Positions 1 through 64,000 of a DNA stretch of 64,000 nt are shown here, piece by piece (position 1 is the first letter of the stretch; the number at the start of each line of letters is the position of its first letter). The DNA is taken from the NCBI GenBank assembly GCA_017965425.1, contig JAGCPY010000089.1, positions 58,001 through 122,000 on the forward strand, in the 5' to 3' direction. The position numbers were made by a program, and so were the translations under genes. The notes beneath the pieces were generated by a model, which saw only the letters and a list, made by a program, of their open reading frames with translations, was not told the DNA's origin and ran no database searches. The DNA is from Bacteroidaceae bacterium (lineage in GTDB: Bacteria; Bacteroidota; Bacteroidia; Bacteroidales; Bacteroidaceae).

Positions 1-1
1 G

Positions 2-529
2 AAAGAGCCCGTGGCTTCAAGCAGCGAGACCGAAAAGCTTTGCCGCACATGGAAACCCTATGAGATCCGCATCAACGTGCTCAAGCCCGGCGCCACCTCC
101 TGGATTGGACGTAAGGCCATTCCCGACTTCGACGATGTCAAGAAAAAGGCAGAGGAAGAAGGCTGTCACGTTGACGACGACTTCGGCAAGGGCTATGCCA
201 TCGAGCGCATCAGCTTTGACGATTGCGGCAGCTTCACCATTGGCTTCGACAAGAAGAAGAACCCAGACGCCAAAGACTATGTTGGCTCTTGGCGCTGGGA
301 GAAAGAGAAAGAAGGCCTGTTGCATTATGATTGGGCCGACGACAACAAGGGAAAAGAGAACTCCTTTGCTACCGGTGAGGCTCAGATTGAACACAAGGTC
401 GGCGAGTTCAAAGGCCAGTGCTGGCTCCACCTCAAGGGAGACATCGAGGACAAGAATGAGCATAAGATCTACAAAGTGGACCTCATCGTCTGCATGTATG
501 ATCCCAACGATCCCGACGTGAAGATTTAG
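2..529 (+). CDS. C-terminal part of an unidentified protein (5' end outside window)
   Basis: The reading frame is open to the left edge of the window, so at least 175 residues of a longer protein are visible. The GTG at position 11 is in frame but need not be the true start. The visible part is soluble-looking, rich in Lys, Asp and Glu, with several Trp and aromatic residues (a WRWEKEKEG stretch near the middle) and no membrane segment. It ends with YDPNDPDVKI. I recognise no family. A strong stem-loop follows the stop codon, so this is probably the last gene of its transcript. Confidence 0.6.
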   Translation, partial: KEPVASSSETEKLCRTWKPYEIRINVLKPGATSWIGRKAIPDFDDVKKKAEEEGCHVDDDFGKGYAIERISFDDCGSFTIGFDKKKNPDAKDYVGSWRWEKEKEGLLHYDWADDNKGKENSFATGEAQIEHKVGEFKGQCWLHLKGDIEDKNEHKIYKVDLIVCMYDPNDPDVKI

Positions 530-552
530 TAAGCAATTGCGAAACCCAACAG

Positions 553-588
553 CAAGGGACCCTTTTCACGATGGAAAAGGGTCCCTTG
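553..588 (+). terminator. Stem-loop terminator after the first gene
   Basis: Perfect 15-bp inverted repeat (553-567 with 574-588) around a 6-base loop, 24 bases after the stop codon. The T-run that follows is short (TTTG), so intrinsic termination is likely but not textbook. Confidence 0.7.
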
Positions 589-650
589 TTTGTAAAGGAA
601 ATCACCATGACGGCTGGCAGAGGATGCCAAAGGCCGTTGATGCGAACGGG

Positions 651-992
651 TTAAAACTCCATTTCGTCGAGGTGAATATCGTTGCGCGGCTCTTCGGGTC
701 GCTGCTCGACCGGGCCTTGGTTGTCGTAGATGTACTTGATAGCATCTGCCAAGCTGGTGGTGAATTTCTCGAAGTCTTCAGGATAAATGAAAATCTTGTG
801 CTTCTCAAAATTAAACTGAGGCATGTCAGGGTCGCCACTGACGATTTTCTTGCTCTCGGTGATGGCCAGGTACATATCTCCCCGGCTGCTTTGCTTGACA
901 TCTACATAATAGAGGCGTTTACCTGCCTTGATGGAGCGGGAAAAGAGGATGTCCTTTTCTTGACTCCCGAAATTGTTGTGGTTTTCTTTCAT
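651..992 (-). CDS. PUR-alpha-like DNA/RNA-binding protein (DUF3276 family)
   Basis: 113 residues from the chosen ATG (MKENHNNFGS...). The body, with ILFSRSIKAGKRLYYVDVK, then MYLAITESKK and FNFEKHKIFIYPEDF, matches the single PUR repeat of small Bacteroidota/spirochaete PUR proteins, which bind single-stranded nucleic acid. A longer frame starting at 1040 is rejected because its first codons overlap the promoter element TACATTTG (1028-1035, minus strand). The gene is divergent from nusB. Its role in the cell is not known in detail; a nucleoid or RNA-binding function is inferred from the family. Confidence 0.85.
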   Translation of the reverse strand: MKENHNNFGSQEKDILFSRSIKAGKRLYYVDVKQSSRGDMYLAITESKKIVSGDPDMPQFNFEKHKIFIYPEDFEKFTTSLADAIKYIYDNQGPVEQRPEEPRNDIHLDEMEF

Positions 993-1027
993 AAGTCTTT
1001 CCTTGAATAAATCATCGAAACTGGGGG

Positions 1028-1035
1028 CAAATGTA
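1028..1035 (-). promoter_or_regulatory. -7 promoter element for the PUR-family gene
   Basis: TACATTTG on the minus strand, matching TAnnTTTG; about 36 bases upstream of the ATG at 992. Confidence 0.7.
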
Positions 1036-1109
1036 GGCATAATTAGCCAAACAACCCTAAAAAAGAAGAAAAACTTGTCGAAAAGAGTGCATTTTTGCCT
1101 TAAAATGCC

Positions 1110-1117
1110 TACTTTTG
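1110..1117 (+). promoter_or_regulatory. -7 promoter element for the nusB operon
   Basis: TACTTTTG matching TAnnTTTG, 45 bases before the nusB ATG. A TTG at frame position 1115 overlaps this element and is therefore not the start. No well-spaced -33 TTTG was found. Confidence 0.7.
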
Positions 1118-1162
1118 CACCCTCAAACTTTGAAAAGTGCGCGTCAAGCGCCGCGAAGACCT

Positions 1163-2194
1163 ATGATCAATAGAGAACTTATCCGGCTGAAGGTGGTTCA
1201 GCTCACGTATGCTTATCGTCTGAACGGAACCCAAAAGCTGGATACTGCAGAGAAGGAACTCTTCTTCAGCTTATCGAAAGCCTACGACTTGTATATGTAC
1301 ATGCTGGACCTGATGGTGGAAGTCAACCGGATGGCCGAACGTGCCGTGGAAACCGCCAACAGCCGCTATCGCCGCTTGAAGGAAGGACTGCCGCCAAGTA
1401 CAAAGTTCATCGACAACAGGTTCATAGCTCAGCTCCAGAGCAACCGTCAGTTGCGTGATTTCGTGGAGAACCAAAAGAAGACATGGGCAGACGACGAGGA
1501 TTTCGTGCGCAGACTTTATCGCCAAATCGCCGACGGTGACATCTACAAGGAGTGGATGGCAGGCCGCGAAGAGCCTACCTATGAGCAGGAACGTGAATTG
1601 TGGCGGAAGATATACCGCGCGCATATCGTGGACAACGAAGAATTGAGCCAGCTCATGGAGGAAAAGAGCCTCTACTGGAACGACGACCGTTACATCGTCG
1701 ATGCCTTTGTGATGAAGACCATCAAGCGGTTCGAACCCAAGACAGGGGCTGGCCAGCAGCTGATGCCCGAGTTCCGCGACGACGAAGACCGCGAGTTCGC
1801 CAAGCGCCTGTTCCGTGCCACTTTGTTGGGTGGCGAGCACTACCGGGCCCTCGTCTCGCCGTTCCTCAGGGGATGGGACATCAGCCGCTTGCCCGTCATG
1901 GATCAGATCATCCTCGAGACGGCGCTGGCCGAGATCTTCACCTTCTCGCAGATGCCGGTCACGGTGTCTATTAACGAGTACGTGGAAATTACAAAGATGT
2001 ACTCCACACCGCAAAGCGGTCGCTATATCAACGGCTTGCTCGATGCCGTCTGCCGTCAGCAGATCCAGGAGGGAAAGCTCAAGAAGCAGATGCCCGACTC
2101 GCGTCAGTATCATCGTGTCGATGAATTCAACGACGACGCTCCCCAAGCCGGTGACACCCCGCAGCAAGAAGAGAAAACAGACGAAGCTCAGTAG
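1163..2194 (+). CDS. nusB: Transcription antitermination factor NusB
   Basis: 343 residues. The N-terminal half is a Bacteroidota-type helical extension. The C-terminal half (about residues 215-305) is the NusB fold with the typical run LPVMDQIILETALAEI, then INEYVEITKMYSTPQSGRYINGLL. NusB with NusE (S10) binds boxA in rRNA leaders and supports antitermination. The charged tail ends in QQEEKTDEAQ. The start ATG at 1163 is chosen because the upstream TTG lies in the promoter. First gene of an operon with yajC, ybbR, coaE and DUF5606. The length is normal for the phylum and about double that of E. coli NusB. Confidence 0.92.
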   Translation: MINRELIRLKVVQLTYAYRLNGTQKLDTAEKELFFSLSKAYDLYMYMLDLMVEVNRMAERAVETANSRYRRLKEGLPPSTKFIDNRFIAQLQSNRQLRDFVENQKKTWADDEDFVRRLYRQIADGDIYKEWMAGREEPTYEQERELWRKIYRAHIVDNEELSQLMEEKSLYWNDDRYIVDAFVMKTIKRFEPKTGAGQQLMPEFRDDEDREFAKRLFRATLLGGEHYRALVSPFLRGWDISRLPVMDQIILETALAEIFTFSQMPVTVSINEYVEITKMYSTPQSGRYINGLLDAVCRQQIQEGKLKKQMPDSRQYHRVDEFNDDAPQAGDTPQQEEKTDEAQ

Positions 2195-2248
2195 GCAAGA
2201 CATCTGGCTTCAAGACATTTCAGCAAATCACTTTTATCATTCATTATT

Positions 2249-2572
2249 ATGCAACAACTCATTATCTTCCTTCAGGCCGCACAAGGCGACGGGGGCATGG
2301 GCATGATCCTCATGCTCGTGGCTATGTTCGCCATCATGTATTTCTTCATGATTCGTCCGCAGCAAAAGAAACAGAAGGAAATCCAGAACTTCCGGAAGGG
2401 CATCGAGAAAGGTCAGGAAATCGTCACGGCTGGCGGCATCTACGGCGTGGTGCGCGACATCGACGACTTGAACAATGTCCTCATCGTGGAAGTGGCCAGT
2501 GGTGTGCGCGTGCGCGTAGATCGCAACTCGGTCTTTGCTTCTGCCGCCAGCACCGAGAACTACGCCAAATAA
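2249..2572 (+). CDS. yajC: Preprotein translocase subunit YajC
   Basis: 107 residues. A single membrane helix lies at about residues 16-36 (GMGMILMLVAMFAIMYFFM), followed by the hallmark IRPQQKKQKEIQNF and then TAGGIYGVVRDI and VRVRVDRNSVFA of the cytoplasmic domain. YajC associates with SecDF and the Sec translocon in the inner membrane. It lies 54 bases after nusB and 7 bases before the YbbR-domain gene, consistent with one transcript. Confidence 0.95.
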   Translation: MQQLIIFLQAAQGDGGMGMILMLVAMFAIMYFFMIRPQQKKQKEIQNFRKGIEKGQEIVTAGGIYGVVRDIDDLNNVLIVEVASGVRVRVDRNSVFASAASTENYAK

Positions 2573-2579
2573 CTGAGGC

Positions 2580-3575
2580 ATGGACCGTGAGCGCCTTCGC
2601 CTCCTGAGCGAGAACATCAGGTCGTTCCTTACCGGCAAGCGGAGTAGGGATGCACTGGTGTTCGTCTTCTTCGTGCTCATCTCGACGGGCTTCTGGCTCC
2701 TTCAGACCTTGAACGAAAGCTATGAGTCGGATCTCCAAGTGAGGTTGGAACTGGACAGTGTGCCCGCGGGCACCGTCATCACCACCGAACTGCCCCCGAC
2801 GATGCAGGTGAGGGTGCGTGACAAGGGCTCAACTTTGATGGAGTACTACCTCAGCTTGAAGCGCCGGACCGTTCACATCGACTTTCGCACGCACGACGAT
2901 GGCAGCACTTCGGGACGTGTCATCCTCACGCACTCCGAAATCCAGAAGCAGCTCACGGACATGCTCGACAACTCCACCCGCATCGTGACCATCCGTCCAG
3001 ATACGCTGGAGTATTATTACAACCGTGGCTACAAGAGGCGTGTGCCCGTGACGTTCCGCGGTAACGTGGAGACGGCACCGCTTTTCTATCTTTACGCGTT
3101 GCATTTCGTACCTGATTCTGTGACCGTATGGGGCGACGAAGCCTATCTGGACTCGTTGGAGTCGGTGCCGACAGTGCCTGTCAACTGGGACGGCCTCACC
3201 GCGAATGCCAGCCGCGAGGTGCAGCTGATCAGCCGTCGCGGTGTGAAGGTGGAACCGTCGGAGGTAACACTGGTGGCCACCGTGGACTTGTTCACGGAGA
3301 AGAAAGTGGAGGTGCCTGTCGTGGGGACGAATTTCCCTGCGGGCTATGCGCTCAGGACGTTCCCTGCCACGGCTACCGTGACTTTCCGCATCGGTGCAAT
3401 GGACTTCAAGAACGTGGATGCCGAGGACTTCGTGCTGGCCACCACCTACGAGGAGCTGATTTCGTCTGGCGACAGCCTCATCCATTTACGTCTGCGGTCG
3501 CTGCCCAACGGCGTGTCGCAGGTGCGCATTCAGCCCGAGACGGTTCAGTATATGATTGAACAGACGGAGGAATAA
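2580..3575 (+). CDS. YbbR-like domain protein (CdaR family)
   Basis: 331 residues. An N-terminal cytoplasmic segment and one membrane helix (about residues 22-42, DALVFVFFVLISTGFWLLQ) precede extracytoplasmic YbbR-type beta repeats, for example VPVTFRGNVETAPLFYLYAL and EVPVVGTNFPAGYALRTFP. In Firmicutes, YbbR/CdaR regulates the cyclic-di-AMP synthase CdaA. Here no cyclase gene is adjacent and the neighbours are yajC and coaE, the usual Bacteroidota arrangement, so its partner is unknown. Its stop codon overlaps the coaE start by one base. Confidence 0.85.
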   Translation: MDRERLRLLSENIRSFLTGKRSRDALVFVFFVLISTGFWLLQTLNESYESDLQVRLELDSVPAGTVITTELPPTMQVRVRDKGSTLMEYYLSLKRRTVHIDFRTHDDGSTSGRVILTHSEIQKQLTDMLDNSTRIVTIRPDTLEYYYNRGYKRRVPVTFRGNVETAPLFYLYALHFVPDSVTVWGDEAYLDSLESVPTVPVNWDGLTANASREVQLISRRGVKVEPSEVTLVATVDLFTEKKVEVPVVGTNFPAGYALRTFPATATVTFRIGAMDFKNVDAEDFVLATTYEELISSGDSLIHLRLRSLPNGVSQVRIQPETVQYMIEQTEE

Positions 3576-4195
3576 TGACGATAGGCATCACAGGCGGCAT
3601 TGGCAGCGGCAAGTCCTTCGTCTCGCGGCTGTTGGCGGAACACTTCGGCGTTCCCGTCTATGATTGTGACCGCGAGGCGCGCCGTCTGATGAACGAGTCG
3701 CCGACGTTGCGTCGGCAGCTGACAGCCCTCGTTGGTGCCGATGTCTATTCGCCTGACGGACAGCTCTGCAAGGCGGCGATGATTCGCTATCTGTTCGCCA
3801 GCGACGACCACGCCGCCGCCGTCAATGCCATCGTTCATCCCCTTGTCAGGCAGGATTTTCACCAGTGGGCGGGGCAGCGACTTTCTTCGCTCGCTTCACG
3901 GTCTTCCGTTCCAAATGTCGTCGCCGTCGAGAGTGCCCTGCTCGTGGAAGCCGGTATGGCCTCCGACGTGGACAGTGTGTGGCTAGTGACAGCCCCCGAA
4001 AGCCTCCGCATACGCCGTGCCATGCAGCGCGACGGAGCCACGGAGGTTGCCGTGCGCGAACGCATGGCGCGCCAGCTGCCTGAAGACCGTCTCAGACAGA
4101 TGGCCGATGTGGTCATCGAGAACGACGGGCGCGACCTGCTCCCACAAATCTCAGAACTTATTCATTCACTCAAAGACTCATACAACCATGCTTGA
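3575..4195 (+). CDS. coaE: Dephospho-CoA kinase
   Basis: 206 residues. It catalyses the last step of coenzyme A synthesis, phosphorylating dephospho-CoA at the 3'-hydroxyl. The P-loop GITGGIGSGKSFVSRLL is at the N-terminus, followed by VYDCDREARRLMNES, the IVHPLV motif, a VAVESALLVEAGM strand and VWLVTAPESLRIRRAMQRDG, all standard for CoaE. The ATG overlaps the ybbR stop (TAATG), and the gene's 3' end overlaps the next gene by 8 bases, so translation is probably coupled. Confidence 0.95.
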   Translation: MTIGITGGIGSGKSFVSRLLAEHFGVPVYDCDREARRLMNESPTLRRQLTALVGADVYSPDGQLCKAAMIRYLFASDDHAAAVNAIVHPLVRQDFHQWAGQRLSSLASRSSVPNVVAVESALLVEAGMASDVDSVWLVTAPESLRIRRAMQRDGATEVAVRERMARQLPEDRLRQMADVVIENDGRDLLPQISELIHSLKDSYNHA

Positions 4196-4631
4196 AACAA
4201 TTTTAGCCATTGCCGGCAAGCCAGGTCTCTATAAGCTGGTTTCGCGCGGAAACAAAAACCTCATCGTCGAGAGCATCGACGAAAGGAAACACCGTATGCC
4301 GGCCTTCAGCACCGACCGTGTCATCTCGCTGGCCGACATCGCCATGTTCACCGACGAGAAGGAAGTGCCGTTGGCAGAGGTGCTCACGTCCATCAAGGAG
4401 AAGGAGAATGGCGCCCAGTGCAGCCTCGACCTGAAGAAAGCCTCGAAGCAGGAACTCCTCGACTATCTGGGCGAAGTGCTTCCCAACTTCGACCGCGACC
4501 GCGTCTATCCTACCGATGCGCGCAAGCTCTTCCAATGGTATAACATCCTCGTCAGCAACGGTTACACCGATTTCTCTAAGCTTCAACCCACCGAGGGCGA
4601 CAACATCGACGACCGCAAGGCCGAGGCGTAA
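4188..4631 (+). CDS. DUF5606 family protein
   Basis: 147 residues starting MLETILAIAGKPGLYKLVSR. The start is the ATG overlapping the coaE stop by 8 bases. The sequence matches a small protein family widespread in Bacteroidota: a beta-rich N-terminal region (KPGLYKLVSRGNKNLIVES), then helices ending in DARKLFQWYNILVSNGYTDF. Its function is not established. The constant position after coaE suggests co-expression rather than a shared pathway. The acidic tail ends DNIDDRKAEA. A periodic 22-bp repeat array begins 14 bases after the stop. Confidence 0.85.
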   Translation: MLETILAIAGKPGLYKLVSRGNKNLIVESIDERKHRMPAFSTDRVISLADIAMFTDEKEVPLAEVLTSIKEKENGAQCSLDLKKASKQELLDYLGEVLPNFDRDRVYPTDARKLFQWYNILVSNGYTDFSKLQPTEGDNIDDRKAEA

Positions 4632-4644
4632 ACCGACGGCTGGT

Positions 4645-4748
4645 AAGGTGTGCACGTTCAGCACGGAAGGGCAATACCTTCTCTGCTGAACGTGTACACT
4701 TTTTTGCAAGAAGGTGTGCACGTTCGCGAGGGAACGTGCACACTTTCC
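4645..4748. repeat. 22-bp periodic repeat array, 5 units (family B, site 1)
   Basis: Five units start at 4645, 4667, 4689, 4711 and 4733, exactly 22 bases apart. Each has a 15-base conserved part close to AASGTNNANACSTTC and about 7 variable bases. The conserved part is a near-palindrome. The array fills the gap between two convergent 3' ends (DUF5606 and the sialidase). Confidence 0.85.
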
Positions 4749-4775
4749 ATCTCTGTGGTGAGTGCCTGGGGGCTT

Positions 4776-6035
4776 CTACTTGTACTTCCCGCCGGTGATC
4801 TCGCTGATGGTGAGGGGGCGGTAGGCCATATTGTAGCCGTTGTCTTTCTGTTCCTCCTCCCAGAAGAATGCGATGCGGCGGTCCTTCTGCTGAATCATTG
4901 TGGAGTATGCCGACGTGGTGTGGCTCACTTGCAGTCCTCGCGTCCACTGGTGTGCGAATGCGCGTGGCGAGTAGATGCCGTTCGGCAGGATTTCCTTATA
5001 GTAGATGCCGACGTCCTTGCGGCCTTCGCCGAAGGGCAGCGACTGCAACATCAGCTTGACGGCCCGTCCGCTGGCCACCTCCTTGGCATCCACGAGCAGG
5101 ATCTCGCCGTTGCACGAGTTGGCGCCGACCTTGATGCCCCCTTCGATGTCATGGCTGGCCACACATTGTCCCCACGTGCCCTGCTCCTGGTTGGAACGGA
5201 TGTCGTTGAAGTGGAAGACGTTGAAGAAGCGGCCATACCACTTGCGGGAGGAGAGGATGACGTCGCCGTTAGGCAGTTCCTCGGTCTTTGGCTCGTCGCC
5301 GTCGATGCAGGGGCTGTCGTGCCCGTCGAGGGTGGAGCCTCCCAGGACGGCCCACGTCTGTCCGAAGTCGTCGCTGTAGAGGACATAGTTGCAGGCCACG
5401 TCCTTGTCGTCCATCTGCGTGCGCGTCAGCACCGAGCAGTAGAGCCGGTAGAAGGTTCCTTTCTTCACGACGCGGCTCTGCATGATGCGCCCCGACCCGA
5501 TGAACATGGTGCGGGTGTTGGGCAACATTTGGTAGAAAGCGTCGGTGACATCCTCGGCCTTCGTCCACGAGCGTCCGCCATCGGTGCTCCGCCAACGGGC
5601 GATGCGGTTGGGGTTCGCGCGCGTACCTTTAATATATATAACGTTTCCCGTGACCGACATGCAGAGGATGTTGTCGGAGTTTCTGTCGGCGACGAGGGCC
5701 ACGTCTCCGTATCCGCAGTCGGTTGAGCCTTCGATGCCCGAGCCACGTTGGATGACGGTGTCGGGCGACCATGTGCGTCCGTTGTTTTTGCTCATACGTG
5801 CCGCAATGTCGATTTTGCCGAAACCGATGTCGAGCTGGCAGTAGCGGCGGTCAACGACGGCCAGGAGGTGTCCCTTGCGTGTCGTCGCGATGGCTGGGAT
5901 GCGGTAGGGAACACGGTAACTGTCGTAGGTTTGGAAGAGCACTTGTGCGGGTGCACCGTCCTTGACGGAGGCCGCAGAGGTGGCTGCCGTGAACGCGGGC
6001 AGCATCACCAAAAGGGAGAGAAGCAGCTGTTTCAT
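4776..6035 (-). CDS. Secreted sialidase (GH33, BNR/Asp-box)
   Basis: 419 residues from MKQLLLSLLVMLPAFTAATS, a signal peptide probably cleaved near ATSA-AS. The YRVPYRIPAIA segment is the sialidase RIP motif carrying the first carboxylate-binding Arg. Three Asp-box motifs follow (SKNNGRTW, STDGGRSW, SDDFGQTW), marking a six-bladed propeller. The family removes terminal sialic acids from host or dietary glycans in the periplasm or outside the cell. No C-terminal sorting domain is seen. A longer frame up to 6104 is rejected because the promoter lies inside it. There is no nan operon or SusCD pair nearby. Very short 5' leader. Confidence 0.85.
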   Translation of the reverse strand: MKQLLLSLLVMLPAFTAATSAASVKDGAPAQVLFQTYDSYRVPYRIPAIATTRKGHLLAVVDRRYCQLDIGFGKIDIAARMSKNNGRTWSPDTVIQRGSGIEGSTDCGYGDVALVADRNSDNILCMSVTGNVIYIKGTRANPNRIARWRSTDGGRSWTKAEDVTDAFYQMLPNTRTMFIGSGRIMQSRVVKKGTFYRLYCSVLTRTQMDDKDVACNYVLYSDDFGQTWAVLGGSTLDGHDSPCIDGDEPKTEELPNGDVILSSRKWYGRFFNVFHFNDIRSNQEQGTWGQCVASHDIEGGIKVGANSCNGEILLVDAKEVASGRAVKLMLQSLPFGEGRKDVGIYYKEILPNGIYSPRAFAHQWTRGLQVSHTTSAYSTMIQQKDRRIAFFWEEEQKDNGYNMAYRPLTISEITGGKYK

Positions 6036-6040
6036 GGCCA

Positions 6041-6048
6041 CAAAGATA
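6041..6048 (-). promoter_or_regulatory. -7 promoter element of the sialidase gene
   Basis: TATCTTTG on the minus strand ends only 5 bases before the ATG at 6035, so the transcript should be almost leaderless. Confidence 0.65.
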
Positions 6049-6173
6049 CAAAGTTCTGGCAAATCGGCGCAAAAGAGTGGCCATAATTTTCTCTGTGTGT
6101 ACATATTTGAATCAATTCATCTTTACTTTTAGTTAATAATGTTAAAACGTTAAACGAAAACCTCTTTTTGTGT

Positions 6174-6204
6174 TTGCACATACAGACACGAACCACTACC
6201 TTTG
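6174..6204 (+). promoter_or_regulatory. Promoter of rprX-rprY
   Basis: TTG (6174-6176) and TACCTTTG (6197-6204) separated by 20 bases, a good match to the Bacteroidota consensus. The ATG follows at 6234. Confidence 0.75.
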
Positions 6205-6233
6205 CCCGCAGAAACCCCATCACGAAGCACTCG

Positions 6234-7763
6234 ATGAAAAGAACAACCATCGGAATCATTAGCCTCATCATCGGCATATCTTTCTTCGGATTGCTCTTCC
6301 TGCAAGGCCGCATCGTCAAGGCGATGGTCAAGATGCGCAAGGAGCAGTTCGACGAAAGCGTGTTCCGTGCGTTGGACCAAACCAGCCGTGACATGGAACG
6401 CAACGAGACGTTCCGCTATCTGGAAATGGTGGCCGAGCAGACCGGCTTTGAGGCCGACAACCTGGCCGACCCGTCGTGGAAGCAACAGGTGGAAGAGACC
6501 CTCGAGCTGGGCGACAGCCTCTATCAGATCACGCCTTTCCGTCTGAAGACCCAGGTGAAGCACCCTTCGCAGATGCCCAAGGCCCTCGCGCTGAGGCCCA
6601 CTTCGTCCCTCGACATCGCCAGCCAGAGATTCCAGGAATTTGTCAGAAACGCCTACCTCTATCAGAAAGGCGTCCTCGACGAAGTCATCTACACCATCCT
6701 CTACAACGCCAGTGACAAGGACTTCCGCGAGCGCATGGATTTCCGCCTGCTCGACTCCAACCTGCGTGCCGAGCTCGAAGCCGGGGGCATCAACCTCGAC
6801 TATCATTTCACCGTAGCGGACGCATACGGCGTCGAGGTCTTCCGCTGCGACGACTATGACCCCGAAGGCTCTGACCACAGCTACACGCAGACGCTCTTCC
6901 GCAACGATCCGTCCCAGAAGATGGGAACGCTTCGCATCCACTTCCCCGAGCTGGACACCTACATCCTTGGAGTGGTGCGCATGATGATTCCCTCGCTCAT
7001 CTTCACCCTCGTCCTCTTCATTACCTTCTGCTTCACCGTCTGGCTCATTGTCCGCCAGAAGCGCGACACCGAGATGAAGAACGACTTCATCAATAACATG
7101 ACCCACGAGTTCAAGACCCCCATCTCCAGCATATCACTGGCCGCTCAGATGTTGGGCGACAACACCATCACCAAATCCCCGACGATGATCGACAACCTCT
7201 CCCACGTCATTGTCAACGAGACCAAACGCCTCCGCTATCAAGTCGAGAAGGTCCTGCAGATGTCGCTCTACGAGAAAGGCAACATACGCTTCAACGAGAA
7301 AGAGATTGACGCCAACGCCGTCATCGACGACGTCGTCCGCACCTTCACCTTGAAGGTGCAGCAGAATGGCGGGCAGCTCATCTCGCACCTCGACGCCGAA
7401 GACGCCGCCATCTATGTGGACGAGATGCACTTCACCAACGTCATCTTCAACCTCCTCGACAACGCCGTCAAGTACCGGCGTGAAAACGAACCCCTGCGGT
7501 TGGCCGTCACCACCGCCACACAGGGCTCCACGCTCGTCGTCACCGTGCAAGACAACGGCATCGGCATCCGTCACGACGACCTCCGACGCATCTTCGACCG
7601 ATTCTATCGCGTCCATACGGGCAACAAGCACGATGTGAAGGGATTCGGCCTCGGCCTCGCCTATGTGAAAGGAATGATAGAGCTCATGCACGGCAGCATT
7701 AAAGCCGAGAGCGAGCTCGGGCAAGGCACGAAGTTCACCATCATCTTGCCGCTCATCGACTGA
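6234..7763 (+). CDS. rprX: Sensor histidine kinase, RprX-like
   Basis: 509 residues. TM1 is at about 8-26 (GIISLIIGISFFGLLFLQG), a roughly 220-residue extracytoplasmic sensor region follows, and TM2 at about 250-275 ends in VWLIVRQ. The H-box NNMTHEFKTPISS carries phospho-acceptor His291. The N-box FNLLDNAVKY, G1 DNGIGIRHDD, F-box FDRFYR and G2 GFGLGLAYVKG are all present, so the kinase looks active. No HAMP domain is obvious. The ATG at 6234 is chosen because the promoter TACCTTTG lies just upstream. The partner regulator is 79 bases downstream. The symbol is by resemblance to Bacteroides RprX; the signal sensed is unknown. Confidence 0.85.
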   Translation: MKRTTIGIISLIIGISFFGLLFLQGRIVKAMVKMRKEQFDESVFRALDQTSRDMERNETFRYLEMVAEQTGFEADNLADPSWKQQVEETLELGDSLYQITPFRLKTQVKHPSQMPKALALRPTSSLDIASQRFQEFVRNAYLYQKGVLDEVIYTILYNASDKDFRERMDFRLLDSNLRAELEAGGINLDYHFTVADAYGVEVFRCDDYDPEGSDHSYTQTLFRNDPSQKMGTLRIHFPELDTYILGVVRMMIPSLIFTLVLFITFCFTVWLIVRQKRDTEMKNDFINNMTHEFKTPISSISLAAQMLGDNTITKSPTMIDNLSHVIVNETKRLRYQVEKVLQMSLYEKGNIRFNEKEIDANAVIDDVVRTFTLKVQQNGGQLISHLDAEDAAIYVDEMHFTNVIFNLLDNAVKYRRENEPLRLAVTTATQGSTLVVTVQDNGIGIRHDDLRRIFDRFYRVHTGNKHDVKGFGLGLAYVKGMIELMHGSIKAESELGQGTKFTIILPLID

Positions 7764-7842
7764 CAAGCGTCAAACTCCTGAGACTCATAAAAACCATAAG
7801 CCCCCTAAAACTTATTATCCAACCCTTAAAATACGAACGACT

Positions 7843-8553
7843 ATGACACAAGAAAAAGCCAAACTGAGAATCCTCCTTTGCGAGGACGATGAGAGCCTCG
7901 GAATGCTCTTGCGTGAATATTTGCAGGCTAAAGGCTACGACGCTGACCTGCAGCCCGATGGAGAAGCCGGTTACAAGGCTTTCCTGAAAAACCCCTATGA
8001 CATGTGCGTGCTCGATGTGATGATGCCCAAGATGGATGGCTTCTCTCTCGCCACTGAGATTCGGCAGGTCAATCAAGACATTCCCATCATCTTCCTCACG
8101 GCCAAGAACCTCAAGGAAGACATCTTCGACGGCTTCAAGCTTGGAGCAGACGACTACATCACAAAACCTTTCTCAATGGAGGAACTCGTCCTGAGAATGG
8201 AAGCCATTCTCCGTCGCGTCCACGGGAAACAAACCAAGACCGTCTCCGTCTATCATATCGGCAAGTTCACTTTCGACACCAAGCGCCAGATTCTGAGCAT
8301 CGGAGACCAGCAGACCAAACTCACCACCAAGGAGAGCGAGCTGCTCATCCTCCTGTGTGCACACGCTAATGAGGTGCTTCAACGCGAACTCGCCCTGAAG
8401 ACCATCTGGATCGACGACAACTATTTCAACGCACGGTCGATGGATGTTTACATTACCAAGTTGCGTAAACACCTCAAGGACGACCCCGACATCGAAATCA
8501 ACAATGTCCACGGCAAGGGCTACCGGCTCATTGCACAGATGGAGGAAGAATGA
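7843..8553 (+). CDS. rprY: Response regulator, OmpR family, RprY-like
   Basis: 236 residues. The receiver domain (about 8-125) has the acidic pair in LLCEDDES, phospho-acceptor Asp58 in VLDVMMPKMDG, Thr/Ala in FLTAKN and Lys in ITKPFS. The C-terminal winged helix (about 140-235) contains LTTKESELLILLCAHANEVL and RSMDVYITKLRKHL, typical of OmpR/PhoB DNA-binding domains. It is co-oriented with the kinase and presumably phosphorylated by it. In Bacteroidales RprY has been linked to stress and sodium or oxidative responses; targets here cannot be read from the sequence. Confidence 0.9.
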   Translation: MTQEKAKLRILLCEDDESLGMLLREYLQAKGYDADLQPDGEAGYKAFLKNPYDMCVLDVMMPKMDGFSLATEIRQVNQDIPIIFLTAKNLKEDIFDGFKLGADDYITKPFSMEELVLRMEAILRRVHGKQTKTVSVYHIGKFTFDTKRQILSIGDQQTKLTTKESELLILLCAHANEVLQRELALKTIWIDDNYFNARSMDVYITKLRKHLKDDPDIEINNVHGKGYRLIAQMEEE

Positions 8554-8569
8554 AACACACCCATAAAGA

Positions 8570-8597
8570 AAAGGCCGCGCATCGCGCGGCCTTTTCT
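8570..8597. terminator. Bidirectional intrinsic terminator
   Basis: A GC-rich palindrome (AAAAGGCCGCGC, 4-base loop, GCGCGGCCTTTT) with A- and T-runs on either side. It lies between the convergent 3' ends of rprY and the 58-residue membrane protein gene and can serve both. Confidence 0.9.
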
Positions 8598-8601
8598 TGT
8601 G

Positions 8602-8778
8602 TCATGCTTCGTACTTGGGTTTCTTATAATTGACGTACATGTGAAGACAGATGCCGCCAATCACCAACAGAATGGCCAGACCCTGAACAATGTTGTAGTC
8701 AACCCAGTCCAATAAATAGCTCATAATCAGCAAGAGCGCGCCCACCAAGGCGACAATGATACCAGAATAAAGTTTCAT
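8602..8778 (-). CDS. Small two-helix membrane protein (58 aa)
   Basis: The translation starts MKLYSGIIVALVGALLLIMS. It has two hydrophobic helices (about residues 5-22 and 31-47) separated by YLLDWVDYNIVQ, and ends in a basic tail YVNYKKPKYEA. Hydrophobic two-helix proteins of this size occur in Bacteroidota genomes as conserved hypotheticals; no function is known to me. The ATG is preceded by an AT-rich stretch without a clear TAnnTTTG. It shares the bidirectional terminator with rprY. Confidence 0.65.
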   Translation of the reverse strand: MKLYSGIIVALVGALLLIMSYLLDWVDYNIVQGLAILLVIGGICLHMYVNYKKPKYEA

Positions 8779-8942
8779 TTTTATGATAGTTTTTGTTTAG
8801 ATATTGCCTCTTTTAGGTATGAAAAGCTCACATTGACAGCACAAATTAAGGAAAAAAACTTCATTCACCGAAACATTTTGCCAAAAAAGTGTCAGCAGGG
8901 CCATTTTTTTCCCTTCTCGGCAAGAAAAACACCCCTAAAGCC

Positions 8943-8972
8943 TTGTCACGTCAGAAAAAAGTGCTACCTTTG
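8943..8972 (+). promoter_or_regulatory. Promoter of the rpsF-rpsR-rplI operon
   Basis: TTG at 8943-8945, 19-base spacer, TACCTTTG at 8965-8972: a near-perfect Bacteroidota promoter. A roughly 40-base leader precedes rpsF. Confidence 0.85.
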
Positions 8973-9018
8973 CACCGCATTTTTGCAAAAACATCTTTTA
9001 ATAACCAATTAACGTATT

Positions 9019-9360
9019 ATGAATCAGTACGAAACCGTTTTCATTTTAACTCCCGTTTTATCTGACGATCAGATGAAGGAAGCGGTCGAAAAGTTCAAGA
9101 ATATTCTCACCGAAGGAGGTGCAGAGATTCTGAACGAAGAGCTCTGGGGTTTGAAGAAGCTCGCTTACCCCATTGAGAAGAAGTCCACGGGCTTCTACGC
9201 TTTGCTGGAGTTTAAGGCCGATCCCACGCTCATCAGCAAGCTCGAAGTGAACTATCGCCGTGACGAGAGAGTGCTCCGCTATCTGACTGTCAAGATGGAG
9301 AAGTATGCAGCAGAATATGCTGAAAAGAGAAGAAACAAAAAAGCTAAAAAGGAGGACTAA
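9019..9360 (+). CDS. rpsF: 30S ribosomal protein S6
   Basis: 113 residues beginning [20 protein letters not shown], the classic S6 start, with [20 protein letters not shown] and [19 protein letters not shown]. It ends in a basic tail ([12 protein letters not shown]). S6 forms a heterodimer with S18 on the 30S platform. The operon order rpsF-rpsR-rplI without ssb between S6 and S18 is usual in Bacteroidota. Confidence 0.97.
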
Positions 9361-9364
9361 CATT

Positions 9365-9628
9365 ATGGCACAATCAGAAATCCGCTATCTCACACCGCCT
9401 ACCGTTGACGTTAAGAAGAAAAAGTATTGCCGTTTCAAGAAGCTCGGCATTAAGTATATCGATTATAAGGATCCCGAATTCCTCAAGAAGTTCCTTAATG
9501 AACAGGGTAAGATTCTGCCCCGTCGCATTACCGGCACTTCCCTCAAGTATCAGCGCCGTGTCGCACAGGCTGTCAAGCGTGCACGTCACCTCGCTTTGCT
9601 GCCCTTCGTAACCGATATGATGAAATAA
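9365..9628 (+). CDS. rpsR: 30S ribosomal protein S18
   Basis: 87 residues from [14 protein letters not shown], 4 bases after the rpsF stop. Contains [19 protein letters not shown] and [20 protein letters not shown], the conserved S18 core that contacts 16S rRNA and S6. A longer upstream frame overlaps rpsF and is rejected. Confidence 0.97.
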
Positions 9629-9650
9629 TAATTAAAGAGGAATAAGCACT

Positions 9651-10187
9651 ATGGAAATCATTCTGAAAGAAGATGTTATCGGCTTGGGCTACAAGCACGA
9701 CATCGTGAACGTGAAGAGCGGCTATGGTCGCAACTATCTTATTCCCCAGGGCAAGGGCGTCATCGCATCTGAGAGTGCCAAGAAGCAGCTTGCCGAAGAG
9801 CTCCGTCAAAAGGCTAAGAAGCTCGAGAAGATCAAGAATGACGCACAGGCTATCGCCGACAAGCTCGAAGGCGTTGCCCTGACCATCGAAGCCAAGGTGA
9901 GCAACACCGGCACCATCTATGGCAGCGTCAACAGCGTAATGATTGCCGACGAACTCAGCAAGCTCGGTTTCGACATCGACCGCAAGCTCATCACCATCAA
10001 GGATGTGAAGACTGTTGGAGAGCACAAGGCCGTCGTCCGCCTTCACAAGGAAATCAGCGTGGCCATCCCCGTTACCGTCATCAGCGATGCTCCCGTGGCT
10101 GCGCCCGTAGAGGCTGCACCTGCTCCCGCTCCTGCACCCGCAGAGAATGCAGATGTTGAAGACGAAGATCCAGAAGAAGAGGCGTAA
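9651..10187 (+). CDS. rplI: 50S ribosomal protein L9 with acidic tail
   Basis: 178 residues. The N-terminal rRNA-binding domain has MEIILKEDVIGLGYKHDIVN, GYGRNYLIPQGKGV, then the long connecting helix and the C-terminal domain. L9 is usually about 150 residues. Here roughly 30 extra residues form an Ala/Pro-rich then strongly acidic tail (PAENADVEDEDPEEEA). Such tails occur in some Bacteroidales L9 proteins; their purpose is not known. The gene is followed by a strong terminator. Confidence 0.96.
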   Translation: MEIILKEDVIGLGYKHDIVNVKSGYGRNYLIPQGKGVIASESAKKQLAEELRQKAKKLEKIKNDAQAIADKLEGVALTIEAKVSNTGTIYGSVNSVMIADELSKLGFDIDRKLITIKDVKTVGEHKAVVRLHKEISVAIPVTVISDAPVAAPVEAAPAPAPAPAENADVEDEDPEEEA

Positions 10188-10222
10188 TCATTTGTAACAT
10201 ACAGACGTAGAACTGCATACGT

Positions 10223-10257
10223 AAAAGCCGTGACTCCGAGTGGGTCACGGCTTTTTC
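10223..10257 (+). terminator. Terminator of the rpsF operon
   Basis: AAAAGCCGTGAC paired with GTCACGGCTTTTT; the stem is followed by a T-run. Confidence 0.9.
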
Positions 10258-10318
10258 TTGTTTCGTCTATCTGCAATTGCACTTCAACCTTAGGATGATG
10301 CTGGTTAGGTGCAGACAA

Positions 10319-10352
10319 AAAAGAGAAGGACTTCACGTGAGTGAAGTCCTTC
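10319..10352 (-). terminator. Terminator of the small lipoprotein gene
   Basis: Read on the minus strand, a perfect 12-bp stem (GAAGGACTTCAC with its complement, 4-base loop) is followed by TCTTTTTT, a good intrinsic terminator about 50 bases after the stop. Confidence 0.85.
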
Positions 10353-10404
10353 CGCTGTTGTTTCCTGTTGATGTTCGAGCAGGAGATGGCTCTGCTGTCT
10401 TGAA

Positions 10405-10602
10405 TTATTCAGCAACAACCTCAGCAGCCTCTTCAACAACCTCAGCAGCGACGCTGTCAACAACCTCAGCGAGAGTGTCAACAACTTCAGCAGCCTCGCA
10501 GCATACGCTGTCACAAGCCTCCTCAGCCTTCTGCTGAGCACCACCGCAAGATGCGAAAGAGATAGCCATAGCGGCTACGAACATAAATGCAACCTTTTTC
10601 AT
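10405..10602 (-). CDS. Small Ala/Glu/Val-rich lipoprotein (65 aa)
   Basis: A signal peptide (MKKVAFMFVAAMAISFASC) ends in a lipobox-like SFASCGG. The mature part is only about 47 residues: a Cys-containing stretch (ACDSVCCEA), then quasi-repeats of VVDTLAEVVDSVAAEVVEEA that should form an acidic amphipathic helix. It has its own promoter (TACCTTTG, 10658-10665) and terminator, so it looks like a real, independently expressed gene. Short lipoproteins of this type are frequent and uncharacterised in Prevotellaceae. The heptad-like spacing suggests a trimeric coil of Lpp type, but that is inference. Confidence 0.75.
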   Translation of the reverse strand: MKKVAFMFVAAMAISFASCGGAQQKAEEACDSVCCEAAEVVDTLAEVVDSVAAEVVEEAAEVVAE

Positions 10603-10657
10603 TTTCTTTTTTGCTTTTTAATTCTGTAAAACAATCATTTGCTTTTCTAAAACGCTG

Positions 10658-10665
10658 CAAAGGTA
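10658..10665 (-). promoter_or_regulatory. -7 promoter element of the small lipoprotein gene
   Basis: TACCTTTG on the minus strand, 56 bases upstream of the ATG at 10602. Confidence 0.7.
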
Positions 10666-10817
10666 CGGACTTTTTTGATACGTTGTATCGTTTACACCCA
10701 TCTTTTTTTCATCTTTTTTTCATCTTTTTTAGAGATGATGGTGCAATCGCTTAATAATTAGCATTGTAGTCAAATGTTAAAATTTGGCTGTCCTTTGCTC
10801 CTTCGCGCAGATTGCCG

Positions 10818-10825
10818 TAACTTTG
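10818..10825 (+). promoter_or_regulatory. -7 promoter element of mtaB
   Basis: TAACTTTG ending 8 bases before the ATG at 10834; transcription would start about 3-5 bases before the start codon, giving a nearly leaderless mRNA. Confidence 0.65.
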
Positions 10826-10833
10826 CACGCAGA

Positions 10834-12153
10834 ATGACAACAGATGGAATTTTAAAGGACAGACGTGCGGCCTATTTCACCCTTGGCTGCAAGCTCAACT
10901 TTGCAGAGACTTCCACGATAGCTCAACACCTGGCAGCGGAAGGTGTTCGCGTGGCTCGTCGAGGGGAAAAAGCCGATGTCTGCATCGTGAATACGTGCAG
11001 CGTCACAGAAGTGGCCGACCACAAGTGCAGGCAAGCCATCCACAAGCTGGTGCGTCAACATCCGGGCGCTTTCGTGGTCGTCACCGGCTGCTATGCCCAG
11101 TTGAAGTCTCAGGAGGTGGCGGCAATCCCTGGCGTGAGCCTCGTCTTGGGTCAGCAGGATAAGGGCAAGATCGTCGATATCATCAAGCAACATTTCGACA
11201 CCTCCACGGACACCCCTCACAGCGGTTTGGCGTGCTCAGATGTCGCCGACGCCTCTGTTTTCGTGCCTTCCTGTTCTTGCGGCAGCCGCACGCGCTATTT
11301 CCTGAAGGTTCAGGACGGCTGCAACTATTTCTGCACTTACTGCACGATACCCTTTGCTCGTGGACGCAGCCGCAACGGCAGCATCGCCTCTCTGGTAGAG
11401 CAGGCGCGCCAGGCGGCTTCCGGAGGCGGAAAGGAGATTGTTCTCACGGGCGTGAACATCGGCGATTTTGGTCGCACGACGGGCGAGTCGTTCCTTGACC
11501 TGTTGCGTGCCTTGGACGCAGTCGAGGGCATCGAGCGCTACCGCATCTCCAGCATCGAGCCTAACCTGCTGACCGACGATGTCTTACGTTTCTGTGCCCA
11601 GAGCCGTGCCTTCATGCCCCACTTCCATATCCCTTTGCAGTCGGGGTCTGATGAAGTGCTGCGCCTGATGCACCGCCGTTACGATACGGCTCTATTTTAT
11701 AATAAGGTATCGCGCGCGCGTGAGTTGATGCCCGACTGCTTCATTGGCGTGGATGTCATTGTTGGAACGCGCGGCGAGACGTCCGAGCTTTTTGACCAAG
11801 CCGAACACTTTGTCGATTCGTTGCCCATCTCCCAGCTCCATGTCTTCAGCTATAGTGAGCGTCCGGGTACGGCAGCCTTGCGCATTCCCCACGTCGTCCG
11901 TCCCGAGGAGAAGCACGAGCGCAGCCAGCGACTTCTGGCCATCAGCGACCGGAAACTGCACGCTTTCTACGACCGCTTCGTCGGAACGACGCGCCCCGTC
12001 TTGCTCGAACACTCTCGCGTGGCAGGCCTCTACAACGGTTTCACCGACAATTACATCAAGGTCGAGTATGCGGGTCAGGGCCAAGATAACCACCTGCTTC
12101 CCCTCAAGCTCATCGGTTGGAACGCCGACAAAAAAGCCCTCATTGCCGAATGA
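10834..12153 (+). CDS. mtaB: tRNA t6A37 methylthiotransferase MtaB
   Basis: 439 residues. The N-terminal MTTase domain has FTLGCKLNFAET, NTCSVTEVADHKCRQ and VVTGCYAQ with the three Cys of the auxiliary Fe-S cluster. The radical-SAM CxxxCxxC is GCNYFCTYC (Cys163, Cys167, Cys170). The signature IPFARGRSRNGS and IPLQSGSDEVLRLMHRRY follow, then a C-terminal TRAM-like region. The enzyme converts t6A37 to ms2t6A37 in ANN-decoding tRNAs. The start at 10834 is preferred over 10774 because the promoter lies between them. It overlaps the glycosyltransferase gene by 4 bases. Confidence 0.93.
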   Translation: MTTDGILKDRRAAYFTLGCKLNFAETSTIAQHLAAEGVRVARRGEKADVCIVNTCSVTEVADHKCRQAIHKLVRQHPGAFVVVTGCYAQLKSQEVAAIPGVSLVLGQQDKGKIVDIIKQHFDTSTDTPHSGLACSDVADASVFVPSCSCGSRTRYFLKVQDGCNYFCTYCTIPFARGRSRNGSIASLVEQARQAASGGGKEIVLTGVNIGDFGRTTGESFLDLLRALDAVEGIERYRISSIEPNLLTDDVLRFCAQSRAFMPHFHIPLQSGSDEVLRLMHRRYDTALFYNKVSRARELMPDCFIGVDVIVGTRGETSELFDQAEHFVDSLPISQLHVFSYSERPGTAALRIPHVVRPEEKHERSQRLLAISDRKLHAFYDRFVGTTRPVLLEHSRVAGLYNGFTDNYIKVEYAGQGQDNHLLPLKLIGWNADKKALIAE

Positions 12154-13175
12154 ATACAGCCATTGTCATACTCAATTGGAACGGCGCACAGATGCTCCGC
12201 CGCTTCCTCCCTTCGGTTCTGGCGAACACGCCAGCGGGCCTTGCCCGTGTCGTCGTGGCCGACAATGGATCCACGGATGATTCCCTGGCCGTTCTGGCGG
12301 CAGACTTTCCCGAGGTGGAGGTCATCTCGCTTGACCGCAACTATGGTTTTGCCGAAGGCTATAACCAGGCCTTGCGCAGGGTGGGGGAGGAAGATGAATA
12401 CTATCTTCTTCTGAATTCAGACATCGAGACGCCGGCAGGTTGGCTTCAGCCGTTGCTCGCCTACATGGATGCCCACCCCGATGTGGCCGCCTGCCAGCCC
12501 AAGCTTCGTGCCGAGCACACGCGCACGCATTTCGAATACGCCGGTGCTGCGGGCGGGTACTTGGATTCGCTGGGCTATCCCTTCTGTCGTGGCCGCCTCT
12601 TTGATACCGTGGAAGAAGACCTTGGGCAGTATGACACCGTGGCCGACGTCTTTTGGGCCACGGGTGCCGCCTTGCTGATCCGTTCCCGTGTCTATTGGGA
12701 CGTGGGCGGTCTCGACGGTCGCTTTTTTGCCCATCAGGAGGAGATTGATTTGTGCTGGCGTCTGCGTTCACGCGGCCATCGCATCGTCTGTGTGCCTCAG
12801 TCCGTTGTCTTCCACGTCGGTGGCGGCACCCTGCCGAAAGAGAATCCTCGCAAGACCTTCCTCAACTTCCGCAACAACCTGTTGCTCTTGTACAAGAACC
12901 TGCCGGCCAATCGCTTACGGCGTGTATTTTTCCTGCGTTTCTGGTTAGATGCCTTGGCCTCTTTCGTGTTCCTTCTGAAAGGCGAGGTTGGCAGTTTCCG
13001 CGCTGTTTGGCAGGCGCGCCGCGAGTTTCGTCGAATCAAGAGCGATTTCAGGAATGATCGTGCTGCGAATCTCGCCTGCACGACCCTTGACCCCATCCCC
13101 GAGCAATACCTCGGCAGCCTGTTGGCGGCTTACTATTTGCGCAAGATCCGTGTCTTCAACAAGCTTGATTGGTAG
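12150..13175 (+). CDS. Family 2 glycosyltransferase
   Basis: 341 residues, starting at the ATG that overlaps the mtaB stop (ATGA). GT-A fold motifs: VILNWNGAQMLRRFLPS, VVADNGSTDDSL and LLNSDIETPAGWL for nucleotide-sugar and metal binding, then GGLDGRFFAHQEEIDLCWRL, which contains the catalytic-base region ED-like EID. The arrangement resembles rhamnosyltransferase-like GT2 enzymes that build cell-surface polysaccharide. A hydrophobic stretch (LRRVFFLRFWLDALASFVFL) near residue 265 may associate with the membrane. The acceptor is unknown. A repeat element with a terminator-like stem follows the stop. Confidence 0.88.
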   Translation: MNTAIVILNWNGAQMLRRFLPSVLANTPAGLARVVVADNGSTDDSLAVLAADFPEVEVISLDRNYGFAEGYNQALRRVGEEDEYYLLLNSDIETPAGWLQPLLAYMDAHPDVAACQPKLRAEHTRTHFEYAGAAGGYLDSLGYPFCRGRLFDTVEEDLGQYDTVADVFWATGAALLIRSRVYWDVGGLDGRFFAHQEEIDLCWRLRSRGHRIVCVPQSVVFHVGGGTLPKENPRKTFLNFRNNLLLLYKNLPANRLRRVFFLRFWLDALASFVFLLKGEVGSFRAVWQARREFRRIKSDFRNDRAANLACTTLDPIPEQYLGSLLAAYYLRKIRVFNKLDW

Positions 13176-13183
13176 GCGTTTAA

Positions 13184-13289
13184 CCTCAATCCCTCACCAT
13201 CCCTCACCAATCCCTCACCAATCCCTCACCTGCAAACGGCTTGTTCACAGCTAATTAGTGGTGATGGTGAGGGATTGAGGCTTTTTTTT
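13184..13289 (+). repeat. Half copy of the CCCTCACC composite repeat (family A), terminator-like
   Basis: CCTCAATCCCTCACC (13184-13198) and its perfect complement GGTGAGGGATTGAGG (13266-13280) form a 15-bp stem. Inside the left arm, CCCTCACC recurs four times about 10-11 bases apart. The right arm is followed by CTTTTTTTT, so this copy can act as the terminator of mtaB and the glycosyltransferase. Confidence 0.85.
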
Positions 13290-13356
13290 GAAAAAACAGG
13301 TGTAGAGGACGTGGTTGCTGTATTTTCTCGCAGGAATGTTTTGTGTCGATGCTGTG

Positions 13357-13420
13357 AACGTTAATACCTTCCGTGCAGAACGTCAATACCTTTCAGGCAG
13401 AACGTCTATACGTTACTCAG
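13357..13420. repeat. 22-bp periodic repeat array, 3 units (family B, site 2)
   Basis: AACGT starts at 13357, 13379 and 13401, exactly 22 bases apart; the third unit is slightly degenerate at its end. It lies in the 378-base gap between co-directional genes, downstream of the family A half copy. The gap also holds the next gene's promoter. Confidence 0.8.
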
Positions 13421-13518
13421 CAGAGATAAATCCAGATATGTGCAGACCGATTCGTGCTAAAACGGGCAGGAATGGAAGAAAAAAGCAGTTTTCTTGCTGT
13501 AGGATGTCAAATATGTAG

Positions 13519-13526
13519 TACCTTTG
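13519..13526 (+). promoter_or_regulatory. -7 promoter element of the YgjP-like gene
   Basis: TACCTTTG, 27 bases before the ATG at 13554. Confidence 0.7.
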
Positions 13527-13553
13527 CAACGTGAATGCCCGTACAAAGGCCCC

Positions 13554-14165
13554 ATGACGAAAATGCTGAACCTTGAACGTGAAACGGCACCTTTCCGCAT
13601 CAGTGTGACTCGTCGCCGTACCAGCCGCATGAGTATGCGCATCGCCAAGGATGGCGAGGTGCGCGTGTCTGTGCCCTACGGAACCCCGGACGACGAGGTG
13701 AAGGATTTCGTCTGTAGCCATCGGGAGTGGATTGAAAAGGCGCGTGCGAAGACGGCAGAGGGTGAACAGACGCGTCAGGCTTTCTTTGCTCAGTTGCCTT
13801 TGAAGACGCGTCAGGACTGGGACACGGCCAGGCAGCGTCTGGACAGCATCGTCCTCCCGATGCTGGAACACCATGCCCGTGAGATGGGTGTCGAGCCAGC
13901 AGGCGTTTACTATCGGGCGACCATCTCGCGCTGGGGGTGTTGCCATCCCGCGCGCAGAGTCATCTGCCTGAGCCCCTATCTCCTGCTTCTGCCAGAATGG
14001 TGCATCGAGCACGTCGTTGTTCATGAACTGGTTCACCTGCTGGTGCCCAATCACGGGCCGCGTTTTCATGCACTCATGGACCACTATTTCCCCAGCTGGC
14101 GTGAGGCGCGTGCAGAAACGAAGAAGATTTGCCGTTCCCCGCGCGGACGCGTGGACGCATCGTGA
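13554..14165 (+). CDS. YgjP/SprT-like zinc metallopeptidase (M48-type, DUF45)
   Basis: 203 residues. The C-terminal half has the zinc-binding HELVH in VVHELVHLLVPNHGPRFHALM, with the NHGPRF block that gives the third ligand region, preceded by ISRWGCCHPARRVICLSPYL, which corresponds to the family's WGSCS block. The ATG at 13554 is chosen because a TTG at 13524 lies in the promoter. Members are predicted cytoplasmic metalloproteases of unknown substrate. The S-to-C and C changes in the WGCC motif are a small departure from the usual WGSC. Confidence 0.85.
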   Translation: MTKMLNLERETAPFRISVTRRRTSRMSMRIAKDGEVRVSVPYGTPDDEVKDFVCSHREWIEKARAKTAEGEQTRQAFFAQLPLKTRQDWDTARQRLDSIVLPMLEHHAREMGVEPAGVYYRATISRWGCCHPARRVICLSPYLLLLPEWCIEHVVVHELVHLLVPNHGPRFHALMDHYFPSWREARAETKKICRSPRGRVDAS

Positions 14166-14189
14166 TGAAACATCAATAAAAGAAAGATT

Positions 14190-15329
14190 ATGAAACAAAT
14201 GCTTCTCTTGGTAGCTCTTGTGGCTACGATGCTCCCGCTCTGGTCTCAGACGGAACAGAAACCCCGCCGTCAGCGGATGGATTGGTTCGAAAGTGTGAAA
14301 TCGCCAGAAGTGAAAGCCAATGGCGACGTGACGTTCCGGCTCTTTGCCCCACAGGCCAAGGAGGTGACGGTCAACGGACAATGGGGTCCTGCGGCGCCGA
14401 TGGAGTGGGACGACGACGAACAGGTGTGGAAGGCGACGGTGCACCCGACCGTTGCCGACATCTACCCTTATAACTTCGTCGTAGATGGGCAGGCCGTCAA
14501 CGATCCAGCCAACAAGGACCTCTTCCCCAACGAACTCTTCAAGGGCAGCCTGCTGCTCATGCCGAATCCTGAAATGCTCTACACAGAGCGCGACATCCCG
14601 CATGGCAAGGTTCACTATTGCACCTACTACTCCTCGGTGCTGAAGGAACTGCGTACGATGCTCGTCTATACGCCGGCAGATTATGACCTCAAAGCCAGGT
14701 TGCGTTATCCTGTGCTCTACCTCGTCAGCGGAACGACTGACACCGAAGAGACGTGGTACAAGGCAGGGCGTACAAACTTCATCCTCGACAACCTGATTCA
14801 TGACGGACAAGCAGAAAAGATGATCGTCGTGATGCCCTACGGCAACATGAACACGGGCAACCCGCGGCCATCGTCGTCGGCAGCCACGGAGTGCTACGAG
14901 ATTTTCTCGCAGGAGATGGAGCAGTGTGTGATGCCTTACGTGGAAACCAACTTCCGCACGCAGGCCGACCGCCGTTACCGTGCCATCGCAGGCTTCTCGC
15001 GTGGTGGCGGAGAAGCGCTCTACACCGCTTTCAAGCTCTCTGACCGCTTCTCGGCTGTCTGTGCCTACGCTGCCTACCTGACCGACGAGGTCTATGCTGA
15101 GAGGTTCGGCCACCTCGTGAACAATCCCGAGAAGATGAACAGCCTCTTTCACCTTATCTGGTTCGGCGTTGGTTCAGACGACTTCCTCCATGACCCCGTG
15201 AAGCAGAACGAAGCCCTGTTCACGCAAAAGGGAATCCGCCACGAAGCCTTCGACACCACAGGTGGACACACGTGGATGAACGCTCGCAAGTACCTCGGCA
15301 TCACCGCAAAAAAGCTTTTCAAGAAGTAA
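14190..15329 (+). CDS. Secreted CE1-type esterase with N-terminal E-set/CBM48-like domain
   Basis: 379 residues. Signal peptide (MKQMLLLVALVATMLPLWSQ), then an Ig-like E-set domain (about 45-120, VTFRLFAPQAKEVTVNGQW), then an alpha/beta hydrolase. The nucleophile elbow is GFSRGGGEAL, the acid is probably in VGSDDF and the catalytic His in GGHTWMNAR. This layout is typical of Bacteroidota feruloyl or acetyl-xylan esterases (CE1). It acts outside the cytoplasm on plant cell-wall esters by family inference. 24 bases after the YgjP-like gene, so possibly co-transcribed. Confidence 0.85.
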   Translation: MKQMLLLVALVATMLPLWSQTEQKPRRQRMDWFESVKSPEVKANGDVTFRLFAPQAKEVTVNGQWGPAAPMEWDDDEQVWKATVHPTVADIYPYNFVVDGQAVNDPANKDLFPNELFKGSLLLMPNPEMLYTERDIPHGKVHYCTYYSSVLKELRTMLVYTPADYDLKARLRYPVLYLVSGTTDTEETWYKAGRTNFILDNLIHDGQAEKMIVVMPYGNMNTGNPRPSSSAATECYEIFSQEMEQCVMPYVETNFRTQADRRYRAIAGFSRGGGEALYTAFKLSDRFSAVCAYAAYLTDEVYAERFGHLVNNPEKMNSLFHLIWFGVGSDDFLHDPVKQNEALFTQKGIRHEAFDTTGGHTWMNARKYLGITAKKLFKK

Positions 15330-15532
15330 TGCCGAAGGGCGGTGCCCGTGGCGGCTTGAAAATCCACACCCTGTGAGCAGGAGTGATGGGCGTGATGGAT
15401 GTTCCGTGATAATGTTGAGTAGGAACGATGTTGATTGCCTGCCGTCTTTGGGTGGTGGCATATCCTTTGGCATTTTGGGAACATGACTGGAGAAAATGGA
15501 GAAAAAATGAAGGCCGTCTCAACGGAAAAGCC

Positions 15533-15540
15533 TATCTTTG
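15533..15540 (+). promoter_or_regulatory. -7 promoter element of the FkbH cassette
   Basis: TATCTTTG, 21 bases before the ATG at 15562. Confidence 0.7.
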
Positions 15541-15561
15541 CACAAAAATTGAAACAAACGT

Positions 15562-17367
15562 ATGTTCACCTTCAATGAGCTGAAGAAAAACCTCCGCCAC
15601 GAAGCAGGCAGTTTGCCGACGATTCGGATGGCGCTGGTGGGCGACACGGCCACACAGTTCCTGGCCACCGCCCTGCGTGGAACAGGCGTGGCCAGAGGCT
15701 TCCACATCGACTTGTTTGAGGCAGAGTACAACCAGGTAGAGCGTCAGTTCCTGGATCCCGGAAGCGAGCTCTATGCTTTCGACGCAGATGTCGTCGTGCT
15801 GTTCCAATCGACTCACAAGTTGGCGGAGCAGCATAGCATGATGACCGCCGAACAGCAGGAGCAGCTTGCCGACGTGCGAATAGCGTTCGTGGCTTCCATT
15901 TGTGAGAACAAGGCTCTTGCCGGCAAGAAGCTCATCTGCCTGAACTACCCAGAAATCGATGACACCGTCTTCGGCAGCTATGCCAATCAGGTTCCGTCCT
16001 CGTTGACGTGGCAGGTTCGTCGTTTGAACTTCGAGCTGATGCAACTTTCCCGGCAATACCAGAATCTGTTTCTCTGTGACATCGCAGCCTTGCAGAACAA
16101 GTTTGGGCGCGACTGGCTGTTTGCCCCCAATATCTACGTCAGCACCGAGATGGTGCTGTCGCTTGACGCACTTCCTTTTGTGGCATCGCGCGTTCTCGAC
16201 ATTGCTTGTGCCATCCGCGGCCAGTTCAAGAAGTGCCTGATTCTGGACCTCGACAATACGCTGTGGGGCGGTGTCATCGGCGACGACGGCCTCGAAGGCA
16301 TCCAGCTTGGACACGGTCTTGGCATTGGCAAGGCATTCAGCGAGTTCCAGCTTTGGGTGAAGAAGTTGCGTCAAAGAGGCATCATCATCTGTGTGGCCTC
16401 GAAGAACGACGAGCAGGTGGCCAAGGAACCCTTTGAGCGTCATCCCGACATGGTGCTGCGTCTGGACGACATCGCCGTGTTCCAAGCTAATTGGGAAACG
16501 AAGGTGGACAACATACGGGCCATACAACGAGTGCTGAACATCGGCTTCGACAGCATGGTGTTCCTCGACGATAACCCCTTCGAGCGGGCCATTGTGCGCG
16601 AGAACATACAAGGTATTACCGTGCCCGAACTGCCCGACGACCCTGGGCTCTACCTCGAATATCTCTACTCGCTGAACCTCTTTGAGACCGCCTCCTACAG
16701 CTCTGCCGACAAGGACCGCACGCGGCAGTACCAAGTGGAGGCACAGCGGGTGCAGCTGGCCAAGACGTTCGACAGCGAAGCGGACTTCCTGCGTTCGCTC
16801 GGCATGACGTCCGTGGTCAGCGGCTTCACCAAGTTCAATACTCCTCGTGTGGCTCAGCTGACGCAGCGCAGCAATCAGTTTAACCTGCGCACCGTTCGCT
16901 ATACCGAAGCCGACATTGCCGCCTTGGCCTCTGATCCGGAGGTGGTGGATCTGAGCTTCACCCTCGAAGACCGTTTCGGCGACAACGGCTTGATTGCCGT
17001 CGTTGTCATGAAGCCCATCGACGAGAGGGGACTCTCCGCAAGCGCCGAAAGCGGAACCCGTTTCCCCGATTTGCGCGAGGCGAGTCACGACCACCCGGAA
17101 ACCCTTTTCATAGATACGTGGTTGATGAGCTGTCGTGTGTTGCGTCGTGGAGTGGAGAACTTCGTGCTGAACACGATGGTGGAGCGAGCTCGCCAGAGAG
17201 GTTGCCGCCGCATCGTGGGCGAGTATTTGCCCACGCTAAAGAACAAGATGGTTGAACGCCACTACCTGGATTTAGGCTTCTTGCCGCTGGAAGGGCAGGG
17301 GAGCGGTCGCTATGTCCTGGACGTGGATGCTTATCAGCCAAAAGAATGTTTTATCACCATTAAATAA
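15562..17367 (+). CDS. FkbH-like HAD-IIIC phosphatase/acyl-loading protein
   Basis: 601 residues. The N-terminal part (about 1-205) resembles the SGNH-like domain of FkbH-like proteins. A HAD domain follows with DLDNTLWGGVIGDDG (Asp229 and Asp231 as nucleophile and acid) and VFLDDNPFER. The C-terminal part (about 430-595) is GNAT-like, with ERARQRGCRRIVGEYLPT. FkbH enzymes dephosphorylate 1,3-bisphosphoglycerate and load glyceryl onto an acyl carrier protein. The ACP gene is 5 bases downstream, followed by MBOAT and SGNH genes, which strongly suggests loading of a small hydroxyacid for transfer to an exported polymer. Confidence 0.88.
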   Translation: MFTFNELKKNLRHEAGSLPTIRMALVGDTATQFLATALRGTGVARGFHIDLFEAEYNQVERQFLDPGSELYAFDADVVVLFQSTHKLAEQHSMMTAEQQEQLADVRIAFVASICENKALAGKKLICLNYPEIDDTVFGSYANQVPSSLTWQVRRLNFELMQLSRQYQNLFLCDIAALQNKFGRDWLFAPNIYVSTEMVLSLDALPFVASRVLDIACAIRGQFKKCLILDLDNTLWGGVIGDDGLEGIQLGHGLGIGKAFSEFQLWVKKLRQRGIIICVASKNDEQVAKEPFERHPDMVLRLDDIAVFQANWETKVDNIRAIQRVLNIGFDSMVFLDDNPFERAIVRENIQGITVPELPDDPGLYLEYLYSLNLFETASYSSADKDRTRQYQVEAQRVQLAKTFDSEADFLRSLGMTSVVSGFTKFNTPRVAQLTQRSNQFNLRTVRYTEADIAALASDPEVVDLSFTLEDRFGDNGLIAVVVMKPIDERGLSASAESGTRFPDLREASHDHPETLFIDTWLMSCRVLRRGVENFVLNTMVERARQRGCRRIVGEYLPTLKNKMVERHYLDLGFLPLEGQGSGRYVLDVDAYQPKECFITIK

Positions 17368-17372
17368 ATCCA

Positions 17373-17621
17373 ATGGAACGAAAAGAAATAATCAATCAGT
17401 TGAATGGCATCTTTGCCGATGTCCTGGACTTGGACGAGGTCAACCTGACGGGCGCTACGACCGCCGACGACATCGAGGAATGGGACTCGCTGTCGCACAT
17501 CCAGCTCATCGTGGCCGTGGAAGACGCGTTTGACATCAAGTTCTCTTCGCTGGAAATCATGAAGTGGGCCAATGTCGGCCAAATGGTTGATTCCATAGAG
17601 CGGCTGACGTCCCAAGCATAG
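17373..17621 (+). CDS. Acyl carrier protein
   Basis: 82 residues. The phosphopantetheine attachment site is Ser39 in EEWDSLSHIQLIVAVED, the usual DSL motif. The rest fits the four-helix ACP fold. It is not the fatty-acid ACP, which sits with fab genes elsewhere in most Bacteroidota; its position between the FkbH-like and MBOAT genes (5 and 3 base gaps) marks it as a dedicated carrier for this cassette. Confidence 0.93.
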   Translation: MERKEIINQLNGIFADVLDLDEVNLTGATTADDIEEWDSLSHIQLIVAVEDAFDIKFSSLEIMKWANVGQMVDSIERLTSQA

Positions 17622-17624
17622 CGA

Positions 17625-19073
17625 ATGGTTGTCAACAGCATCAACTTCTGGCTTTTCTTTGCCATCGTGCTCATCCCCTATTTCCTTTTCTTTAAGAGGA
17701 AAGAGGGGCAGAACCTTTGGCTCTTGGCGGCCTCATACATCTTCTATGGCTGGGCCGATTGGAAAATCCTGCCGTTGCTTGTGGCCGTGACGGGTGTTTT
17801 CTATGCACTCGGTCTTGCCATCGAACGTCATAACCATTCACGTCCACGCCTTGCCTCGCAGCTGACCACCGTGGGTGTTGTTTTGGGCATCGGCATCCTG
17901 TTCTACTTCAAATACTTCGGCTTCTTCGTGGAGGAGATGTCTGCGCTCTTTGCCGCCTTTGGCCTTCCACACTGTTCACGCACGTTGAACATCGTCATGC
18001 CCATCGGCATCAGCTTCTTCACCTTCAAGCTCATGGGCTATGTCATCGAGGTTCATCGTGAAAGCATCCGTCCAACCCGCGACGTTGTTGAGTTCGCAAC
18101 GTTTATTGCCTTCTTTCCCACCATCCTATCGGGGCCTATTGACCGTGCCTCGACGTTCCTTCCTCAGTTAGGCCAGCGTCGGCGTTTCAGCGAGAGCGAC
18201 TTCACGGAAGGACTGAAGCGTGTGCTCTGGGGCATGTTCCTGAAGATGTGCATCGCCGATGTCATCTCGCCCTGGACAGATGCCGTATTCGGCAACTATG
18301 CCCACCACAATGCCACGACGATTCTTGTTGCCGCCGTTCTCTATTTGTTGCAGCTCTATACCGATTTCTGCGGTTTCTCCGAGATGGCCATTGGTGTGGC
18401 GCAGGTCATGGGGCTGCGCGTGGCAGAGAATTTCAACCGTCCTTTCATGGCCAAGAACGTGGCCGAGTACTGGCGTCGTTGGCATATCTCGCTGACAACG
18501 TGGATTACCGACTACGTCTTTATGCCGCTCAACGTCGGCTTGCGCCATTGGGGGAAGTGGGGTTTGTATGTTGCCACGTTGGTGAACCTCGTTGTCATCG
18601 GCATCTGGCACGGTGCAAATTGGACCTATTTCTGGTTCGGTGTCTATCACGGACTCCTTCTTGTTGCCACGACCGCCCTTGACAAGCCGCGCAAGCGTTT
18701 CGAGAAGAGGCACCGTCTGAAAGACAACGAACTGTATGCTTGGAGCCGCCGCCTGCTGACGTTCACATTATTTGCCTTTGGCTCCGTCCTTTTCCGTTCC
18801 GCCTCTGTGCATGATTTCCTTGGCACGCTGTCCCGCATTCCTCATGGCTTTGGCCCTCTCTATTCCGAAGAGTTCTCCACCATTGTCGTGTATGCCCTTC
18901 CGTCCATCGCTATTCTGTTTCTGCGAGAGTGGTCGGCAGAGTACCGTCGCAACGTGCATTTCCTTCATGCCCGCCGTACGTGGGTGCGTCTGTTCTCCAT
19001 CGCCTTGCTTATCTGCTATATCCTATACTGCGGCCAGCTCGAAGGCCAATCGTTCATCTATTTCCAGTTCTGA
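17625..19073 (+). CDS. MBOAT family O-acyltransferase (AlgI/DltB-like)
   Basis: 482 residues, about ten membrane helices. Characteristic motifs: FFPTILSGPIDR, FCGFSEMAIGVAQVMGLRVAENFNRPF, YWRRWHISLTTWITDYVF, and IGIWHGANWTYFWFG with catalytic His329 and a second conserved His342 in VYHGLLL. AlgI-like MBOATs move acyl groups across the inner membrane to a periplasmic acceptor such as alginate or teichoic acid. Here the donor is probably the acyl-ACP made by the two upstream genes. The stop overlaps the next ATG by one base. Confidence 0.92.
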   Translation: MVVNSINFWLFFAIVLIPYFLFFKRKEGQNLWLLAASYIFYGWADWKILPLLVAVTGVFYALGLAIERHNHSRPRLASQLTTVGVVLGIGILFYFKYFGFFVEEMSALFAAFGLPHCSRTLNIVMPIGISFFTFKLMGYVIEVHRESIRPTRDVVEFATFIAFFPTILSGPIDRASTFLPQLGQRRRFSESDFTEGLKRVLWGMFLKMCIADVISPWTDAVFGNYAHHNATTILVAAVLYLLQLYTDFCGFSEMAIGVAQVMGLRVAENFNRPFMAKNVAEYWRRWHISLTTWITDYVFMPLNVGLRHWGKWGLYVATLVNLVVIGIWHGANWTYFWFGVYHGLLLVATTALDKPRKRFEKRHRLKDNELYAWSRRLLTFTLFAFGSVLFRSASVHDFLGTLSRIPHGFGPLYSEEFSTIVVYALPSIAILFLREWSAEYRRNVHFLHARRTWVRLFSIALLICYILYCGQLEGQSFIYFQF

Positions 19074-19978
19074 TGAAACAGCTCGTCTTGAAATCGTTAG
19101 CCATCCTCGCCTTGGTCGCTGCCATTGACTTCTGTGTCGGCGCTGTGTCACGGTTCGTCTGTACCCATCTTTCCGACAAGCTCTCTCAGATTGGTACCAT
19201 TCAGCAAACACTGCTCAGGAAAACTGGTGACGTCCTCGTCCTCGGTGCCTCCTGCGCGAAGTACCATTACGATCCTCGCATCCTCAGCGACAGCTTGGGC
19301 CTGAGTGTTCAGAATTGTGGAGTGGCGGGCATGAACATGATCTACAGCGACCTTGTGATGCAAGCCTATCTCGAACGTTGCCACCCCCACTGCGTCGTCA
19401 TCGATGTCTATGGTCAGTTGGACCCAAACGAAGGCCGTTTGTCACGCATCAAGCCCTTCTATGGCATCAGCCGACCCGTCACTGCGTACTTCAACAGCGA
19501 AGTAGGATGGCAGCAACGTTTGAAGCTTTGCAGTCGCCTATACCGTTACAACGGCACGTTGGACCTCTTCCTTCGTCACTTGCTCAACGAGCCCAACACC
19601 ACCAACGGTTTTGCGGCGAAGCCCGCCCTGGTCTCCCGCATGGACACTGTCGTTGTCAGCCATTTGCAGTTGGACACGGCGAAAGTGCGTCATTTCCAGA
19701 ACGTCGTTTCCTTGTGTCGTCGTCACGAGATAGACCTTGTGATGGTGCTTTCTCCTCGTCGTTATCACGACATAGAGCAAGAGGCCTGGATTGTTGAGCA
19801 GTCTCGTCGCTACGGCATCCCACTCATCAATGAACTTCATGAGTCCCTATATTATTCTGAAGACAGTTTGTTTTTTGACGATTCCCATTTGAGCGGTCGT
19901 GGTGCGGCGTTGTTTTCGTGTCGTGTGGCGTCTCAGCTAAAATCCTTTCTTTCAAACTCTCGAAAAGGAACACGATGA
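19073..19978 (+). CDS. SGNH-like periplasmic protein, partner of MBOAT
   Basis: 301 residues. An N-terminal signal anchor (MKQLVLKSLAILALVAAIDF) is followed by an SGNH-type core: VLGASCAKYHYDPRIL carries the GxS nucleophile region, NCGVAGMNM the oxyanion Gly/Asn region, and DDSHLSGRGAALF the DxxH acid-base pair near the C-terminus. This fits AlgJ/AlgX/DltD-like proteins that complete acyl transfer to the polymer in the periplasm. The ATG overlaps the MBOAT stop (TGATG). Similar proteins are usually annotated as hypothetical in Bacteroides. Confidence 0.75.
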   Translation: MKQLVLKSLAILALVAAIDFCVGAVSRFVCTHLSDKLSQIGTIQQTLLRKTGDVLVLGASCAKYHYDPRILSDSLGLSVQNCGVAGMNMIYSDLVMQAYLERCHPHCVVIDVYGQLDPNEGRLSRIKPFYGISRPVTAYFNSEVGWQQRLKLCSRLYRYNGTLDLFLRHLLNEPNTTNGFAAKPALVSRMDTVVVSHLQLDTAKVRHFQNVVSLCRRHEIDLVMVLSPRRYHDIEQEAWIVEQSRRYGIPLINELHESLYYSEDSLFFDDSHLSGRGAALFSCRVASQLKSFLSNSRKGTR

Positions 19979-20859
19979 TGGAAAGGAGCAAAGAAATCCA
20001 GAAAGTCACTCTCGTTGGAGGCGCGGTCAACGTCCTCCTCCTGATATTCAAATTTGTTGCCGGCTTCCTCGCCAACAGTGCAGCCATGATGGCTGATGCT
20101 GTACATTCACTCAGCGACCTCCTCACAGACATCATCGTACTCCTCTTCGTCCACATCAGCGGCAAACCACAGGACAAGTCCCACGATTACGGTCACGGCA
20201 AGTACGAGACACTCGCCATCGCCATCATTGGCCTTGCACTCTTCTTTGTCGCACTCGCACTCCTCTACCAAGGCATCATCAAAATCGCTGCATCCATAAG
20301 TGGGCAGCAATTACCAGCACCAGGAACCATCGCCTTCTATGCTGCACTCCTCTCCATAATCCTCAAGGAAGCCGTCTTTCGATACTCAATCCTCAAGGCA
20401 CGACAGCTCAACTCACAAGCACTCGAAGCCAACGCATGGCACCATCGCAGCGATGCCCTCTCTTCCGTTGCCACTGCCATCGGCATCGCAGGAGCCATCT
20501 TCTTAGGACCAGCCTACACAGTCCTCGACCCACTCGCTTCCGTCATCGTTGCTTTCTTCATCTTAAAAGTCGCTATCAGCCTGTTTCACAATGCCATCGG
20601 AGACCTTATGGAACAGTCACTCCCAGAACATGTCGAAACAGAAATCCTTCAACTCGCTGCTTCCGTTCCTGGCATCTCCACTCCACATGACCTTCGCACA
20701 CGACGCATTGGCAACCACTACGCCATTGAGCTGCATATACTAGTAAATGGTGATATTTCCCTGCGAGAGGCTCATGACAAAGCTTCCCAAGTTGAGGAAA
20801 TCCTTAAACATCGCTATGGCACAGAGACACATGTAGTCGTCCATGTGGAACCAGAATAG
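19975..20859 (+). CDS. Cation diffusion facilitator (CDF) transporter
   Basis: 294 residues. Six predicted membrane helices with AMMADAVHSLSDLLTD (metal-site Asp and His on TM2), DYGHGKYETLAIAIIGLALF and EANAWHHRSDALSSVATAIG (TM5 site), then a cytoplasmic domain with HDLRTRRIGNHYAIELHILV. CDF proteins export Zn2+, Fe2+ or Mn2+ in exchange for protons. It overlaps the SGNH-like gene by 4 bases, so it is co-transcribed with the acylation cassette although no functional link is obvious. The codon use (many CCA, GCA, CTC) looks somewhat different from neighbouring genes. An ATG at 19978 is an alternative start. Confidence 0.92.
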   Translation: MMERSKEIQKVTLVGGAVNVLLLIFKFVAGFLANSAAMMADAVHSLSDLLTDIIVLLFVHISGKPQDKSHDYGHGKYETLAIAIIGLALFFVALALLYQGIIKIAASISGQQLPAPGTIAFYAALLSIILKEAVFRYSILKARQLNSQALEANAWHHRSDALSSVATAIGIAGAIFLGPAYTVLDPLASVIVAFFILKVAISLFHNAIGDLMEQSLPEHVETEILQLAASVPGISTPHDLRTRRIGNHYAIELHILVNGDISLREAHDKASQVEEILKHRYGTETHVVVHVEPE

Positions 20860-21095
20860 CATACACATTACTCCTTCTGCCTCTCCATTCCTCCCATATT
20901 CATATCCTTTTCCAAACGACCGCATCACAATCATCATCTTCGCCATACACACCTAACACCCCCTCCCATCATAGTTTCCTATTTTTCTTTTAGGCAAAAG
21001 AGAATCTTAGTATCTTCAGATGTTAATTTATACTAAATCAAAAGAGGACTTATGAAATAATTCATTTAAAGACATGAGTTTCTCTTTTCTATTAG
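20860..21095. other. Intergenic stretch with no recognised feature
   Basis: The region turns AT-rich after 20990. I see no repeat, stem-loop of note or coding frame here before the promoter at 21096. Confidence 0.5.
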
Positions 21096-21103
21096 TACTT
21101 TTG
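21096..21103 (+). promoter_or_regulatory. -7 promoter element of the secreted-protein pair
   Basis: TACTTTTG, 44 bases before the ATG at 21148. Confidence 0.7.
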
Positions 21104-21147
21104 CCACGTCTTATGGATGTTTTACTATTTTTTGAGAATAAAAGGTA

Positions 21148-21705
21148 ATGAGAAAGATTCTTTTAGTAACGCTTTTATTGCTGGGGGTCGTGTCAGTTGA
21201 TGCTCAGGAGAAGGTGATGAATGTTCAGAAGAAGGACGGTACGCGTAGCGAGGTGCGTGTGGCAGACCTGCAGCAAATCAGTTTCCTGACTGTTGATGAA
21301 GGTGGACAGGGCTTGATCGTCAAGACCTTGGATGGTAAGACGACGGCGGTGCTCTTCGAGATGAATCCCGTCGTGACGATTGATGATGGCAGGCTCCTCG
21401 TTAAGAGCAGTTCGGCAGATGCCGTGGAGTTTGAAATAACAGACATAGCGGAAATACGGTTCGGTGAAGCAGGTGATGCCTCGGCAATCAGTGAATTGAA
21501 AGGATTTGACTGTATATTGCAAGACGGCGGCGTGTTGCTTCGTGGCATTCCCAAGGGTGTAAAGCCTCGGGTGTATTCTCTTGACGGTCGTCGCTTGCGG
21601 TCTCCTCTCGTCCGTGCTGGCGAACTGAGATTGAGTCGTGCAACATTGGGACATGGGATTTTCATCGTCAAGGTTGGTACGTTCTCTACGAAAATAAAGC
21701 TTTAA
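21148..21705 (+). CDS. Secreted protein with T9SS-type C-terminal sorting domain
   Basis: 185 residues. Signal peptide (MRKILLVTLLLLGVVSVDAQ). The mature protein contains two repeats of a beta module of the form DGTRSEVRVADLQQISF and SADAVEFEITDIAEIRF. The end reads VYSLDGRRLRSPLV, then GIFIVKVGTFSTKIKL, which fits the type A T9SS sorting domain. No enzymatic domain is present. It precedes the GxGYxYP gene by 31 bases, and that protein starts with a similar module (NGAVVRTEVNEVEKISF), so the two may work together on the surface. Function unknown. Confidence 0.75.
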   Translation: MRKILLVTLLLLGVVSVDAQEKVMNVQKKDGTRSEVRVADLQQISFLTVDEGGQGLIVKTLDGKTTAVLFEMNPVVTIDDGRLLVKSSSADAVEFEITDIAEIRFGEAGDASAISELKGFDCILQDGGVLLRGIPKGVKPRVYSLDGRRLRSPLVRAGELRLSRATLGHGIFIVKVGTFSTKIKL

Positions 21706-21736
21706 TACTCCATTCACTTAACACAAGCCGAACAAG

Positions 21737-23896
21737 ATGAAAAAGATATTCCTTTTGGTAACAGCCCTCTTAGGCGTAGCACCGCTGATTGCTCAACAGT
21801 CCACCACGATGATGACGCAGCTGGCGAATGGTGCTGTTGTGCGTACAGAAGTGAATGAGGTGGAAAAGATATCATTTGTTGATACGTTGTACCATCTCAA
21901 CAGTAGCGGTGATCGCATCTTGGAAGCCAATGAGCTATTCTGGCCAGAGGATCGTTTGATTCCTTTCTTCCTCCCTCCCGCCAACATTGTCAGGTCGCTG
22001 GATATGAGTGCCGCTTCGCTCAGTGACGAAGAACGTATCATGTTCTGCACATTGCAAGGAATAGTGAATCGTACACGTCCACGAATCCTCCTCTACAATC
22101 ATAACGAAGAACCTCAAAGCACGTGGCCAACCGCTCATGGCATCCGAACGAGTGCCATCTCCACCTCTAAGCCGTATGAGATGGTGAAATTGTTTCAGGA
22201 GGAGATAAAAGGTTTGGTGCTTTACAGCAACAAGCTGTGTGACCATTATTCCAACCTGGCCGTCACTATTGCGGGGCTGGACGGCCTGCTGCCGGTCACT
22301 GCTGCTATCAGGTCGAAGCTGGTGGCGAACGGAATGGACTTTCCCGTTGTAGAAGACTTGACTCCGTTGACGATGTCCACCGCCTTGGAGGTCTATACCT
22401 ATCTTTATAATAACTATTGGAGCCGTTGCAACCACCGCTTGCTTATTAGCCTGCGCCCGACGATACCATACGTTCATGACATTGGTGCTGCTTGCGGTTC
22501 GGCCTGTGTATGGCTGGACCCGCGTAACACGGGCGAGCACCGGTTGCTTGACAAGCTGTTGAAGGATATGACTCCTGGTCGGGACATCGTGTTGGGCTGG
22601 TATCCAGAGGAACGTTCTGGTGTCGGTGAAGCGACGAAGTATGGTTTGTCAACTGTTCCTGCTGACTTTTTTGAGAACACCACTGTCTATTCAGCAGTGA
22701 ACAAAGCAATCAAGATACCAACAGTCCCTAAGCGTCCGAAACTGGAGAACAAGGTCTATGCAGCGGTTTATATCAGTGACGGCGACAATATCCAGTACTG
22801 CCAACATGCGATGGCGAAGATATTTGATCAGTCTGGTCGCAGCAAGATGGCCTTGAACTGGACCGTCAGCCCATCCTTGGCAGACTTTGCGCCGATGATG
22901 TTGAACTATTATTACGGCAAGGCGTCGAGGAATGATTGTTTTGTGAGCGGCCCGTCGGGCTTGGGTTATGCGATGCCATACGATGCTCACAACACGCGTT
23001 ATTATGCCAGTGCGACTTCGAGCCAGGTGATTATTCCTTACACTCAACTGACGGAGCGGTACCTGGAAAAATCCGGTCTGCGTGTCATCACGATTTGGGA
23101 CGATGTCAGCCCGGCACAGCGTGCGGCCTACGCAGAAAACTGTCCTTACCTTTATGGGTTGACGATTAACGATTGGGAGCGTCAGGCAGGTCGCCTGACG
23201 ACGCGTGTGCAGTCGGACTGGTTGCCGATTGCTGTTCAATATCCGTGCTATGCGAACGGCGTGGATGTCATCACGGATTTCTTCAACCGCGATGTGAAAG
23301 ACTTTAAAGGTAAGGAGCCGATGTTTGTAATGGGTCAGGCGACAGTTTGGGATGCGGGTCCAGACAAGCTGGTTGCTTTAAGAGAGAAGCTTGACGCGCT
23401 GTCTCCGGGTAATGTGAATATTGTTCGTGCCGACCACTGGTTCAGCTACTACAACGAGGCTCACCATTTGCCATTCAATTTGACGATGTTGGAGGAGATG
23501 GCAATCACTTCTTCAGCGACGACGTCGAGCGCAGTGGTGAAGATGGCGGCCAACGGTTCGCCGTCGCAGGGCTATATGTGGATTTCAAAAAACAATGACG
23601 GGACAGGATGGGTGCAGATGGACTTCAAGGAGCCTTATCAGATGAGCCGTTACGTGGTTCGCCATGCAGAGGCAGGCGGTTTGGATGCTACATTGAACAA
23701 CCGTGACTTCACGATTGAGACGAGCCTCGATGGCGAGCAGTGGACAACGGTAGGTTCTTACAGCGGCAACGTGTCTGCTGTGACGGAGGCGAAGTTTACT
23801 CCCGTCGAAGCTCGGTATGTGCGTGTGAATGTGACGAGGGGCGGCGCAGACGGATACGTGCGCATCGGCGACATCGAGGTTTACGGTGCACATTAG
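21737..23896 (+). CDS. GxGYxYP-family putative glycosidase with discoidin (F5/8 C) domain
   Basis: 719 residues. Signal peptide ending in PLIAQ, then the short module ending EVEKISFVD. The GxGYxYP N- and C-terminal domains cover about 70-580; the eponymous motif appears as SGLGYAMPYD, with Met where Tyr is usual. YISDGDNIQY and GYDVS-like blocks are also present. Residues about 590-719 form an F5/8 type C carbohydrate-binding domain (GWVQMDFKEPYQMSRYVVR and ARYVRVNVTRG). The family is predicted to cleave glycans but is poorly characterised. No T9SS sorting domain is seen at its end. Confidence 0.82.
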   Translation: MKKIFLLVTALLGVAPLIAQQSTTMMTQLANGAVVRTEVNEVEKISFVDTLYHLNSSGDRILEANELFWPEDRLIPFFLPPANIVRSLDMSAASLSDEERIMFCTLQGIVNRTRPRILLYNHNEEPQSTWPTAHGIRTSAISTSKPYEMVKLFQEEIKGLVLYSNKLCDHYSNLAVTIAGLDGLLPVTAAIRSKLVANGMDFPVVEDLTPLTMSTALEVYTYLYNNYWSRCNHRLLISLRPTIPYVHDIGAACGSACVWLDPRNTGEHRLLDKLLKDMTPGRDIVLGWYPEERSGVGEATKYGLSTVPADFFENTTVYSAVNKAIKIPTVPKRPKLENKVYAAVYISDGDNIQYCQHAMAKIFDQSGRSKMALNWTVSPSLADFAPMMLNYYYGKASRNDCFVSGPSGLGYAMPYDAHNTRYYASATSSQVIIPYTQLTERYLEKSGLRVITIWDDVSPAQRAAYAENCPYLYGLTINDWERQAGRLTTRVQSDWLPIAVQYPCYANGVDVITDFFNRDVKDFKGKEPMFVMGQATVWDAGPDKLVALREKLDALSPGNVNIVRADHWFSYYNEAHHLPFNLTMLEEMAITSSATTSSAVVKMAANGSPSQGYMWISKNNDGTGWVQMDFKEPYQMSRYVVRHAEAGGLDATLNNRDFTIETSLDGEQWTTVGSYSGNVSAVTEAKFTPVEARYVRVNVTRGGADGYVRIGDIEVYGAH

Positions 23897-26409
23897 TTCC
23901 GAGGGCGTTCACGATACTCCTCCTGCGTGATGACTGTGCTATAGCCGCCTACGAGCCGTTCGCCCTTGTGGCGGTCGATGCCTGAATAAGTCAAGCTGGC
24001 ATCTTCGTAACGCTTGAACTTATAGACGGCATCGTTCATCAGAGCTTCGTTGAAGACATTCAGGCTCACCAGCAGTGCGAAGTCCTGCTTCGTCAAGCCT
24101 GTCACACGCTCGAACAATTTGGGTTCCAGTTGCAGTATCACATCCTTCAGCGAGTATTCGCGATAGTCCGTGAGGTACATGAAGATAGGTATGCGCGTGG
24201 CAAACTTCATCAGCTTCTCCTGAATCTGCCGGCGCTTGCTCTTGATCTCCTTCTCCGCGTCCGAGAGCTGCTTCTTCTCCCGTGCCGAGAGACCGTCCTC
24301 GTTTTCCTTGCGCTTTTTCTTGATGGCGTCCGTCTTGTTGATGATGGTCTCGATATCCTGATTCAGCGAGCGGAAACCTTCAATCTTCATCAGTGCTGCC
24401 ATCGCTTCGTGGTTGTTCATCAGCCGTTGGAGCGTGAAGTTGTCCACGTTCACCAGCAGAGCGCTCTCCCAACGGCGTGCCAGCAGCGTTGCCGACGTGT
24501 TGTTCATCGCCATATCCAGCACATCGCTGGCCGACAGCTGCTTCATCACTCCGTTCTCATAGCATAGCACGGGCAGGAAGTGGATGAAGTCGTCCACGCA
24601 TTTCTCGGGGTTCCCTTCCTCCACATTCAGCTGGCATGAGTATTCCGAGACCTTGCGCAGCGCCCGGTTGGGCGCAAAGTCGAAGACATAGCACACCTTC
24701 TTCAGGATCTCCACCTGATTGGGATGCAGTCCGTCTCGGTTGGTGATGGTCCAAGGTGACTGCACGCGGAACGCCGATTGGAAATAGGTCTCCGGTGACG
24801 AAGTGTCGCGCAGCATGAAGATACCTGTCCACGGCCGAACGGTCACGCCCGTTGTCAGCTTGCCGCAGGTCAGGGTGATGGTCTTGCAATGCAGCGGGTC
24901 GGGGTTGGCCATCGCTTTCTCTACGGGCGGCAGGGCCTGCTGACCGATGCCCGCCTGCGTTCCCGCGCAGACGATGACGCGATAGTCGTGATAGAACGTG
25001 TTCTGCAGTTCCGTTAGCAGGTTCCGCATGGCGAAGCAGGCGGCCACGTTGGGCAGGAACCACAGCGTATGGTTCATGTTCGAGTACAGGTCGCCGTTCA
25101 GGAAAGGCAGTGGCGGTTTTCGGTTGCCCGCCTTCAGGTCGTTGACGGATGTCGGCAAGTACTGTCCTCGCAGCATGTCCAGCCATTTCTGCACCTCGTC
25201 GTGATGCTTGAAGATGGCCGCGTCGCCCTTTCCCTCGGCCTCGAAGAAGGAGTTCAGGTCAAACTCGTCGAACTCGCCTTCCTCCGCCACACGCGTGATC
25301 TCCGCAGGCAGCTGATAGGTCAGCAGCACCATCTTCGGCAGGGCGGCGTAGGGGTTGCCAGGCTTGTCGCCCCAACGCTCCTTCTCGCGTTGTTCATCGC
25401 TGTAGGTCCAGTTGTAGATCTGTTCCTCGATGAATTCTCCCGAGGCGATGGCGCGGAAAGGCGTGCCCGAAAGATAAAGGTAGTGGTTGGAGGTTATCGG
25501 TATCAGGTCTTCATCGAAGTAGTCGGGGTTCTCTATCTCGCCGCCCAAGTCCTCGCTGGCGCCAATCAATTCCTTGGCATTCTCGCGCCAGGCGCCATAA
25601 TGGTATTCGTCCAGCACGATGCAGTCCCAGTTGAACTCCCTGGCCCACTCGTGTTTCAGCTTCATGCCACCGCTGGCCGTGTTCTTTCCGAGGAAGTCCT
25701 GGAAGGAGCCGAAGACAACCATGGGTCGCCGCTTGTCGGCGTGCTCGAACTGATAGTCTATCGTGGCTTCCGCGTTGCGTGCGATGAACTGCCAGCCCTC
25801 GAAATCCACGTGCGTCATCAGGTCTTCTTCCCACGCCTGCGCTACGGCAGGCTTGAACGTGAGCACCAGCACGCGCGTCCATCCCATGCGCTTGGCCAGC
25901 TGATAGGTGGTGAAGGTCTTTCCGAAACGCATTTTGCAGTTCCATAGGAAGTGGGGCGTGCGCCCCTGTTCCTTGGCATAGCTCTCGAAGTAGCTGGCCG
26001 TCTTCTCTACAGCCGCCGCCTGCTCATCGCGCATACCGAATGTTTTGTCGCGATGCCAGGCCATATCCTGCCGCTGCCTCACGGCCACCACGGCTGCGCG
26101 CACCTGTTGCGGCGTGCAGCGGTACCATTCACCCTCCACGTGCCGGCATCCCATCTTCACCAGCGCACGATGCACATCGTGGTCGAGGAACACGGTGCCG
26201 TCCTCGCGCATGGCGCTCTCTTCGACCAGAATCCTGTAGGGCGGCTCGCCCGGACGGACGATGTTATACTGCTGGCGCACACGTTCCGGCACGCCGATTG
26301 TGGTATAGCCCACCTTCAGCATCCCTTTCAGGTTAGGGTCATACTTGTCCTCGTAGGCATAAATCTTCGGAGCTGACTCCGACTTCCGTGGGAAATAGTT
26401 TGTTGCCAT
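23893..26409 (-). CDS. GIY-YIG (T5orf172-like) nuclease fused to SF2 helicase, restriction subunit
   Basis: 838 residues. The N-terminus (about 15-110) matches T5orf172/GIY-YIG: IYAYEDKYDPN, LKVGYTT, PERVRQQY and LDHDVHRAL. The SF2 core follows with Walker A CKMRFGKTFT, Walker B CIVLDEYHYGAW, motif III LSGTPFRA and motif VI FQSAFRVQSPW. The remaining C-terminal 240 residues are helical with a Lys/Glu-rich coil near 690-730. It is the only nuclease candidate beside the two methyltransferase genes, so it probably translocates DNA and cuts unmethylated sites. It lies 55 bases after the toxin gene, probably on that transcript. Confidence 0.85.
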   Translation of the reverse strand: MATNYFPRKSESAPKIYAYEDKYDPNLKGMLKVGYTTIGVPERVRQQYNIVRPGEPPYRILVEESAMREDGTVFLDHDVHRALVKMGCRHVEGEWYRCTPQQVRAAVVAVRQRQDMAWHRDKTFGMRDEQAAAVEKTASYFESYAKEQGRTPHFLWNCKMRFGKTFTTYQLAKRMGWTRVLVLTFKPAVAQAWEEDLMTHVDFEGWQFIARNAEATIDYQFEHADKRRPMVVFGSFQDFLGKNTASGGMKLKHEWAREFNWDCIVLDEYHYGAWRENAKELIGASEDLGGEIENPDYFDEDLIPITSNHYLYLSGTPFRAIASGEFIEEQIYNWTYSDEQREKERWGDKPGNPYAALPKMVLLTYQLPAEITRVAEEGEFDEFDLNSFFEAEGKGDAAIFKHHDEVQKWLDMLRGQYLPTSVNDLKAGNRKPPLPFLNGDLYSNMNHTLWFLPNVAACFAMRNLLTELQNTFYHDYRVIVCAGTQAGIGQQALPPVEKAMANPDPLHCKTITLTCGKLTTGVTVRPWTGIFMLRDTSSPETYFQSAFRVQSPWTITNRDGLHPNQVEILKKVCYVFDFAPNRALRKVSEYSCQLNVEEGNPEKCVDDFIHFLPVLCYENGVMKQLSASDVLDMAMNNTSATLLARRWESALLVNVDNFTLQRLMNNHEAMAALMKIEGFRSLNQDIETIINKTDAIKKKRKENEDGLSAREKKQLSDAEKEIKSKRRQIQEKLMKFATRIPIFMYLTDYREYSLKDVILQLEPKLFERVTGLTKQDFALLVSLNVFNEALMNDAVYKFKRYEDASLTYSGIDRHKGERLVGGYSTVITQEEYRERPRN

Positions 26410-26464
26410 AACTCGTTTCTTTTTATGGTTATGGCACTCAGAATGACAGAGCAGAAAAAGGGAA

Positions 26465-26749
26465 CTATTCGAGCATCATCGTGAATTTGAGACTGATGAT
26501 AACAACAGTCTTGTCGTCATATCCATAGACGATGCGGCATTTGGGATGTGTCAGCACGGAACGAACATTCTTACCGCCATGTGTTGACTTCTCTCTTTGC
26601 CCAATATCTGGCATTTGGGCAATTTGGTCAATAGCTTTGTCTATATTGGCATTAAAGGTGCGTGCAAAATCCAAGCCTCTGATATCCGCCAACCACTTTT
26701 CTTGTTGTTGGCGTTGAGACGTTGCTCGTTTAGACCAGATTACGCGCAT
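26465..26749 (-). CDS. RelE/ParE-family toxin
   Basis: 94 residues from MRVIWSKRATSQ. The layout is a short strand, two helices (QEKWLADIRGLDFARTFNAN), then beta strands with GKNVRSVLTHPKCRIVYGYD and DKTVVIISLKF, a good fit to RelE/ParE toxins that cut ribosome-bound mRNA or inhibit gyrase. The ATG overlaps the upstream gene by 10 bases. A GTG start at 26758 would add three residues. It sits between the methyltransferases and the helicase gene of the restriction system. Confidence 0.82.
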   Translation of the reverse strand: MRVIWSKRATSQRQQQEKWLADIRGLDFARTFNANIDKAIDQIAQMPDIGQREKSTHGGKNVRSVLTHPKCRIVYGYDDKTVVIISLKFTMMLE

Positions 26750-27282
26750 GACAGCCACTCTTCACACATTCGGCGTACTTCCTCGTCAGGAATGCAATCC
26801 TCCTCATCTATCTCTGCGAGCAGTTCTTCCCATTCCTCTTCGGTCTGAGGGCCTTGGTCACGGCCCGGGTAGTAGCCGGTAACAAAGAAGTCACGACGCA
26901 GTTTCTCCACATGGTCAGGGCAATTCTTCTGGGCTAATGCTTCATTCTCCAGATACTCTTCCTTGAAGCCTTTGTCCCTGTGCGATAGGATGGCGAATAC
27001 CTCGTCCAAAGTGACAACGTTACCATCAACTTCCACCAGTTTGGCTGCCTCCAAACGCTTCTCCTTGAGCTCCTTCCGGGTGAAGTACAACGTTTCGGCC
27101 TCATGAACCACGTCATCGCCCGTCCAATCGTAGCGGATTTCGGGCTTCATGGAATACACATCTATGATGTCCTGCAACACCTCCACGTTTTCTTCGTAGG
27201 AGATGTTTTCCAGGTTCTTCTGCCGCATGTATTCCACCACTTCAGGTGTGAAGAACGGGTCGTTTGGGTCTGTATGATGCAT
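26740..27282 (-). CDS. Probable antitoxin-side partner protein (180 aa, acidic)
   Basis: 180 residues, very acidic, starting MHHTDPNDPFFTPEVVEYM. It is about twice the size of ordinary RelB/ParD antitoxins. The C-terminus EEDCIPDEEVRRMCEEWLS resembles the acidic helix with which antitoxins wrap RelE/ParE toxins. The middle (YFTRKELKEKRLEAAKLVEVDGNVVTLDEVFAIL) has no family I can name. Its 10-base overlap with the toxin and the promoter just upstream support a two-gene module. Antitoxin function is inferred from position only. Confidence 0.6.
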   Translation of the reverse strand: MHHTDPNDPFFTPEVVEYMRQKNLENISYEENVEVLQDIIDVYSMKPEIRYDWTGDDVVHEAETLYFTRKELKEKRLEAAKLVEVDGNVVTLDEVFAILSHRDKGFKEEYLENEALAQKNCPDHVEKLRRDFFVTGYYPGRDQGPQTEEEWEELLAEIDEEDCIPDEEVRRMCEEWLSCA

Positions 27283-27303
27283 GTTATTTCACTTTTGATG
27301 GTG

Positions 27304-27311
27304 CAAAAATA
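27304..27311 (-). promoter_or_regulatory. -7 promoter element of the toxin-antitoxin/helicase transcript
   Basis: TATTTTTG on the minus strand, 21 bases upstream of the ATG at 27282, inside the 117-base gap after the methyltransferase gene. Confidence 0.65.
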
Positions 27312-27399
27312 CACATTGTATTCTGAACCGCCAAAGGAAATCCCCTATTTTCTCATTCTGTCAAAGAGCGCCTTTATTTATCTTTTCTGATCATTTTCC

Positions 27400-28911
27400 T
27401 TATTCCATCGGCCTGATCATCGACTCGATGAACTGGATTTCTTCATCCGTCAGGCCGTACTTCGCATAGAGTTCTTCGTCGGTCCAGGGACGGGTGAAGT
27501 CCTGGAGGGGGACAAACTGGAATTTGTCTTTGGCAATATTTTGAGTTAATAAAACAGCCGAGAGTAGGAATCTGAAGAACTTTGATTTAATATAATTAAG
27601 GAGATTAACCGAAGCTTCTTTAGACTTCATATGACCAATTAGGAGATAAGATTCTGAACATATGTATTGCTTGCCCAATATCTCTATTCGTGAAACGACT
27701 TTCTTCCGTCCATCCTTATCTGCTTGTCCAGCGTGTTCTGCACTAGTTTTAGACATGACGACCTTCCAGTCATCAACTATTCCTTTATTTGTTGTAATAT
27801 CTTTAATGGGAACGTAGAAATCTCCTTTACTGGTCATTATCTTTATAGTATTGGCAGAAGGCCTTGTATAACTATAATTATAGGTACTTGAAAAGCCAAA
27901 AGGATTTCTACTATAGACTATTGAATCCATTGTCGGCTCTTTGATTAGCTGTACTTTATGGATAATATTAATGGTCCTTAAATCTCTTATAAAAACTTCA
28001 AATTCATCGAGATGACGCGTTGATTCGTACTGAATGCTATCACTTATAATATTTTTAACATGACATATTCCTTGGTTGTCTCTGTCCCAAAGAAACACAC
28101 AAACGCCACCTGCTATGTCAACACCAGGAAAGCAAAGCCTGGAATCATTATAATCTATCAATACTCTTATCCTTTTATCATGCAGCATTTCATCTCTGAA
28201 CTCATCAAGTCCTTTTCCACCTGTATACCATCTTGCAGGGACGATCATCGTTAGATATCTAGGACTTAGCTTTTTGGCTTGTTGAATAAATCTATGATAC
28301 AAAGGTATGGCACTTGAGCCGGAACCTCCCCCATCACTCAGCTGATACGGCGGGTTTCCTATAATTACATCGAAGGTCATATTCTTGAAAAGTTTGTTTG
28401 GATTGTCTGTGTGAATGAACTCATAGGCATGGGACTCGAGGTCGCCGGCGCGGTCATAGACCTCTTTGCTGGCTCCGCAGTAGGTGCACTTGCCGTTCTG
28501 CCACGTGTGGCGCAAGTCTCGGTAGTGGATGTGGCCGTCGGAGTTGTCGAAGTGCGAGATGCTGTACTTGCCGTCGGCATCCTTGGAGCAGTAGAGGCTG
28601 CGGCGACTCATCAGTGAGGTTAGGCGTGTGATGGCGATGCCGTAGAGTTGATGATGAAGGATATGGTCTATGCGTTCCTGCAAGTCGGGAATCTGGTCGG
28701 CCAATCCCTCAATGAGTCTCTTGGCTATCTCGCGCAGGAAGACGCCGCTCTTAGCACAAGGGTCAAGGAACTTCGTGTCGGGGCTGCGGAAGAGTTCCTG
28801 CGGCAGCATATCCAGCATCTGATTGGCCAACTGCGGAGGGGTGAATACTTCGTCGTTGCTCAGGTTGGCCAGGCACGACAGCACATCGGGGTTGTAGCCA
28901 AGTTTATTCAT
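27400..28911 (-). CDS. Adenine-specific DNA methyltransferase, Eco57I-like
   Basis: 503 residues. Motif I is FLDPCAKSGVFLREI and motif IV is VIIGNPPYQLSDGG, diagnostic for N6-adenine methylation. Between them a CTYC pair followed by HAYEFIH may bind zinc. The region after NPPY to about residue 457 should recognise the target site and is strikingly AT-rich in DNA, unlike the flanks. The last 46 residues (TRPWTDEELYAKYGLTDEEI) return to normal composition. The ATG overlaps the upstream methyltransferase gene by 8 bases. It should protect host DNA from the helicase-nuclease downstream. Confidence 0.88.
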   Translation of the reverse strand: MNKLGYNPDVLSCLANLSNDEVFTPPQLANQMLDMLPQELFRSPDTKFLDPCAKSGVFLREIAKRLIEGLADQIPDLQERIDHILHHQLYGIAITRLTSLMSRRSLYCSKDADGKYSISHFDNSDGHIHYRDLRHTWQNGKCTYCGASKEVYDRAGDLESHAYEFIHTDNPNKLFKNMTFDVIIGNPPYQLSDGGGSGSSAIPLYHRFIQQAKKLSPRYLTMIVPARWYTGGKGLDEFRDEMLHDKRIRVLIDYNDSRLCFPGVDIAGGVCVFLWDRDNQGICHVKNIISDSIQYESTRHLDEFEVFIRDLRTINIIHKVQLIKEPTMDSIVYSRNPFGFSSTYNYSYTRPSANTIKIMTSKGDFYVPIKDITTNKGIVDDWKVVMSKTSAEHAGQADKDGRKKVVSRIEILGKQYICSESYLLIGHMKSKEASVNLLNYIKSKFFRFLLSAVLLTQNIAKDKFQFVPLQDFTRPWTDEELYAKYGLTDEEIQFIESMIRPME

Positions 28912-29581
28912 AGTCAGGAAGTTTTAGGTAATCAGTCAACGGATATTCGCGCTTGGGCAGGTGCACGAACACGGGTTCGTCCAGGTCGCTGAAGAGGTTG
29001 CCGTACTCGCCCGGCTTGGGCTTGTCGAACTCCACGTTGCGCAGCAGCTCTGCCAGCTCAAAGTCGCGCCGCTTCACCTTGCCGTCCATGCCGATGAATG
29101 TCCATTCGCAGAAGGTGATGGGCGTGCCGTCCTGCTGCAGCATCGTCAGGGCGTCGCCGCAAAGGATATTCTTCTCCAGCAGGAAGCGGATGCACCTATG
29201 CTGTTCAGCCGAAGCATCTGTGCCGAGGTGCAGGCGGTACGTATCAAGATATTGCTGCAAAAGCCTCTCGCGGCAGCTCTCCACATTGTCGGGCAGCAGC
29301 TCAATGCCATAGATTGAGCTGATGGCCTGTGCCGAGGCGAGGTCATATTCGAAGCGGTTGCGGGCAAAGCGCCGCCTCGCCACTTCCATCTTTCGGCTGA
29401 GGATTTCCACGAGGAAGTTCCCCGTGCCACATGCAGGTTCCAGGAAACGCGAGTCAATGCGCTCCGTCTCCTCCTTCACCAAATCGAGCATCGCGTTGAC
29501 CTCCCGCTTGGCAGTATATACCTCGCCGTGGTCAGCCACTCGCTGACGTGACTTAATCTGTTCTGTCTCTGATGGTTTCAT
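28904..29581 (-). CDS. SAM-dependent DNA methyltransferase-like subunit (225 aa)
   Basis: 225 residues from MKPSETEQIKSRQRVADHGEVYT. Motif I is FLEPACGTGNFLVEIL and a motif II-like acidic strand is SSIYGIELLPDNVESCRERL. No NPPY/DPPY catalytic motif is present, so it may bind SAM or shape the complex rather than methylate. It is the first gene of the restriction-modification operon and overlaps the Eco57I-like gene by 8 bases. The ATG is directly preceded by a TGTCCGACCAA box. Such short methylase genes paired with an Eco57I-type gene recur in Bacteroidota and Campylobacterota. Confidence 0.78.
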   Translation of the reverse strand: MKPSETEQIKSRQRVADHGEVYTAKREVNAMLDLVKEETERIDSRFLEPACGTGNFLVEILSRKMEVARRRFARNRFEYDLASAQAISSIYGIELLPDNVESCRERLLQQYLDTYRLHLGTDASAEQHRCIRFLLEKNILCGDALTMLQQDGTPITFCEWTFIGMDGKVKRRDFELAELLRNVEFDKPKPGEYGNLFSDLDEPVFVHLPKREYPLTDYLKLPDYE

Positions 29582-29582
29582 G

Positions 29583-29759
29583 TTGGTCGGACATTTAACA
29601 TCATTGCATAAGAAAAGCGCACCCCGTCCGCTGCACTTGAGAACTCGGGTGTCCGACCAAAGATGCCCGTATAGATAAAGTACATGGAAAAGGGCACGCC
29701 TAGAACAGGCGTGCATCCCTTTCTCGCTGACATATCTATATTGAATTGTTGGTCGGACA
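29583..29759. promoter_or_regulatory. Three copies of an 11-bp box in the restriction-modification leader
   Basis: TTGGTCGGACA occurs at 29583-29593 and 29749-29759, and its complement TGTCCGACCAA at 29650-29660. The first copy abuts the start codon of the first methyltransferase gene. A 7-bp stem (29694-29714, GCACGCC with complement) lies between copies two and three. The boxes look like operator or mRNA-regulatory sites. Confidence 0.55.
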
Positions 29760-29768
29760 GTTCAGCTC

Positions 29769-29810
29769 TCAGTCATCGAAAAAAGTCTGCGACGTTTTCT
29801 GTTTCGTCAT
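29769..29810 (-). CDS. Possible 13-residue leader peptide
   Basis: MTKQKTSQTFFDD, 57 bases downstream of the putative promoter and preceded by GGGAGG. It ends 10 bases before the third box. Evidence is weak: a frame this short can occur by chance, and Bacteroidota use Shine-Dalgarno sequences little. Confidence 0.2.
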   Translation of the reverse strand: MTKQKTSQTFFDD

Positions 29811-29869
29811 AGCCTCCCGCAGCCCTTTTTTGTTTCCGCTGAAACGAGCTTTTGGCGGGTAAGACGGTG

Positions 29870-29877
29870 CAAAGATA
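29870..29877 (-). promoter_or_regulatory. -7 promoter element of the restriction-modification operon
   Basis: TATCTTTG on the minus strand, giving an unusually long leader of about 285 bases before the ATG at 29581. Confidence 0.6.
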
Positions 29878-30095
29878 GGGAAAAGAATTAAAAGAGAGAA
29901 AGGAATGGAGAAAAAAGAAAGAAAAGCGAGGAATAATGCAATAAATGCAATGTGATGATGTGTAACTGAATAATGATATTTGAAGATGGACGATGAGAAG
30001 AAACTGGTTTGACTCGATCTTTGTCAAATTGACACGTTCATCTCTGTTGGATCATTGCTATGAAGGACTCACACCCTCTGATTTTTCATAGAGAA

Positions 30096-30353
30096 CCCTC
30101 AATCCCTCACCTTTTGTGATAATCGTTTGAAGATAAGGTGCTTTGTGGTGAGGGATAGGTGAGGGATAGGTGAGGGATGGTGAGGGTTTTGAAAGGCTGA
30201 ATGATAGATTCCACAGGGGAAACCGGCGGACACAGTTGTGAAGTGTGGCGTGTATTGACAATCCCTCACCATCCCTCACCCATCCCTCACCAAAGTCTCA
30301 CCTGTAAATTGTTGAAAAATAAGTTGATAGGGTGGAAGGTGAGGGATTGAGGG
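30096..30353. repeat. Complete CCCTCACC composite palindrome (family A, copy 2)
   Basis: The left unit begins CCCTCAATCCCTCACC and returns as several GGTGAGGGAT blocks. A roughly 70-base core follows, then a right unit with repeated ATCCCTCACC blocks closed by GGTGAGGGATTGAGG at 30338-30352. The whole is a long nested inverted repeat. The core contains a copy of module C (30201-30260). Confidence 0.85.
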
Positions 30354-30429
30354 ATTTTGGAGGCAAAATAATAGATTCCGCAGGGGAAATCGGCGGACAC
30401 AGTGGTGAGACGCGACGTGTATTGACAAT
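30201..30429. repeat. Two copies of the ~60-bp module C
   Basis: 30201-30260 and 30368-30429 share ATAGATTCC, CAGGGGAAA, CGGCGGACACAG and GTGTATTGACAAT in the same order. One copy is the core of the family A element, the other follows it. A third, more diverged copy is at 48739-48801. Confidence 0.8.
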
Positions 30430-30437
30430 TTGTATGG

Positions 30438-30500
30438 AACGTATGTATCATTCGTGTGAAAGGTGCACACGTTCAAGGCCGAAGGCGAACACCTTCACGC
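30438..30500. repeat. 22-bp periodic repeat array, 3 units (family B, site 3)
   Basis: Units start at 30438, 30460 and 30482. The first is degenerate; the others fit AASGTNNANACSTTC. Confidence 0.75.
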
Positions 30501-30508
30501 CCCGACGA

Positions 30509-30546
30509 GAAGAGGCTGTGTCGTTGTTCTTCGACACAGCCTCTTC
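30509..30546 (-). terminator. Strong stem-loop after gdhA
   Basis: Perfect 15-bp stem (30509-30523 with 30532-30546), 8-base loop, 30 bases past the gdhA stop. There is no T-run, so termination is likely but not proven. Confidence 0.65.
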
Positions 30547-30576
30547 TAAGTGGTGTTTATTGCTGAAAAGGGGATA

Positions 30577-31917
30577 TCAGACGATGCCTTGAGCCATCAT
30601 GGCTTTTGCCACCTTCATGAAGCCAGCGACGTTGGCACCCTTGACGTAGTTGACATAGCCGTCGGGTTCGGTGCCGTACTTCACGCAGTTCTCGTGGATA
30701 TTTTCCATGATCCAGAGCAGTTTGGCATCGACCTCCTCGGAACTCCAGCTGAGACGCTCAGAGTTCTGAGACATCTCCAGACCGCTGACGCTGACGCCGC
30801 CGGCGTTGCTGGCCTTACCAGGAGAATACAGGATCTTGGCCTCCTGGAACACGCGGATGGCACCGGGTGTGGAAGGCATGTTGGCACCTTCGGCCACGGC
30901 AATCACGCCGTTGGCAACGAGCGCCTTGGCCTGCTCCTCGTTGAGCTCGTTCTGTGTGGCGCAGGGCAGGGCGATGTCAGCCTTCTCGAACCAAGGCTTT
31001 GCACCGTCGCCGACGTACTTGGCTTTCGGATACTGTTCCACGTATTCGCGAATGCGTCCGCGATAGACGTTCTTCAGTTCCATGATGTAGTCGAGCTTCT
31101 CGCGGTCGATGCCGTCGGGGTCGTAGATGTAGCCATCGGAGTCAGACATGGTCATCACCTTTCCGCCCAGTTGGAGGACTTTCTCGGCACAGTATTGAGC
31201 CACGTTGCCTGCGCCGGAGATGAGGACGCGCTTGCCCTCGATGCTCTCACCCTTGGTGCGCAGCATGGCGCGGAGGAAGTAAACGTTGCCGTAGCCTGTA
31301 GCCTCGGGGCGAATCAGAGAGCCGCCAAATTCGAGACCTTTGCCGGTGAGCACGCCACTGAATTCGCGGGTGAGCTTCTTGTACATGCCAAACATGTATC
31401 CGACTTCGCGGCCACCTACGCCAATGTCACCTGCGGGGACGTCCACGTCGGGACCAATGTGGCGTGTCAGCTCAAGCATGAATGCCTGACAGAAACGCAT
31501 CACTTCAGCGTTAGACTTGCCACGGGGGCTGAAGTCTGAACCGCCCTTGCCGCCGCCCATAGGCAGCGTGGTCAGCGAGTTCTTGAACGTCTGTTCGAAA
31601 GCCAGGAACTTGAGGATGCCGAGGTTCACGCTCTTGTGGAAACGGATGCCGCCTTTGTACGGGCCAATGGCGTTGTTGTGCTGTATGCGATAACCCATGT
31701 TGGTCTGCACGTTGCCCTTGTCGTCGGTCCATGTGACACGGAACTGATAGACTCTGTCGGGGATGCAGAGGCGTTCAATAAGGTTCACCTTGTCGAACTC
31801 GGGATGTTTGTTGTACTCTTCTTCGATGGTGCCGAGCACCTCTTCGACTGCCTGATGGTACTCAGGCTCGCCAGGGAAACGACGTTTGAGGTCTTCCAAG
31901 ACTAATTTTGCGTCCAT
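30577..31917 (-). CDS. gdhA: NADP-type glutamate dehydrogenase
   Basis: 446 residues, the normal length for hexameric class I GDH. Glutamate-binding motifs are GYRIQHNNAIGPYKGGIRF and LPMGGGKGGSDFSPRGKS, the latter with the catalytic Lys. The nucleotide domain has VLISGAGNVAQYCAEKVLQLG, and the C-terminus carries SNAGGVSVSGLEMSQNS. It makes glutamate from 2-oxoglutarate and ammonia in the cytoplasm and is the main ammonia-assimilating enzyme in many Bacteroidales. Monocistronic, with its own promoter and a strong 3' stem-loop. Confidence 0.96.
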   Translation of the reverse strand: MDAKLVLEDLKRRFPGEPEYHQAVEEVLGTIEEEYNKHPEFDKVNLIERLCIPDRVYQFRVTWTDDKGNVQTNMGYRIQHNNAIGPYKGGIRFHKSVNLGILKFLAFEQTFKNSLTTLPMGGGKGGSDFSPRGKSNAEVMRFCQAFMLELTRHIGPDVDVPAGDIGVGGREVGYMFGMYKKLTREFSGVLTGKGLEFGGSLIRPEATGYGNVYFLRAMLRTKGESIEGKRVLISGAGNVAQYCAEKVLQLGGKVMTMSDSDGYIYDPDGIDREKLDYIMELKNVYRGRIREYVEQYPKAKYVGDGAKPWFEKADIALPCATQNELNEEQAKALVANGVIAVAEGANMPSTPGAIRVFQEAKILYSPGKASNAGGVSVSGLEMSQNSERLSWSSEEVDAKLLWIMENIHENCVKYGTEPDGYVNYVKGANVAGFMKVAKAMMAQGIV

Positions 31918-31990
31918 GATTGTTGTTTGTTGGTTTGTAAGATGGTTATTTGCTAACTTTGTTGAAGCCTTCTTTTTGCTTTTTCGGCTG

Positions 31991-31998
31991 CAAATATA
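31991..31998 (-). promoter_or_regulatory. -7 promoter element of gdhA
   Basis: TATATTTG on the minus strand, 73 bases upstream of the ATG at 31917; the leader is A-rich. Confidence 0.65.
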
Positions 31999-32122
31999 AA
32001 CATTTTAACCCAAAACTCACTATAAATCGAGAGAAAAGTTAGTAAAATGTTGAAAAAACTTGCTTTTTGTCAATTGGGTGCATATTTTCTCATCATTCTT
32101 TTGCCACCTGCCCTTTTCTGCG

Positions 32123-32130
32123 TACCTTTG
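32123..32130 (+). promoter_or_regulatory. -7 promoter element of the GHL10 gene
   Basis: TACCTTTG, 17 bases before the ATG at 32148. An in-frame ATG at 32067 lies upstream of this element and is rejected as a start. Confidence 0.7.
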
Positions 32131-32147
32131 CAGGCGAAAGACGCGAA

Positions 32148-33716
32148 ATGATGAAATCGACACCTTATTATATTTATATAGGGATGTTCGCGGTCATGCT
32201 TTTCATGCCGTTGAATGTTTGTGCGCAGCTGTTGCAGGAGGGCCCTGCCCCCAAACGGGAGATGCGTGCTGTGTGGTTGACCGTGCTCAACGGTCTCGAC
32301 TGGCCAAAGACCCGTGCCACTTCTGAAGCCACTCGTGAACGGCAGAAAGCAGAGCTCTGCCAAATCCTTGATCAGCTGAAAGCTGCGAATTTCAACACCG
32401 TACTCTTGCAGACACGCGTTCGCGGTTCGGTCATCTATCCTTCTGACTTGGAGCCTTGGGACGGTGCGCTCACAGGTGCCATCGGCACCAGCCCTGGCTA
32501 TGACCCTTTGCAGTTCGCCATCGAAGAGACGCACCGCCGAGGGATGGAGCTTCATGCCTGGGTGGTCACCATTCCCTGCTTCAAGGTAGCCGTGGCCAAG
32601 CAGATGAAGAAGAAAGGCCTGCTGAAATCGCACCCGTCGCTCTGTCGCAAGCACGGCGACACCTACTACCTCGACCCGGGAATACCTGAAACAGCCGACT
32701 ACCTCGTCCGCATTTGCCATGAGATGGTAGAGCGTTATGACGTGGACGGCATCCATTTCGACTACATCCGCTATCCCGAGGGGGCGGCCTCGTTCAATGA
32801 CGCGGCTACTTTCAGGAAACTCGCTCCGAAAGGCGCTAACAAAGCAGCGTGGCGGCGCGAGAACATCACCCGCATTGTCCGCCGCATCTATGAGGATGTC
32901 CACGCGCTGAAACCTTGGGTGCGTGTCAGCAGTTCGCCTGTAGGCAAACACGCTGATCTTAGCCGCTTCTCCTCGCGTGGGTGGAACGCCCGTGATGCCG
33001 TGCACCAAGAAGCCCAACGCTGGTTGCGCGAGGGTATTCATGATATTCTCTTCCCGATGATGTACTTCGACGGCAACCACTTCTATCCCTTTGCAGCCGA
33101 CTGGCAGGAACAGGCCGCGGGCCGCCTCGTGGCACCAGGACTGGGCATCTACCTCCTGCACCCACAAGAGAAGAATTGGCCTCTTTCAGCCGTCCAACGT
33201 CAATTACATTTCCTCCGTGCCGAAGGCTTGGCCGGGCAGTGCTATTTCCGTTCGAAGTTTGTGACAGACAATGTCAAAGGATGTTACGACTATTTGCAGC
33301 GCGATTTCTACGCATTCCCAGCTCTTCCGCCCGCCTGCACATGGCTCGACGACGTGCCGCCGTCACCGCCCTCCCTGTGTGCCGGACAGCGTCTGGACGA
33401 GTTTGGCGATACGTTGAGGTGGCTTGCCGCTAACGACAACCAGCCAGGCGGAGTGCGCTACAACCTTTATGCCTCGCAAGAATGGCCTGTGGATGTAACG
33501 CGTGCTGAGCACTTGGTAGCATCGCTGCTTCCAGAACCTCTGTTTAAGTTCAATCCCTTATATGCTACGCTCTCCCGTCTCAACTTTGCCGTGACTGCCA
33601 TTGACCGTTGTGGCAACGAAAGCGAAGCCTTGCAACTGACCGCAGCACCACCGTCCATCTTTGTCCCACAGAAAAGACTTCACAAGGCTCCCTCTGGACA
33701 ACTGGAGTTCTATTGA
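32148..33716 (+). CDS. Secreted GHL10-family glycoside hydrolase (DUF187)
   Basis: 522 residues. Signal peptide MMKSTPYYIYIGMFAVMLFM...NVCA, then a TIM-barrel with MRAVWLTVLNGLDWP, VLLQTRVRGSVIYPSDLEPW, HRRGMELHAWV, and VDGIHFDYIRYPEG, which supplies the conserved Asp. Residues about 425-520 look like a fibronectin type III-like tail (VRYNLYAS, RLNFAVTAIDRCGNESEAL). GHL10 enzymes are predicted or shown to act on glycans including peptidoglycan-derived or microbial polymers, but substrates vary. An ATG three bases downstream is an equal alternative start. Confidence 0.87.
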   Translation: MMKSTPYYIYIGMFAVMLFMPLNVCAQLLQEGPAPKREMRAVWLTVLNGLDWPKTRATSEATRERQKAELCQILDQLKAANFNTVLLQTRVRGSVIYPSDLEPWDGALTGAIGTSPGYDPLQFAIEETHRRGMELHAWVVTIPCFKVAVAKQMKKKGLLKSHPSLCRKHGDTYYLDPGIPETADYLVRICHEMVERYDVDGIHFDYIRYPEGAASFNDAATFRKLAPKGANKAAWRRENITRIVRRIYEDVHALKPWVRVSSSPVGKHADLSRFSSRGWNARDAVHQEAQRWLREGIHDILFPMMYFDGNHFYPFAADWQEQAAGRLVAPGLGIYLLHPQEKNWPLSAVQRQLHFLRAEGLAGQCYFRSKFVTDNVKGCYDYLQRDFYAFPALPPACTWLDDVPPSPPSLCAGQRLDEFGDTLRWLAANDNQPGGVRYNLYASQEWPVDVTRAEHLVASLLPEPLFKFNPLYATLSRLNFAVTAIDRCGNESEALQLTAAPPSIFVPQKRLHKAPSGQLEFY

Positions 33717-33784
33717 AATGCAGCGTCAGATAAAAGAATTTAGAAAAAACGTTAATAGATGGTTCCCGTTTCAAACTTTTTATC

Positions 33785-33792
33785 TATCTTTG
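33785..33792 (+). promoter_or_regulatory. -7 promoter element of ndk
   Basis: TATCTTTG, 54 bases before the ATG at 33847. Confidence 0.7.
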
Positions 33793-33846
33793 TCGCCGAA
33801 ATGTGGAATAAGCTCCCAGCGGGAGTTCATACCTTATTATAATAAT

Positions 33847-34308
33847 ATGGAAACAACCCTTGTGTTACTCAAGCCCAGTTGCGTGCAACGCCAGCTTATC
33901 GGTGAGATTGTCAATCGTTTTGAACGCCGTGGACTGCGTATTGCCGGCATGAAAATGATGCAACTGGACGATGCCATCCTCCGAGAACACTATGCTCATC
34001 TGGTTGACCGCCCCTTCTTCCCTCTGTTGGCCAAGTCCATGCAGGCTTCTCCTGTGGTGGCAATGGCTCTTTCGGGCGTGGAGGCTGTTCAAGTGGTTCG
34101 TGGCATGACGGGCTTCACTAACGGTCGAATGGCCGACCCGGGTACGATCCGCGGTGACTATGCAATGAGCAACCAACAGAATATCGTACATGCTTCGGAC
34201 TCCACCGAGAACGCAAAGGTGGAGCTGGCACGTTTCTTCCGGCCAGAAGAAATCTTTGACTACAGAAGTTCCGTCATGGATTTCCTGTATGCCACCAATG
34301 AAGTTTAA
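33847..34308 (+). CDS. ndk: Nucleoside diphosphate kinase
   Basis: 153 residues from METTLVLLKPSCVQRQLIGE. The active-site His115 lies in NIVHASDSTENA. GMTGFTNGRMADPGTIRGDY is the conserved nucleotide-binding loop, with Phe/Asn variation from the usual VGxTNPxxAxPGTIRGD. It equilibrates NTP and NDP pools by a phosphohistidine relay. The ATG is chosen because the longer frame overlaps both the previous gene and the promoter. 25 bases upstream of the M23 peptidase gene. Confidence 0.95.
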   Translation: METTLVLLKPSCVQRQLIGEIVNRFERRGLRIAGMKMMQLDDAILREHYAHLVDRPFFPLLAKSMQASPVVAMALSGVEAVQVVRGMTGFTNGRMADPGTIRGDYAMSNQQNIVHASDSTENAKVELARFFRPEEIFDYRSSVMDFLYATNEV

Positions 34309-34333
34309 ACAGCACCTTAACTAACGACTAAGA

Positions 34334-35323
34334 ATGATTAAAACTTTTATACGAAAGACCACGGCAACACTTCTGCTGACCACGCTTGCCCTTCCGTCAA
34401 TGGGGCAAGATTTGCTGGCTCGACATGCTCCCGTGGACGTGAAGATGCGTGCCGTGGATAGCGTAGCCATCCAACGCCTCTTTCAGCAAGAGAATTTAGA
34501 AGACCCTGCTGCCGACCTCTACCCCAACTGGGAAGAGAATTTCATCAATGCCTTTGGCGATACAGAGTTGCCGCAAGAATACAAGATTGACTTGAGGCAT
34601 TTCTGTATGCCCACGACCAACCGCGTGGTGACATCCTATTACGGCTATCGTCCCCGTTTCCGCCGTCAGCACAAGGGCATTGACATCAACGCCAACAGAG
34701 GTGACACCATCCGCTCAGCTTTCGACGGAAAGGTGCGTATCGTGGAATTCCAGCGGGGTGGCTACGGCAATGTCGTCGTCATCCGTCATCCGAATGGCCT
34801 TGAAACTATTTACGGTCATTTCTCCAAGAACTTGGTTAAGGCGGGTGACATCGTGAAGGCTGGAACACCCATCGGTCTGGCAGGCCGTACAGGACGTGCC
34901 ACAGGCGTACATCTTCACTTCGAGACCCGCTTGCTGGGTGAATACATCGACCCCGCCAAGCTTTTCGACTTCGAACATCAAGATGTCACTGGCGACTTCT
35001 ACGTATTCCGTGGTCGGGGACGAGGAACTCTCCTCGGCAAGCATACGCCCAGCGAATTGGTGGCTGACGGTGAAGTGGCAGAGGCAGACATGGCACAAGC
35101 TGAGGAAGAGGTAAGCTACAACTCCTCTGAACAGGCTTTCGACAGCAAGGCTGCACGTAACGCTCGTGCCGCAAAGAACACGAACTTCCATAAGGTGCGC
35201 AAGGGCGAGACACTCTCCAGTATTGCCAAGAAGCATGGCATCACAGTGGCCAAGTTGGCAAGAGCCAATGGCATCTCGACGCGTGCCAAGTTGCGTGTTG
35301 GTCAGATTCTCAAATATTCATGA
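34334..35323 (+). CDS. M23 peptidase with C-terminal LysM domain
   Basis: 329 residues. Signal peptide ending SMGQ. The M23 (lysostaphin-like) domain has RRQHKGIDINANRGDTI with the first zinc His and Asp, and TGRATGVHLHFETRL with the HxH ligands, so it looks catalytically intact. An Ala/Glu-rich linker leads to a LysM domain at about 282-328 (FHKVRKGETLSSIAKKHGITVAKLARANG). Such enzymes cut peptidoglycan cross-bridges in the periplasm. The stop overlaps the next ATG by 4 bases, giving translational coupling. Confidence 0.92.
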   Translation: MIKTFIRKTTATLLLTTLALPSMGQDLLARHAPVDVKMRAVDSVAIQRLFQQENLEDPAADLYPNWEENFINAFGDTELPQEYKIDLRHFCMPTTNRVVTSYYGYRPRFRRQHKGIDINANRGDTIRSAFDGKVRIVEFQRGGYGNVVVIRHPNGLETIYGHFSKNLVKAGDIVKAGTPIGLAGRTGRATGVHLHFETRLLGEYIDPAKLFDFEHQDVTGDFYVFRGRGRGTLLGKHTPSELVADGEVAEADMAQAEEEVSYNSSEQAFDSKAARNARAAKNTNFHKVRKGETLSSIAKKHGITVAKLARANGISTRAKLRVGQILKYS

Positions 35324-35862
35324 TGACCACCGAAGAGCAATTCCGTGCCGTGATGGCCGAGTGCCGCGAGGTCTTTGCCAAGAAGTTGCACGATTATGGT
35401 GCCGCTTGGCGTATCTTGCGCATACCCTCCCTCACCGATCAGCTCTATATCAAAGCCAACCGCATTCGTTCTCTTGAACTGAAGCGCGAGGCCAGGGTGG
35501 ATGAAGGCATCCGTCCCGAATTCATAGCTATTGTCAACTACGCCATCATCGGTCTCATCCAATTGGAACACGGATTTGCCGAACAGCCAAACGACATGGG
35601 GGTGGAGGAAGCCTTGGCCGAGTATGACCGTTTGGCCGAAGACTCTCTTCAGCTCATGCTTCGAAAGAATCACGACTACGACGAGGCGTGGAGGGGAATG
35701 CGTGTCAGCAGCTACACTGACTTGATTCTTCAGAAGATCTTCCGTACCAAGCAAATCGAAGAACTGGACGGAGCCACCCTCATCAGCGAGGGCATCGATG
35801 CCAACTACATGGACATGATGAACTACGCAGTTTTCGGACTGATCAAGCTGACAAAATGGTGA
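35320..35862 (+). CDS. DUF1599 family protein
   Basis: 180 residues made of two tandem related halves: residues about 5-75 (FAKKLHDYGAAWRILRIPSLTDQLYIKANRIRSLE) and about 95-175 (LMLRKNHDYDEAWRGMRVSSYTDLILQKIFRTKQIEEL). Each has the H/N-DYxxAW motif of DUF1599, a helical domain also called nucleotide-modification-associated domain 1. No catalytic role is established. It overlaps the M23 gene by 4 bases and the next gene by 1 base, in an arrangement common in Bacteroidales. Confidence 0.85.
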   Translation: MMTTEEQFRAVMAECREVFAKKLHDYGAAWRILRIPSLTDQLYIKANRIRSLELKREARVDEGIRPEFIAIVNYAIIGLIQLEHGFAEQPNDMGVEEALAEYDRLAEDSLQLMLRKNHDYDEAWRGMRVSSYTDLILQKIFRTKQIEELDGATLISEGIDANYMDMMNYAVFGLIKLTKW

Positions 35863-37043
35863 TGGAGACGACTGATAAGAATCGAGAGACGGGTAAAACA
35901 AGCAAGCTCCTTTGGATAGTGGTGAACACGTGTCGGTTGCTCGTGTCCGCCATCTTTGTTTTTTCGGGGTTGGTGAAGCTCATTGATCCGGTAGGAACCC
36001 AGTACAAAATCACCGACTATGCTGTGGCCATGAACATGGGTGAGTGGATGCCTCCACTGTTGTCTATCATACTGGCTTTGACCTTAGCCGTGGTCGAATT
36101 CATGATAGGCATTAACCTTTTCTTCGGCATCCGTCGGCGTACGACTTCTCTCATCACTCTCCTCTTCCTGCTCATTTATACGCCACTGACCTTGTGGCTT
36201 GCCATCTCCAATGCCGTGTCTGACTGCGGCTGTTTCGGCGATGCCGTCCACCTGAGCAACTGGCAGACGTTCTGGAAAAATGTGCTGTTGCTGACCTTTG
36301 CGTTTGTCATTTGGTGGCGTGGTAACCTGATGACCCGCTTCATCTCTGAGCTGGCTCAATGGACCATATCGCTCTTCAGCACACTCTATGCCCTCTTCAT
36401 TGCTGGCCTCTGTCTGTGGGGCGAACCTATCATCGACTTTCGGCCTTACTACATCGGGCAGAACATTCCCACGGCGATGGAATGGCCAGAAGACCAGTTG
36501 CAGCAACCCGAAATCATGGACTTCGACATAGGCTCACAGACCGACGCTATCCTGAGTGATACTTCCTATACCTTCCTGCTCATCTCTCCTCACATCGAAG
36601 ATGCCGATGACGGAAACATGAACCGCATCAACAGCCTTTATGACTATGCCAGGCAGTATGGCTATCGCTTCTTATGCGTCACGGCTTCAGGCGACGAGGC
36701 CATTCACCGTTGGCAAGATCTCACTGGTGCCGAGTACCCCATTGACTTCGCCGACGAACTGTTGTTGAAGACCATTGCCCGCAGCAATCCGGCTCTTCTC
36801 TTGTTACACGACGGAACCATTATCGGCAAGTGGGGCAACAACCAGATTCCGCCCGAACAGACGTGGGTAGCACCTTTGCATTCGTTGCCGCAAGGACATT
36901 CCCATCCCGACAGCCATCACCAGATGTTGCTTCGTCTGTTGCTATGGTATCTGGTGCCTTTGGCTCTCTTCACCTTCATCGACCGCTTCGTTTTCAGCCT
37001 CCGATGGCTTCTCAAACGGCGTCGCACGGCTAAAAACAATTAA
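35862..37043 (+). CDS. DoxX/MauE-like membrane protein (BT_3928 family)
   Basis: 393 residues. Four or five N-terminal helices cover about 15-190, including LLVSAIFVFSGLVKLIDPVGTQYKI and a CGCFG motif in SDCGCFGDAVHLSNWQTFWKN, characteristic of MauE/DoxX-like redox membrane proteins. A periplasmic region of about 150 residues follows with a thioredoxin-like pattern but no CxxC (FLLISPHIED, FLCVTASGD, NPALLLLHDGTIIGKWG), then a last helix near 360. Possibly involved in envelope redox chemistry; the role is inferred. The start overlaps the DUF1599 stop (TGATG); an ATG at 35856 is the alternative. Confidence 0.8.
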   Translation: METTDKNRETGKTSKLLWIVVNTCRLLVSAIFVFSGLVKLIDPVGTQYKITDYAVAMNMGEWMPPLLSIILALTLAVVEFMIGINLFFGIRRRTTSLITLLFLLIYTPLTLWLAISNAVSDCGCFGDAVHLSNWQTFWKNVLLLTFAFVIWWRGNLMTRFISELAQWTISLFSTLYALFIAGLCLWGEPIIDFRPYYIGQNIPTAMEWPEDQLQQPEIMDFDIGSQTDAILSDTSYTFLLISPHIEDADDGNMNRINSLYDYARQYGYRFLCVTASGDEAIHRWQDLTGAEYPIDFADELLLKTIARSNPALLLLHDGTIIGKWGNNQIPPEQTWVAPLHSLPQGHSHPDSHHQMLLRLLLWYLVPLALFTFIDRFVFSLRWLLKRRRTAKNN

Positions 37044-37081
37044 AAAGCGGTGAAATCTTTGGCCTTGCGCCCACTTTGTCG

Positions 37082-37089
37082 TATCTTTG
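37082..37089 (+). promoter_or_regulatory. -7 promoter element of tpiA
   Basis: TATCTTTG, 34 bases before the ATG at 37124. Confidence 0.75.
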
Positions 37090-37123
37090 CAGCCGAAACC
37101 AACCCAACAAATAATCACCAACT

Positions 37124-37882
37124 ATGAGAAAGAAGATTGTAGCAGGCAACTGGAAAATGAACCTCACCCTGCAAGAAGGCCTTGCTTTGGCCAATGAACT
37201 GAAGTCAGCTCTCGCAGCCGACCAACCCAACTGCGATGTCGTCATTTGCACGCCGTTCATCCATCTTGCCAAAGTGGCAGACGTGGTTGAAGGAAGCGTC
37301 ATCGGTCTTGGTGCCGAAAACTGTGCGGACAAGGAGAAGGGAGCTTACACGGGTGAAGTGAGCGCAGCTCAGGTTAAGAGCACGGGTGCTCAGTATGTCA
37401 TCCTTGGTCACAGTGAGCGTCGCGCTTACTACGGCGAGACCGCAGAAATCCTGAAGGAGAAAGTGAACCTCGCTCTTTCCAACGGCCTGAAGGTCATCTT
37501 CTGTATCGGTGAAGTACTCGAGGAGCGCGAAGCCGGCAAGCAGAACGAAGTCGTGGGCGGACAGCTCGCAGACAGCCTCTTCGACCTCACCGAGGAGCAG
37601 CTGGCTAACATCATCCTTGCCTACGAACCCGTCTGGGCCATCGGTACCGGCAAGACTGCGACCGCCGAGCAAGCCGAAGACATGCACGCTTTCATCCGTG
37701 GCGTCATTGCCGGTCGCTTTGGCGAGAAGGCTGCTGAGGAAATCAGCATCCTCTACGGTGGCAGTTGCAAGCCCAGCAATGCCAAGGAAATCTTCTCGAA
37801 GCCCGATGTTGACGGCGGCCTCATCGGCGGTGCTGCCCTCAAGTGTGCCGACTTCAAAGGCATCATCGACGCTTGGAAATAA
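37124..37882 (+). CDS. tpiA: Triosephosphate isomerase
   Basis: 252 residues. Substrate-binding Lys in GNWKMN, electrophilic His in [14 protein letters not shown], catalytic Glu in [14 protein letters not shown], and phosphate loop [15 protein letters not shown] then [10 protein letters not shown]. It interconverts dihydroxyacetone phosphate and glyceraldehyde 3-phosphate in glycolysis. Normal length. Possibly co-transcribed with the SPOR protein, folE and M28 peptidase genes downstream. Confidence 0.97.
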
Positions 37883-37937
37883 AGTATAGTCAACTGCCCC
37901 CTCCAACTCCCTTGTAGAGAGTGATGTCATTTTCAGA

Positions 37938-38609
37938 ATGAGCGTTCAAAGTCGAGCGATGAGCAATAGCACAATTTGTCTGATGCGTCTGTGTGTGCTG
38001 TCCTGTTTTTTATGGGGCGGTCTGCCACGATTCTCATTCTCAACAGATGGCAATCCCTCTCTCCAAGGCTGTGGCGGGGGCCGTTTCTTTCCTCTCTCTT
38101 CGTGTTCTGCACAAGAGACCTTCACGCAACACCTTACCCGCTCCACAGGTAGGGACGGTAAGGTTGTTTTATACCAAGATGCCGAGATAGAGGCGTTGGT
38201 CAACGGCATAACTTCCAATGTGCCAACCCGTCCGAAGGCAACACCCTCCAGCCCTACGCCTCGTCCTAAGACTTCGTCTCAGCGAGACAGTCTCACGGTG
38301 AGCGATTCAATCGAGGCCGCCCACACCATCACCGGACAGCGTGTCCGCATGAACGGCTATCGCATACAGGTTTATGCCGGAGGGAACAACCGCCAGTCAA
38401 AATCCGAAGCCTATCGCATGGCCAATCTGGTTCGTTCTACCTTTAGCGACGTACAAGTTTATACCCATTTCATCAGCCCTCGATGGATCTGCCGTGTCGG
38501 CGACTTCAAAACCTATGAAGAAGCTAATGATCTGCTGAAACGTATGCGGCAGACACAGAAATTCAGGGAAGCATCCATCGTGAAGAGCAAGATTACGTTG
38601 CTTTATTGA
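37938..38609 (+). CDS. SPOR-domain protein
   Basis: Up to 223 residues. A hydrophobic segment [17 protein letters not shown] acts as signal or anchor. The C-terminal SPOR domain (about 140-215) has [46 protein letters not shown] and [12 protein letters not shown] domains bind denuded peptidoglycan glycans at the division site. ATGs at 37959 and 37983 are alternative starts. The stretch between the hydrophobic helix and SAQETF ([17 protein letters not shown]) looks like an in-frame insertion of low-complexity DNA. Confidence 0.8.
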
Positions 38610-38623
38610 ACTTGCCCCACATC

Positions 38624-39223
38624 ATGAAAGAGAGTTCTTCTGCCCTGTCATGGGAACAACGCCAGCAGGCTCTGGCAGATCACTATGCCGAGATTCTGCA
38701 ACTGTTGGGAGAAGACGCGACGCGCGAAGGTCTCGTGAAAACACCCATCCGCGTCGCCCGTGCTTGGCTCGAGCTGACGCGCGGCTACGACGAAGACCCC
38801 GTCGCCATTCTCCGCTCTGCACTTTTCAGCGAGACGTACCACAACATGGTGGTTGTCAAGGATATCGAGTTCTATTCGCTTTGCGAGCACCATCTACTTC
38901 CGTTTTTTGGGAAGGTGCATATTGCCTACATTCCCAACGGCGAGATTACGGGCTTGAGCAAGCTGGCGCGCGTCGTCAACACCTTCAGCCACCGCCTGCA
39001 AGTGCAGGAACGCATGACGCAGGAGATTGCACACGCCATTCAGGAAGCGCTTCATCCACTGGGCGTCATGGTCGTAGTCGAAGCCCGTCACCTTTGTATG
39101 CAGATGCGTGGCGTAGCCAAACAAGATGCCTGCACCACCACCATGCACCACATCGGCGCCTTTGAACATGCCGAGACGCGCCAGGAGTTTTTTGCGCAGG
39201 TTCTCGTTCAAGACCCCTCTTAG
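38624..39223 (+). CDS. folE: GTP cyclohydrolase I
   Basis: 199 residues from [17 protein letters not shown]. Zinc and catalytic motifs: [24 protein letters not shown] (Cys and His), [23 protein letters not shown] and [15 protein letters not shown] (second Cys). It converts GTP to dihydroneopterin triphosphate, the first step of folate and tetrahydrobiopterin-type pathways. The TTG at 38606, just after the SPOR gene, is less likely to be the start. 8 bases upstream of the M28 gene. Confidence 0.96.
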
Positions 39224-39231
39224 CTTTCTTT

Positions 39232-40500
39232 ATGAACAAGCATCTCCTTTTGGGTTTCCTGATGCTGATGCTCTTTGCATCGGTGCCTTCTTCGTCTCAG
39301 GACCTGCCACGCTATAAACGCATCGTTCGCCACCTCAGTTCGCGAAAATACCAAGGTCGTGGCTATGCACGCGACGGTGTTCGCAAGACGGCTCGCTTCT
39401 TGGAGAAAGAATTTCGGAAGGCAGGTGTCGATGAGGTCATCCGCCAACCCTTCTGCTTGGATATCAACACTTTTCCCGACCGCATGGAGCTGGCGGTGGA
39501 TGGACACAAGCTACAGGCTGGACGCGACTTCACCGTGCGTGAGTACAACCCTGCTTTGCACGGCGAGTTCCGCCTCTATCACATCGACACCCTCCACTAC
39601 GACTTCCAGCGCATCTGTGCAGAACTGAACAGACCCGAGAATCATGGCGCTTTTGTCGTCTGCGACTTCTGGTTTCCCTACAGACATCGCCGCGACTTTG
39701 CCTTCCTGCAAAACCCCGACAGCAGCCACGTCGGCGGGATGCTCTACACATGGAACGAGCCTTTGAAGTTCTACAAAGCCTATGGTGAGCGTGTCGCCGA
39801 GTTGCCAACCATCTGGACATTGGCTTCTGCACTCCCTGCCAACGCCGCCACCATACGGGCCGACATAGACCAACGGTTCTACCCTGATTACCAAACCGAT
39901 AACGTCATTGCCAAAGTAGAAGGTCAGCGCCACGATAGCTGCATCGTCTTCACGGCGCACTACGACCACCTCGGCAATCTTGGCAAAAAGGTCTTCTATG
40001 CAGGAGCCAACGACAATGCCTCCGGCACAGCCGCCATCGTCATGCTTGCCCGCCACTATGTTCGCCAGCGTCCCAAGTTCGATACCTATTTCATTGCTTT
40101 TTCCGGCGAAGATGCTTATCTGCGCGGTTCACGATGGTACGTGGAACATCCTTTGCAGCCCCTCGCCAGCATCAAGTATCTTTTTAATATCGACATGATT
40201 GGCGACAACAATCCTGAACTCCACTGCGAACCCAGCGACGCCGGAGCATGGGCTTTTCCCGTTCTTGAGCAGCTCAACCGCCAAGGAGGTTATTTCAGAG
40301 GTCTGAAGCTGGCCACGCTCGAAGAGAAAAGCGACCACTATCCTTTTGCTGTCCGTGGCGTCCCCTGCATCTTCTTCGAGAATGAACAGGGCGATGCCTT
40401 CCAATGGTATCATACGCCCCAAGACAATTACAAGACCGTGCGTTTCGACACCTACGAACCCCTTTTCCGTCTCATTACAGACTTTGTCAGGCATCTGTAG
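39232..40500 (+). CDS. Secreted M28-family aminopeptidase
   Basis: 422 residues. Signal peptide MNKHLLLGFLMLMLFASVPS. Co-catalytic zinc motifs in order: FTAHYDHLGN, GANDNASGTAAIVMLA, AFSGEDAYLRGSRWY (catalytic Glu), FNIDMIGDN and KSDHYPFAVRGVPCIFF. Together they form an intact M28 site. Probably a periplasmic or secreted aminopeptidase feeding peptide catabolism. An N-terminal region (about 25-200) precedes the catalytic domain. Followed by a large repeat-filled gap. Confidence 0.92.
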   Translation: MNKHLLLGFLMLMLFASVPSSSQDLPRYKRIVRHLSSRKYQGRGYARDGVRKTARFLEKEFRKAGVDEVIRQPFCLDINTFPDRMELAVDGHKLQAGRDFTVREYNPALHGEFRLYHIDTLHYDFQRICAELNRPENHGAFVVCDFWFPYRHRRDFAFLQNPDSSHVGGMLYTWNEPLKFYKAYGERVAELPTIWTLASALPANAATIRADIDQRFYPDYQTDNVIAKVEGQRHDSCIVFTAHYDHLGNLGKKVFYAGANDNASGTAAIVMLARHYVRQRPKFDTYFIAFSGEDAYLRGSRWYVEHPLQPLASIKYLFNIDMIGDNNPELHCEPSDAGAWAFPVLEQLNRQGGYFRGLKLATLEEKSDHYPFAVRGVPCIFFENEQGDAFQWYHTPQDNYKTVRFDTYEPLFRLITDFVRHL

Positions 40501-40561
40501 GTGCTGGTTTTGACAAGGTCGGTTGAGCCTGTCAGACAGATTCAGTTCCTGTTTTTCCAGT

Positions 40562-40600
40562 AACGTGTACACCTTCTGCCGCGAACGTGTACACCTTCTG
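40562..40600. repeat. 22-bp periodic repeat array, 2 units (family B, site 4)
   Basis: Two units starting at 40562 and 40584 with identical first 15 bases, AACGTGTACACCTTC, the best matches to the consensus in the window. Confidence 0.8.
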
Positions 40601-40655
40601 CGCATATTGCCAGCTCACCGCTCGCCACTCCCTTTATACACTGTTTTTTGGCCAT

Positions 40656-40895
40656 CAATCCCTCAATCCCTCACCTTTCGAACTAACTGGTTGTTCTATA
40701 GTGTCTTACAGGTGAGACTTCGGTGAGGGATAGGTGAGGGATGGTGAGGGATTGGTAAAAAGACTGTATATCAGCGTTTTCTGTGCTCCCCTTAGAACAA
40801 TCCCTCACCATCCCTCACCTATTCCTCACCAATCCCTCACCATCAAACTTCTTTCTTTCAGGCGGTTATAGCATTCGGTGAGGGATTGAGGGATT
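40656..40895. repeat. Complete CCCTCACC composite palindrome (family A, copy 3)
   Basis: It begins CAATCCCTCAATCCCTCACC and ends GGTGAGGGATTGAGGGATT. The roughly 40-base core contains CAGCGTTTTCTGTGCT, which is the reverse complement of the core in copies 4 and 5. It fills much of the 608-base gap before clpB. Confidence 0.85.
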
Positions 40896-41012
40896 TTGGG
40901 TGGAAAATGATGGGAAGTGCGTATGACGGCAGAGAACTTTGTCACGAAAACGGCTATTGACAACAGCCGCGGCTTGTTTTGGTCGCCAGATGTAGCCAAA
41001 AAGTCAGAAGGT

Positions 41013-41027
41013 CAGACATTTTGTCTG
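41013..41027. promoter_or_regulatory. Palindrome upstream of clpB, candidate heat-shock operator
   Basis: CAGACATTTTGTCTG is a perfect 6-bp inverted repeat with a 3-base centre, 82 bases before clpB. No TAnnTTTG element is visible upstream of clpB, so this site may belong to a stress-specific control region. Confidence 0.45.
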
Positions 41028-41108
41028 TTATTGTTTGTCTTGCATGGGTTTTGCGTGCCAAGAAGTAAGTGATTATGAACAAATGTTTAACTATAAATTC
41101 TAAGCAAT

Positions 41109-43760
41109 ATGACTTTCGATAAGTTTACGATTAAAGCGCAAGAGGCCGTTCAAACGGCTGTGCGCACGGCAGAGGCCCGCAGGCAGCAGGCGATAGAGCC
41201 TGAACACCTGCTTGTGGCTATCTTGAAGACGGGCGAGGATGTGGTTCGGTTCCTGCTGCGCAAGTTGTCGGTGAACGAGCAGGCGGTCAGCCAGGCGTTG
41301 GAGGCTCAGTTGCAGAGTCTGCCCCGTGTGGAGGGTGGCGAACCATACTTGAGCCGCGAGACGAATAGCATTCTGACGCGTGCGGAAGAACTGGCAGGTA
41401 AGCAGGGCGACGAGTTCGTGACCATCGAACTGATGCTTCTGGCTTTGGTCGGAAGCAATTGCACGGCGGCGAAGATTCTGAAAGATGCTGGCGTGACGGA
41501 GAAGGAGTTAGCAGCTGCCATCCGCGAGCTGCGCGGGGGACAGCAGGTGAAGTCGCAGTCGAGCGAGGATACGTATCAGAGCCTTTCGAAGTACGCGCGA
41601 AACCTTATAGAAGAAGCGCGCGCGGGTAAGCTGGATCCTGTGATTGGCCGTGATGATGAGATTCGGCGGGTGTTGCAGATCCTGAGCCGCCGGACGAAGA
41701 ACAACCCCATCTTGATTGGCGAGCCTGGCACGGGCAAGACGGCCATCGTGGAAGGCCTGGCTCACCGAATCCTTCGAGGCGATGTTCCTGAGAACCTGCG
41801 TGATAAGAAGCTTTTCTCGCTGGATATGGGGGCGCTGATTGCGGGTGCAAAGTACAAGGGTGAATTTGAGGAGCGGTTGAAGTCTGTCATCAACGAAGTG
41901 ACGAAGAGCGAGGGCGGCATCATCTTGTTCATTGATGAGATTCACACGTTGGTGGGTGCCGGTAAGAGCGAAGGAGCGATGGACGCGGCAAACATCCTGA
42001 AGCCTGCGTTGGCTCGCGGTGAGCTGCGTGCGATTGGCGCGACGACGCTGGACGAATACCAGAAGTATTTCGAGAAGGACAAAGCTCTGGAACGTCGTTT
42101 CCAAAGTGTGATGGTTGACGAGCCGGACACCCTTTCCTCGATTTCTATTCTTCGTGGATTGAAGGAACGTTATGAGAATCATCATCGTGTGCGTATTCAG
42201 GACGACGCGATTATTGCTGCGGTGGAACTCTCAAACCGTTACATCACGGATCGTTTTCTGCCCGACAAGGCAATAGACTTGATGGACGAGGCGGCAGCGA
42301 AGTTGCGTATGGAGCGTGACAGCGTGCCAGAGGAGCTGGATGAGATTACGCGTCGTCTGAAGCAGTTGGAGATTGAGCGCGAGGCCATCCGCCGTGAAGC
42401 AGATGGCGTGGGAAGCAACTCGCCTGCTTCAGAAAAGCTGCAAGAGCTGAACAAGCAAATCGCTGACCTTCAGGAGCAGGAACAGCAGATGAAGGCCAAA
42501 TGGGAAGGCGAGAAAAGTCTTTTGGCGAAGATACAAGCCAACAAGCAGCAAATTGAGCAGTTGAAGTTTGAGGCCGAACGTGCGGAGCGTGAAGGCAACT
42601 ATGGGCGTGTGGCAGAAATCCGTTACGGCAGTTTGCAGGCACTGGAGGCTGAGATTGAACGTATTCAGCAGCAATTGCGCAGCGCACAAGGTGCAGAGGC
42701 GATGGTAAAAGAGGAAGTGACTGCTGACGACATTGCTGAGGTCGTGAGCCGCTGGACGGGTATCCCTGTGTCGAAGATGTTGCAGAGCGAGCGTGAGAAA
42801 CTGCTTCACTTAGAGGATGAACTGCATAAGCGTGTCATTGGTCAGGACGAGGCCATCCGTGCTGTGGCAGATGCCGTACGCCGTTCACGTGCAGGTCTGC
42901 AAGATCCGAAGCGACCTATTGGCAGCTTTATCTTCTTGGGAACGACGGGCGTGGGTAAGACAGAGTTGGCTAAGGCTCTGGCTGCGTTCCTGTTCGACGA
43001 TGAGAGCATGATGACACGTATAGACATGAGCGAGTATCAGGAGAAGCACAGCGTCAGCCGACTCATTGGAGCTCCTCCGGGTTACGTTGGCTATGACGAA
43101 GGCGGTCAACTGACGGAGGCCGTGCGCCGTAAGCCTTACAGTGTGGTGCTGTTTGACGAGATCGAGAAAGCGCATCCCGATGTGTTCAATACGCTTTTGC
43201 AGGTTCTTGACGACGGTCGTCTGACGGACAACAAGGGACGTACTGTCAACTTCAAGAATACCATTATCATCCTTACGTCCAACCTCGGCAGCGAATATAT
43301 CCGTGAACAGTTTGCCAAACTCAATTCACCTGCCAACGGCAGTGTGGACGGCGGTTTGCCTGCTGTCAAACGCGAGGCTGTCATCGAGGAAACCAAGCGT
43401 ACGGTCATGGAACAACTCAAGAGAACCATCCGCCCTGAGTTCCTGAACCGAATTGATGAGGCCATCATGTTTGAGCCATTGACGCAGAGCGAGATACGTG
43501 AGGTCGTGAAGCTTCAAGTCGAAGCCGTCAAGAAGATGCTCAACCAGAATGGAATCAGTTTGGAAATCAGCGATGCCGCCCTCGACCTATTGACGCGAGA
43601 GGGGTACGACCCTGAGTTTGGTGCTCGTCCTGTCAAGCGAGCCATCCAGCGGCTGTTGCTCAATGATTTGTCGAAAGCCATTCTGGACGGCAGTGTCAGC
43701 CGCGAACATGAGATTCGCGTGGATGCAGACGGAGATCATCTCACCTTCAAAGGGGTGTAG
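41109..43760 (+). CDS. clpB: ATP-dependent disaggregase ClpB
   Basis: 883 residues. The N domain (1-145) is followed by AAA1 with Walker [16 protein letters not shown] and Walker [15 protein letters not shown]. The ClpB middle coiled coil lies at about 400-530 with Lys/Glu/Gln-rich heptads. AAA2 has [29 protein letters not shown] and the C-terminal arginine region [13 protein letters not shown]. There is no IGF/L loop for ClpP, so it is ClpB rather than ClpA/C. It works with DnaK to resolubilise aggregates. Single gene, with an unusual upstream palindrome. Confidence 0.96.
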
Positions 43761-43773
43761 AAAGCTTAACTCT

Positions 43774-43800
43774 CATCCTTCCAGATGAACGGGAAGGATG
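43774..43800. terminator. Stem-loop between convergent clpB and phosphatase genes
   Basis: CATCCTTCC and GGAAGGATG, 9-bp stem with 9-base loop, in the 57-base convergent gap. There is no clear T-run on either side. Confidence 0.5.
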
Positions 43801-43817
43801 ATTGTCGTGAAGAGGAC

Positions 43818-44534
43818 TTATCGAGTTTGGTCATAGTATCTGATGGCCGTCTCGATAAGTTCTTTGTCTGCCATGAATGCGTGGTATGCAGCTTTGACAA
43901 CGCTCCAGTTTCTTGTGAAGATAGCAACGACGAGGCACTTCTTGATGGTAGGCCAAAAGGCGTTGTGGTTGGTGATGAGATAGTCTTTGACAATTTCATG
44001 GTTGCTGATGCCGTATGATTTCAAGAGTGCCATAGTGACGATGCCTGTCCTGTCTTTCCCAGCCGTGCAATGGAAAAGGGTGCAGATGCCGTCCTGTTCG
44101 TTTCGCCTCAACTTGTTGACCACCTTGTCGAGTTGCCTCTTTCCATCTTCGCTGGTGACGATGTCGATATACAGTTTTTTGAAGTCAGGCATCAGTTCCA
44201 TGATTTGTTCCGGATTCTTTCGCATCTTGCGCAGAACGGTCATGGGGTCTGACCCTGTCTCGTGTGTGATGCCGACAGCCTTGTCTTTGAGGAGAGGGAT
44301 GGAAACGTATTCCACCCCATCGGGCAGTGGGTCGGGAAATTCCTCAGCCTCAATGGGTGTTCGCAGGTCTATCACGCACCCTATATGGTAGCGTTGGCAG
44401 AGTTTTTCACATTCGTCTTTGCGTAGGACAGAGAGCTTTCCGCTGCGAAGATAGCGTCCAGCGGGGAGAAAGCCATTCCCCTCTGGCAAAGGGATGCCGC
44501 CGAGGTCACGGAGGTTTAGCTCACGCGTTTTCAT
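43818..44534 (-). CDS. Tyrosine/serine protein phosphatase (Y_phosphatase3)
   Basis: 238 residues. N-terminal RELNLRDLGGIPLPEG and AGRYLRSGKL, then CVIDLRTPIEAEEFPDPLP, with the P-loop FHCTAGKDRTGIVTMALL (Cys156, Arg162). This is the IphP-like dual phosphatase layout. Substrate unknown; related enzymes act on phosphotyrosine or phosphoinositides. It overlaps the thioredoxin-like gene by 4 bases and is last in the ridA operon. Confidence 0.87.
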   Translation of the reverse strand: MKTRELNLRDLGGIPLPEGNGFLPAGRYLRSGKLSVLRKDECEKLCQRYHIGCVIDLRTPIEAEEFPDPLPDGVEYVSIPLLKDKAVGITHETGSDPMTVLRKMRKNPEQIMELMPDFKKLYIDIVTSEDGKRQLDKVVNKLRRNEQDGICTLFHCTAGKDRTGIVTMALLKSYGISNHEIVKDYLITNHNAFWPTIKKCLVVAIFTRNWSVVKAAYHAFMADKELIETAIRYYDQTR

Positions 44535-45037
44535 TGTCCTTTGACAGCTTTTGGTGTCCAGCTGTTGAAGAACCGGAGCACTTTTTCGTGGCTGTAGCCT
44601 TTGCCTTCTTCGAGGAAGCTGGAATCCTGTATGTGAATCACTTTTCCCTCTTCATCAAGCACGACGAAGACGGGGAAGCCGAAACGTGCAGGGTTCTGGA
44701 GTCTTTTCAGCATGGCTTTTGCCAGAGCTGTTTTCTCTGCTCCCTCGGACTTGCGTGGATTGTAGTTCACGTGGATATAGACGAAATTGTCTTGCACGAG
44801 CGCGTTGATGGTCTGGTCTTTGGTGATGAAGTCGGCAAAGCGCAGACACCAAGGACACCAGTTGCCGCCGACCTGACAGACGACAAACTTTCCTTCGGCC
44901 TTAGCTCTCTGCGTGGCCTTGTCGATTTGCTCAATGGGGTTGATGTCCTCGTCATAGACTTTCTTCAACGCCGTCTGTGCATTCACTGTCACGACAAGAA
45001 AGGCGGTGAACAATGATAAGAAGAATGTCTTGCTCAT
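44531..45037 (-). CDS. Secreted thioredoxin-family protein
   Basis: 168 residues. Signal peptide ([20 protein letters not shown]), then a thioredoxin-fold domain with the active site NWCPWCLRF (Cys61, Cys64) and cis-Pro region [16 protein letters not shown]. The WCPWC motif resembles DUF255/thioredoxin_7 proteins. It probably reduces periplasmic disulfides. Overlaps both neighbours by 4 bases, so it is translationally coupled. Confidence 0.88.
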
Positions 45038-45414
45038 ACACTTGCGACAACTTCGATTTCAACTAACGCTCCTTTAGGCAACGTCTTCACGGCCACGGCG
45101 GAGCGTGCGGGATATGGCTCGGAGAAGAATTCAGCATAGACGGCGTTCATGTCGGCAAAGTCATTCATGTCTGCCAAGAAAACCGTCGTCTTCACCACAT
45201 TGTCCATCGTCAATCCGCCCGCCTCTTCCAAGATGGCTTTTACATTGTTCAAGGACTGGCGTGTCTGTTCCTTGATACCTCCTTGTACGAATACTCCAGT
45301 TGCCGGGTCGATGGGAATCTGACCGGAAGTGTAAACGAGATTTCCCACTTGAATGGCTTGGCTATAAGGGCCGATGGCAGCAGGTGCCTTTGTTGTACGA
45401 ATGACTCTTTTCAT
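45034..45414 (-). CDS. ridA: RidA family enamine/imine deaminase
   Basis: 126 residues. Conserved start [28 protein letters not shown], then [29 protein letters not shown] and the substrate Arg and Glu in [21 protein letters not shown]. RidA hydrolyses reactive enamines released by PLP enzymes. First gene of the operon with the thioredoxin-like and phosphatase genes. Confidence 0.94.
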
Positions 45415-45448
45415 GTTGCTAAATCATAAAGAATTGTAATATTGTTGG

Positions 45449-45456
45449 CAAAGTTA
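45449..45456 (-). promoter_or_regulatory. -7 promoter element of the ridA operon
   Basis: TAACTTTG on the minus strand, 34 bases upstream of the ATG at 45414; divergent from the next promoter 22 bases away. Confidence 0.7.
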
Positions 45457-45478
45457 TGAATAATTCTGCGATTCTTCG

Positions 45479-45486
45479 TAAATTTG
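45479..45486 (+). promoter_or_regulatory. -7 promoter element of the dipeptidase operon
   Basis: TAAATTTG, 43 bases before the ATG at 45530. The two divergent promoters overlap in their upstream regions and may be co-regulated. Confidence 0.6.
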
Positions 45487-45529
45487 CAAAAGGTTTTTGA
45501 TAAGAATCGTGAATAAATAGCATGTTTAT

Positions 45530-46321
45530 ATGAAGAAGCTACGGAACAATCGATGGCTGTTAGCTGCCATCCTTTCCTTGTGCGGCATCTTGATGGCTTG
45601 CCAGGGGCGTAAAGAAGCTGCTGCAATTCCGACGGAAGACACCAGCCACTTCGTGACATTGACCGACGTGGTTCCTGATGCCATTCTGGAAATCAGGTAT
45701 TTCGGTACGTACAATTTTGTGGGCAGCCGCATCGATGGCTATCTGGAGCCGACAGCGCTGTTGACAAAGGAGGCTGCCGACAGTTTGAAAGCCGTAAGTG
45801 ATGATGTCAAGCAGTTTGGCTACCGCTTGAAGATCTATGATGCCTACCGCCCGCAGAAGGCTGTGGATCACTTCATGCGATGGGCCGAAGATCTTCCAGA
45901 CACCTTGATGAGAGCTTATTTTTATCCCGACCTTGACAAGAGCGTGCTCTTTGATTTGGAATATATCTGTGCGAAGAGCGGCCACACGCGTGGCAGTACC
46001 GTTGACTTGACGCTCTTCGACATGGCAACGGAGAAGGAGCTTGATATGGGCGGCACTTTCGACTGGTTCGGTCCAGAGAGCCATCCTGATTTCTGCGGCA
46101 ATCCAGTGACTCTTGAATATACGGGTGACGGCACCGCAAGTCCTGCGGACCGCACCATCACTTCCGAGCAATTCTATAACCGGATGGTGCTTCGTCAGGC
46201 AATGATGCGTCACGGCTTCAAGCCCTTTGACACGGAGTGGTGGCACTTCACCCTGGACAAGGAACCTTTTCCTGACACTTATTTCACCTTCCCCGTCAGA
46301 CAGCTATGTGGTTCCTATTGA
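45530..46321 (+). CDS. D-alanyl-D-alanine dipeptidase, VanX/DdpX family lipoprotein
   Basis: 263 residues. A lipobox LMACQG places the lipidated Cys at 24, so it is exported and membrane-anchored. The M15D motifs are complete: YDAYRP with Arg107, SGHTRGSTVDLTLF with zinc His152 and Asp159, and TEWWHF with Glu236 and zinc His239. The family cleaves D-Ala-D-Ala. In an organism without the rest of a van cluster this points to peptidoglycan recycling rather than glycopeptide resistance. Overlaps the metallophosphoesterase gene by 16 bases. Confidence 0.9.
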   Translation: MKKLRNNRWLLAAILSLCGILMACQGRKEAAAIPTEDTSHFVTLTDVVPDAILEIRYFGTYNFVGSRIDGYLEPTALLTKEAADSLKAVSDDVKQFGYRLKIYDAYRPQKAVDHFMRWAEDLPDTLMRAYFYPDLDKSVLFDLEYICAKSGHTRGSTVDLTLFDMATEKELDMGGTFDWFGPESHPDFCGNPVTLEYTGDGTASPADRTITSEQFYNRMVLRQAMMRHGFKPFDTEWWHFTLDKEPFPDTYFTFPVRQLCGSY

Positions 46322-47388
46322 TTGCGTTGCTTCCGTTGCTTGGACTCGCCTACGTCGGCTGGCACATTTGGGTGTTGTTGCCGTTGGCCGGGGTGTGGAA
46401 AGGCATGATTGTGGCTGCAGGCGTGGCGTGCTTTCTTTTGCTCTTCCTCGATCTGAGCGGTACGCTGGAGAAGTTTCCGTTAGCCGTTTCGCAGGTGCTG
46501 TATGAGGTCGGCACGTCGTCCCTGATCGTGTTGCTTTATTTGGTCATGGCGTTTCTCGTTCTCGACGTGGGGCGTATCCTTCATCTCGTGCCAAGTTCTT
46601 GGCTCTATGCCAATTGGGTGACGGCCACGGCGCTGCTGGGTTTGCTGTTCACAGTTTTTCTCTGCGGTCACATCCATTACAAGGAAAAGGTGCGGGTTCC
46701 GCTCAATCTTCAATCATCCAAGCACTTGCATAAGGATTACACTCTTGTCATGGCCAGCGATCTTCATCTCGGCTTTCATAACACGCGTCGTGACCTCTCC
46801 CACTGGGTCGATCTCATGAACGCCGAACATCCTGACTTGATACTCATCGCCGGAGACATCATCGACATCAGCGTGCAGCCCTTGCTGGAAGAAGACATGG
46901 CGGCTGAGTTCCGTCGTCTGACGGCTCCCGTTTATGCTTGTCTGGGCAATCACGAGTATTACAGCGGTGAACCCCGTGCACAGCAATTCTACAGGGAGGC
47001 CGGAATCCGTCTGTTGCGAGACTCTTGTGCGGCGATGGGCGATTTGTGCATCATCGGACGCGACGACCGCACCAACCGGCATCGGATGGCATTGCCAGAG
47101 TTGATGCAGCAGGCCGACACCACAAAATATTGCATCCTGCTCGACCATCAGCCCTATGCCTTGGAGCTGGCCGAACAGGCAGGCATCGACTTCCAGTTGA
47201 GCGGTCACACCCACGAAGGCCAGATTTGGCCAGTGTCGTGGATTACTCATACTCTCTATGAATGTGCGTGGGGTTGCCATCAACGTGGCCAGACACGCTA
47301 CTACGTCAGCAGCGGCCTTGGCATCTGGGGCGGCAAGTTCCGCATTGGCACACAATCGGAATATGTTGTGGCTACAATAGAACGATAA
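46306..47388 (+). CDS. Membrane-anchored metallophosphoesterase
   Basis: 360 residues. Four hydrophobic helices occupy about 1-125. The calcineurin-like domain follows: MASDLHLGFHNTRRD, LILIAGDIIDIS, ACLGNHEYYSG, LLDHQPYAL and FQLSGHTHEGQIWP, all metal-binding motifs intact. This matches the YkuE/YaeI-like class, which includes UDP-diacylglucosamine and phospholipid phosphodiesterases. The substrate is unknown. Confidence 0.88.
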   Translation: MWFLLIALLPLLGLAYVGWHIWVLLPLAGVWKGMIVAAGVACFLLLFLDLSGTLEKFPLAVSQVLYEVGTSSLIVLLYLVMAFLVLDVGRILHLVPSSWLYANWVTATALLGLLFTVFLCGHIHYKEKVRVPLNLQSSKHLHKDYTLVMASDLHLGFHNTRRDLSHWVDLMNAEHPDLILIAGDIIDISVQPLLEEDMAAEFRRLTAPVYACLGNHEYYSGEPRAQQFYREAGIRLLRDSCAAMGDLCIIGRDDRTNRHRMALPELMQQADTTKYCILLDHQPYALELAEQAGIDFQLSGHTHEGQIWPVSWITHTLYECAWGCHQRGQTRYYVSSGLGIWGGKFRIGTQSEYVVATIER

Positions 47389-47405
47389 CGAAGGCGAGGA
47401 AACCA

Positions 47406-47861
47406 ATGAATAGAATCTTATTTGTCTGTCATGGCAACATCTGTCGTAGCCCAATGGCAGAGTTCGTGATGAAACACTTGGTGAAGGAAGCAGGTTTGCA
47501 AGACCACTTCTTCATCGAGTCAGCTGCAACTTCAACAGAGGAAATCGGCAACAGCGTTTATCCACCTGCTCGCCGCAAGTTGGCTGAGCATGGCATCGCT
47601 TGCCAAGGCAAGACCGCCCGCCAGCTGACACGCGCAGACTACGGTCGCTTTGACCTCCTGGTAGGCATGGATTCATGGAACATCCGTAACATGAAGACCA
47701 TCTGCGGCGGCGACCCGGAGGGGAAAATCGTCATGCTGATGAACTTCACTAAACGGCCTGGTGACGTGGCCGATCCTTGGTATACAAGAGACTTCGAGGC
47801 CACTTGGCGCGATGTCTTGGAAGGATGCCAGGCGCTGTTGTCTCAGATTACACACAAATGA
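47406..47861 (+). CDS. Low-molecular-weight protein-tyrosine phosphatase
   Basis: 151 residues from MNRILFVCHGNICRSPMAEF, with the P-loop CxGNICRS (Cys8, Arg14) and the general acid in DVADPWYTRDFE. The PTP clan usually acts on BY-kinases that control polysaccharide export. No such kinase is in the window. 17 bases after the phosphoesterase gene and 9 before msrA. Confidence 0.94.
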   Translation: MNRILFVCHGNICRSPMAEFVMKHLVKEAGLQDHFFIESAATSTEEIGNSVYPPARRKLAEHGIACQGKTARQLTRADYGRFDLLVGMDSWNIRNMKTICGGDPEGKIVMLMNFTKRPGDVADPWYTRDFEATWRDVLEGCQALLSQITHK

Positions 47862-47870
47862 AATAGAACA

Positions 47871-48383
47871 ATGGAAAAAGAGATTTACCTTGCTGGAGGA
47901 TGTTTCTGGGGAACAGAGCATTACTTCAAACAGATGGCCGGAGTGCTGGAAACCGAAGTGGGATTTGCCAACGGACACACGACGAACCCAACTTACAAGG
48001 AAGTTTATACCGACACGACTGGCTTCGCAGAGACCGTGCGTGTCAAGTACAATCCCGACGTGGTCAGCCTTGGATTCTTGTTACAGATGTTCTTCTTGGC
48101 CATTGATCCGACAAGCCTCAACAAGCAAGGACATGACGAAGGCACTCGCTACCGCACGGGGATTTACTATACCGATGCCGCGGATCTGCCTGTCATCGAG
48201 AAGGCGTATCAAGAAGAACAGAAAAAACATGACAGGCCTTTGGCCGTCGAGAAACAGCCTTTGGAGAACTTCTTCACGGCAGAAGAATATCATCAGGACT
48301 ACCTCGACAAAAATCCTTCGGGCTATTGCCATCTGCCTCTGTCGCTGTTTGAATTTGCCAAACAAGCGAGGGAGAAAAAATAA
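47871..48383 (+). CDS. msrA: Peptide-methionine (S)-S-oxide reductase
   Basis: 170 residues. Catalytic Cys11 in LAGGCFWGTEHYF, then VGFANGHTTNPTYKEVYTDTTGFAE and YYTDAADLPVIE. Stand-alone MsrA without an MsrB domain. It repairs oxidised methionine in proteins or free methionine. Last gene of the dipeptidase operon, followed by a repeat-filled convergent gap. Confidence 0.96.
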   Translation: MEKEIYLAGGCFWGTEHYFKQMAGVLETEVGFANGHTTNPTYKEVYTDTTGFAETVRVKYNPDVVSLGFLLQMFFLAIDPTSLNKQGHDEGTRYRTGIYYTDAADLPVIEKAYQEEQKKHDRPLAVEKQPLENFFTAEEYHQDYLDKNPSGYCHLPLSLFEFAKQAREKK

Positions 48384-48491
48384 GAGAGCGAGTTCGACTG
48401 TTCAGGAGTCGTCTGAAGCCCTGATTCACAGGCCGATGCCGCTGTTTGTCGCCATTGGCCACTACTCTCTCCACATGTTTTTCCATAAAAT

Positions 48492-48724
48492 CCTTCAATC
48501 CCTCACCTTTCGCGATAATCGTCTGTAAGTAAGCGATTTGCTGGTGAGGGATTGGTGAGGAATAGGTGAGGGATGGTGAGGAATGTCTCGCAGGAAACAC
48601 AGAAAACGCAGAAATGCAGGCTTGCGAAGCAATCCCTCACCATCCCTCACCTATTCCTCACCAAAGTCTCACCCGTAAATCGTTGAGCAAAAGGCTGATA
48701 TGATAAAAGGTGAGGGATTGAGGG
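48492..48724. repeat. Complete CCCTCACC composite palindrome (family A, copy 4)
   Basis: Left end CTTCAATCCCTCACC, right end GGTGAGGGATTGAGG. The core contains TCGCAGGAAACACAGAAAACG, shared with copy 5. It lies between convergent msrA and the AlkD-like gene. Confidence 0.85.
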
Positions 48725-48738
48725 GTTTCGGGGCCTAA

Positions 48739-48801
48739 ATAATAGTACCTGCAAGGAAAAACCTGCAGGCACAGGAGGGAGGTGCGGCGTGTCTTGACAA
48801 T
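48739..48801. repeat. Module C, third copy
   Basis: It shares ATAATAG, CAGGCACAG, GCGGCGTGT and TTGACAATTTG in order with the two copies near 30.2-30.4 kb. It follows the family A element and precedes a 22-bp array, the same order as at 30.3 kb. Confidence 0.75.
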
Positions 48802-48809
48802 TTGCCTGG

Positions 48810-48890
48810 AAGGTCTATACGTTCTGCGTGGAAGGTACAGACCTTCCCGACTCATGGTGTGCATGTGAGTTCTCGCGGTCGTGGATGTGA
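48810..48890. repeat. 22-bp periodic repeat array, 2 clear and 2 degenerate units (family B, site 5)
   Basis: Clear units at 48810 and 48832; weaker ones at 48854 and 48876, keeping the 22-base register. Confidence 0.7.
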
Positions 48891-48897
48891 GACGGCG

Positions 48898-49479
48898 TTA
48901 CGAGGTTGATGCTTCCTGATAAGGCGGTTCTTCCCTGTCTAATCGCACGAGCGCGTTCTGTACGGCACGTCGCAGGGGTGTCCAAGTGGCGTGTTGGGCG
49001 GCTTCTGCCTGGTCGATGAATTCGGCTTCGGCGTCAGGGGAGAGCCGACCACCTTGCATGAGAAGGCGGGTGATGACGAGGAATCCGCAGAGCTGGAACA
49101 TCGGACGCTCCTCGGCTATCCACTGAAAGGCGAGGTCGGCAGCATCGTGCAGGTGTGTGAGCCTGTCCATTGCCAACAACTGTGCCAGTTCCACCTGAGA
49201 GGGCTGGATGGCTTCCACCCAGAGGGTTGCCATGTCACGGTCGAAGTCGCCGATGGGGTAGAGCATGATGGCCAGCATCTTGCATTCGCGAACATCCTCT
49301 TGCCACAACTCTTGTGCAAGATGTCGGTCAGGCGCATAGGCAGAAGCAATCTCACGCAGACGCGGAAGCTCGATGCCATAGACGAGTCGGTAGGCCATTC
49401 CGCTTTCGCGAATACTGCGGGCGGCGATGCCGTTCATGGCAGAGCGCAGATCGGCGTGTATGGAAGCGAGGGGCGTCAT
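48898..49479 (-). CDS. AlkD-like DNA alkylation repair protein
   Basis: 193 residues, all helical: YGIELPRLREIASAY, WQEDVRECKMLAIMLY, DRLTHLHDAADLAFQWI. The pattern fits ALK/HEAT-like repeats of DNA glycosylases of the AlkC/AlkD type, though it is shorter than E. coli-type AlkC and the catalytic residues cannot be placed with certainty. Its start overlaps the dipeptidyl peptidase III stop (TGATG). Confidence 0.7.
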   Translation of the reverse strand: MTPLASIHADLRSAMNGIAARSIRESGMAYRLVYGIELPRLREIASAYAPDRHLAQELWQEDVRECKMLAIMLYPIGDFDRDMATLWVEAIQPSQVELAQLLAMDRLTHLHDAADLAFQWIAEERPMFQLCGFLVITRLLMQGGRLSPDAEAEFIDQAEAAQHATWTPLRRAVQNALVRLDREEPPYQEASTS

Positions 49480-51545
49480 CAGTTGATGAAAGGCAACGTC
49501 TTGTAGTCGCGGCTATAGCGAAGCATCTGCTGGTCGTAGGCTTCTCCATAGCGAATCTGGATGTCGGTGATGTTGCCGTCCTCGTCCTCGGTGACGATGT
49601 ATTCGGGATTGATGAATCCTTTGTAAGGTGCAAGGTCGAGCGCTTTGTAGCGTTGAAGGATTTCCTGATGCAGCACAGGATCGACATTGACCGCGTAGGT
49701 CTCGATGAGCTGACGTGCAGCCTCGAAATCTCCTTCGCTTTTGACGCGTTGGATTTCGGCCAGAAGCTGTCCGAAGAGGTTGCGGAGAGCCGGGTAGTCG
49801 TTGATTTGGACGTAGGTCTTGCCGTTTTGTTTCACCAACTGAACGGCAGGTGTGGCAGAGCCGTCGGCGGCACGTTCGAGCACCCAGTGGGCAATGAGTG
49901 CTCGATTCCGCATGTGAGCCTCTTCGATGGTGTTGCCGGCTTCGATGCGGACGAGCTGTGTCATGAGGCCGTTCATCATGTAGGTGTAGTATTGGCTCTT
50001 ATAAGCCTCGGCATCAGGCGTGAGCCTCAGTTCGGTCAGCTTGGGGTCGGCGAGATAGTAGAGTCCGAAGAGGTCGGCACGCGCTTCCTCAATAGCACTG
50101 CCATAGGCTTTCAACGAGTCGGGGTCAACACCGGGGAGCAGTTTTCCGCTGCCGTGTCCGAGGCACTCATGGAGGTCGGTATGGAGGTCGTCGCAGACAT
50201 CGCCGTACTTGTCGATCATCTGCCGGGTGGCTTGGTCGATGACGAACTCCTCTTGGAAGCCGTTGCCACGCGCAGCCTTGTTATAGGCATCGGTGAGGTT
50301 GCCGATGGTGACGCTCTTGGAGCCGTGTTCGGCGCGCACCCAGTTGCTGTTGGGCAGATTGATTCCGATGGCGGTGGAGGGATAGAGGTCTCCGCCGAGG
50401 ATGGCAGCGACGATGACCTTCGCGGTGATGCCCTTGCAGTTCTGTTTCTTGAAGCGGGCATCGACGGGCGAATGGTCTTCAAACCATTGTGCGTTGGCTG
50501 AGAGTTTCTTCGTGCGTTCGGTGGCTTCCTTGTCCTTGAAGTTGGACAGGCCTTCCCAGCTGGCCTTCATGCCGAGCGGGTCGCCGTAGGATTCGGTGAA
50601 GCCGTTGGTGAAATCGACATCGCCTTCCGTGTCCTGAACCCAGAGGATGGTGTAGTCGTCGAAAGTGTGCAGGTCTCCGGTGCGATAATATTCAATGAGT
50701 TTGTCGATGACAGCGACCTGTTTGTCATTCTCGGCCACGGTCTTAGCCTTTTCAAGCCAGAAAATGATGCGGTCGATGGCCGCTCCGTAGAGTCCGCCGC
50801 TTCTCCACACCTTTTCTTTGAGTTGTCCGTTTTCCTTAACGAGCCGGCTGTTCATGCCGAACATGATGGGATGCTCGGGGTCTGGGTCGGCTTCCTTCAT
50901 GCGAAGATAGAAGTCTTCGGCCTCTTTCTGTGTCACACCTTCTCCGTAATAGTTGGCGGCACTGGTGAGCACCAGGTCCTGGCCGTCGGCCTGGTTGGTG
51001 CGCTTGGGCATGACGGTCGGGTCGAAGATAACGGGAAAGATTTCCGCGCAAAGCTGTTCAAGTGTCTGCCCTTCGGTCAAAGGCAATTTGGAGGCATCAA
51101 CGTTCTGGAGTGCTTGCTGGAGAAACTCTTCCGAGAATCCGGGCAAGAACTTCTCGCTTCCATAGTGGTGGTGGATGCCGTTAGAGAACCACACACGCTT
51201 GAGATAGACCGTAAATGCCTTGAAGTCTTCGCTCTCGCGGTCGCCTTCATAATCGGTGTAAACCGTCTCAAGCATCTGACGAATGCGCAGGTTGAAGCGT
51301 CCGTTCTGGTCCCAAAGGATGTCGCGACCCGACAAGGCGGCTTCGGAGAGATAATAGACAAGCTTCTTTTGCCGCAGCGACAGGTTGTCGAAACCTTCGA
51401 CGCGGTAACGGAGCATCTGCAAGTCGGCAAAGCGCTCGTCGTTGTATTGGAATTCTGTTTCTTCTTTCTCTTTTTGCGTGCCACAGGACGTGGCCAGTGT
51501 TGATGCTGCAAGCACAAACATGAATGAGATAGATTTTAAATTCAT
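49479..51545 (-). CDS. Dipeptidyl peptidase III (M49), lipoprotein
   Basis: 688 residues. Signal peptide with lipobox LATSCGTQ. The zinc motif HECLGH is at 459-464 (family HExxGH) and the third ligand lies in EEARADLFGLYYL. It removes dipeptides from the N-terminus of short peptides in the periplasm. Databases sometimes label this family wrongly as dihydrofolate reductase. Overlaps the upstream AraC-type gene by 4 bases and the AlkD-like gene by 1. Confidence 0.92.
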   Translation of the reverse strand: MNLKSISFMFVLAASTLATSCGTQKEKEETEFQYNDERFADLQMLRYRVEGFDNLSLRQKKLVYYLSEAALSGRDILWDQNGRFNLRIRQMLETVYTDYEGDRESEDFKAFTVYLKRVWFSNGIHHHYGSEKFLPGFSEEFLQQALQNVDASKLPLTEGQTLEQLCAEIFPVIFDPTVMPKRTNQADGQDLVLTSAANYYGEGVTQKEAEDFYLRMKEADPDPEHPIMFGMNSRLVKENGQLKEKVWRSGGLYGAAIDRIIFWLEKAKTVAENDKQVAVIDKLIEYYRTGDLHTFDDYTILWVQDTEGDVDFTNGFTESYGDPLGMKASWEGLSNFKDKEATERTKKLSANAQWFEDHSPVDARFKKQNCKGITAKVIVAAILGGDLYPSTAIGINLPNSNWVRAEHGSKSVTIGNLTDAYNKAARGNGFQEEFVIDQATRQMIDKYGDVCDDLHTDLHECLGHGSGKLLPGVDPDSLKAYGSAIEEARADLFGLYYLADPKLTELRLTPDAEAYKSQYYTYMMNGLMTQLVRIEAGNTIEEAHMRNRALIAHWVLERAADGSATPAVQLVKQNGKTYVQINDYPALRNLFGQLLAEIQRVKSEGDFEAARQLIETYAVNVDPVLHQEILQRYKALDLAPYKGFINPEYIVTEDEDGNITDIQIRYGEAYDQQMLRYSRDYKTLPFIN

Positions 51546-52000
51546 TGGATGTTATCAGTCTTTTTTGGACGTTTTGGAGCAATTTGTCTTGCGAAGAAAT
51601 CGGTCTGATATTGCTTGGGTGTCTTGCCTTGCAGTCGATAGAAGGCAGCATAGAACGACTGCCTGTTGGCAAATCCGCAAGCGGTGGCAACCTCGGCCAT
51701 CGTCAGGTCGCGGTTTCGCTTGTCGGTGAGCATTCCAACGGCATCGCGAATACGATACCCGCAGACGAGTTCTGCGTAGTTCATCTGGAAGCGATGATTG
51801 ACGGCTGCGCTGATGTAGCGTGTGTTCGTCTGAATGTCTTCTGCCAGCTTCTTGGCGGTGTATGAAGGATCCCTGTACTTCTTTTCGACAATCATTTTCT
51901 TCAGAATCTGTTCATAGATTCCGTCGATGACTTCGGGCTTGATTTGGGTACGGTAGGCAGCCACCTTTTCTTTCTTTTTGTGATAATTATACTTTGCCAT
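51542..52000 (-). CDS. Stand-alone AraC-type HTH regulator
   Basis: 152 residues. An AraC-type double HTH (about 40-140): YTAKKLAEDIQTNTRYISAAVN and MAEVATACGFANRQSFYAAFYRLQGKTPKQY. There is no ligand-binding domain; the first 35 residues are basic. It is the first gene of the operon with dipeptidyl peptidase III and the AlkD-like gene, so it may control its own operon. Confidence 0.87.
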   Translation of the reverse strand: MAKYNYHKKKEKVAAYRTQIKPEVIDGIYEQILKKMIVEKKYRDPSYTAKKLAEDIQTNTRYISAAVNHRFQMNYAELVCGYRIRDAVGMLTDKRNRDLTMAEVATACGFANRQSFYAAFYRLQGKTPKQYQTDFFARQIAPKRPKKTDNIQ

Positions 52001-52036
52001 GTCTCATTTGGTTGTAATTTGTAGTAAATACGGGTA

Positions 52037-52044
52037 CAAAGTTA
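52037..52044 (-). promoter_or_regulatory. -7 promoter element of the AraC-HTH/DPP III operon
   Basis: TAACTTTG on the minus strand, 36 bases upstream of the ATG at 52000. Confidence 0.7.
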
Positions 52045-52085
52045 ATAGTTTACTGTTTTTCGGCAAGAAGAAAGGAGGTGTTTTT

Positions 52086-54839
52086 TTAATTTTTTAACGC
52101 TGCAAGGGCTGCTTGTTCGTGAAGTCGTAGCTTTTCGTCGCTCTGAGCCATCTTTTGGAGGATGTTTCGCCGCTGTTGCTCCAGTTCTTGAATCTGTTGT
52201 TGGATGACTGCTTGTTCGTTCTCGCCACCTTCAGTGGAAGCAAGCGAACCTTCGGCTTGCAACGCAATGACCTGTGCCCGCAAGTAATCGACACGGGCTT
52301 GGGTGACAGCCTGTTTCAACGTCGTTTCGCGGACGTCCTCACGAACAGGTCCCCAGTCTTTGCGCTGGTCGAGTACACGTTCCAGCTCGGCAAACTGCAC
52401 GGGTGGGTGGCTGGCATTGTACTGCCGCATCCACACATCCAGCTCTCGTCGTTCTTCAGCCATGTGTTCCTCGGCCAGATGCATACTCTCGGCGAGGCTT
52501 TTCAGTTCGGCTTCCACGGTGAGGCTTTCTTTCAAATTCTCCAGATAGTCGTTTTCGGTATTCCTCGTCTGTGCCTGTTGCTGTTCCAGCGAGTTGCGGC
52601 CTTGATGGTACTTCGTGGTCCCGTCTGTCGAAGGCAGCATTTTCTCCAAAGTATTTCGAGACTTCGACACCTGTTCCTCGGCTTTCGCGCGATGAGTTTC
52701 GATGAGGGAGATGTCTGCATTTGTCTGTTCGAGCCACTTTTTCAGCAAGTCGGTCCGTGCATCAAGTGTTTGCACGGCGCCCTCGTGCCGAATAATGTCA
52801 TTCCCCAGAGACTCCCATTGCTCCATCATCTCCTGAATCTGGAACTTCATACTTTCTGACGAGGTCTTCCATTTGTTATACCATTCTGGAATAGTGATGA
52901 GATGTTCAAGAGCTTCGTATCTTCGGCTGTAGTCCTGGGTGGCCGAGCGTTGTTGCTGGGCGAGCCGTTCCACCCGTCCGGCCATGACCTGACAAGCCGT
53001 GTTGACTTCGTTCAGGCGGACGGCCAGTTCAGCTGCCTGATGCTGCAGTTTCTGAATCTCTGAGCCGATGCGGGAAATGGCATCGAGGTGGAAAGTAAAG
53101 GCGTTGAGGTCTTTTTCGGCTTGCTCAGCATCCACCGATGTCTTTTCAATCAGTTGGCGGAGCATGGTCGAACGTGCTTCCCTGTTTGTGGAGGGGGAAC
53201 AATCGATGAACGAACGGTCGAGGATGCTGAAGGTCTGCCACTCGTCCGTGTCTCTCTTTTGCCGTTCTTCCAGTGAAGCGAGGTTGCCTGTTTCCACTTC
53301 CAACTTGGCCTGGATGGCTGTCAGTTCTTCTTTCCACTCTTCGAGCTGTCGCCGTTTGCCTGTGAGGTCAACTTCCATGATCTCACAATCTGCCCGGAGG
53401 CTGGATATGAGCGCATTCTGTTCGCCTGTTGTCTCGCTGTGCCAGGGGTGATGAGTGGCACCGCACACCGTGCACGGAACGCCTTCTTCGAGGTCGCCGC
53501 GCAGCTCGATGACGTTTTGGCTCTTGGACAACGTCCAGTGATAGGTCTTCTGTTCCAGTTGACGGCTGAGCTGCCTCACTTCTTGCCCCAGGTTGTCGAT
53601 GCTGCGGTTCAGATGGTCTGCCCGCAAACGCAGTTGGGTGATGATTTGTTCCTTTTGTTCGATGTAGTCGTATCCGGCAGCTATGCTTCGCCAGAGCGAA
53701 ACGCCCGTTTCCAGCATGAGACGGCGCGATCTCAGTTCCAAGGCACGTCGTTGAAGCGTGTAGCTGTCCTGTCCGGCGATACTGCGTCGGTGGGCGTCGG
53801 CTTCCTCCTGCTTGGCTTTGATGCTGGTGTCGAGGCTCTGGCTGTCACGGAACAGCCGTCCCAGCTGTTCATTGCGTTCGTTTTGGCTGCGGGTGGCTTG
53901 ATGGAGTTCCGTGGTCACCGTGTCACGCCACTCAGCCGCTTTGGCCAGTTCGTCCAGTTCCACCTGAACGGCATCGCCACGCTCGATCATCGCGCGGTGT
54001 GCCTCCAACGTCTGTTTCTTCTGACGCTTGGACGCCAGCTCCGTCTGCTGTGTCGCCATCAGCATTTCCACCTCCTCCAGTTGTTTCAAGAACCTTTTCT
54101 TCCGTTCCGTCAGCTGTTGCAACATTTCCTCGAATGTCTTCCTTTGTGCTTCGCCGTCGGTGATGATGGTTCCCAACCGCTGAGCCTCGGTCATCGTGAG
54201 TGCCAGCTGGTGCATGTTGGCAATTGCTTCGTCGGTTTTTGTCCGTTCAAAGACCAGCTGTTTCTCGGCCTCTGACAGTTTCCGCTGTTGTTCGTCGGTC
54301 TTGATGGTCAGCCGGGATTGACGGACACGGTCGTCGGCAATGGTTTGTTCGTAGGTATGTATGCGTTGGAAGAGGCTGTTGATGGCCTCGAAAGTTTCAA
54401 AACGTTCCAGTTCTTGCTGTTCGCGTAAGAGCGATGCCTGCCGCTTGTTGATGTCGTAGAGCTGACGCCGTTGAGCATCCAGCTCCGTGTTCAACTCCAC
54501 GAACTTGCGCGTGCGTTCCTGTTGTTTTTTTAAGCGTGCGATGGAATCCTCCGTAAAATCGAGCCGTGTCTGGCACAGGCGCAGTCCTTCGCGAGTTTTC
54601 TGCAGCGTGGCGTCGTCCAGCCGGTGTTCGTTGATGCGTGCACGTGAAATCTCACGCTGAAGAAGTGAGCGCAGCCACGCCTTCATCGCCTCTGGCATCG
54701 GATTTCCGAACTGTTCCAGCCACCATTGACGTGTCGCCTCTTCGGCTGTGAGCGAAGCTGGGGCAGGGGAGGGCGAGTCAGGATCGATGTCCGCACGTAA
54801 AACATCGTCCTGCAAGTGATATGAATCTTGTTCTGTCAT
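52086..54839 (-). CDS. Giant coiled-coil protein with Rad50/SbcC-type zinc hook, no ATPase domains
   Basis: 917 residues, nearly all coiled coil (about 75-910) rich in Gln, Glu, Arg and Leu. At the exact middle, EEGVPCTVCGATHHPW carries CxxC (Cys456, Cys459), the zinc-hook signature of SbcC/Rad50. Neither end has Walker A, Q-loop, ABC signature or Walker B; the N-terminus begins MTEQDSYHLQDDVLRADIDP and continues with a small helical domain. No sbcD neighbour. It could be a tether or a partner of a separate ATPase. The promoter is only a near-match (TTCCTTTG, 54871-54878). Exact function unknown. Confidence 0.8.
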   Translation of the reverse strand: MTEQDSYHLQDDVLRADIDPDSPSPAPASLTAEEATRQWWLEQFGNPMPEAMKAWLRSLLQREISRARINEHRLDDATLQKTREGLRLCQTRLDFTEDSIARLKKQQERTRKFVELNTELDAQRRQLYDINKRQASLLREQQELERFETFEAINSLFQRIHTYEQTIADDRVRQSRLTIKTDEQQRKLSEAEKQLVFERTKTDEAIANMHQLALTMTEAQRLGTIITDGEAQRKTFEEMLQQLTERKKRFLKQLEEVEMLMATQQTELASKRQKKQTLEAHRAMIERGDAVQVELDELAKAAEWRDTVTTELHQATRSQNERNEQLGRLFRDSQSLDTSIKAKQEEADAHRRSIAGQDSYTLQRRALELRSRRLMLETGVSLWRSIAAGYDYIEQKEQIITQLRLRADHLNRSIDNLGQEVRQLSRQLEQKTYHWTLSKSQNVIELRGDLEEGVPCTVCGATHHPWHSETTGEQNALISSLRADCEIMEVDLTGKRRQLEEWKEELTAIQAKLEVETGNLASLEERQKRDTDEWQTFSILDRSFIDCSPSTNREARSTMLRQLIEKTSVDAEQAEKDLNAFTFHLDAISRIGSEIQKLQHQAAELAVRLNEVNTACQVMAGRVERLAQQQRSATQDYSRRYEALEHLITIPEWYNKWKTSSESMKFQIQEMMEQWESLGNDIIRHEGAVQTLDARTDLLKKWLEQTNADISLIETHRAKAEEQVSKSRNTLEKMLPSTDGTTKYHQGRNSLEQQQAQTRNTENDYLENLKESLTVEAELKSLAESMHLAEEHMAEERRELDVWMRQYNASHPPVQFAELERVLDQRKDWGPVREDVRETTLKQAVTQARVDYLRAQVIALQAEGSLASTEGGENEQAVIQQQIQELEQQRRNILQKMAQSDEKLRLHEQAALAALKN

Positions 54840-54942
54840 GGAAAATCACAGATGATGTTGAAAAACGGGGCAAAGGAAACAAAAAGAACAGAAAAAAGCA
54901 AAAAAAGAAAGGCAAATGTGCGGTTCATTGACGTTCTTTTGC

Positions 54943-54950
54943 TACTTTTG
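54943..54950 (+). promoter_or_regulatory. -7 promoter element of the lipoprotein/GH51 operon
   Basis: TACTTTTG, 20-32 bases before the two candidate ATGs. Confidence 0.7.
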
Positions 54951-54982
54951 CCTCCGCAATCGTCATTTGAATGTTACGCAAG

Positions 54983-55351
54983 ATGAAACGAACCCCATCT
55001 CTTTTTCCCGTAGCCCTGTTGCTCATGGCCTGCACGGGAAACGGAAAAGGCAGCACGTCTGCCGATGCCGACAGCCTCGCAGCCAGCTCGTCTTTGACCG
55101 AGGAAACTCTCAAGACAACCACCCTCGACACGCTTGATGGCTTTGTGGGTGGAGGCACGTCGATGAATGTCATCGAGTTGGTCAACTCCGAAGCGACAGA
55201 CACCGTTTATCTCGACCTCGACGATCAGACAGACCGCCAGGCCACCTTGGAAATTGGCAACGAGATTCGCGCTGTCATCTGCAAGAATGGAGACGAAATC
55301 CAGGTGGTGGCCACGTATGATGCCAATGTTTTAACCATCAATCCAGAATAA
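54983..55351 (+). CDS. Small lipoprotein of unknown function
   Basis: 122 residues from MKRTPSLFPVALLLMACTGN, a clear lipoprotein signal with lipobox LMAC. An ATG 12 bases upstream (54971) is an equal candidate. The mature protein has a Ser/Thr-rich linker and a small beta domain (IGNEIRAVICKNGDEIQVVATYDANVL). No family recognised. It precedes the GH51 gene by 7 bases. Confidence 0.7.
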   Translation: MKRTPSLFPVALLLMACTGNGKGSTSADADSLAASSSLTEETLKTTTLDTLDGFVGGGTSMNVIELVNSEATDTVYLDLDDQTDRQATLEIGNEIRAVICKNGDEIQVVATYDANVLTINPE

Positions 55352-55358
55352 AAACAAG

Positions 55359-57839
55359 ATGAAAACGAAATTCATTTCTCTTTTGGGGCTTGCTGCCCTC
55401 ATGCTTTCAGGCTCTGACGTGTTCGCCCAACCCGTTGTGGACGTGGATGCTGCCCGTCTGGGTGCTGCCGTCAGCCCTCGCCTCTATGGCATCTTCTTCG
55501 AGGAAATCAATCATGCAGGCGACGGTGGTCTCTACGCCGAACTCGTCCAGAACCGCTCCTTCGAAGATGACGACCAACAGCCAGCCCACTGGACAACCTT
55601 CGGCGGAGCTTCTGCCAGAATCATCACACATGACCTGCTGAACGACCGCCAAGCTCACGCCTTGCAGCTTGTCCTCAACGCCGCAGGCGGAGGCGTGCAG
55701 AACGATGGATATTGGGGCATCAGCGTCCGGCAACAGACGACTTATACGTTTTCGGCTTGGGTGAAGTCTGAGGCCGCTTACAAAGGAGACCTCGTCGTAT
55801 CGCTGCACGGGCAGACAGGCAAGAACATCGGGCAGGCCGTCTTCGCACTGAAACTGAAACCTGGCAAGTGGACTCAAGTCAAAGACGTGGCCGTGCGGGC
55901 TACGGGCAGTGATCCTGAAGCCCATCTCAACTTGACCTTCATGGCTCCAGGCACGCTCAGCCTCGATGTCGTCAGCCTGTTTCCGCCCACTTACAAAGGC
56001 CGCCCCAACGGTTGCCGCATTGACCTGGCAGAGTTGCTCGAAGCACTGCACCCCAAGTTCATGCGTTTCCCCGGCGGCTGCTATGTGGAGGGACAGACGA
56101 CTCCCAAGAATCAGCTCCACAACCGCTTCCAATGGAAAAACACCATTGGTCCGATCGAGGAGCGTCCCGGACATTTGAGTGTCAACTGGGGCTACAATAT
56201 CACTGACGGCTTTGGTTATCACGAGATGCTGCAACTGTCTGAAGACCTGGGCGCAGAGCCTTTGTTCGTCGTCAATGTCGGATTGGGACATGGCTGGTTG
56301 CAGCCGTATGACCAGCTCGACGAGTACATCCAGGAAGCCCTCGACGCCATTGAGTATGCCAACGGCCCCGTCACTTCCAAGTGGGGTGCCGTCCGTGCCA
56401 AGAACGGGCATCCTGAACCCTTTGGGCTGAGGTTGCTGGAAGTCGGCAATGAGAACGCCAATTTCCATTTCGACAACAATTCTGACCAGAGCGACCACTA
56501 CTTCGAACGCTACATCCAATTCTATAAGGCCATCAAGGCAAAATATCCAGACGTGGAAATCATTGGCAACGTTGAATCGTGGGGAACAGACGAACCCTCG
56601 TGGCGCAGCCAGCATCCCGTGGACATCCTCGACGAACACTACTACCGCTCGCCGTCTTGGTTCGAGAACAATTTCCACAAGTACGACAGCTACAGCCGTC
56701 AAGGGCCGAAGATCTATATCGGCGAATATGCCGTCACACAGGGATTCGGCATCAATGGCCACCTCACTGCCGCTTTGGGCGAAGCCGTTTATATGATGGG
56801 CTTGGAACGCAATTCCGACATCGTCGTCATGGGCAGCTATGCTCCTATCTTCGTCAACGAACACAACCCTGCATGGCGACCTGACATGATTCGCTTCAAC
56901 GCCAGCCAGAGCTTTGGCACGCCTTCCTATCACGTCCAGAAAGTGATGGCTGACAACGTTGGTACTCGCGTGGTTCCAGTCACGGTCAAGGATAACATGC
57001 TGGCTCCCAGTATCGGACACCGTATGGGATTCACCACTTGGGGCACCAGTGCAGAGTTCCGGCATCTGGAGGTTAAGGATGCGAAGGGGAAGGTCTTGAT
57101 AGACCGACTGGTTGCTGAGGAGGAATCCACCCAACCCCTGCCTTGGAAAGCGGGTAAAGGCGGAGCCGACTGGAAGTTCGACAATGGCGTGCTTCGGCAG
57201 AAGAGCCGCCGCGCAGAGGGTTCCGTCTTGCTCCATACTGCCGACCTCGGTGAAGAATACACAATCCGCCTCCAAGCCCGCCGCCTGGAAGGTCGAGAGG
57301 GTTTCATCATTTGCTTTGGTGCCACCGACGAGGAGAATTTGCTTTGGTGGAACCTCGGCGGTTGGGGTAACTCGCAACATGCAATCGAATACATGGCCGA
57401 CGGCGGCAAGAACACCCTGGCCGCCTGTCCCGGAAGCCTCGAAGAAGGACGCTGGTACGACGTGATGATTGAAGTGAAAGGCACTTCTGCACGTTGCTCG
57501 CTCGACGGCAAGCTTATCCACGAGTTCTCCCTGCCTGAGCGTCAGAGTCTCTACGCCAACGCCACCTTCGACGAACCGACTGGCGAACTCATCGTGAAGC
57601 TTGTCAATCCCACCAGCGTCGCGCAGACCGCACACATCAACGTCAACGGAAAGCGTTTGGCGGCCAATGGCCATGCCATCGTCCTCGCTTCGGAAAAGGG
57701 CAGCGACGAGAATACCATGCGTCAGCAGCTCAAAGTCGCTCCAGTCGATTTCCGTGTTCCTGTGGAAGCTGGTGCCAGCAACTTCGACTATCCCGCCCAG
57801 CCCTTCTCGCTCAACATTCTTCGCCTGAAGATGCAATAG
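55359..57839 (+). CDS. Alpha-L-arabinofuranosidase, GH51
   Basis: 826 residues. Signal peptide ending DVFAQ. Typical start SPRLYGIFFEEINHAGDGGLYAEL, then a CBM4-like insert (about 85-200), barrel motifs KFMRFPGGCYVEG, acid/base Glu in LEVGNENANF and nucleophile in IYIGEYAVTQGF. Residues about 590-720 form a LamG/DUF1080-like domain (WKFDNGVLRQKS, ARCSLDGKLIHEF) inserted in the C-terminal beta region. It releases arabinose from arabinoxylan or arabinan, probably in the periplasm. No SusCD genes nearby. Confidence 0.93.
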   Translation: MKTKFISLLGLAALMLSGSDVFAQPVVDVDAARLGAAVSPRLYGIFFEEINHAGDGGLYAELVQNRSFEDDDQQPAHWTTFGGASARIITHDLLNDRQAHALQLVLNAAGGGVQNDGYWGISVRQQTTYTFSAWVKSEAAYKGDLVVSLHGQTGKNIGQAVFALKLKPGKWTQVKDVAVRATGSDPEAHLNLTFMAPGTLSLDVVSLFPPTYKGRPNGCRIDLAELLEALHPKFMRFPGGCYVEGQTTPKNQLHNRFQWKNTIGPIEERPGHLSVNWGYNITDGFGYHEMLQLSEDLGAEPLFVVNVGLGHGWLQPYDQLDEYIQEALDAIEYANGPVTSKWGAVRAKNGHPEPFGLRLLEVGNENANFHFDNNSDQSDHYFERYIQFYKAIKAKYPDVEIIGNVESWGTDEPSWRSQHPVDILDEHYYRSPSWFENNFHKYDSYSRQGPKIYIGEYAVTQGFGINGHLTAALGEAVYMMGLERNSDIVVMGSYAPIFVNEHNPAWRPDMIRFNASQSFGTPSYHVQKVMADNVGTRVVPVTVKDNMLAPSIGHRMGFTTWGTSAEFRHLEVKDAKGKVLIDRLVAEEESTQPLPWKAGKGGADWKFDNGVLRQKSRRAEGSVLLHTADLGEEYTIRLQARRLEGREGFIICFGATDEENLLWWNLGGWGNSQHAIEYMADGGKNTLAACPGSLEEGRWYDVMIEVKGTSARCSLDGKLIHEFSLPERQSLYANATFDEPTGELIVKLVNPTSVAQTAHINVNGKRLAANGHAIVLASEKGSDENTMRQQLKVAPVDFRVPVEAGASNFDYPAQPFSLNILRLKMQ

Positions 57840-57860
57840 GATTCAGGAAACGTCATTGAC

Positions 57861-57912
57861 ATATACGCGTGAAGCCCGGAACGTATTGACCTTCCGGGCT
57901 TCACGCGTATAT
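57861..57912. terminator. 21-bp perfect hairpin between convergent GH51 and S9 peptidase genes
   Basis: 57861-57881 pairs perfectly with 57892-57912 around a 10-base loop. This is the longest perfect stem in the window and probably stops transcription from both sides, although there is no T-run. It overlaps the first two units of a 22-bp array. Confidence 0.7.
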
Positions 57913-57957
57913 GTTCAGGCCATGACGTGTTCACGTTCCAGCCATCACGTATGGATG
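57880..57957. repeat. 22-bp periodic repeat array, 4 units (family B, site 6)
   Basis: Units in register at 57880, 57902, 57924 and 57946. The units are more diverged than elsewhere (CACGC, GACGT, CACGT in place of AACGT) but keep the exact 22-base spacing. Confidence 0.75.
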
Positions 57958-60447
57958 TTACAAGTCTTTGTCGGGGTACATCGACTGCCACCATGTTGGG
58001 TCATCCTGCAACCAGCGTGCAAACCAAGCCCAAATGGTTTGTTGCCAACGCAGCCGTTTCGTGTAGTCGATGATGTGGTGGTCTTGATCTTTCACCAGAA
58101 CCATTGCCGTGGGTCGTCCGAGCAGCTTCAGGGCCGTGTACATCTGTATGCTCTCTCCGACGGGCACGTTATGATCTGCATCGCCGTGGACGAACAGGAG
58201 GGGCGTGTGTATTTTGTCGGCATTGAAGAGCGGGCTTTGATCGACATAGAGATCCTTGCGCGTCCAGGGGTAGCTGTTGGCCATAGACACCTCGCTGTAG
58301 GTGTAGCCCCAGTAGCCTTCACCCCAGTAGCTGGTGTGGTCGCTGATGCCTGCGTGGCTGATGGCAGCGGCAAAGAGGTCGGTCTTTGTCTGTAGATATT
58401 GTGTCATGAAGCCACCGTAGCTGGCGCCGATGCATCCAATCTTCTTGTCGTTCACCCATTGATGGTCGGCGCAGAAAGCTTTCACGGCACCGATGATGTC
58501 CTCGGCCACGCCGTCGCCGGCTGTGTTCACGTGATGTGCAGCCCACGGCTGTCCGAAGCCTGTGGCACCTCGGGGATTCACGACAAGGACGACGTAACCC
58601 AGGGCGGCGTAAGCATGTTGTGGGTAGCGGGTCTCGAAATGTCGGCTCGTGGGTGAACAGCCTCCGTAGTAATTGACAATCATGGGATAGCGTTTCGACG
58701 CATCGAAATGAGGCGGCAGATAGTAGCGGCAGCAGATGCTGTCGCCCGTGGGATTGACAAAGGTATAAGGTTCGCAGCTTCCCAGTTCCACGTTCTTGAG
58801 GGTTTCGGCGCTGAGGTCTTCGAGAAGTCGAACGGCTGCATGGCCTTTCTTCTTGCCCTCTTTACTTTCTTTCTTCAGGTCGATGGAGTAGAGTCTGTCG
58901 CTGTTCGACGCGCCCTGTCCACAAAAAGCCAGCACGGGCGCATGAGAGGCCAGCGAGAAACGCAGCACCACTTCCTCTGGTATGTCGATGCGTCGGATGT
59001 CGCCTGTCTTCGGGTTGAGGCAGAACAGTCGGATGAAGTCCTTGTCTTCTGCCGTGAAGTAGATTTGTCCGTCGGCTGTGCTCCATTCCACAGCCCCCAC
59101 GCTGGGATTGAAGTTTCGGGTCAGGGCTTTTGCCTTGCCGGAGTCGATGTCCATGAGAAAAAGTTCACCTTCGGTCATGTTGGGTGTCTGCCCTTCCCGG
59201 ACGTTTTTGCCGATGCCGCCCAATGCCTCTGGCGACCCCTGCAGCAACACCTGGCGTCCGTCGGGTGAGAAGCAGGCGTTGTTCAGGAATCCTTCTCGGC
59301 TGACCAGCGTGTCCACCGCCATCGTCTGCATGTCAATCCTGAAGACCGACACGCCTTCCGTCGGACGTGCCCCCAGCTGGCTGCTCATGGCCGAGATCAA
59401 GGCGTAGCGCCCGTCTTGACTGAGGTCGTTGAGGTAGATGCTTGAATGTCCGAAGGTGAGCGGCTGCATCAGTCCTGTCCGCAGATCATAGACGGCCAGG
59501 CGCGAGCGTGTGCGCCAACCCGGTTGTCGGTCGTCGGGATGCATGACTTCGTAAACGTCTGGTCGCTCTTTCGGTCCTTCATCCTGCAAGGTGAAGACAA
59601 GGCGGTCTTCTGTCGGGGTCATGGAGAAATAGCCTTCGGGCAGGTCGCTGGCCAGCAAGGTTTCTGCTTGGGTCACAGGGTCGATGCAGCGCAGTTCGCG
59701 TCGGCCTGTACTGTTGTCGGTAAAGTAATAACGTGCTGTGCGTGGCATCCACGTGATGCCGTCGCGGTGATCGATGCAGCGTCCGGTGGCCACTTCACGC
59801 ACCTCTGTCCGGCTCTGCGTGGCACCGCCTGGTTTTGTTTGTGAAGTCCTTACCGTCAGCCATCGTCCGTCGGGTGACAGCGAAAGGCCGCCATAGCGAC
59901 GGGCATGGAGCACATCGTCCATCGTGTAGAGGCGTTTCCGTGTGTTGCCGTTGAGGTCGTCGAGCACGATTTGTCCTGCCGCCGAAGGCTTCAACGTGAC
60001 GCGCACGGAGTCCGTGCTTGTGGCGGTCGTCAGGGCTTTGATGATGACCTCGTGGGTAGCCGGTTGAAGCTCCACCTCCTGTCCGTTCGGGGTCACTTGT
60101 CCGTCCACGTACAGCTCGTGATGTTTAAGTCCTTCCACTTGGATGTTGGCTTTGGCATAGCTCGTGTTGGTGAAACTGAAGAAAAGAAGATGCAAGGCGG
60201 CTTCACCGTCTTTTGGCAAGATGGGCAGACTGAACAGTTTGCCTTCACGGGCTCTTTCCATCCGAAGCGGCGTCTTCAGCAGTTCCGCTTCTTCAAAATG
60301 CTTCCCGTAGGCATTGGTGCTGTCCAGCAGAGCAGGAACATGAAGAGCCATCGGCCCCATGTGGCGGAAAAGGGTGACGGGCAGTTCTTGGGCAGAGGCT
60401 CCGACGCTTGTCAGAAGCAAGCCTGTCGAGAGGATAAAAGTTTTCAT
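57958..60447 (-). CDS. Secreted S9-family prolyl oligopeptidase-like peptidase
   Basis: 829 residues from MKTFILSTGLLLTSVGASAQ, a signal peptide. An N-terminal extra domain (about 25-200) precedes a beta-propeller (RYGGLSLSPDGRWL, DLSQDGRYALIS, CFSPDGRQVLL). The alpha/beta hydrolase domain carries Ser in GCIGASYGGFMTQY, Asp in VHGDADHNVPVGE and His in DQDHHIID. Likely periplasmic dipeptidyl or oligopeptidase. The ATG at 60447 is preferred because a frame start at 60519 is upstream of the promoter. Confidence 0.92.
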   Translation of the reverse strand: MKTFILSTGLLLTSVGASAQELPVTLFRHMGPMALHVPALLDSTNAYGKHFEEAELLKTPLRMERAREGKLFSLPILPKDGEAALHLLFFSFTNTSYAKANIQVEGLKHHELYVDGQVTPNGQEVELQPATHEVIIKALTTATSTDSVRVTLKPSAAGQIVLDDLNGNTRKRLYTMDDVLHARRYGGLSLSPDGRWLTVRTSQTKPGGATQSRTEVREVATGRCIDHRDGITWMPRTARYYFTDNSTGRRELRCIDPVTQAETLLASDLPEGYFSMTPTEDRLVFTLQDEGPKERPDVYEVMHPDDRQPGWRTRSRLAVYDLRTGLMQPLTFGHSSIYLNDLSQDGRYALISAMSSQLGARPTEGVSVFRIDMQTMAVDTLVSREGFLNNACFSPDGRQVLLQGSPEALGGIGKNVREGQTPNMTEGELFLMDIDSGKAKALTRNFNPSVGAVEWSTADGQIYFTAEDKDFIRLFCLNPKTGDIRRIDIPEEVVLRFSLASHAPVLAFCGQGASNSDRLYSIDLKKESKEGKKKGHAAVRLLEDLSAETLKNVELGSCEPYTFVNPTGDSICCRYYLPPHFDASKRYPMIVNYYGGCSPTSRHFETRYPQHAYAALGYVVLVVNPRGATGFGQPWAAHHVNTAGDGVAEDIIGAVKAFCADHQWVNDKKIGCIGASYGGFMTQYLQTKTDLFAAAISHAGISDHTSYWGEGYWGYTYSEVSMANSYPWTRKDLYVDQSPLFNADKIHTPLLFVHGDADHNVPVGESIQMYTALKLLGRPTAMVLVKDQDHHIIDYTKRLRWQQTIWAWFARWLQDDPTWWQSMYPDKDL

Positions 60448-60476
60448 TTTTCTTTTTGTTAGTGACATTTCGGCCA

Positions 60477-60484
60477 CAAAGATA
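60477..60484 (-). promoter_or_regulatory. -7 promoter element of the S9 peptidase gene
   Basis: TATCTTTG on the minus strand, 29 bases upstream of the ATG at 60447. Confidence 0.7.
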
Positions 60485-60547
60485 GCGAAAAAGTGACGTT
60501 TTTCTACATTTGTTCTCATTTTATTTTGTATTCCAACGCAAATACCC

Positions 60548-60555
60548 TACTTTTG
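60548..60555 (+). promoter_or_regulatory. -7 promoter element of the P-type ATPase gene
   Basis: TACTTTTG, only 10 bases before the ATG at 60566, giving a very short leader. Confidence 0.65.
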
Positions 60556-60565
60556 CCACCCATAG

Positions 60566-63232
60566 ATGAAAACAGGTCTCACACAAGCCGAAGTACTGGC
60601 CTCGCGCATGGCGCACGGGGCTAACGTGCTCACTCCTCGTGAGCGCACTCCGTGGTGGCGAAAGTTTGCCGACAAATTCACCGATCCGCTCATCGTTATC
60701 TTGCTGGTTGCTGCCGTGCTCTCTATCGGCATCTCCTGTTATGAATATTTCAGCCTCGACGCTCCTGCCACCGCCTTCTTTGAACCCGTCGGCATTGTCG
60801 TGGCCATCGCTCTTGCCACGGGGCTGGCGTTCTGGTTCGAGCAAAAGGCAGACCAGGAGTTCACGCTTCTCAACCAGCAGAACGAACACGAACCTGTCCG
60901 TGTCATCCGTGATGCGCACGAGACCCTCGTTCCGCGAAGCGAAATCGTCGTGGGCGACCTTGTCCTGCTGTCCACGGGCGACGAGATTCCCGCCGATGGT
61001 CAACTTCTTGAAGCCACGCATATTCAGGTGGACGAATCAACCCTTACCGGAGAACCCGTCTGCCATAAGGGCATTCTGCCAGAAGAGCAAGACCCCAATG
61101 CCACCTTCCCCACCGACATGGTTCTTCGCGGCACCAAGCTCCTCGAAGGTCACGGACTCATGCGTGTCACCGCTGTCGGCGATGCCACCGAGGCGGGTCA
61201 CGTCTGCACCGAGGCACAGATTGATTCGTCTGTCCGTACGCCTTTGAACGAACAGCTCGACCGCCTCGGACTGCTCATCTCGCGTGCCAGCTATGCCATC
61301 GCCGCCCTCGTCGTCGTGGGTCGCATCGTCATGTGGGTGCATGATGCTTCTTTCTCGACCTTGTCCTCGTCCTCTTCCCCGTCGTTGTCTTCTCTTTTGA
61401 CGTTAGACTTTCTCGTCTATCTGCTCCAGTCGGTGATGTTGGCCGTGACCCTCATCGTCGTTGCCGTGCCCGAAGGGTTGCCGATGGCGGTCACGTTGTC
61501 GTTGGCTTATTCGATGCGTCGGATGCTCAAGACGGGCAACCTTGTCCGCCGTATGCACGCCTGTGAGACGATGGGTGCCACGACCGTCATCTGCAACGAC
61601 AAGACCGGCACGCTCACGCAGAACCAAATGCGCGTCGTGGAGGTTCGGAGGTCAGGCGAAGAGGCGACGGTGGCCATGAACATCGCCGTCAACAGCACGG
61701 CCTCGCTGGATGGCGACCGCGTGCTGGGCAATCCCACGGAGGGCGCTCTTCTGCTTTGGCTTCGCGAACAGGGGAGGGACTACAGCTCGCTTCGCGCTAC
61801 GGCACACGTCACTGAGGAAATCCCGTTCACGACAGAACGAAAGTACATGGCCACACGCATCGACGACACCTTATATATTAAAGGTGCACCGGAAATCGTC
61901 TTGGAAATGTGCCACCGCTCCTTCGGCACCCCCGCCTCCCGCCCGTCCCTTGAGGGAGATGGTCATCTTCTTCTCTCTTGGCAACAACGTGGCCTTCGGA
62001 CGTTGGCTTTGGCACATGCCGAGGGCAGCGCCACGCCCACTTTGGATGCCCTCGTGGCCATTGCAGATCCTGTGAGAAGCGATGTTCCGCCTGCTGTTCA
62101 AGAGTGCCTCCGTGCGGGCATTGACGTCAAGATTGTCACGGGCGACACACCGGCTACAGCCTTGGAGATTGCACGCCAGATTGGGCTCATGGACGCTACC
62201 CCCGCCCTCTCTGTTGTCAGGGAGGGAGCGGTCACTCGTGACGCTGGGGAGAAGACCTCCAATCTGATACATCCAGCTTCCTCACAGACAGGGAGTGAGG
62301 GGGGAGACTCTCTAATCCTCACGGGTCCGGAGGTGGCAGCTCTCACAGATGAGGAGCTGCGTGCCAAGGCACGTGACATCGTCCTCATTGCCCGTGCGCG
62401 ACCGACAGACAAAAAGCGTTTGGTGGAAGCCTTGCAGGCTTGTGGCGAAGTCGTTGCCGTGACGGGTGACGGCACGAACGACGCGCCCGCCCTTCATGCT
62501 GCCCACGTAGGCCTTTCGATGGGCAGCGGAACCGCCGTGGCGAAAGAAGCCTCCGACATTACCATTCTTGACGATTCCTTTGCCAGCATCGGACGCGCGG
62601 TGATGTGGGGACGTTCTCTCTATCGCAACATCCAGCGCTTCATCCTTTTCCAAATGACGGTGAACGTTTGTGCGTGCCTCACGGTTCTTGCTGGCGCCTT
62701 CATGGGCACCGATGCACCTTTGACCGTGACGCAAATGCTCTGGGTGAACCTTATCATGGACACTTTTGCTGCGATGGCACTTGCGTCGTTGCCTCCGACG
62801 GCTGCCGTGATGCGCGAGCGTCCACGCGACCGTCGCAAGTTCATCATTTCCACGCCGATGTGGCATTTCATCTTGCTTGTGGGCGGGCTGTTCTTTGTGC
62901 TGATGACAGCCCTTCTGTGGTACTTCGAGCGCGACGGTCACATCAGCGCCCACGACCAAAGTGCCTTCTTCACTCTTTTCGTGATGCTGCAGTTCTGGAA
63001 CCTTTTCAACGCGCGTGCTTTCCTGACAGGTCACAGCGCTTTCAACCTTCGACATTGCCGCGAGTTCCTGTTCATCGCAAGCCTCATCTTTTTCGGACAA
63101 ATCCTCATCGTTCAATTTGGTGGTCAGATGTTCAATGTGCTTCCTTTGGACATATCTACTTGGCTGACCATCATCGTTGTAACGTCTCCAGTTCTTCTTG
63201 TTGGAGAGTGTATCAGAATGTTGAAGCGCTGA
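60566..63232 (+). CDS. Calcium-transporting P-type ATPase (P2-type)
   Basis: 888 residues. N-terminal cation ATPase region, actuator motif STLTGEPVCHKG, TM4 VTLIVVAVPEGLPMAV, and phosphorylation site CNDKTGTLTQ with Asp345, then KGAPEIV, VTGDTPATALEIARQIG and VAVTGDGTNDAPAL. VNLIMDTFAAMALAS on TM6 fits Ca2+ ATPases of the PMCA class. Three Ser/Gly-rich stretches (about residues 262-275, 455-465 and 552-581) look like in-frame insertions, the last within the P domain. It probably exports Ca2+. Promoter very close to the start. Confidence 0.9.
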   Translation: MKTGLTQAEVLASRMAHGANVLTPRERTPWWRKFADKFTDPLIVILLVAAVLSIGISCYEYFSLDAPATAFFEPVGIVVAIALATGLAFWFEQKADQEFTLLNQQNEHEPVRVIRDAHETLVPRSEIVVGDLVLLSTGDEIPADGQLLEATHIQVDESTLTGEPVCHKGILPEEQDPNATFPTDMVLRGTKLLEGHGLMRVTAVGDATEAGHVCTEAQIDSSVRTPLNEQLDRLGLLISRASYAIAALVVVGRIVMWVHDASFSTLSSSSSPSLSSLLTLDFLVYLLQSVMLAVTLIVVAVPEGLPMAVTLSLAYSMRRMLKTGNLVRRMHACETMGATTVICNDKTGTLTQNQMRVVEVRRSGEEATVAMNIAVNSTASLDGDRVLGNPTEGALLLWLREQGRDYSSLRATAHVTEEIPFTTERKYMATRIDDTLYIKGAPEIVLEMCHRSFGTPASRPSLEGDGHLLLSWQQRGLRTLALAHAEGSATPTLDALVAIADPVRSDVPPAVQECLRAGIDVKIVTGDTPATALEIARQIGLMDATPALSVVREGAVTRDAGEKTSNLIHPASSQTGSEGGDSLILTGPEVAALTDEELRAKARDIVLIARARPTDKKRLVEALQACGEVVAVTGDGTNDAPALHAAHVGLSMGSGTAVAKEASDITILDDSFASIGRAVMWGRSLYRNIQRFILFQMTVNVCACLTVLAGAFMGTDAPLTVTQMLWVNLIMDTFAAMALASLPPTAAVMRERPRDRRKFIISTPMWHFILLVGGLFFVLMTALLWYFERDGHISAHDQSAFFTLFVMLQFWNLFNARAFLTGHSAFNLRHCREFLFIASLIFFGQILIVQFGGQMFNVLPLDISTWLTIIVVTSPVLLVGECIRMLKR

Positions 63233-63263
63233 CCCCTCTTCACCCTATTTTTTTCAGGGAAAA

Positions 63264-63497
63264 CCCTCAATCCCTCACCTTTTGCCCTATTGGCCTATTG
63301 TTCAATGATTTATCGGTGAGGGATTGGTGAGGGAATGGTGAGGGATGGTGAGGAATGTATCGCAGAAAGCACAGAAAACGCTGAAAGTCAGCCTTATGCA
63401 TCAATCCCTCACCATCCCTCACCATTCCCTCACCAATCCCTCACCAATAATCGGCTGTTCTTTAATGGCTTACGTAAAGAGGTGAGGGATTGAGGGA
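63264..63497. repeat. Complete CCCTCACC composite palindrome (family A, copy 5)
   Basis: Begins CCCTCAATCCCTCACC and ends GGTGAGGGATTGAGGG. The core TATCGCAGAAAGCACAGAAAA matches copy 4 and, inverted, copy 3. It lies between convergent genes. Confidence 0.85.
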
Positions 63498-63556
63498 TTT
63501 TTCGGGAAAAAGCCATGGTAAGAGGTGTGGTGAGCGGCGGATTGTGGTTCAGACGG

Positions 63557-63640
63557 AACGCATAGACATCAAAGCAGAAGGTGTACACCTTCGACCTCGA
63601 ACGTCTATACCTTCTGCCTTGAATGTGTAGATCTTCTGTG
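63557..63640. repeat. 22-bp periodic repeat array, 4 units (family B, site 7)
   Basis: Units at 63557, 63578, 63600 and 63622. The unit at 63578 reads AAGGTGTACACCTTC, a perfect palindrome apart from the last base. Confidence 0.8.
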
Positions 63641-63652
63641 GAAAGCCGTCAC

Positions 63653-64000
63653 TTATTTGACCTGCCGTTTCCTTCCGTTCACGATATAGACTCCCTTCGG
63701 GTGTGAAGAGGGTTTGAAGGATGCAGCGGATATGGAGATGCGGCGTCCGCCAAGGTCATACACAGCCTCGTTTGCGTGGTTGTCCTTGACGTCGTTCCCG
63801 AACAGATCCGCGATGTCCGTCGTCTTGTCGAACACGCTGAAGAAGTCTGCCTTGACTGCCCCACCATCTACGGTGAAGTACGCCTCGAAGGGTCTGACGT
63901 CGCGCAAGTTGCGTACGAAGACGCTTCCCTCAACCAGGCCAGCATGGGTCTTGCCCACGTTCAGGACATAGCATCCTTCGCCCGTCAGCCGTTCCTGATA
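63653..64000 (-). CDS. C-terminus of a surface protein with T9SS-type sorting domain (5' end outside window)
   Basis: The frame is open to the right edge; 115 residues are visible. The end AVYDLGGRRIS, then HPKGVYIVNGRKRQVK, fits the type A T9SS sorting domain common in Prevotella surface proteins. Upstream text (FVRNLRDVRPFEAYFTV) resembles the C-terminal part of large BspA-like or leucine-rich surface proteins. The full domain composition lies outside the window. Confidence 0.7.
   Translation of the reverse strand, partial: YQERLTGEGCYVLNVGKTHAGLVEGSVFVRNLRDVRPFEAYFTVDGGAVKADFFSVFDKTTDIADLFGNDVKDNHANEAVYDLGGRRISISAASFKPSSHPKGVYIVNGRKRQVK

Follow-up and report, generated by a model that had tools for sequence, protein, structure and literature searches.

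Tandem arrays of a 16-bp near-palindrome, repeated at a pitch of 22 bp, are spread through the intergenic DNA of this Bacteroidaceae genome, whose bearer is a relative of rumen Prevotella-like species. The reading that we favour, at a probability of roughly 0.4, is that the arrays are phased sites for a predicted DNA-binding protein that acts as a dimer and differs in specificity from one species to another, and that MITE-like elements have settled beside them. The observations behind it are the pitch, the conserved arms of the unit, its directionality, the location of the arrays, the species-specific words and the association of the arrays with a second repeat made of short boxes.

The window, which is the whole stretch of 64,000 nucleotides that was analysed, holds seven sites at which GAASGTNNNNACSTTC is repeated at a 22-bp pitch. 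The units were scored as matches out of 12 to this consensus, and the arrays were listed without a strand. At 4644..4747, five units scoring at least 10/12 take up the greater part of a 144-bp gap between convergent genes. Three units each are found at 13356..13415, at 30437..30496, where the first one is weak (9/12), and at 63577..63636, which has a weak unit ahead of it at 63556, shifted from the register by one base. The array at 40561..40598 has two units, and the one at 48809..48868 has two strong units and a weak one (7/12). At 57879..57960, strong units start at 57879 and 57923 and weak units (8/12) at 57901 and 57945. This array lies between the 3' ends of the convergent ORFs 55359-57839 (+) and 57958-60519 (-), and its last weak unit runs 3 bp into the end of the second ORF. 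All seven arrays named in a preliminary description of the window were present within about 1 base of the positions given there; its 15-base word begins one base into the 16-base unit used here. Over the seven sites, 24 units were chained at 7/12 or better, 19 of which score at least 10/12.

With at most 2 mismatches, 38 matches were counted in the window where 2.9 were expected, and none of 100 shuffles reached 38. Sites scoring at least 10/12 against GAASGTNNNNACSTTC numbered 36, compared with 8.2 in Markov sequence, and 11 pairs lay exactly 22 bp apart, compared with none in 20 Markov simulations. The 22-base spacing was also enriched genome-wide. The organism's own genome (3.73 Mb in 96 contigs, 95% complete) holds 48 copies of the exact double unit and no match to a control pattern read backwards. 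Exact single units gave 194 matches (control 3), and double units with at most 3 mismatches gave 265 (control 0). A 464-kb sample, made up of the window and 20 own-genome stretches of 20 kb each picked for an exact double unit, contained 46 arrays. Among the nearest-neighbour spacings of up to 60 bp in the window and the 400 kb of own genome, 70 of 77 were exactly 22. That the arrays are a product of chance or a coding artefact is scarcely credible. The shuffles and the control count speak against chance; coding had been excluded earlier because 22 is not a multiple of the codon length, and a single array out of 46 has its midpoint within a predicted gene. No point in support of this explanation was found, and it was rejected.

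The anatomy of the unit was derived from the 119 units scoring at least 10/12. At the non-S positions the arms agree with the consensus at 88-100%, a figure that is inflated because the units were selected at 10/12 or better, and in the six spacer columns the agreement drops to 39-50%. Consecutive spacers are barely alike, with 2.24 of 6 bases identical compared with 1.88 after shuffling, showing that the arms were kept while the spacers decayed and that the units are old relative to the spacers. Recent amplification could account for part of the arm conservation. Positions 4 and 13, the S positions, are mostly C or G and exchangeable, and the centre of the unit leans to GTAC. The preliminary description had taken the two C/G positions to vary independently of each other, which is not the case, as the same letter stands at both in 77 of 110 units. 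Base pairing is therefore broken and the unit is directional. When one unit was drawn per array, 69% of the S positions were mismatched if paired, where 49% were expected. The earlier statement that RNA pairing is not strictly kept can thus be sharpened: the S positions avoid pairing. Among the arrays with at least 2 asymmetric units, 21 of 25 point one way. Since the units within an array share ancestry, the directionality and the same-letter S pairs may be partly inherited. Relative to the genes in tandem contexts, 12 arrays run one way and 6 the other with 2 ties, and there is no strong strand bias.

The position of the arrays was compared with the gene ends given by a simple home-made caller (300 genes, 78% coding), which missed some genes. 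Of the arrays, 44 could be placed between two genes, 18 of them convergent, 19 tandem and 7 divergent. The remaining two of the 46 have a midpoint in a called gene and a place at the edge of a stretch, respectively. Convergent gaps are enriched, holding 18 of the 44 placed arrays compared with 17% of the intergenic length (p 1.5e-4), and in eight convergent gaps (74-154 bp) the array takes up most of the space.

This siting at 3' ends would suit bidirectional transcription terminators or 3'-end mRNA hairpins, in which neighbouring units would form a 16-bp stem with a 6-nt loop. On either strand the arrays do fold better than dinucleotide-shuffled sequence (mean z -4.1 and -3.7, 46 arrays), and some contain near-perfect long hairpins, for example at L022 5401 and at 4644 in the window, where a T run is present. 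In addition, two relatives (L101, L109) have an ordinary hairpin at an orthologous 3' end where the own genome and another relative (L107) carry arrays. However, the S positions avoid pairing, and the sequences flanking one unit or a pair of units are no more complementary than shuffles (1.73 vs 1.91 and 1.93 vs 1.86 of 6, respectively). A U-tract was found at 5 of the 46 arrays, compared with 17% of control intergenic positions, the array at 4644 being an individual exception to the missing pattern of hairpin and U-tract. Terminators do not require a fixed 22-bp pitch, and seven of the placed arrays have divergent neighbours. Rfam models at gathering scores gave no match in the window. The arrays resemble intrinsic terminators as inverted repeats after genes that are able to fold, but they favour mismatches, rarely have U-tracts, and keep a fixed pitch with as many as 5 strong units in the window. 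Intrinsic termination as the main function is disfavoured by the rare U-tracts and the S mismatches despite the strong folding, and we regard the terminator or hairpin explanation as conceivable but unlikely. The combination of conserved, directional and helically phased arms with spacers that have decayed speaks for a sequence-specific protein more than for an RNA structure.

Short intergenic palindromes in high copy also call to mind REP/BIME repeats that are mobilised by a RAYT (Y1) transposase. The intergenic and 3'-end position, the palindromes, the species-specific words and the stem mismatch are as in some REPs described in PMC3733652. Only two Y1_Tnp (PF01797) matches were found in the 95% complete genome. 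The intact gene (L129:1402-1857, G000:C21, minus strand) encodes 151 amino acids with YIKNQEEHH, and it has GCCC-rich palindromes and ends of the AAGTTTCGGA type on its flanks. About 260 bp upstream of it lie a box element and a 22-bp array, which we read as chance proximity. Its protein (DHVH, YIKNQEEHH) resembles the non-REP subclass 1.2 in the tabulated part of PMC6006769. The second copy (L130:1435-1950) is degenerate, without the stretch of the YIKNQEEHH region, and its 3.2-kb locus contains no array or box element. No class-2 RAYT gene flanked by the repeat was found in the own genome (95% complete). Unlike REPs, the arrays have no fixed tag beside the palindrome, with at most 0.32 bits in columns -5 to 0 and 17 to 22 (119 units), and they are strict 22-bp direct tandems, not alternating ones, as seen in the 21 of 25 arrays that are pure in direction. 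Membership in the REP/RAYT family is therefore very improbable and was rejected on the Y1 search and on the comparison with PMC3733652 and PMC6006769. REPs are reported as targets for the insertion of IS elements in PMC1525189.

Five of the window's arrays adjoin an inverted-repeat element. The element at 13187..13308, with 11-bp boxes ATCCCTCACC / GGTGAGGGAT, and the array at 13356 are some 50 bp apart. The others, at 30075..30368, 40638..40911, 48465..48728 and 63241..63528, adjoin the arrays at 30437, 40561, 48809 and 63577, respectively, and none was given a strand. The array at 40561 is on the opposite side of its element compared with the other four. The boxes ATCCCTCACC / GGTGAGGGAT follow each other at a pitch of 10-11 bp and build complementary arms of about 35 bp around a variable centre, and the ends are A/T-rich. 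In the 464 kb, 187 of 198 boxes are within 800 bp of an array, although such DNA makes up 16% of the sample, and the other 11 are scattered singles. At least 3 boxes are near 22 of the 46 arrays, and each of the 22 elements listed in the own genome has one array within 150 bp. The idea of a mobile repeat in the preliminary description is thus partly supported, by the 22 arrays that adjoin a MITE-like element; the other 24 have fewer than 3 boxes near. Few boxes lie apart from an array in the DNA examined, so the arrays are probably places at which box elements insert or are tolerated. The tie suggests that the arrays are settling sites of the box elements, or that both form one composite.

The association was also seen in relatives. 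Four of four stretches of G361 and G363, which have the same boxes, had been chosen only by boxes and hold a 22-bp array of the word GTCTCACNNGTGAGAC, which is inside the box element in two (G361 L202, G363 L203) and about 170 and 580 bp away in the other two. G379 has other boxes (AATCTACTGCA) and another array word; in its 25 loci, chosen by array, boxes occur within 700 bp of 13 of 25 arrays, and 57 of 63 boxes have an array within that distance. At L032:6670-7386 some 500 bp of unrelated DNA, part of it duplicated internally, occupy the centre of a box element. CGCGCGCG-type tracts were noted near the outer ends of box elements in L020, L021 and L029 and in the G379/G371 loci L059-L063.

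These elements raise the question whether the arrays are themselves internal minisatellites of a MITE-like mobile element, like that of BrickBuilt in Porphyromonas gingivalis, the arrays without boxes being remnants. The close association in three lineages, the symmetric ends and the variable centres, including the one in L032, are consistent with this, as are G379 and G371, where the array is inside dispersed repeats of about 450-730 bp. Against it stand the 24 of 46 own arrays with fewer than 3 boxes near and a gap and side that vary by species. In the own genome the array is outside the element and not enclosed by a leader and tail ending in inverted repeats, but it is enclosed in L202, L203 and the G379 loci. 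Moreover, the array word changes while the boxes are unchanged. According to PMC4596501, BrickBuilt is an intergenic inverted-repeat element whose tandem array has a period of 23 nt, close to two helical turns, and it shares near-identical ends with MITEPgRS, the arrays of the two (23 and 41 nt) being unrelated. In the same text the full-length BrickBuilt matched only P. gingivalis in the authors' BLAST, and 22-nt tandem repeats of P. gingivalis are mentioned there without sequence or places. BrickBuilt/MITEPgRS and the present system both join an intergenic inverted-repeat element to a tandem array near two helical turns, but here the 22-bp unit is palindromic, the arrays are often without a flanking element, the pitch is family-wide and the words change. 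That the arrays belong to such a composite element is doubtful.

The preliminary description had proposed a search for the motif in relatives. The motif itself was absent there but for a few near-matches, whereas the 22-bp architecture was present in several. The exact double unit was absent from 300 other genomes sampled from the family and from a collection of named genomes, from which near records were possibly left out, and none was found in viral contigs. With at most 3 mismatches it occurred in 5 of 138 genus relatives, with 2-5 matches each. The near-matches of G314, G320, G381 and G405 have the same 16+6 layout with other arms. The two of G333 look like chance, and one stretch fetched from that genome (L047) had no array. 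In G379 the reversed control had 16 matches, which were in fact arrays repeating a STTCCANNNNTGGAAS-like word every 22 bp; those in G371 were likewise 22-bp arrays of a word other than GAASGTNNNNACSTTC, and the single reversed-control matches in G310 and G110 were a two-unit repeat of yet another word. G362 also had a single match of this control. A 22-bp two-unit repeat is within a 1,098-bp stretch that is 99.8% identical between L064:1738-2835 and L066:9492-10589 (G110/G310); the identity is 72% and 93% in two aligned stretches close by, and the 1,098-bp stretch was perhaps transferred recently. A dense cluster of several families of palindromes at 22-bp spacing, with ACAGATTTC-type boxes at a pitch of about 11 bp, was observed in G381 (L043:10000-11100).

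The pitch was then counted as self-similarity per lag in relatives' DNA sampled without the motif, leaving out L034-L038, L047, L067, L068 and L071, which had been fetched for a single unit or a near-match. In the genus, 17 regions of lag 22 were found in 519 kb, 14 of them in 362 kb of arbitrary stretches, and in 20 other genera of the family 12 regions were found in 351 kb. Lag 22 is the commonest non-codon lag in this family sample; lags 20, 23, 25 and 26 gave 0-2 regions each, and in the genus lags 14, 28, 35 and 44 were also raised (11, 8, 6 and 7 regions). Outside the family, lag 22 was found twice in 340 kb of other families of the class and not in 318 kb of other phylum members. The only clear one of the two is a 22-bp array of AAACCTGCTCAGGTTT at L133:10563-10688. 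Two alphaproteobacterial records (L182:6021, L184:586) share in-register palindromes, TTTCCATATATGGAAA and another one 22 bp on, possibly an unrelated case.

Dyad symmetry reached a permutation p of at most 0.05 in 8 of 29 lag-22 regions of the relatives, hardly above lag 21 (5 of 24) and lag 18 (3 of 15), with 0-2 such regions at the remaining tested lags. The palindromic character in relatives is therefore carried by single examples, of which L074, L081, L080 and L048 are clear. Mixed words sharing one register were seen in L042, L107, L173 and L193. A test of unlike palindromes keeping the 22-bp register was negative, with 1 pair at 22 in the relatives, so these mixed arrays remain anecdotes; a single homodimer does not readily explain them. 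The change of the word with the pitch kept favours selection on the geometry, or an inherited period that is hard for tandem arrays to change.

One orthologous site was followed in the window, downstream of the gene 57958-60519 (-), whose product is read as a putative P-type ATPase. The own genome has an array there, and 3 of 29 relatives' loci scanned show a lag-22 region. In L107 (G110) other palindromes are directly 3' of the stop codon, in L102 (G235) the region is about 620 bp further on, and in L118 it is upstream of the gene. L101 and L109 are the two loci with an ordinary hairpin after the stop. The window's 853-aa protein is 70% identical to its best full-length relative. A 257-aa piece in G363 (C19:3005-3775) is 91% identical to it and another G363 piece 62%, and G363 may be mixed or carry a transferred fragment.

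Phased palindromes for a cooperatively bound dimer, as proposed in the preliminary description, are still the best fit to these data. A sequence-specific DNA-binding protein would bind each 16-bp near-palindrome as a dimer. With sites every 22 bp, or two helical turns, successive dimers would be on the same face of the DNA and could touch, which would allow cooperative binding. The arrays mostly lie shortly after genes and in convergent gaps, and the word that is bound would differ by species at a constant pitch. The MITE-like elements of 11-bp boxes, which adjoin about half of the arrays, would then find spots for insertion or tolerance that the arrays probably mark, possibly by targeting. 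Plasmid iterons are likewise tandem binding sites of about 22 bp phased by two turns; the arrays described here, however, are spread over the chromosome at many loci and not confined to one replication origin. A more speculative extension of the dimer reading, which we hold to be rather unlikely, is a two-part intergenic addressing system. Here a species-specific dimer would coat the 22-bp arrays after genes, and the box elements would be steered there as to a safe haven. The array word and the box word would each turn over because the protein and its sites co-evolve, and the geometry would be kept, namely the 22-bp array, the inverted boxes and the 11-bp box pitch of the own genome.

In the literature searched, 22-bp palindromic arrays were not described for Bacteroidaceae. 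Taken together, the arrays look like a fast-changing DNA-binding or repeat system. The co-occurrence of boxes and arrays lends itself to studies of the places in a genome at which mobile DNA settles. A spacing that recurs across the family while the sequence is replaced from species to species speaks for selection on helical geometry and for a DNA-binding protein that evolves fast. If this is true, it would account for a component that recurs in the intergenic DNA of such bacteria.
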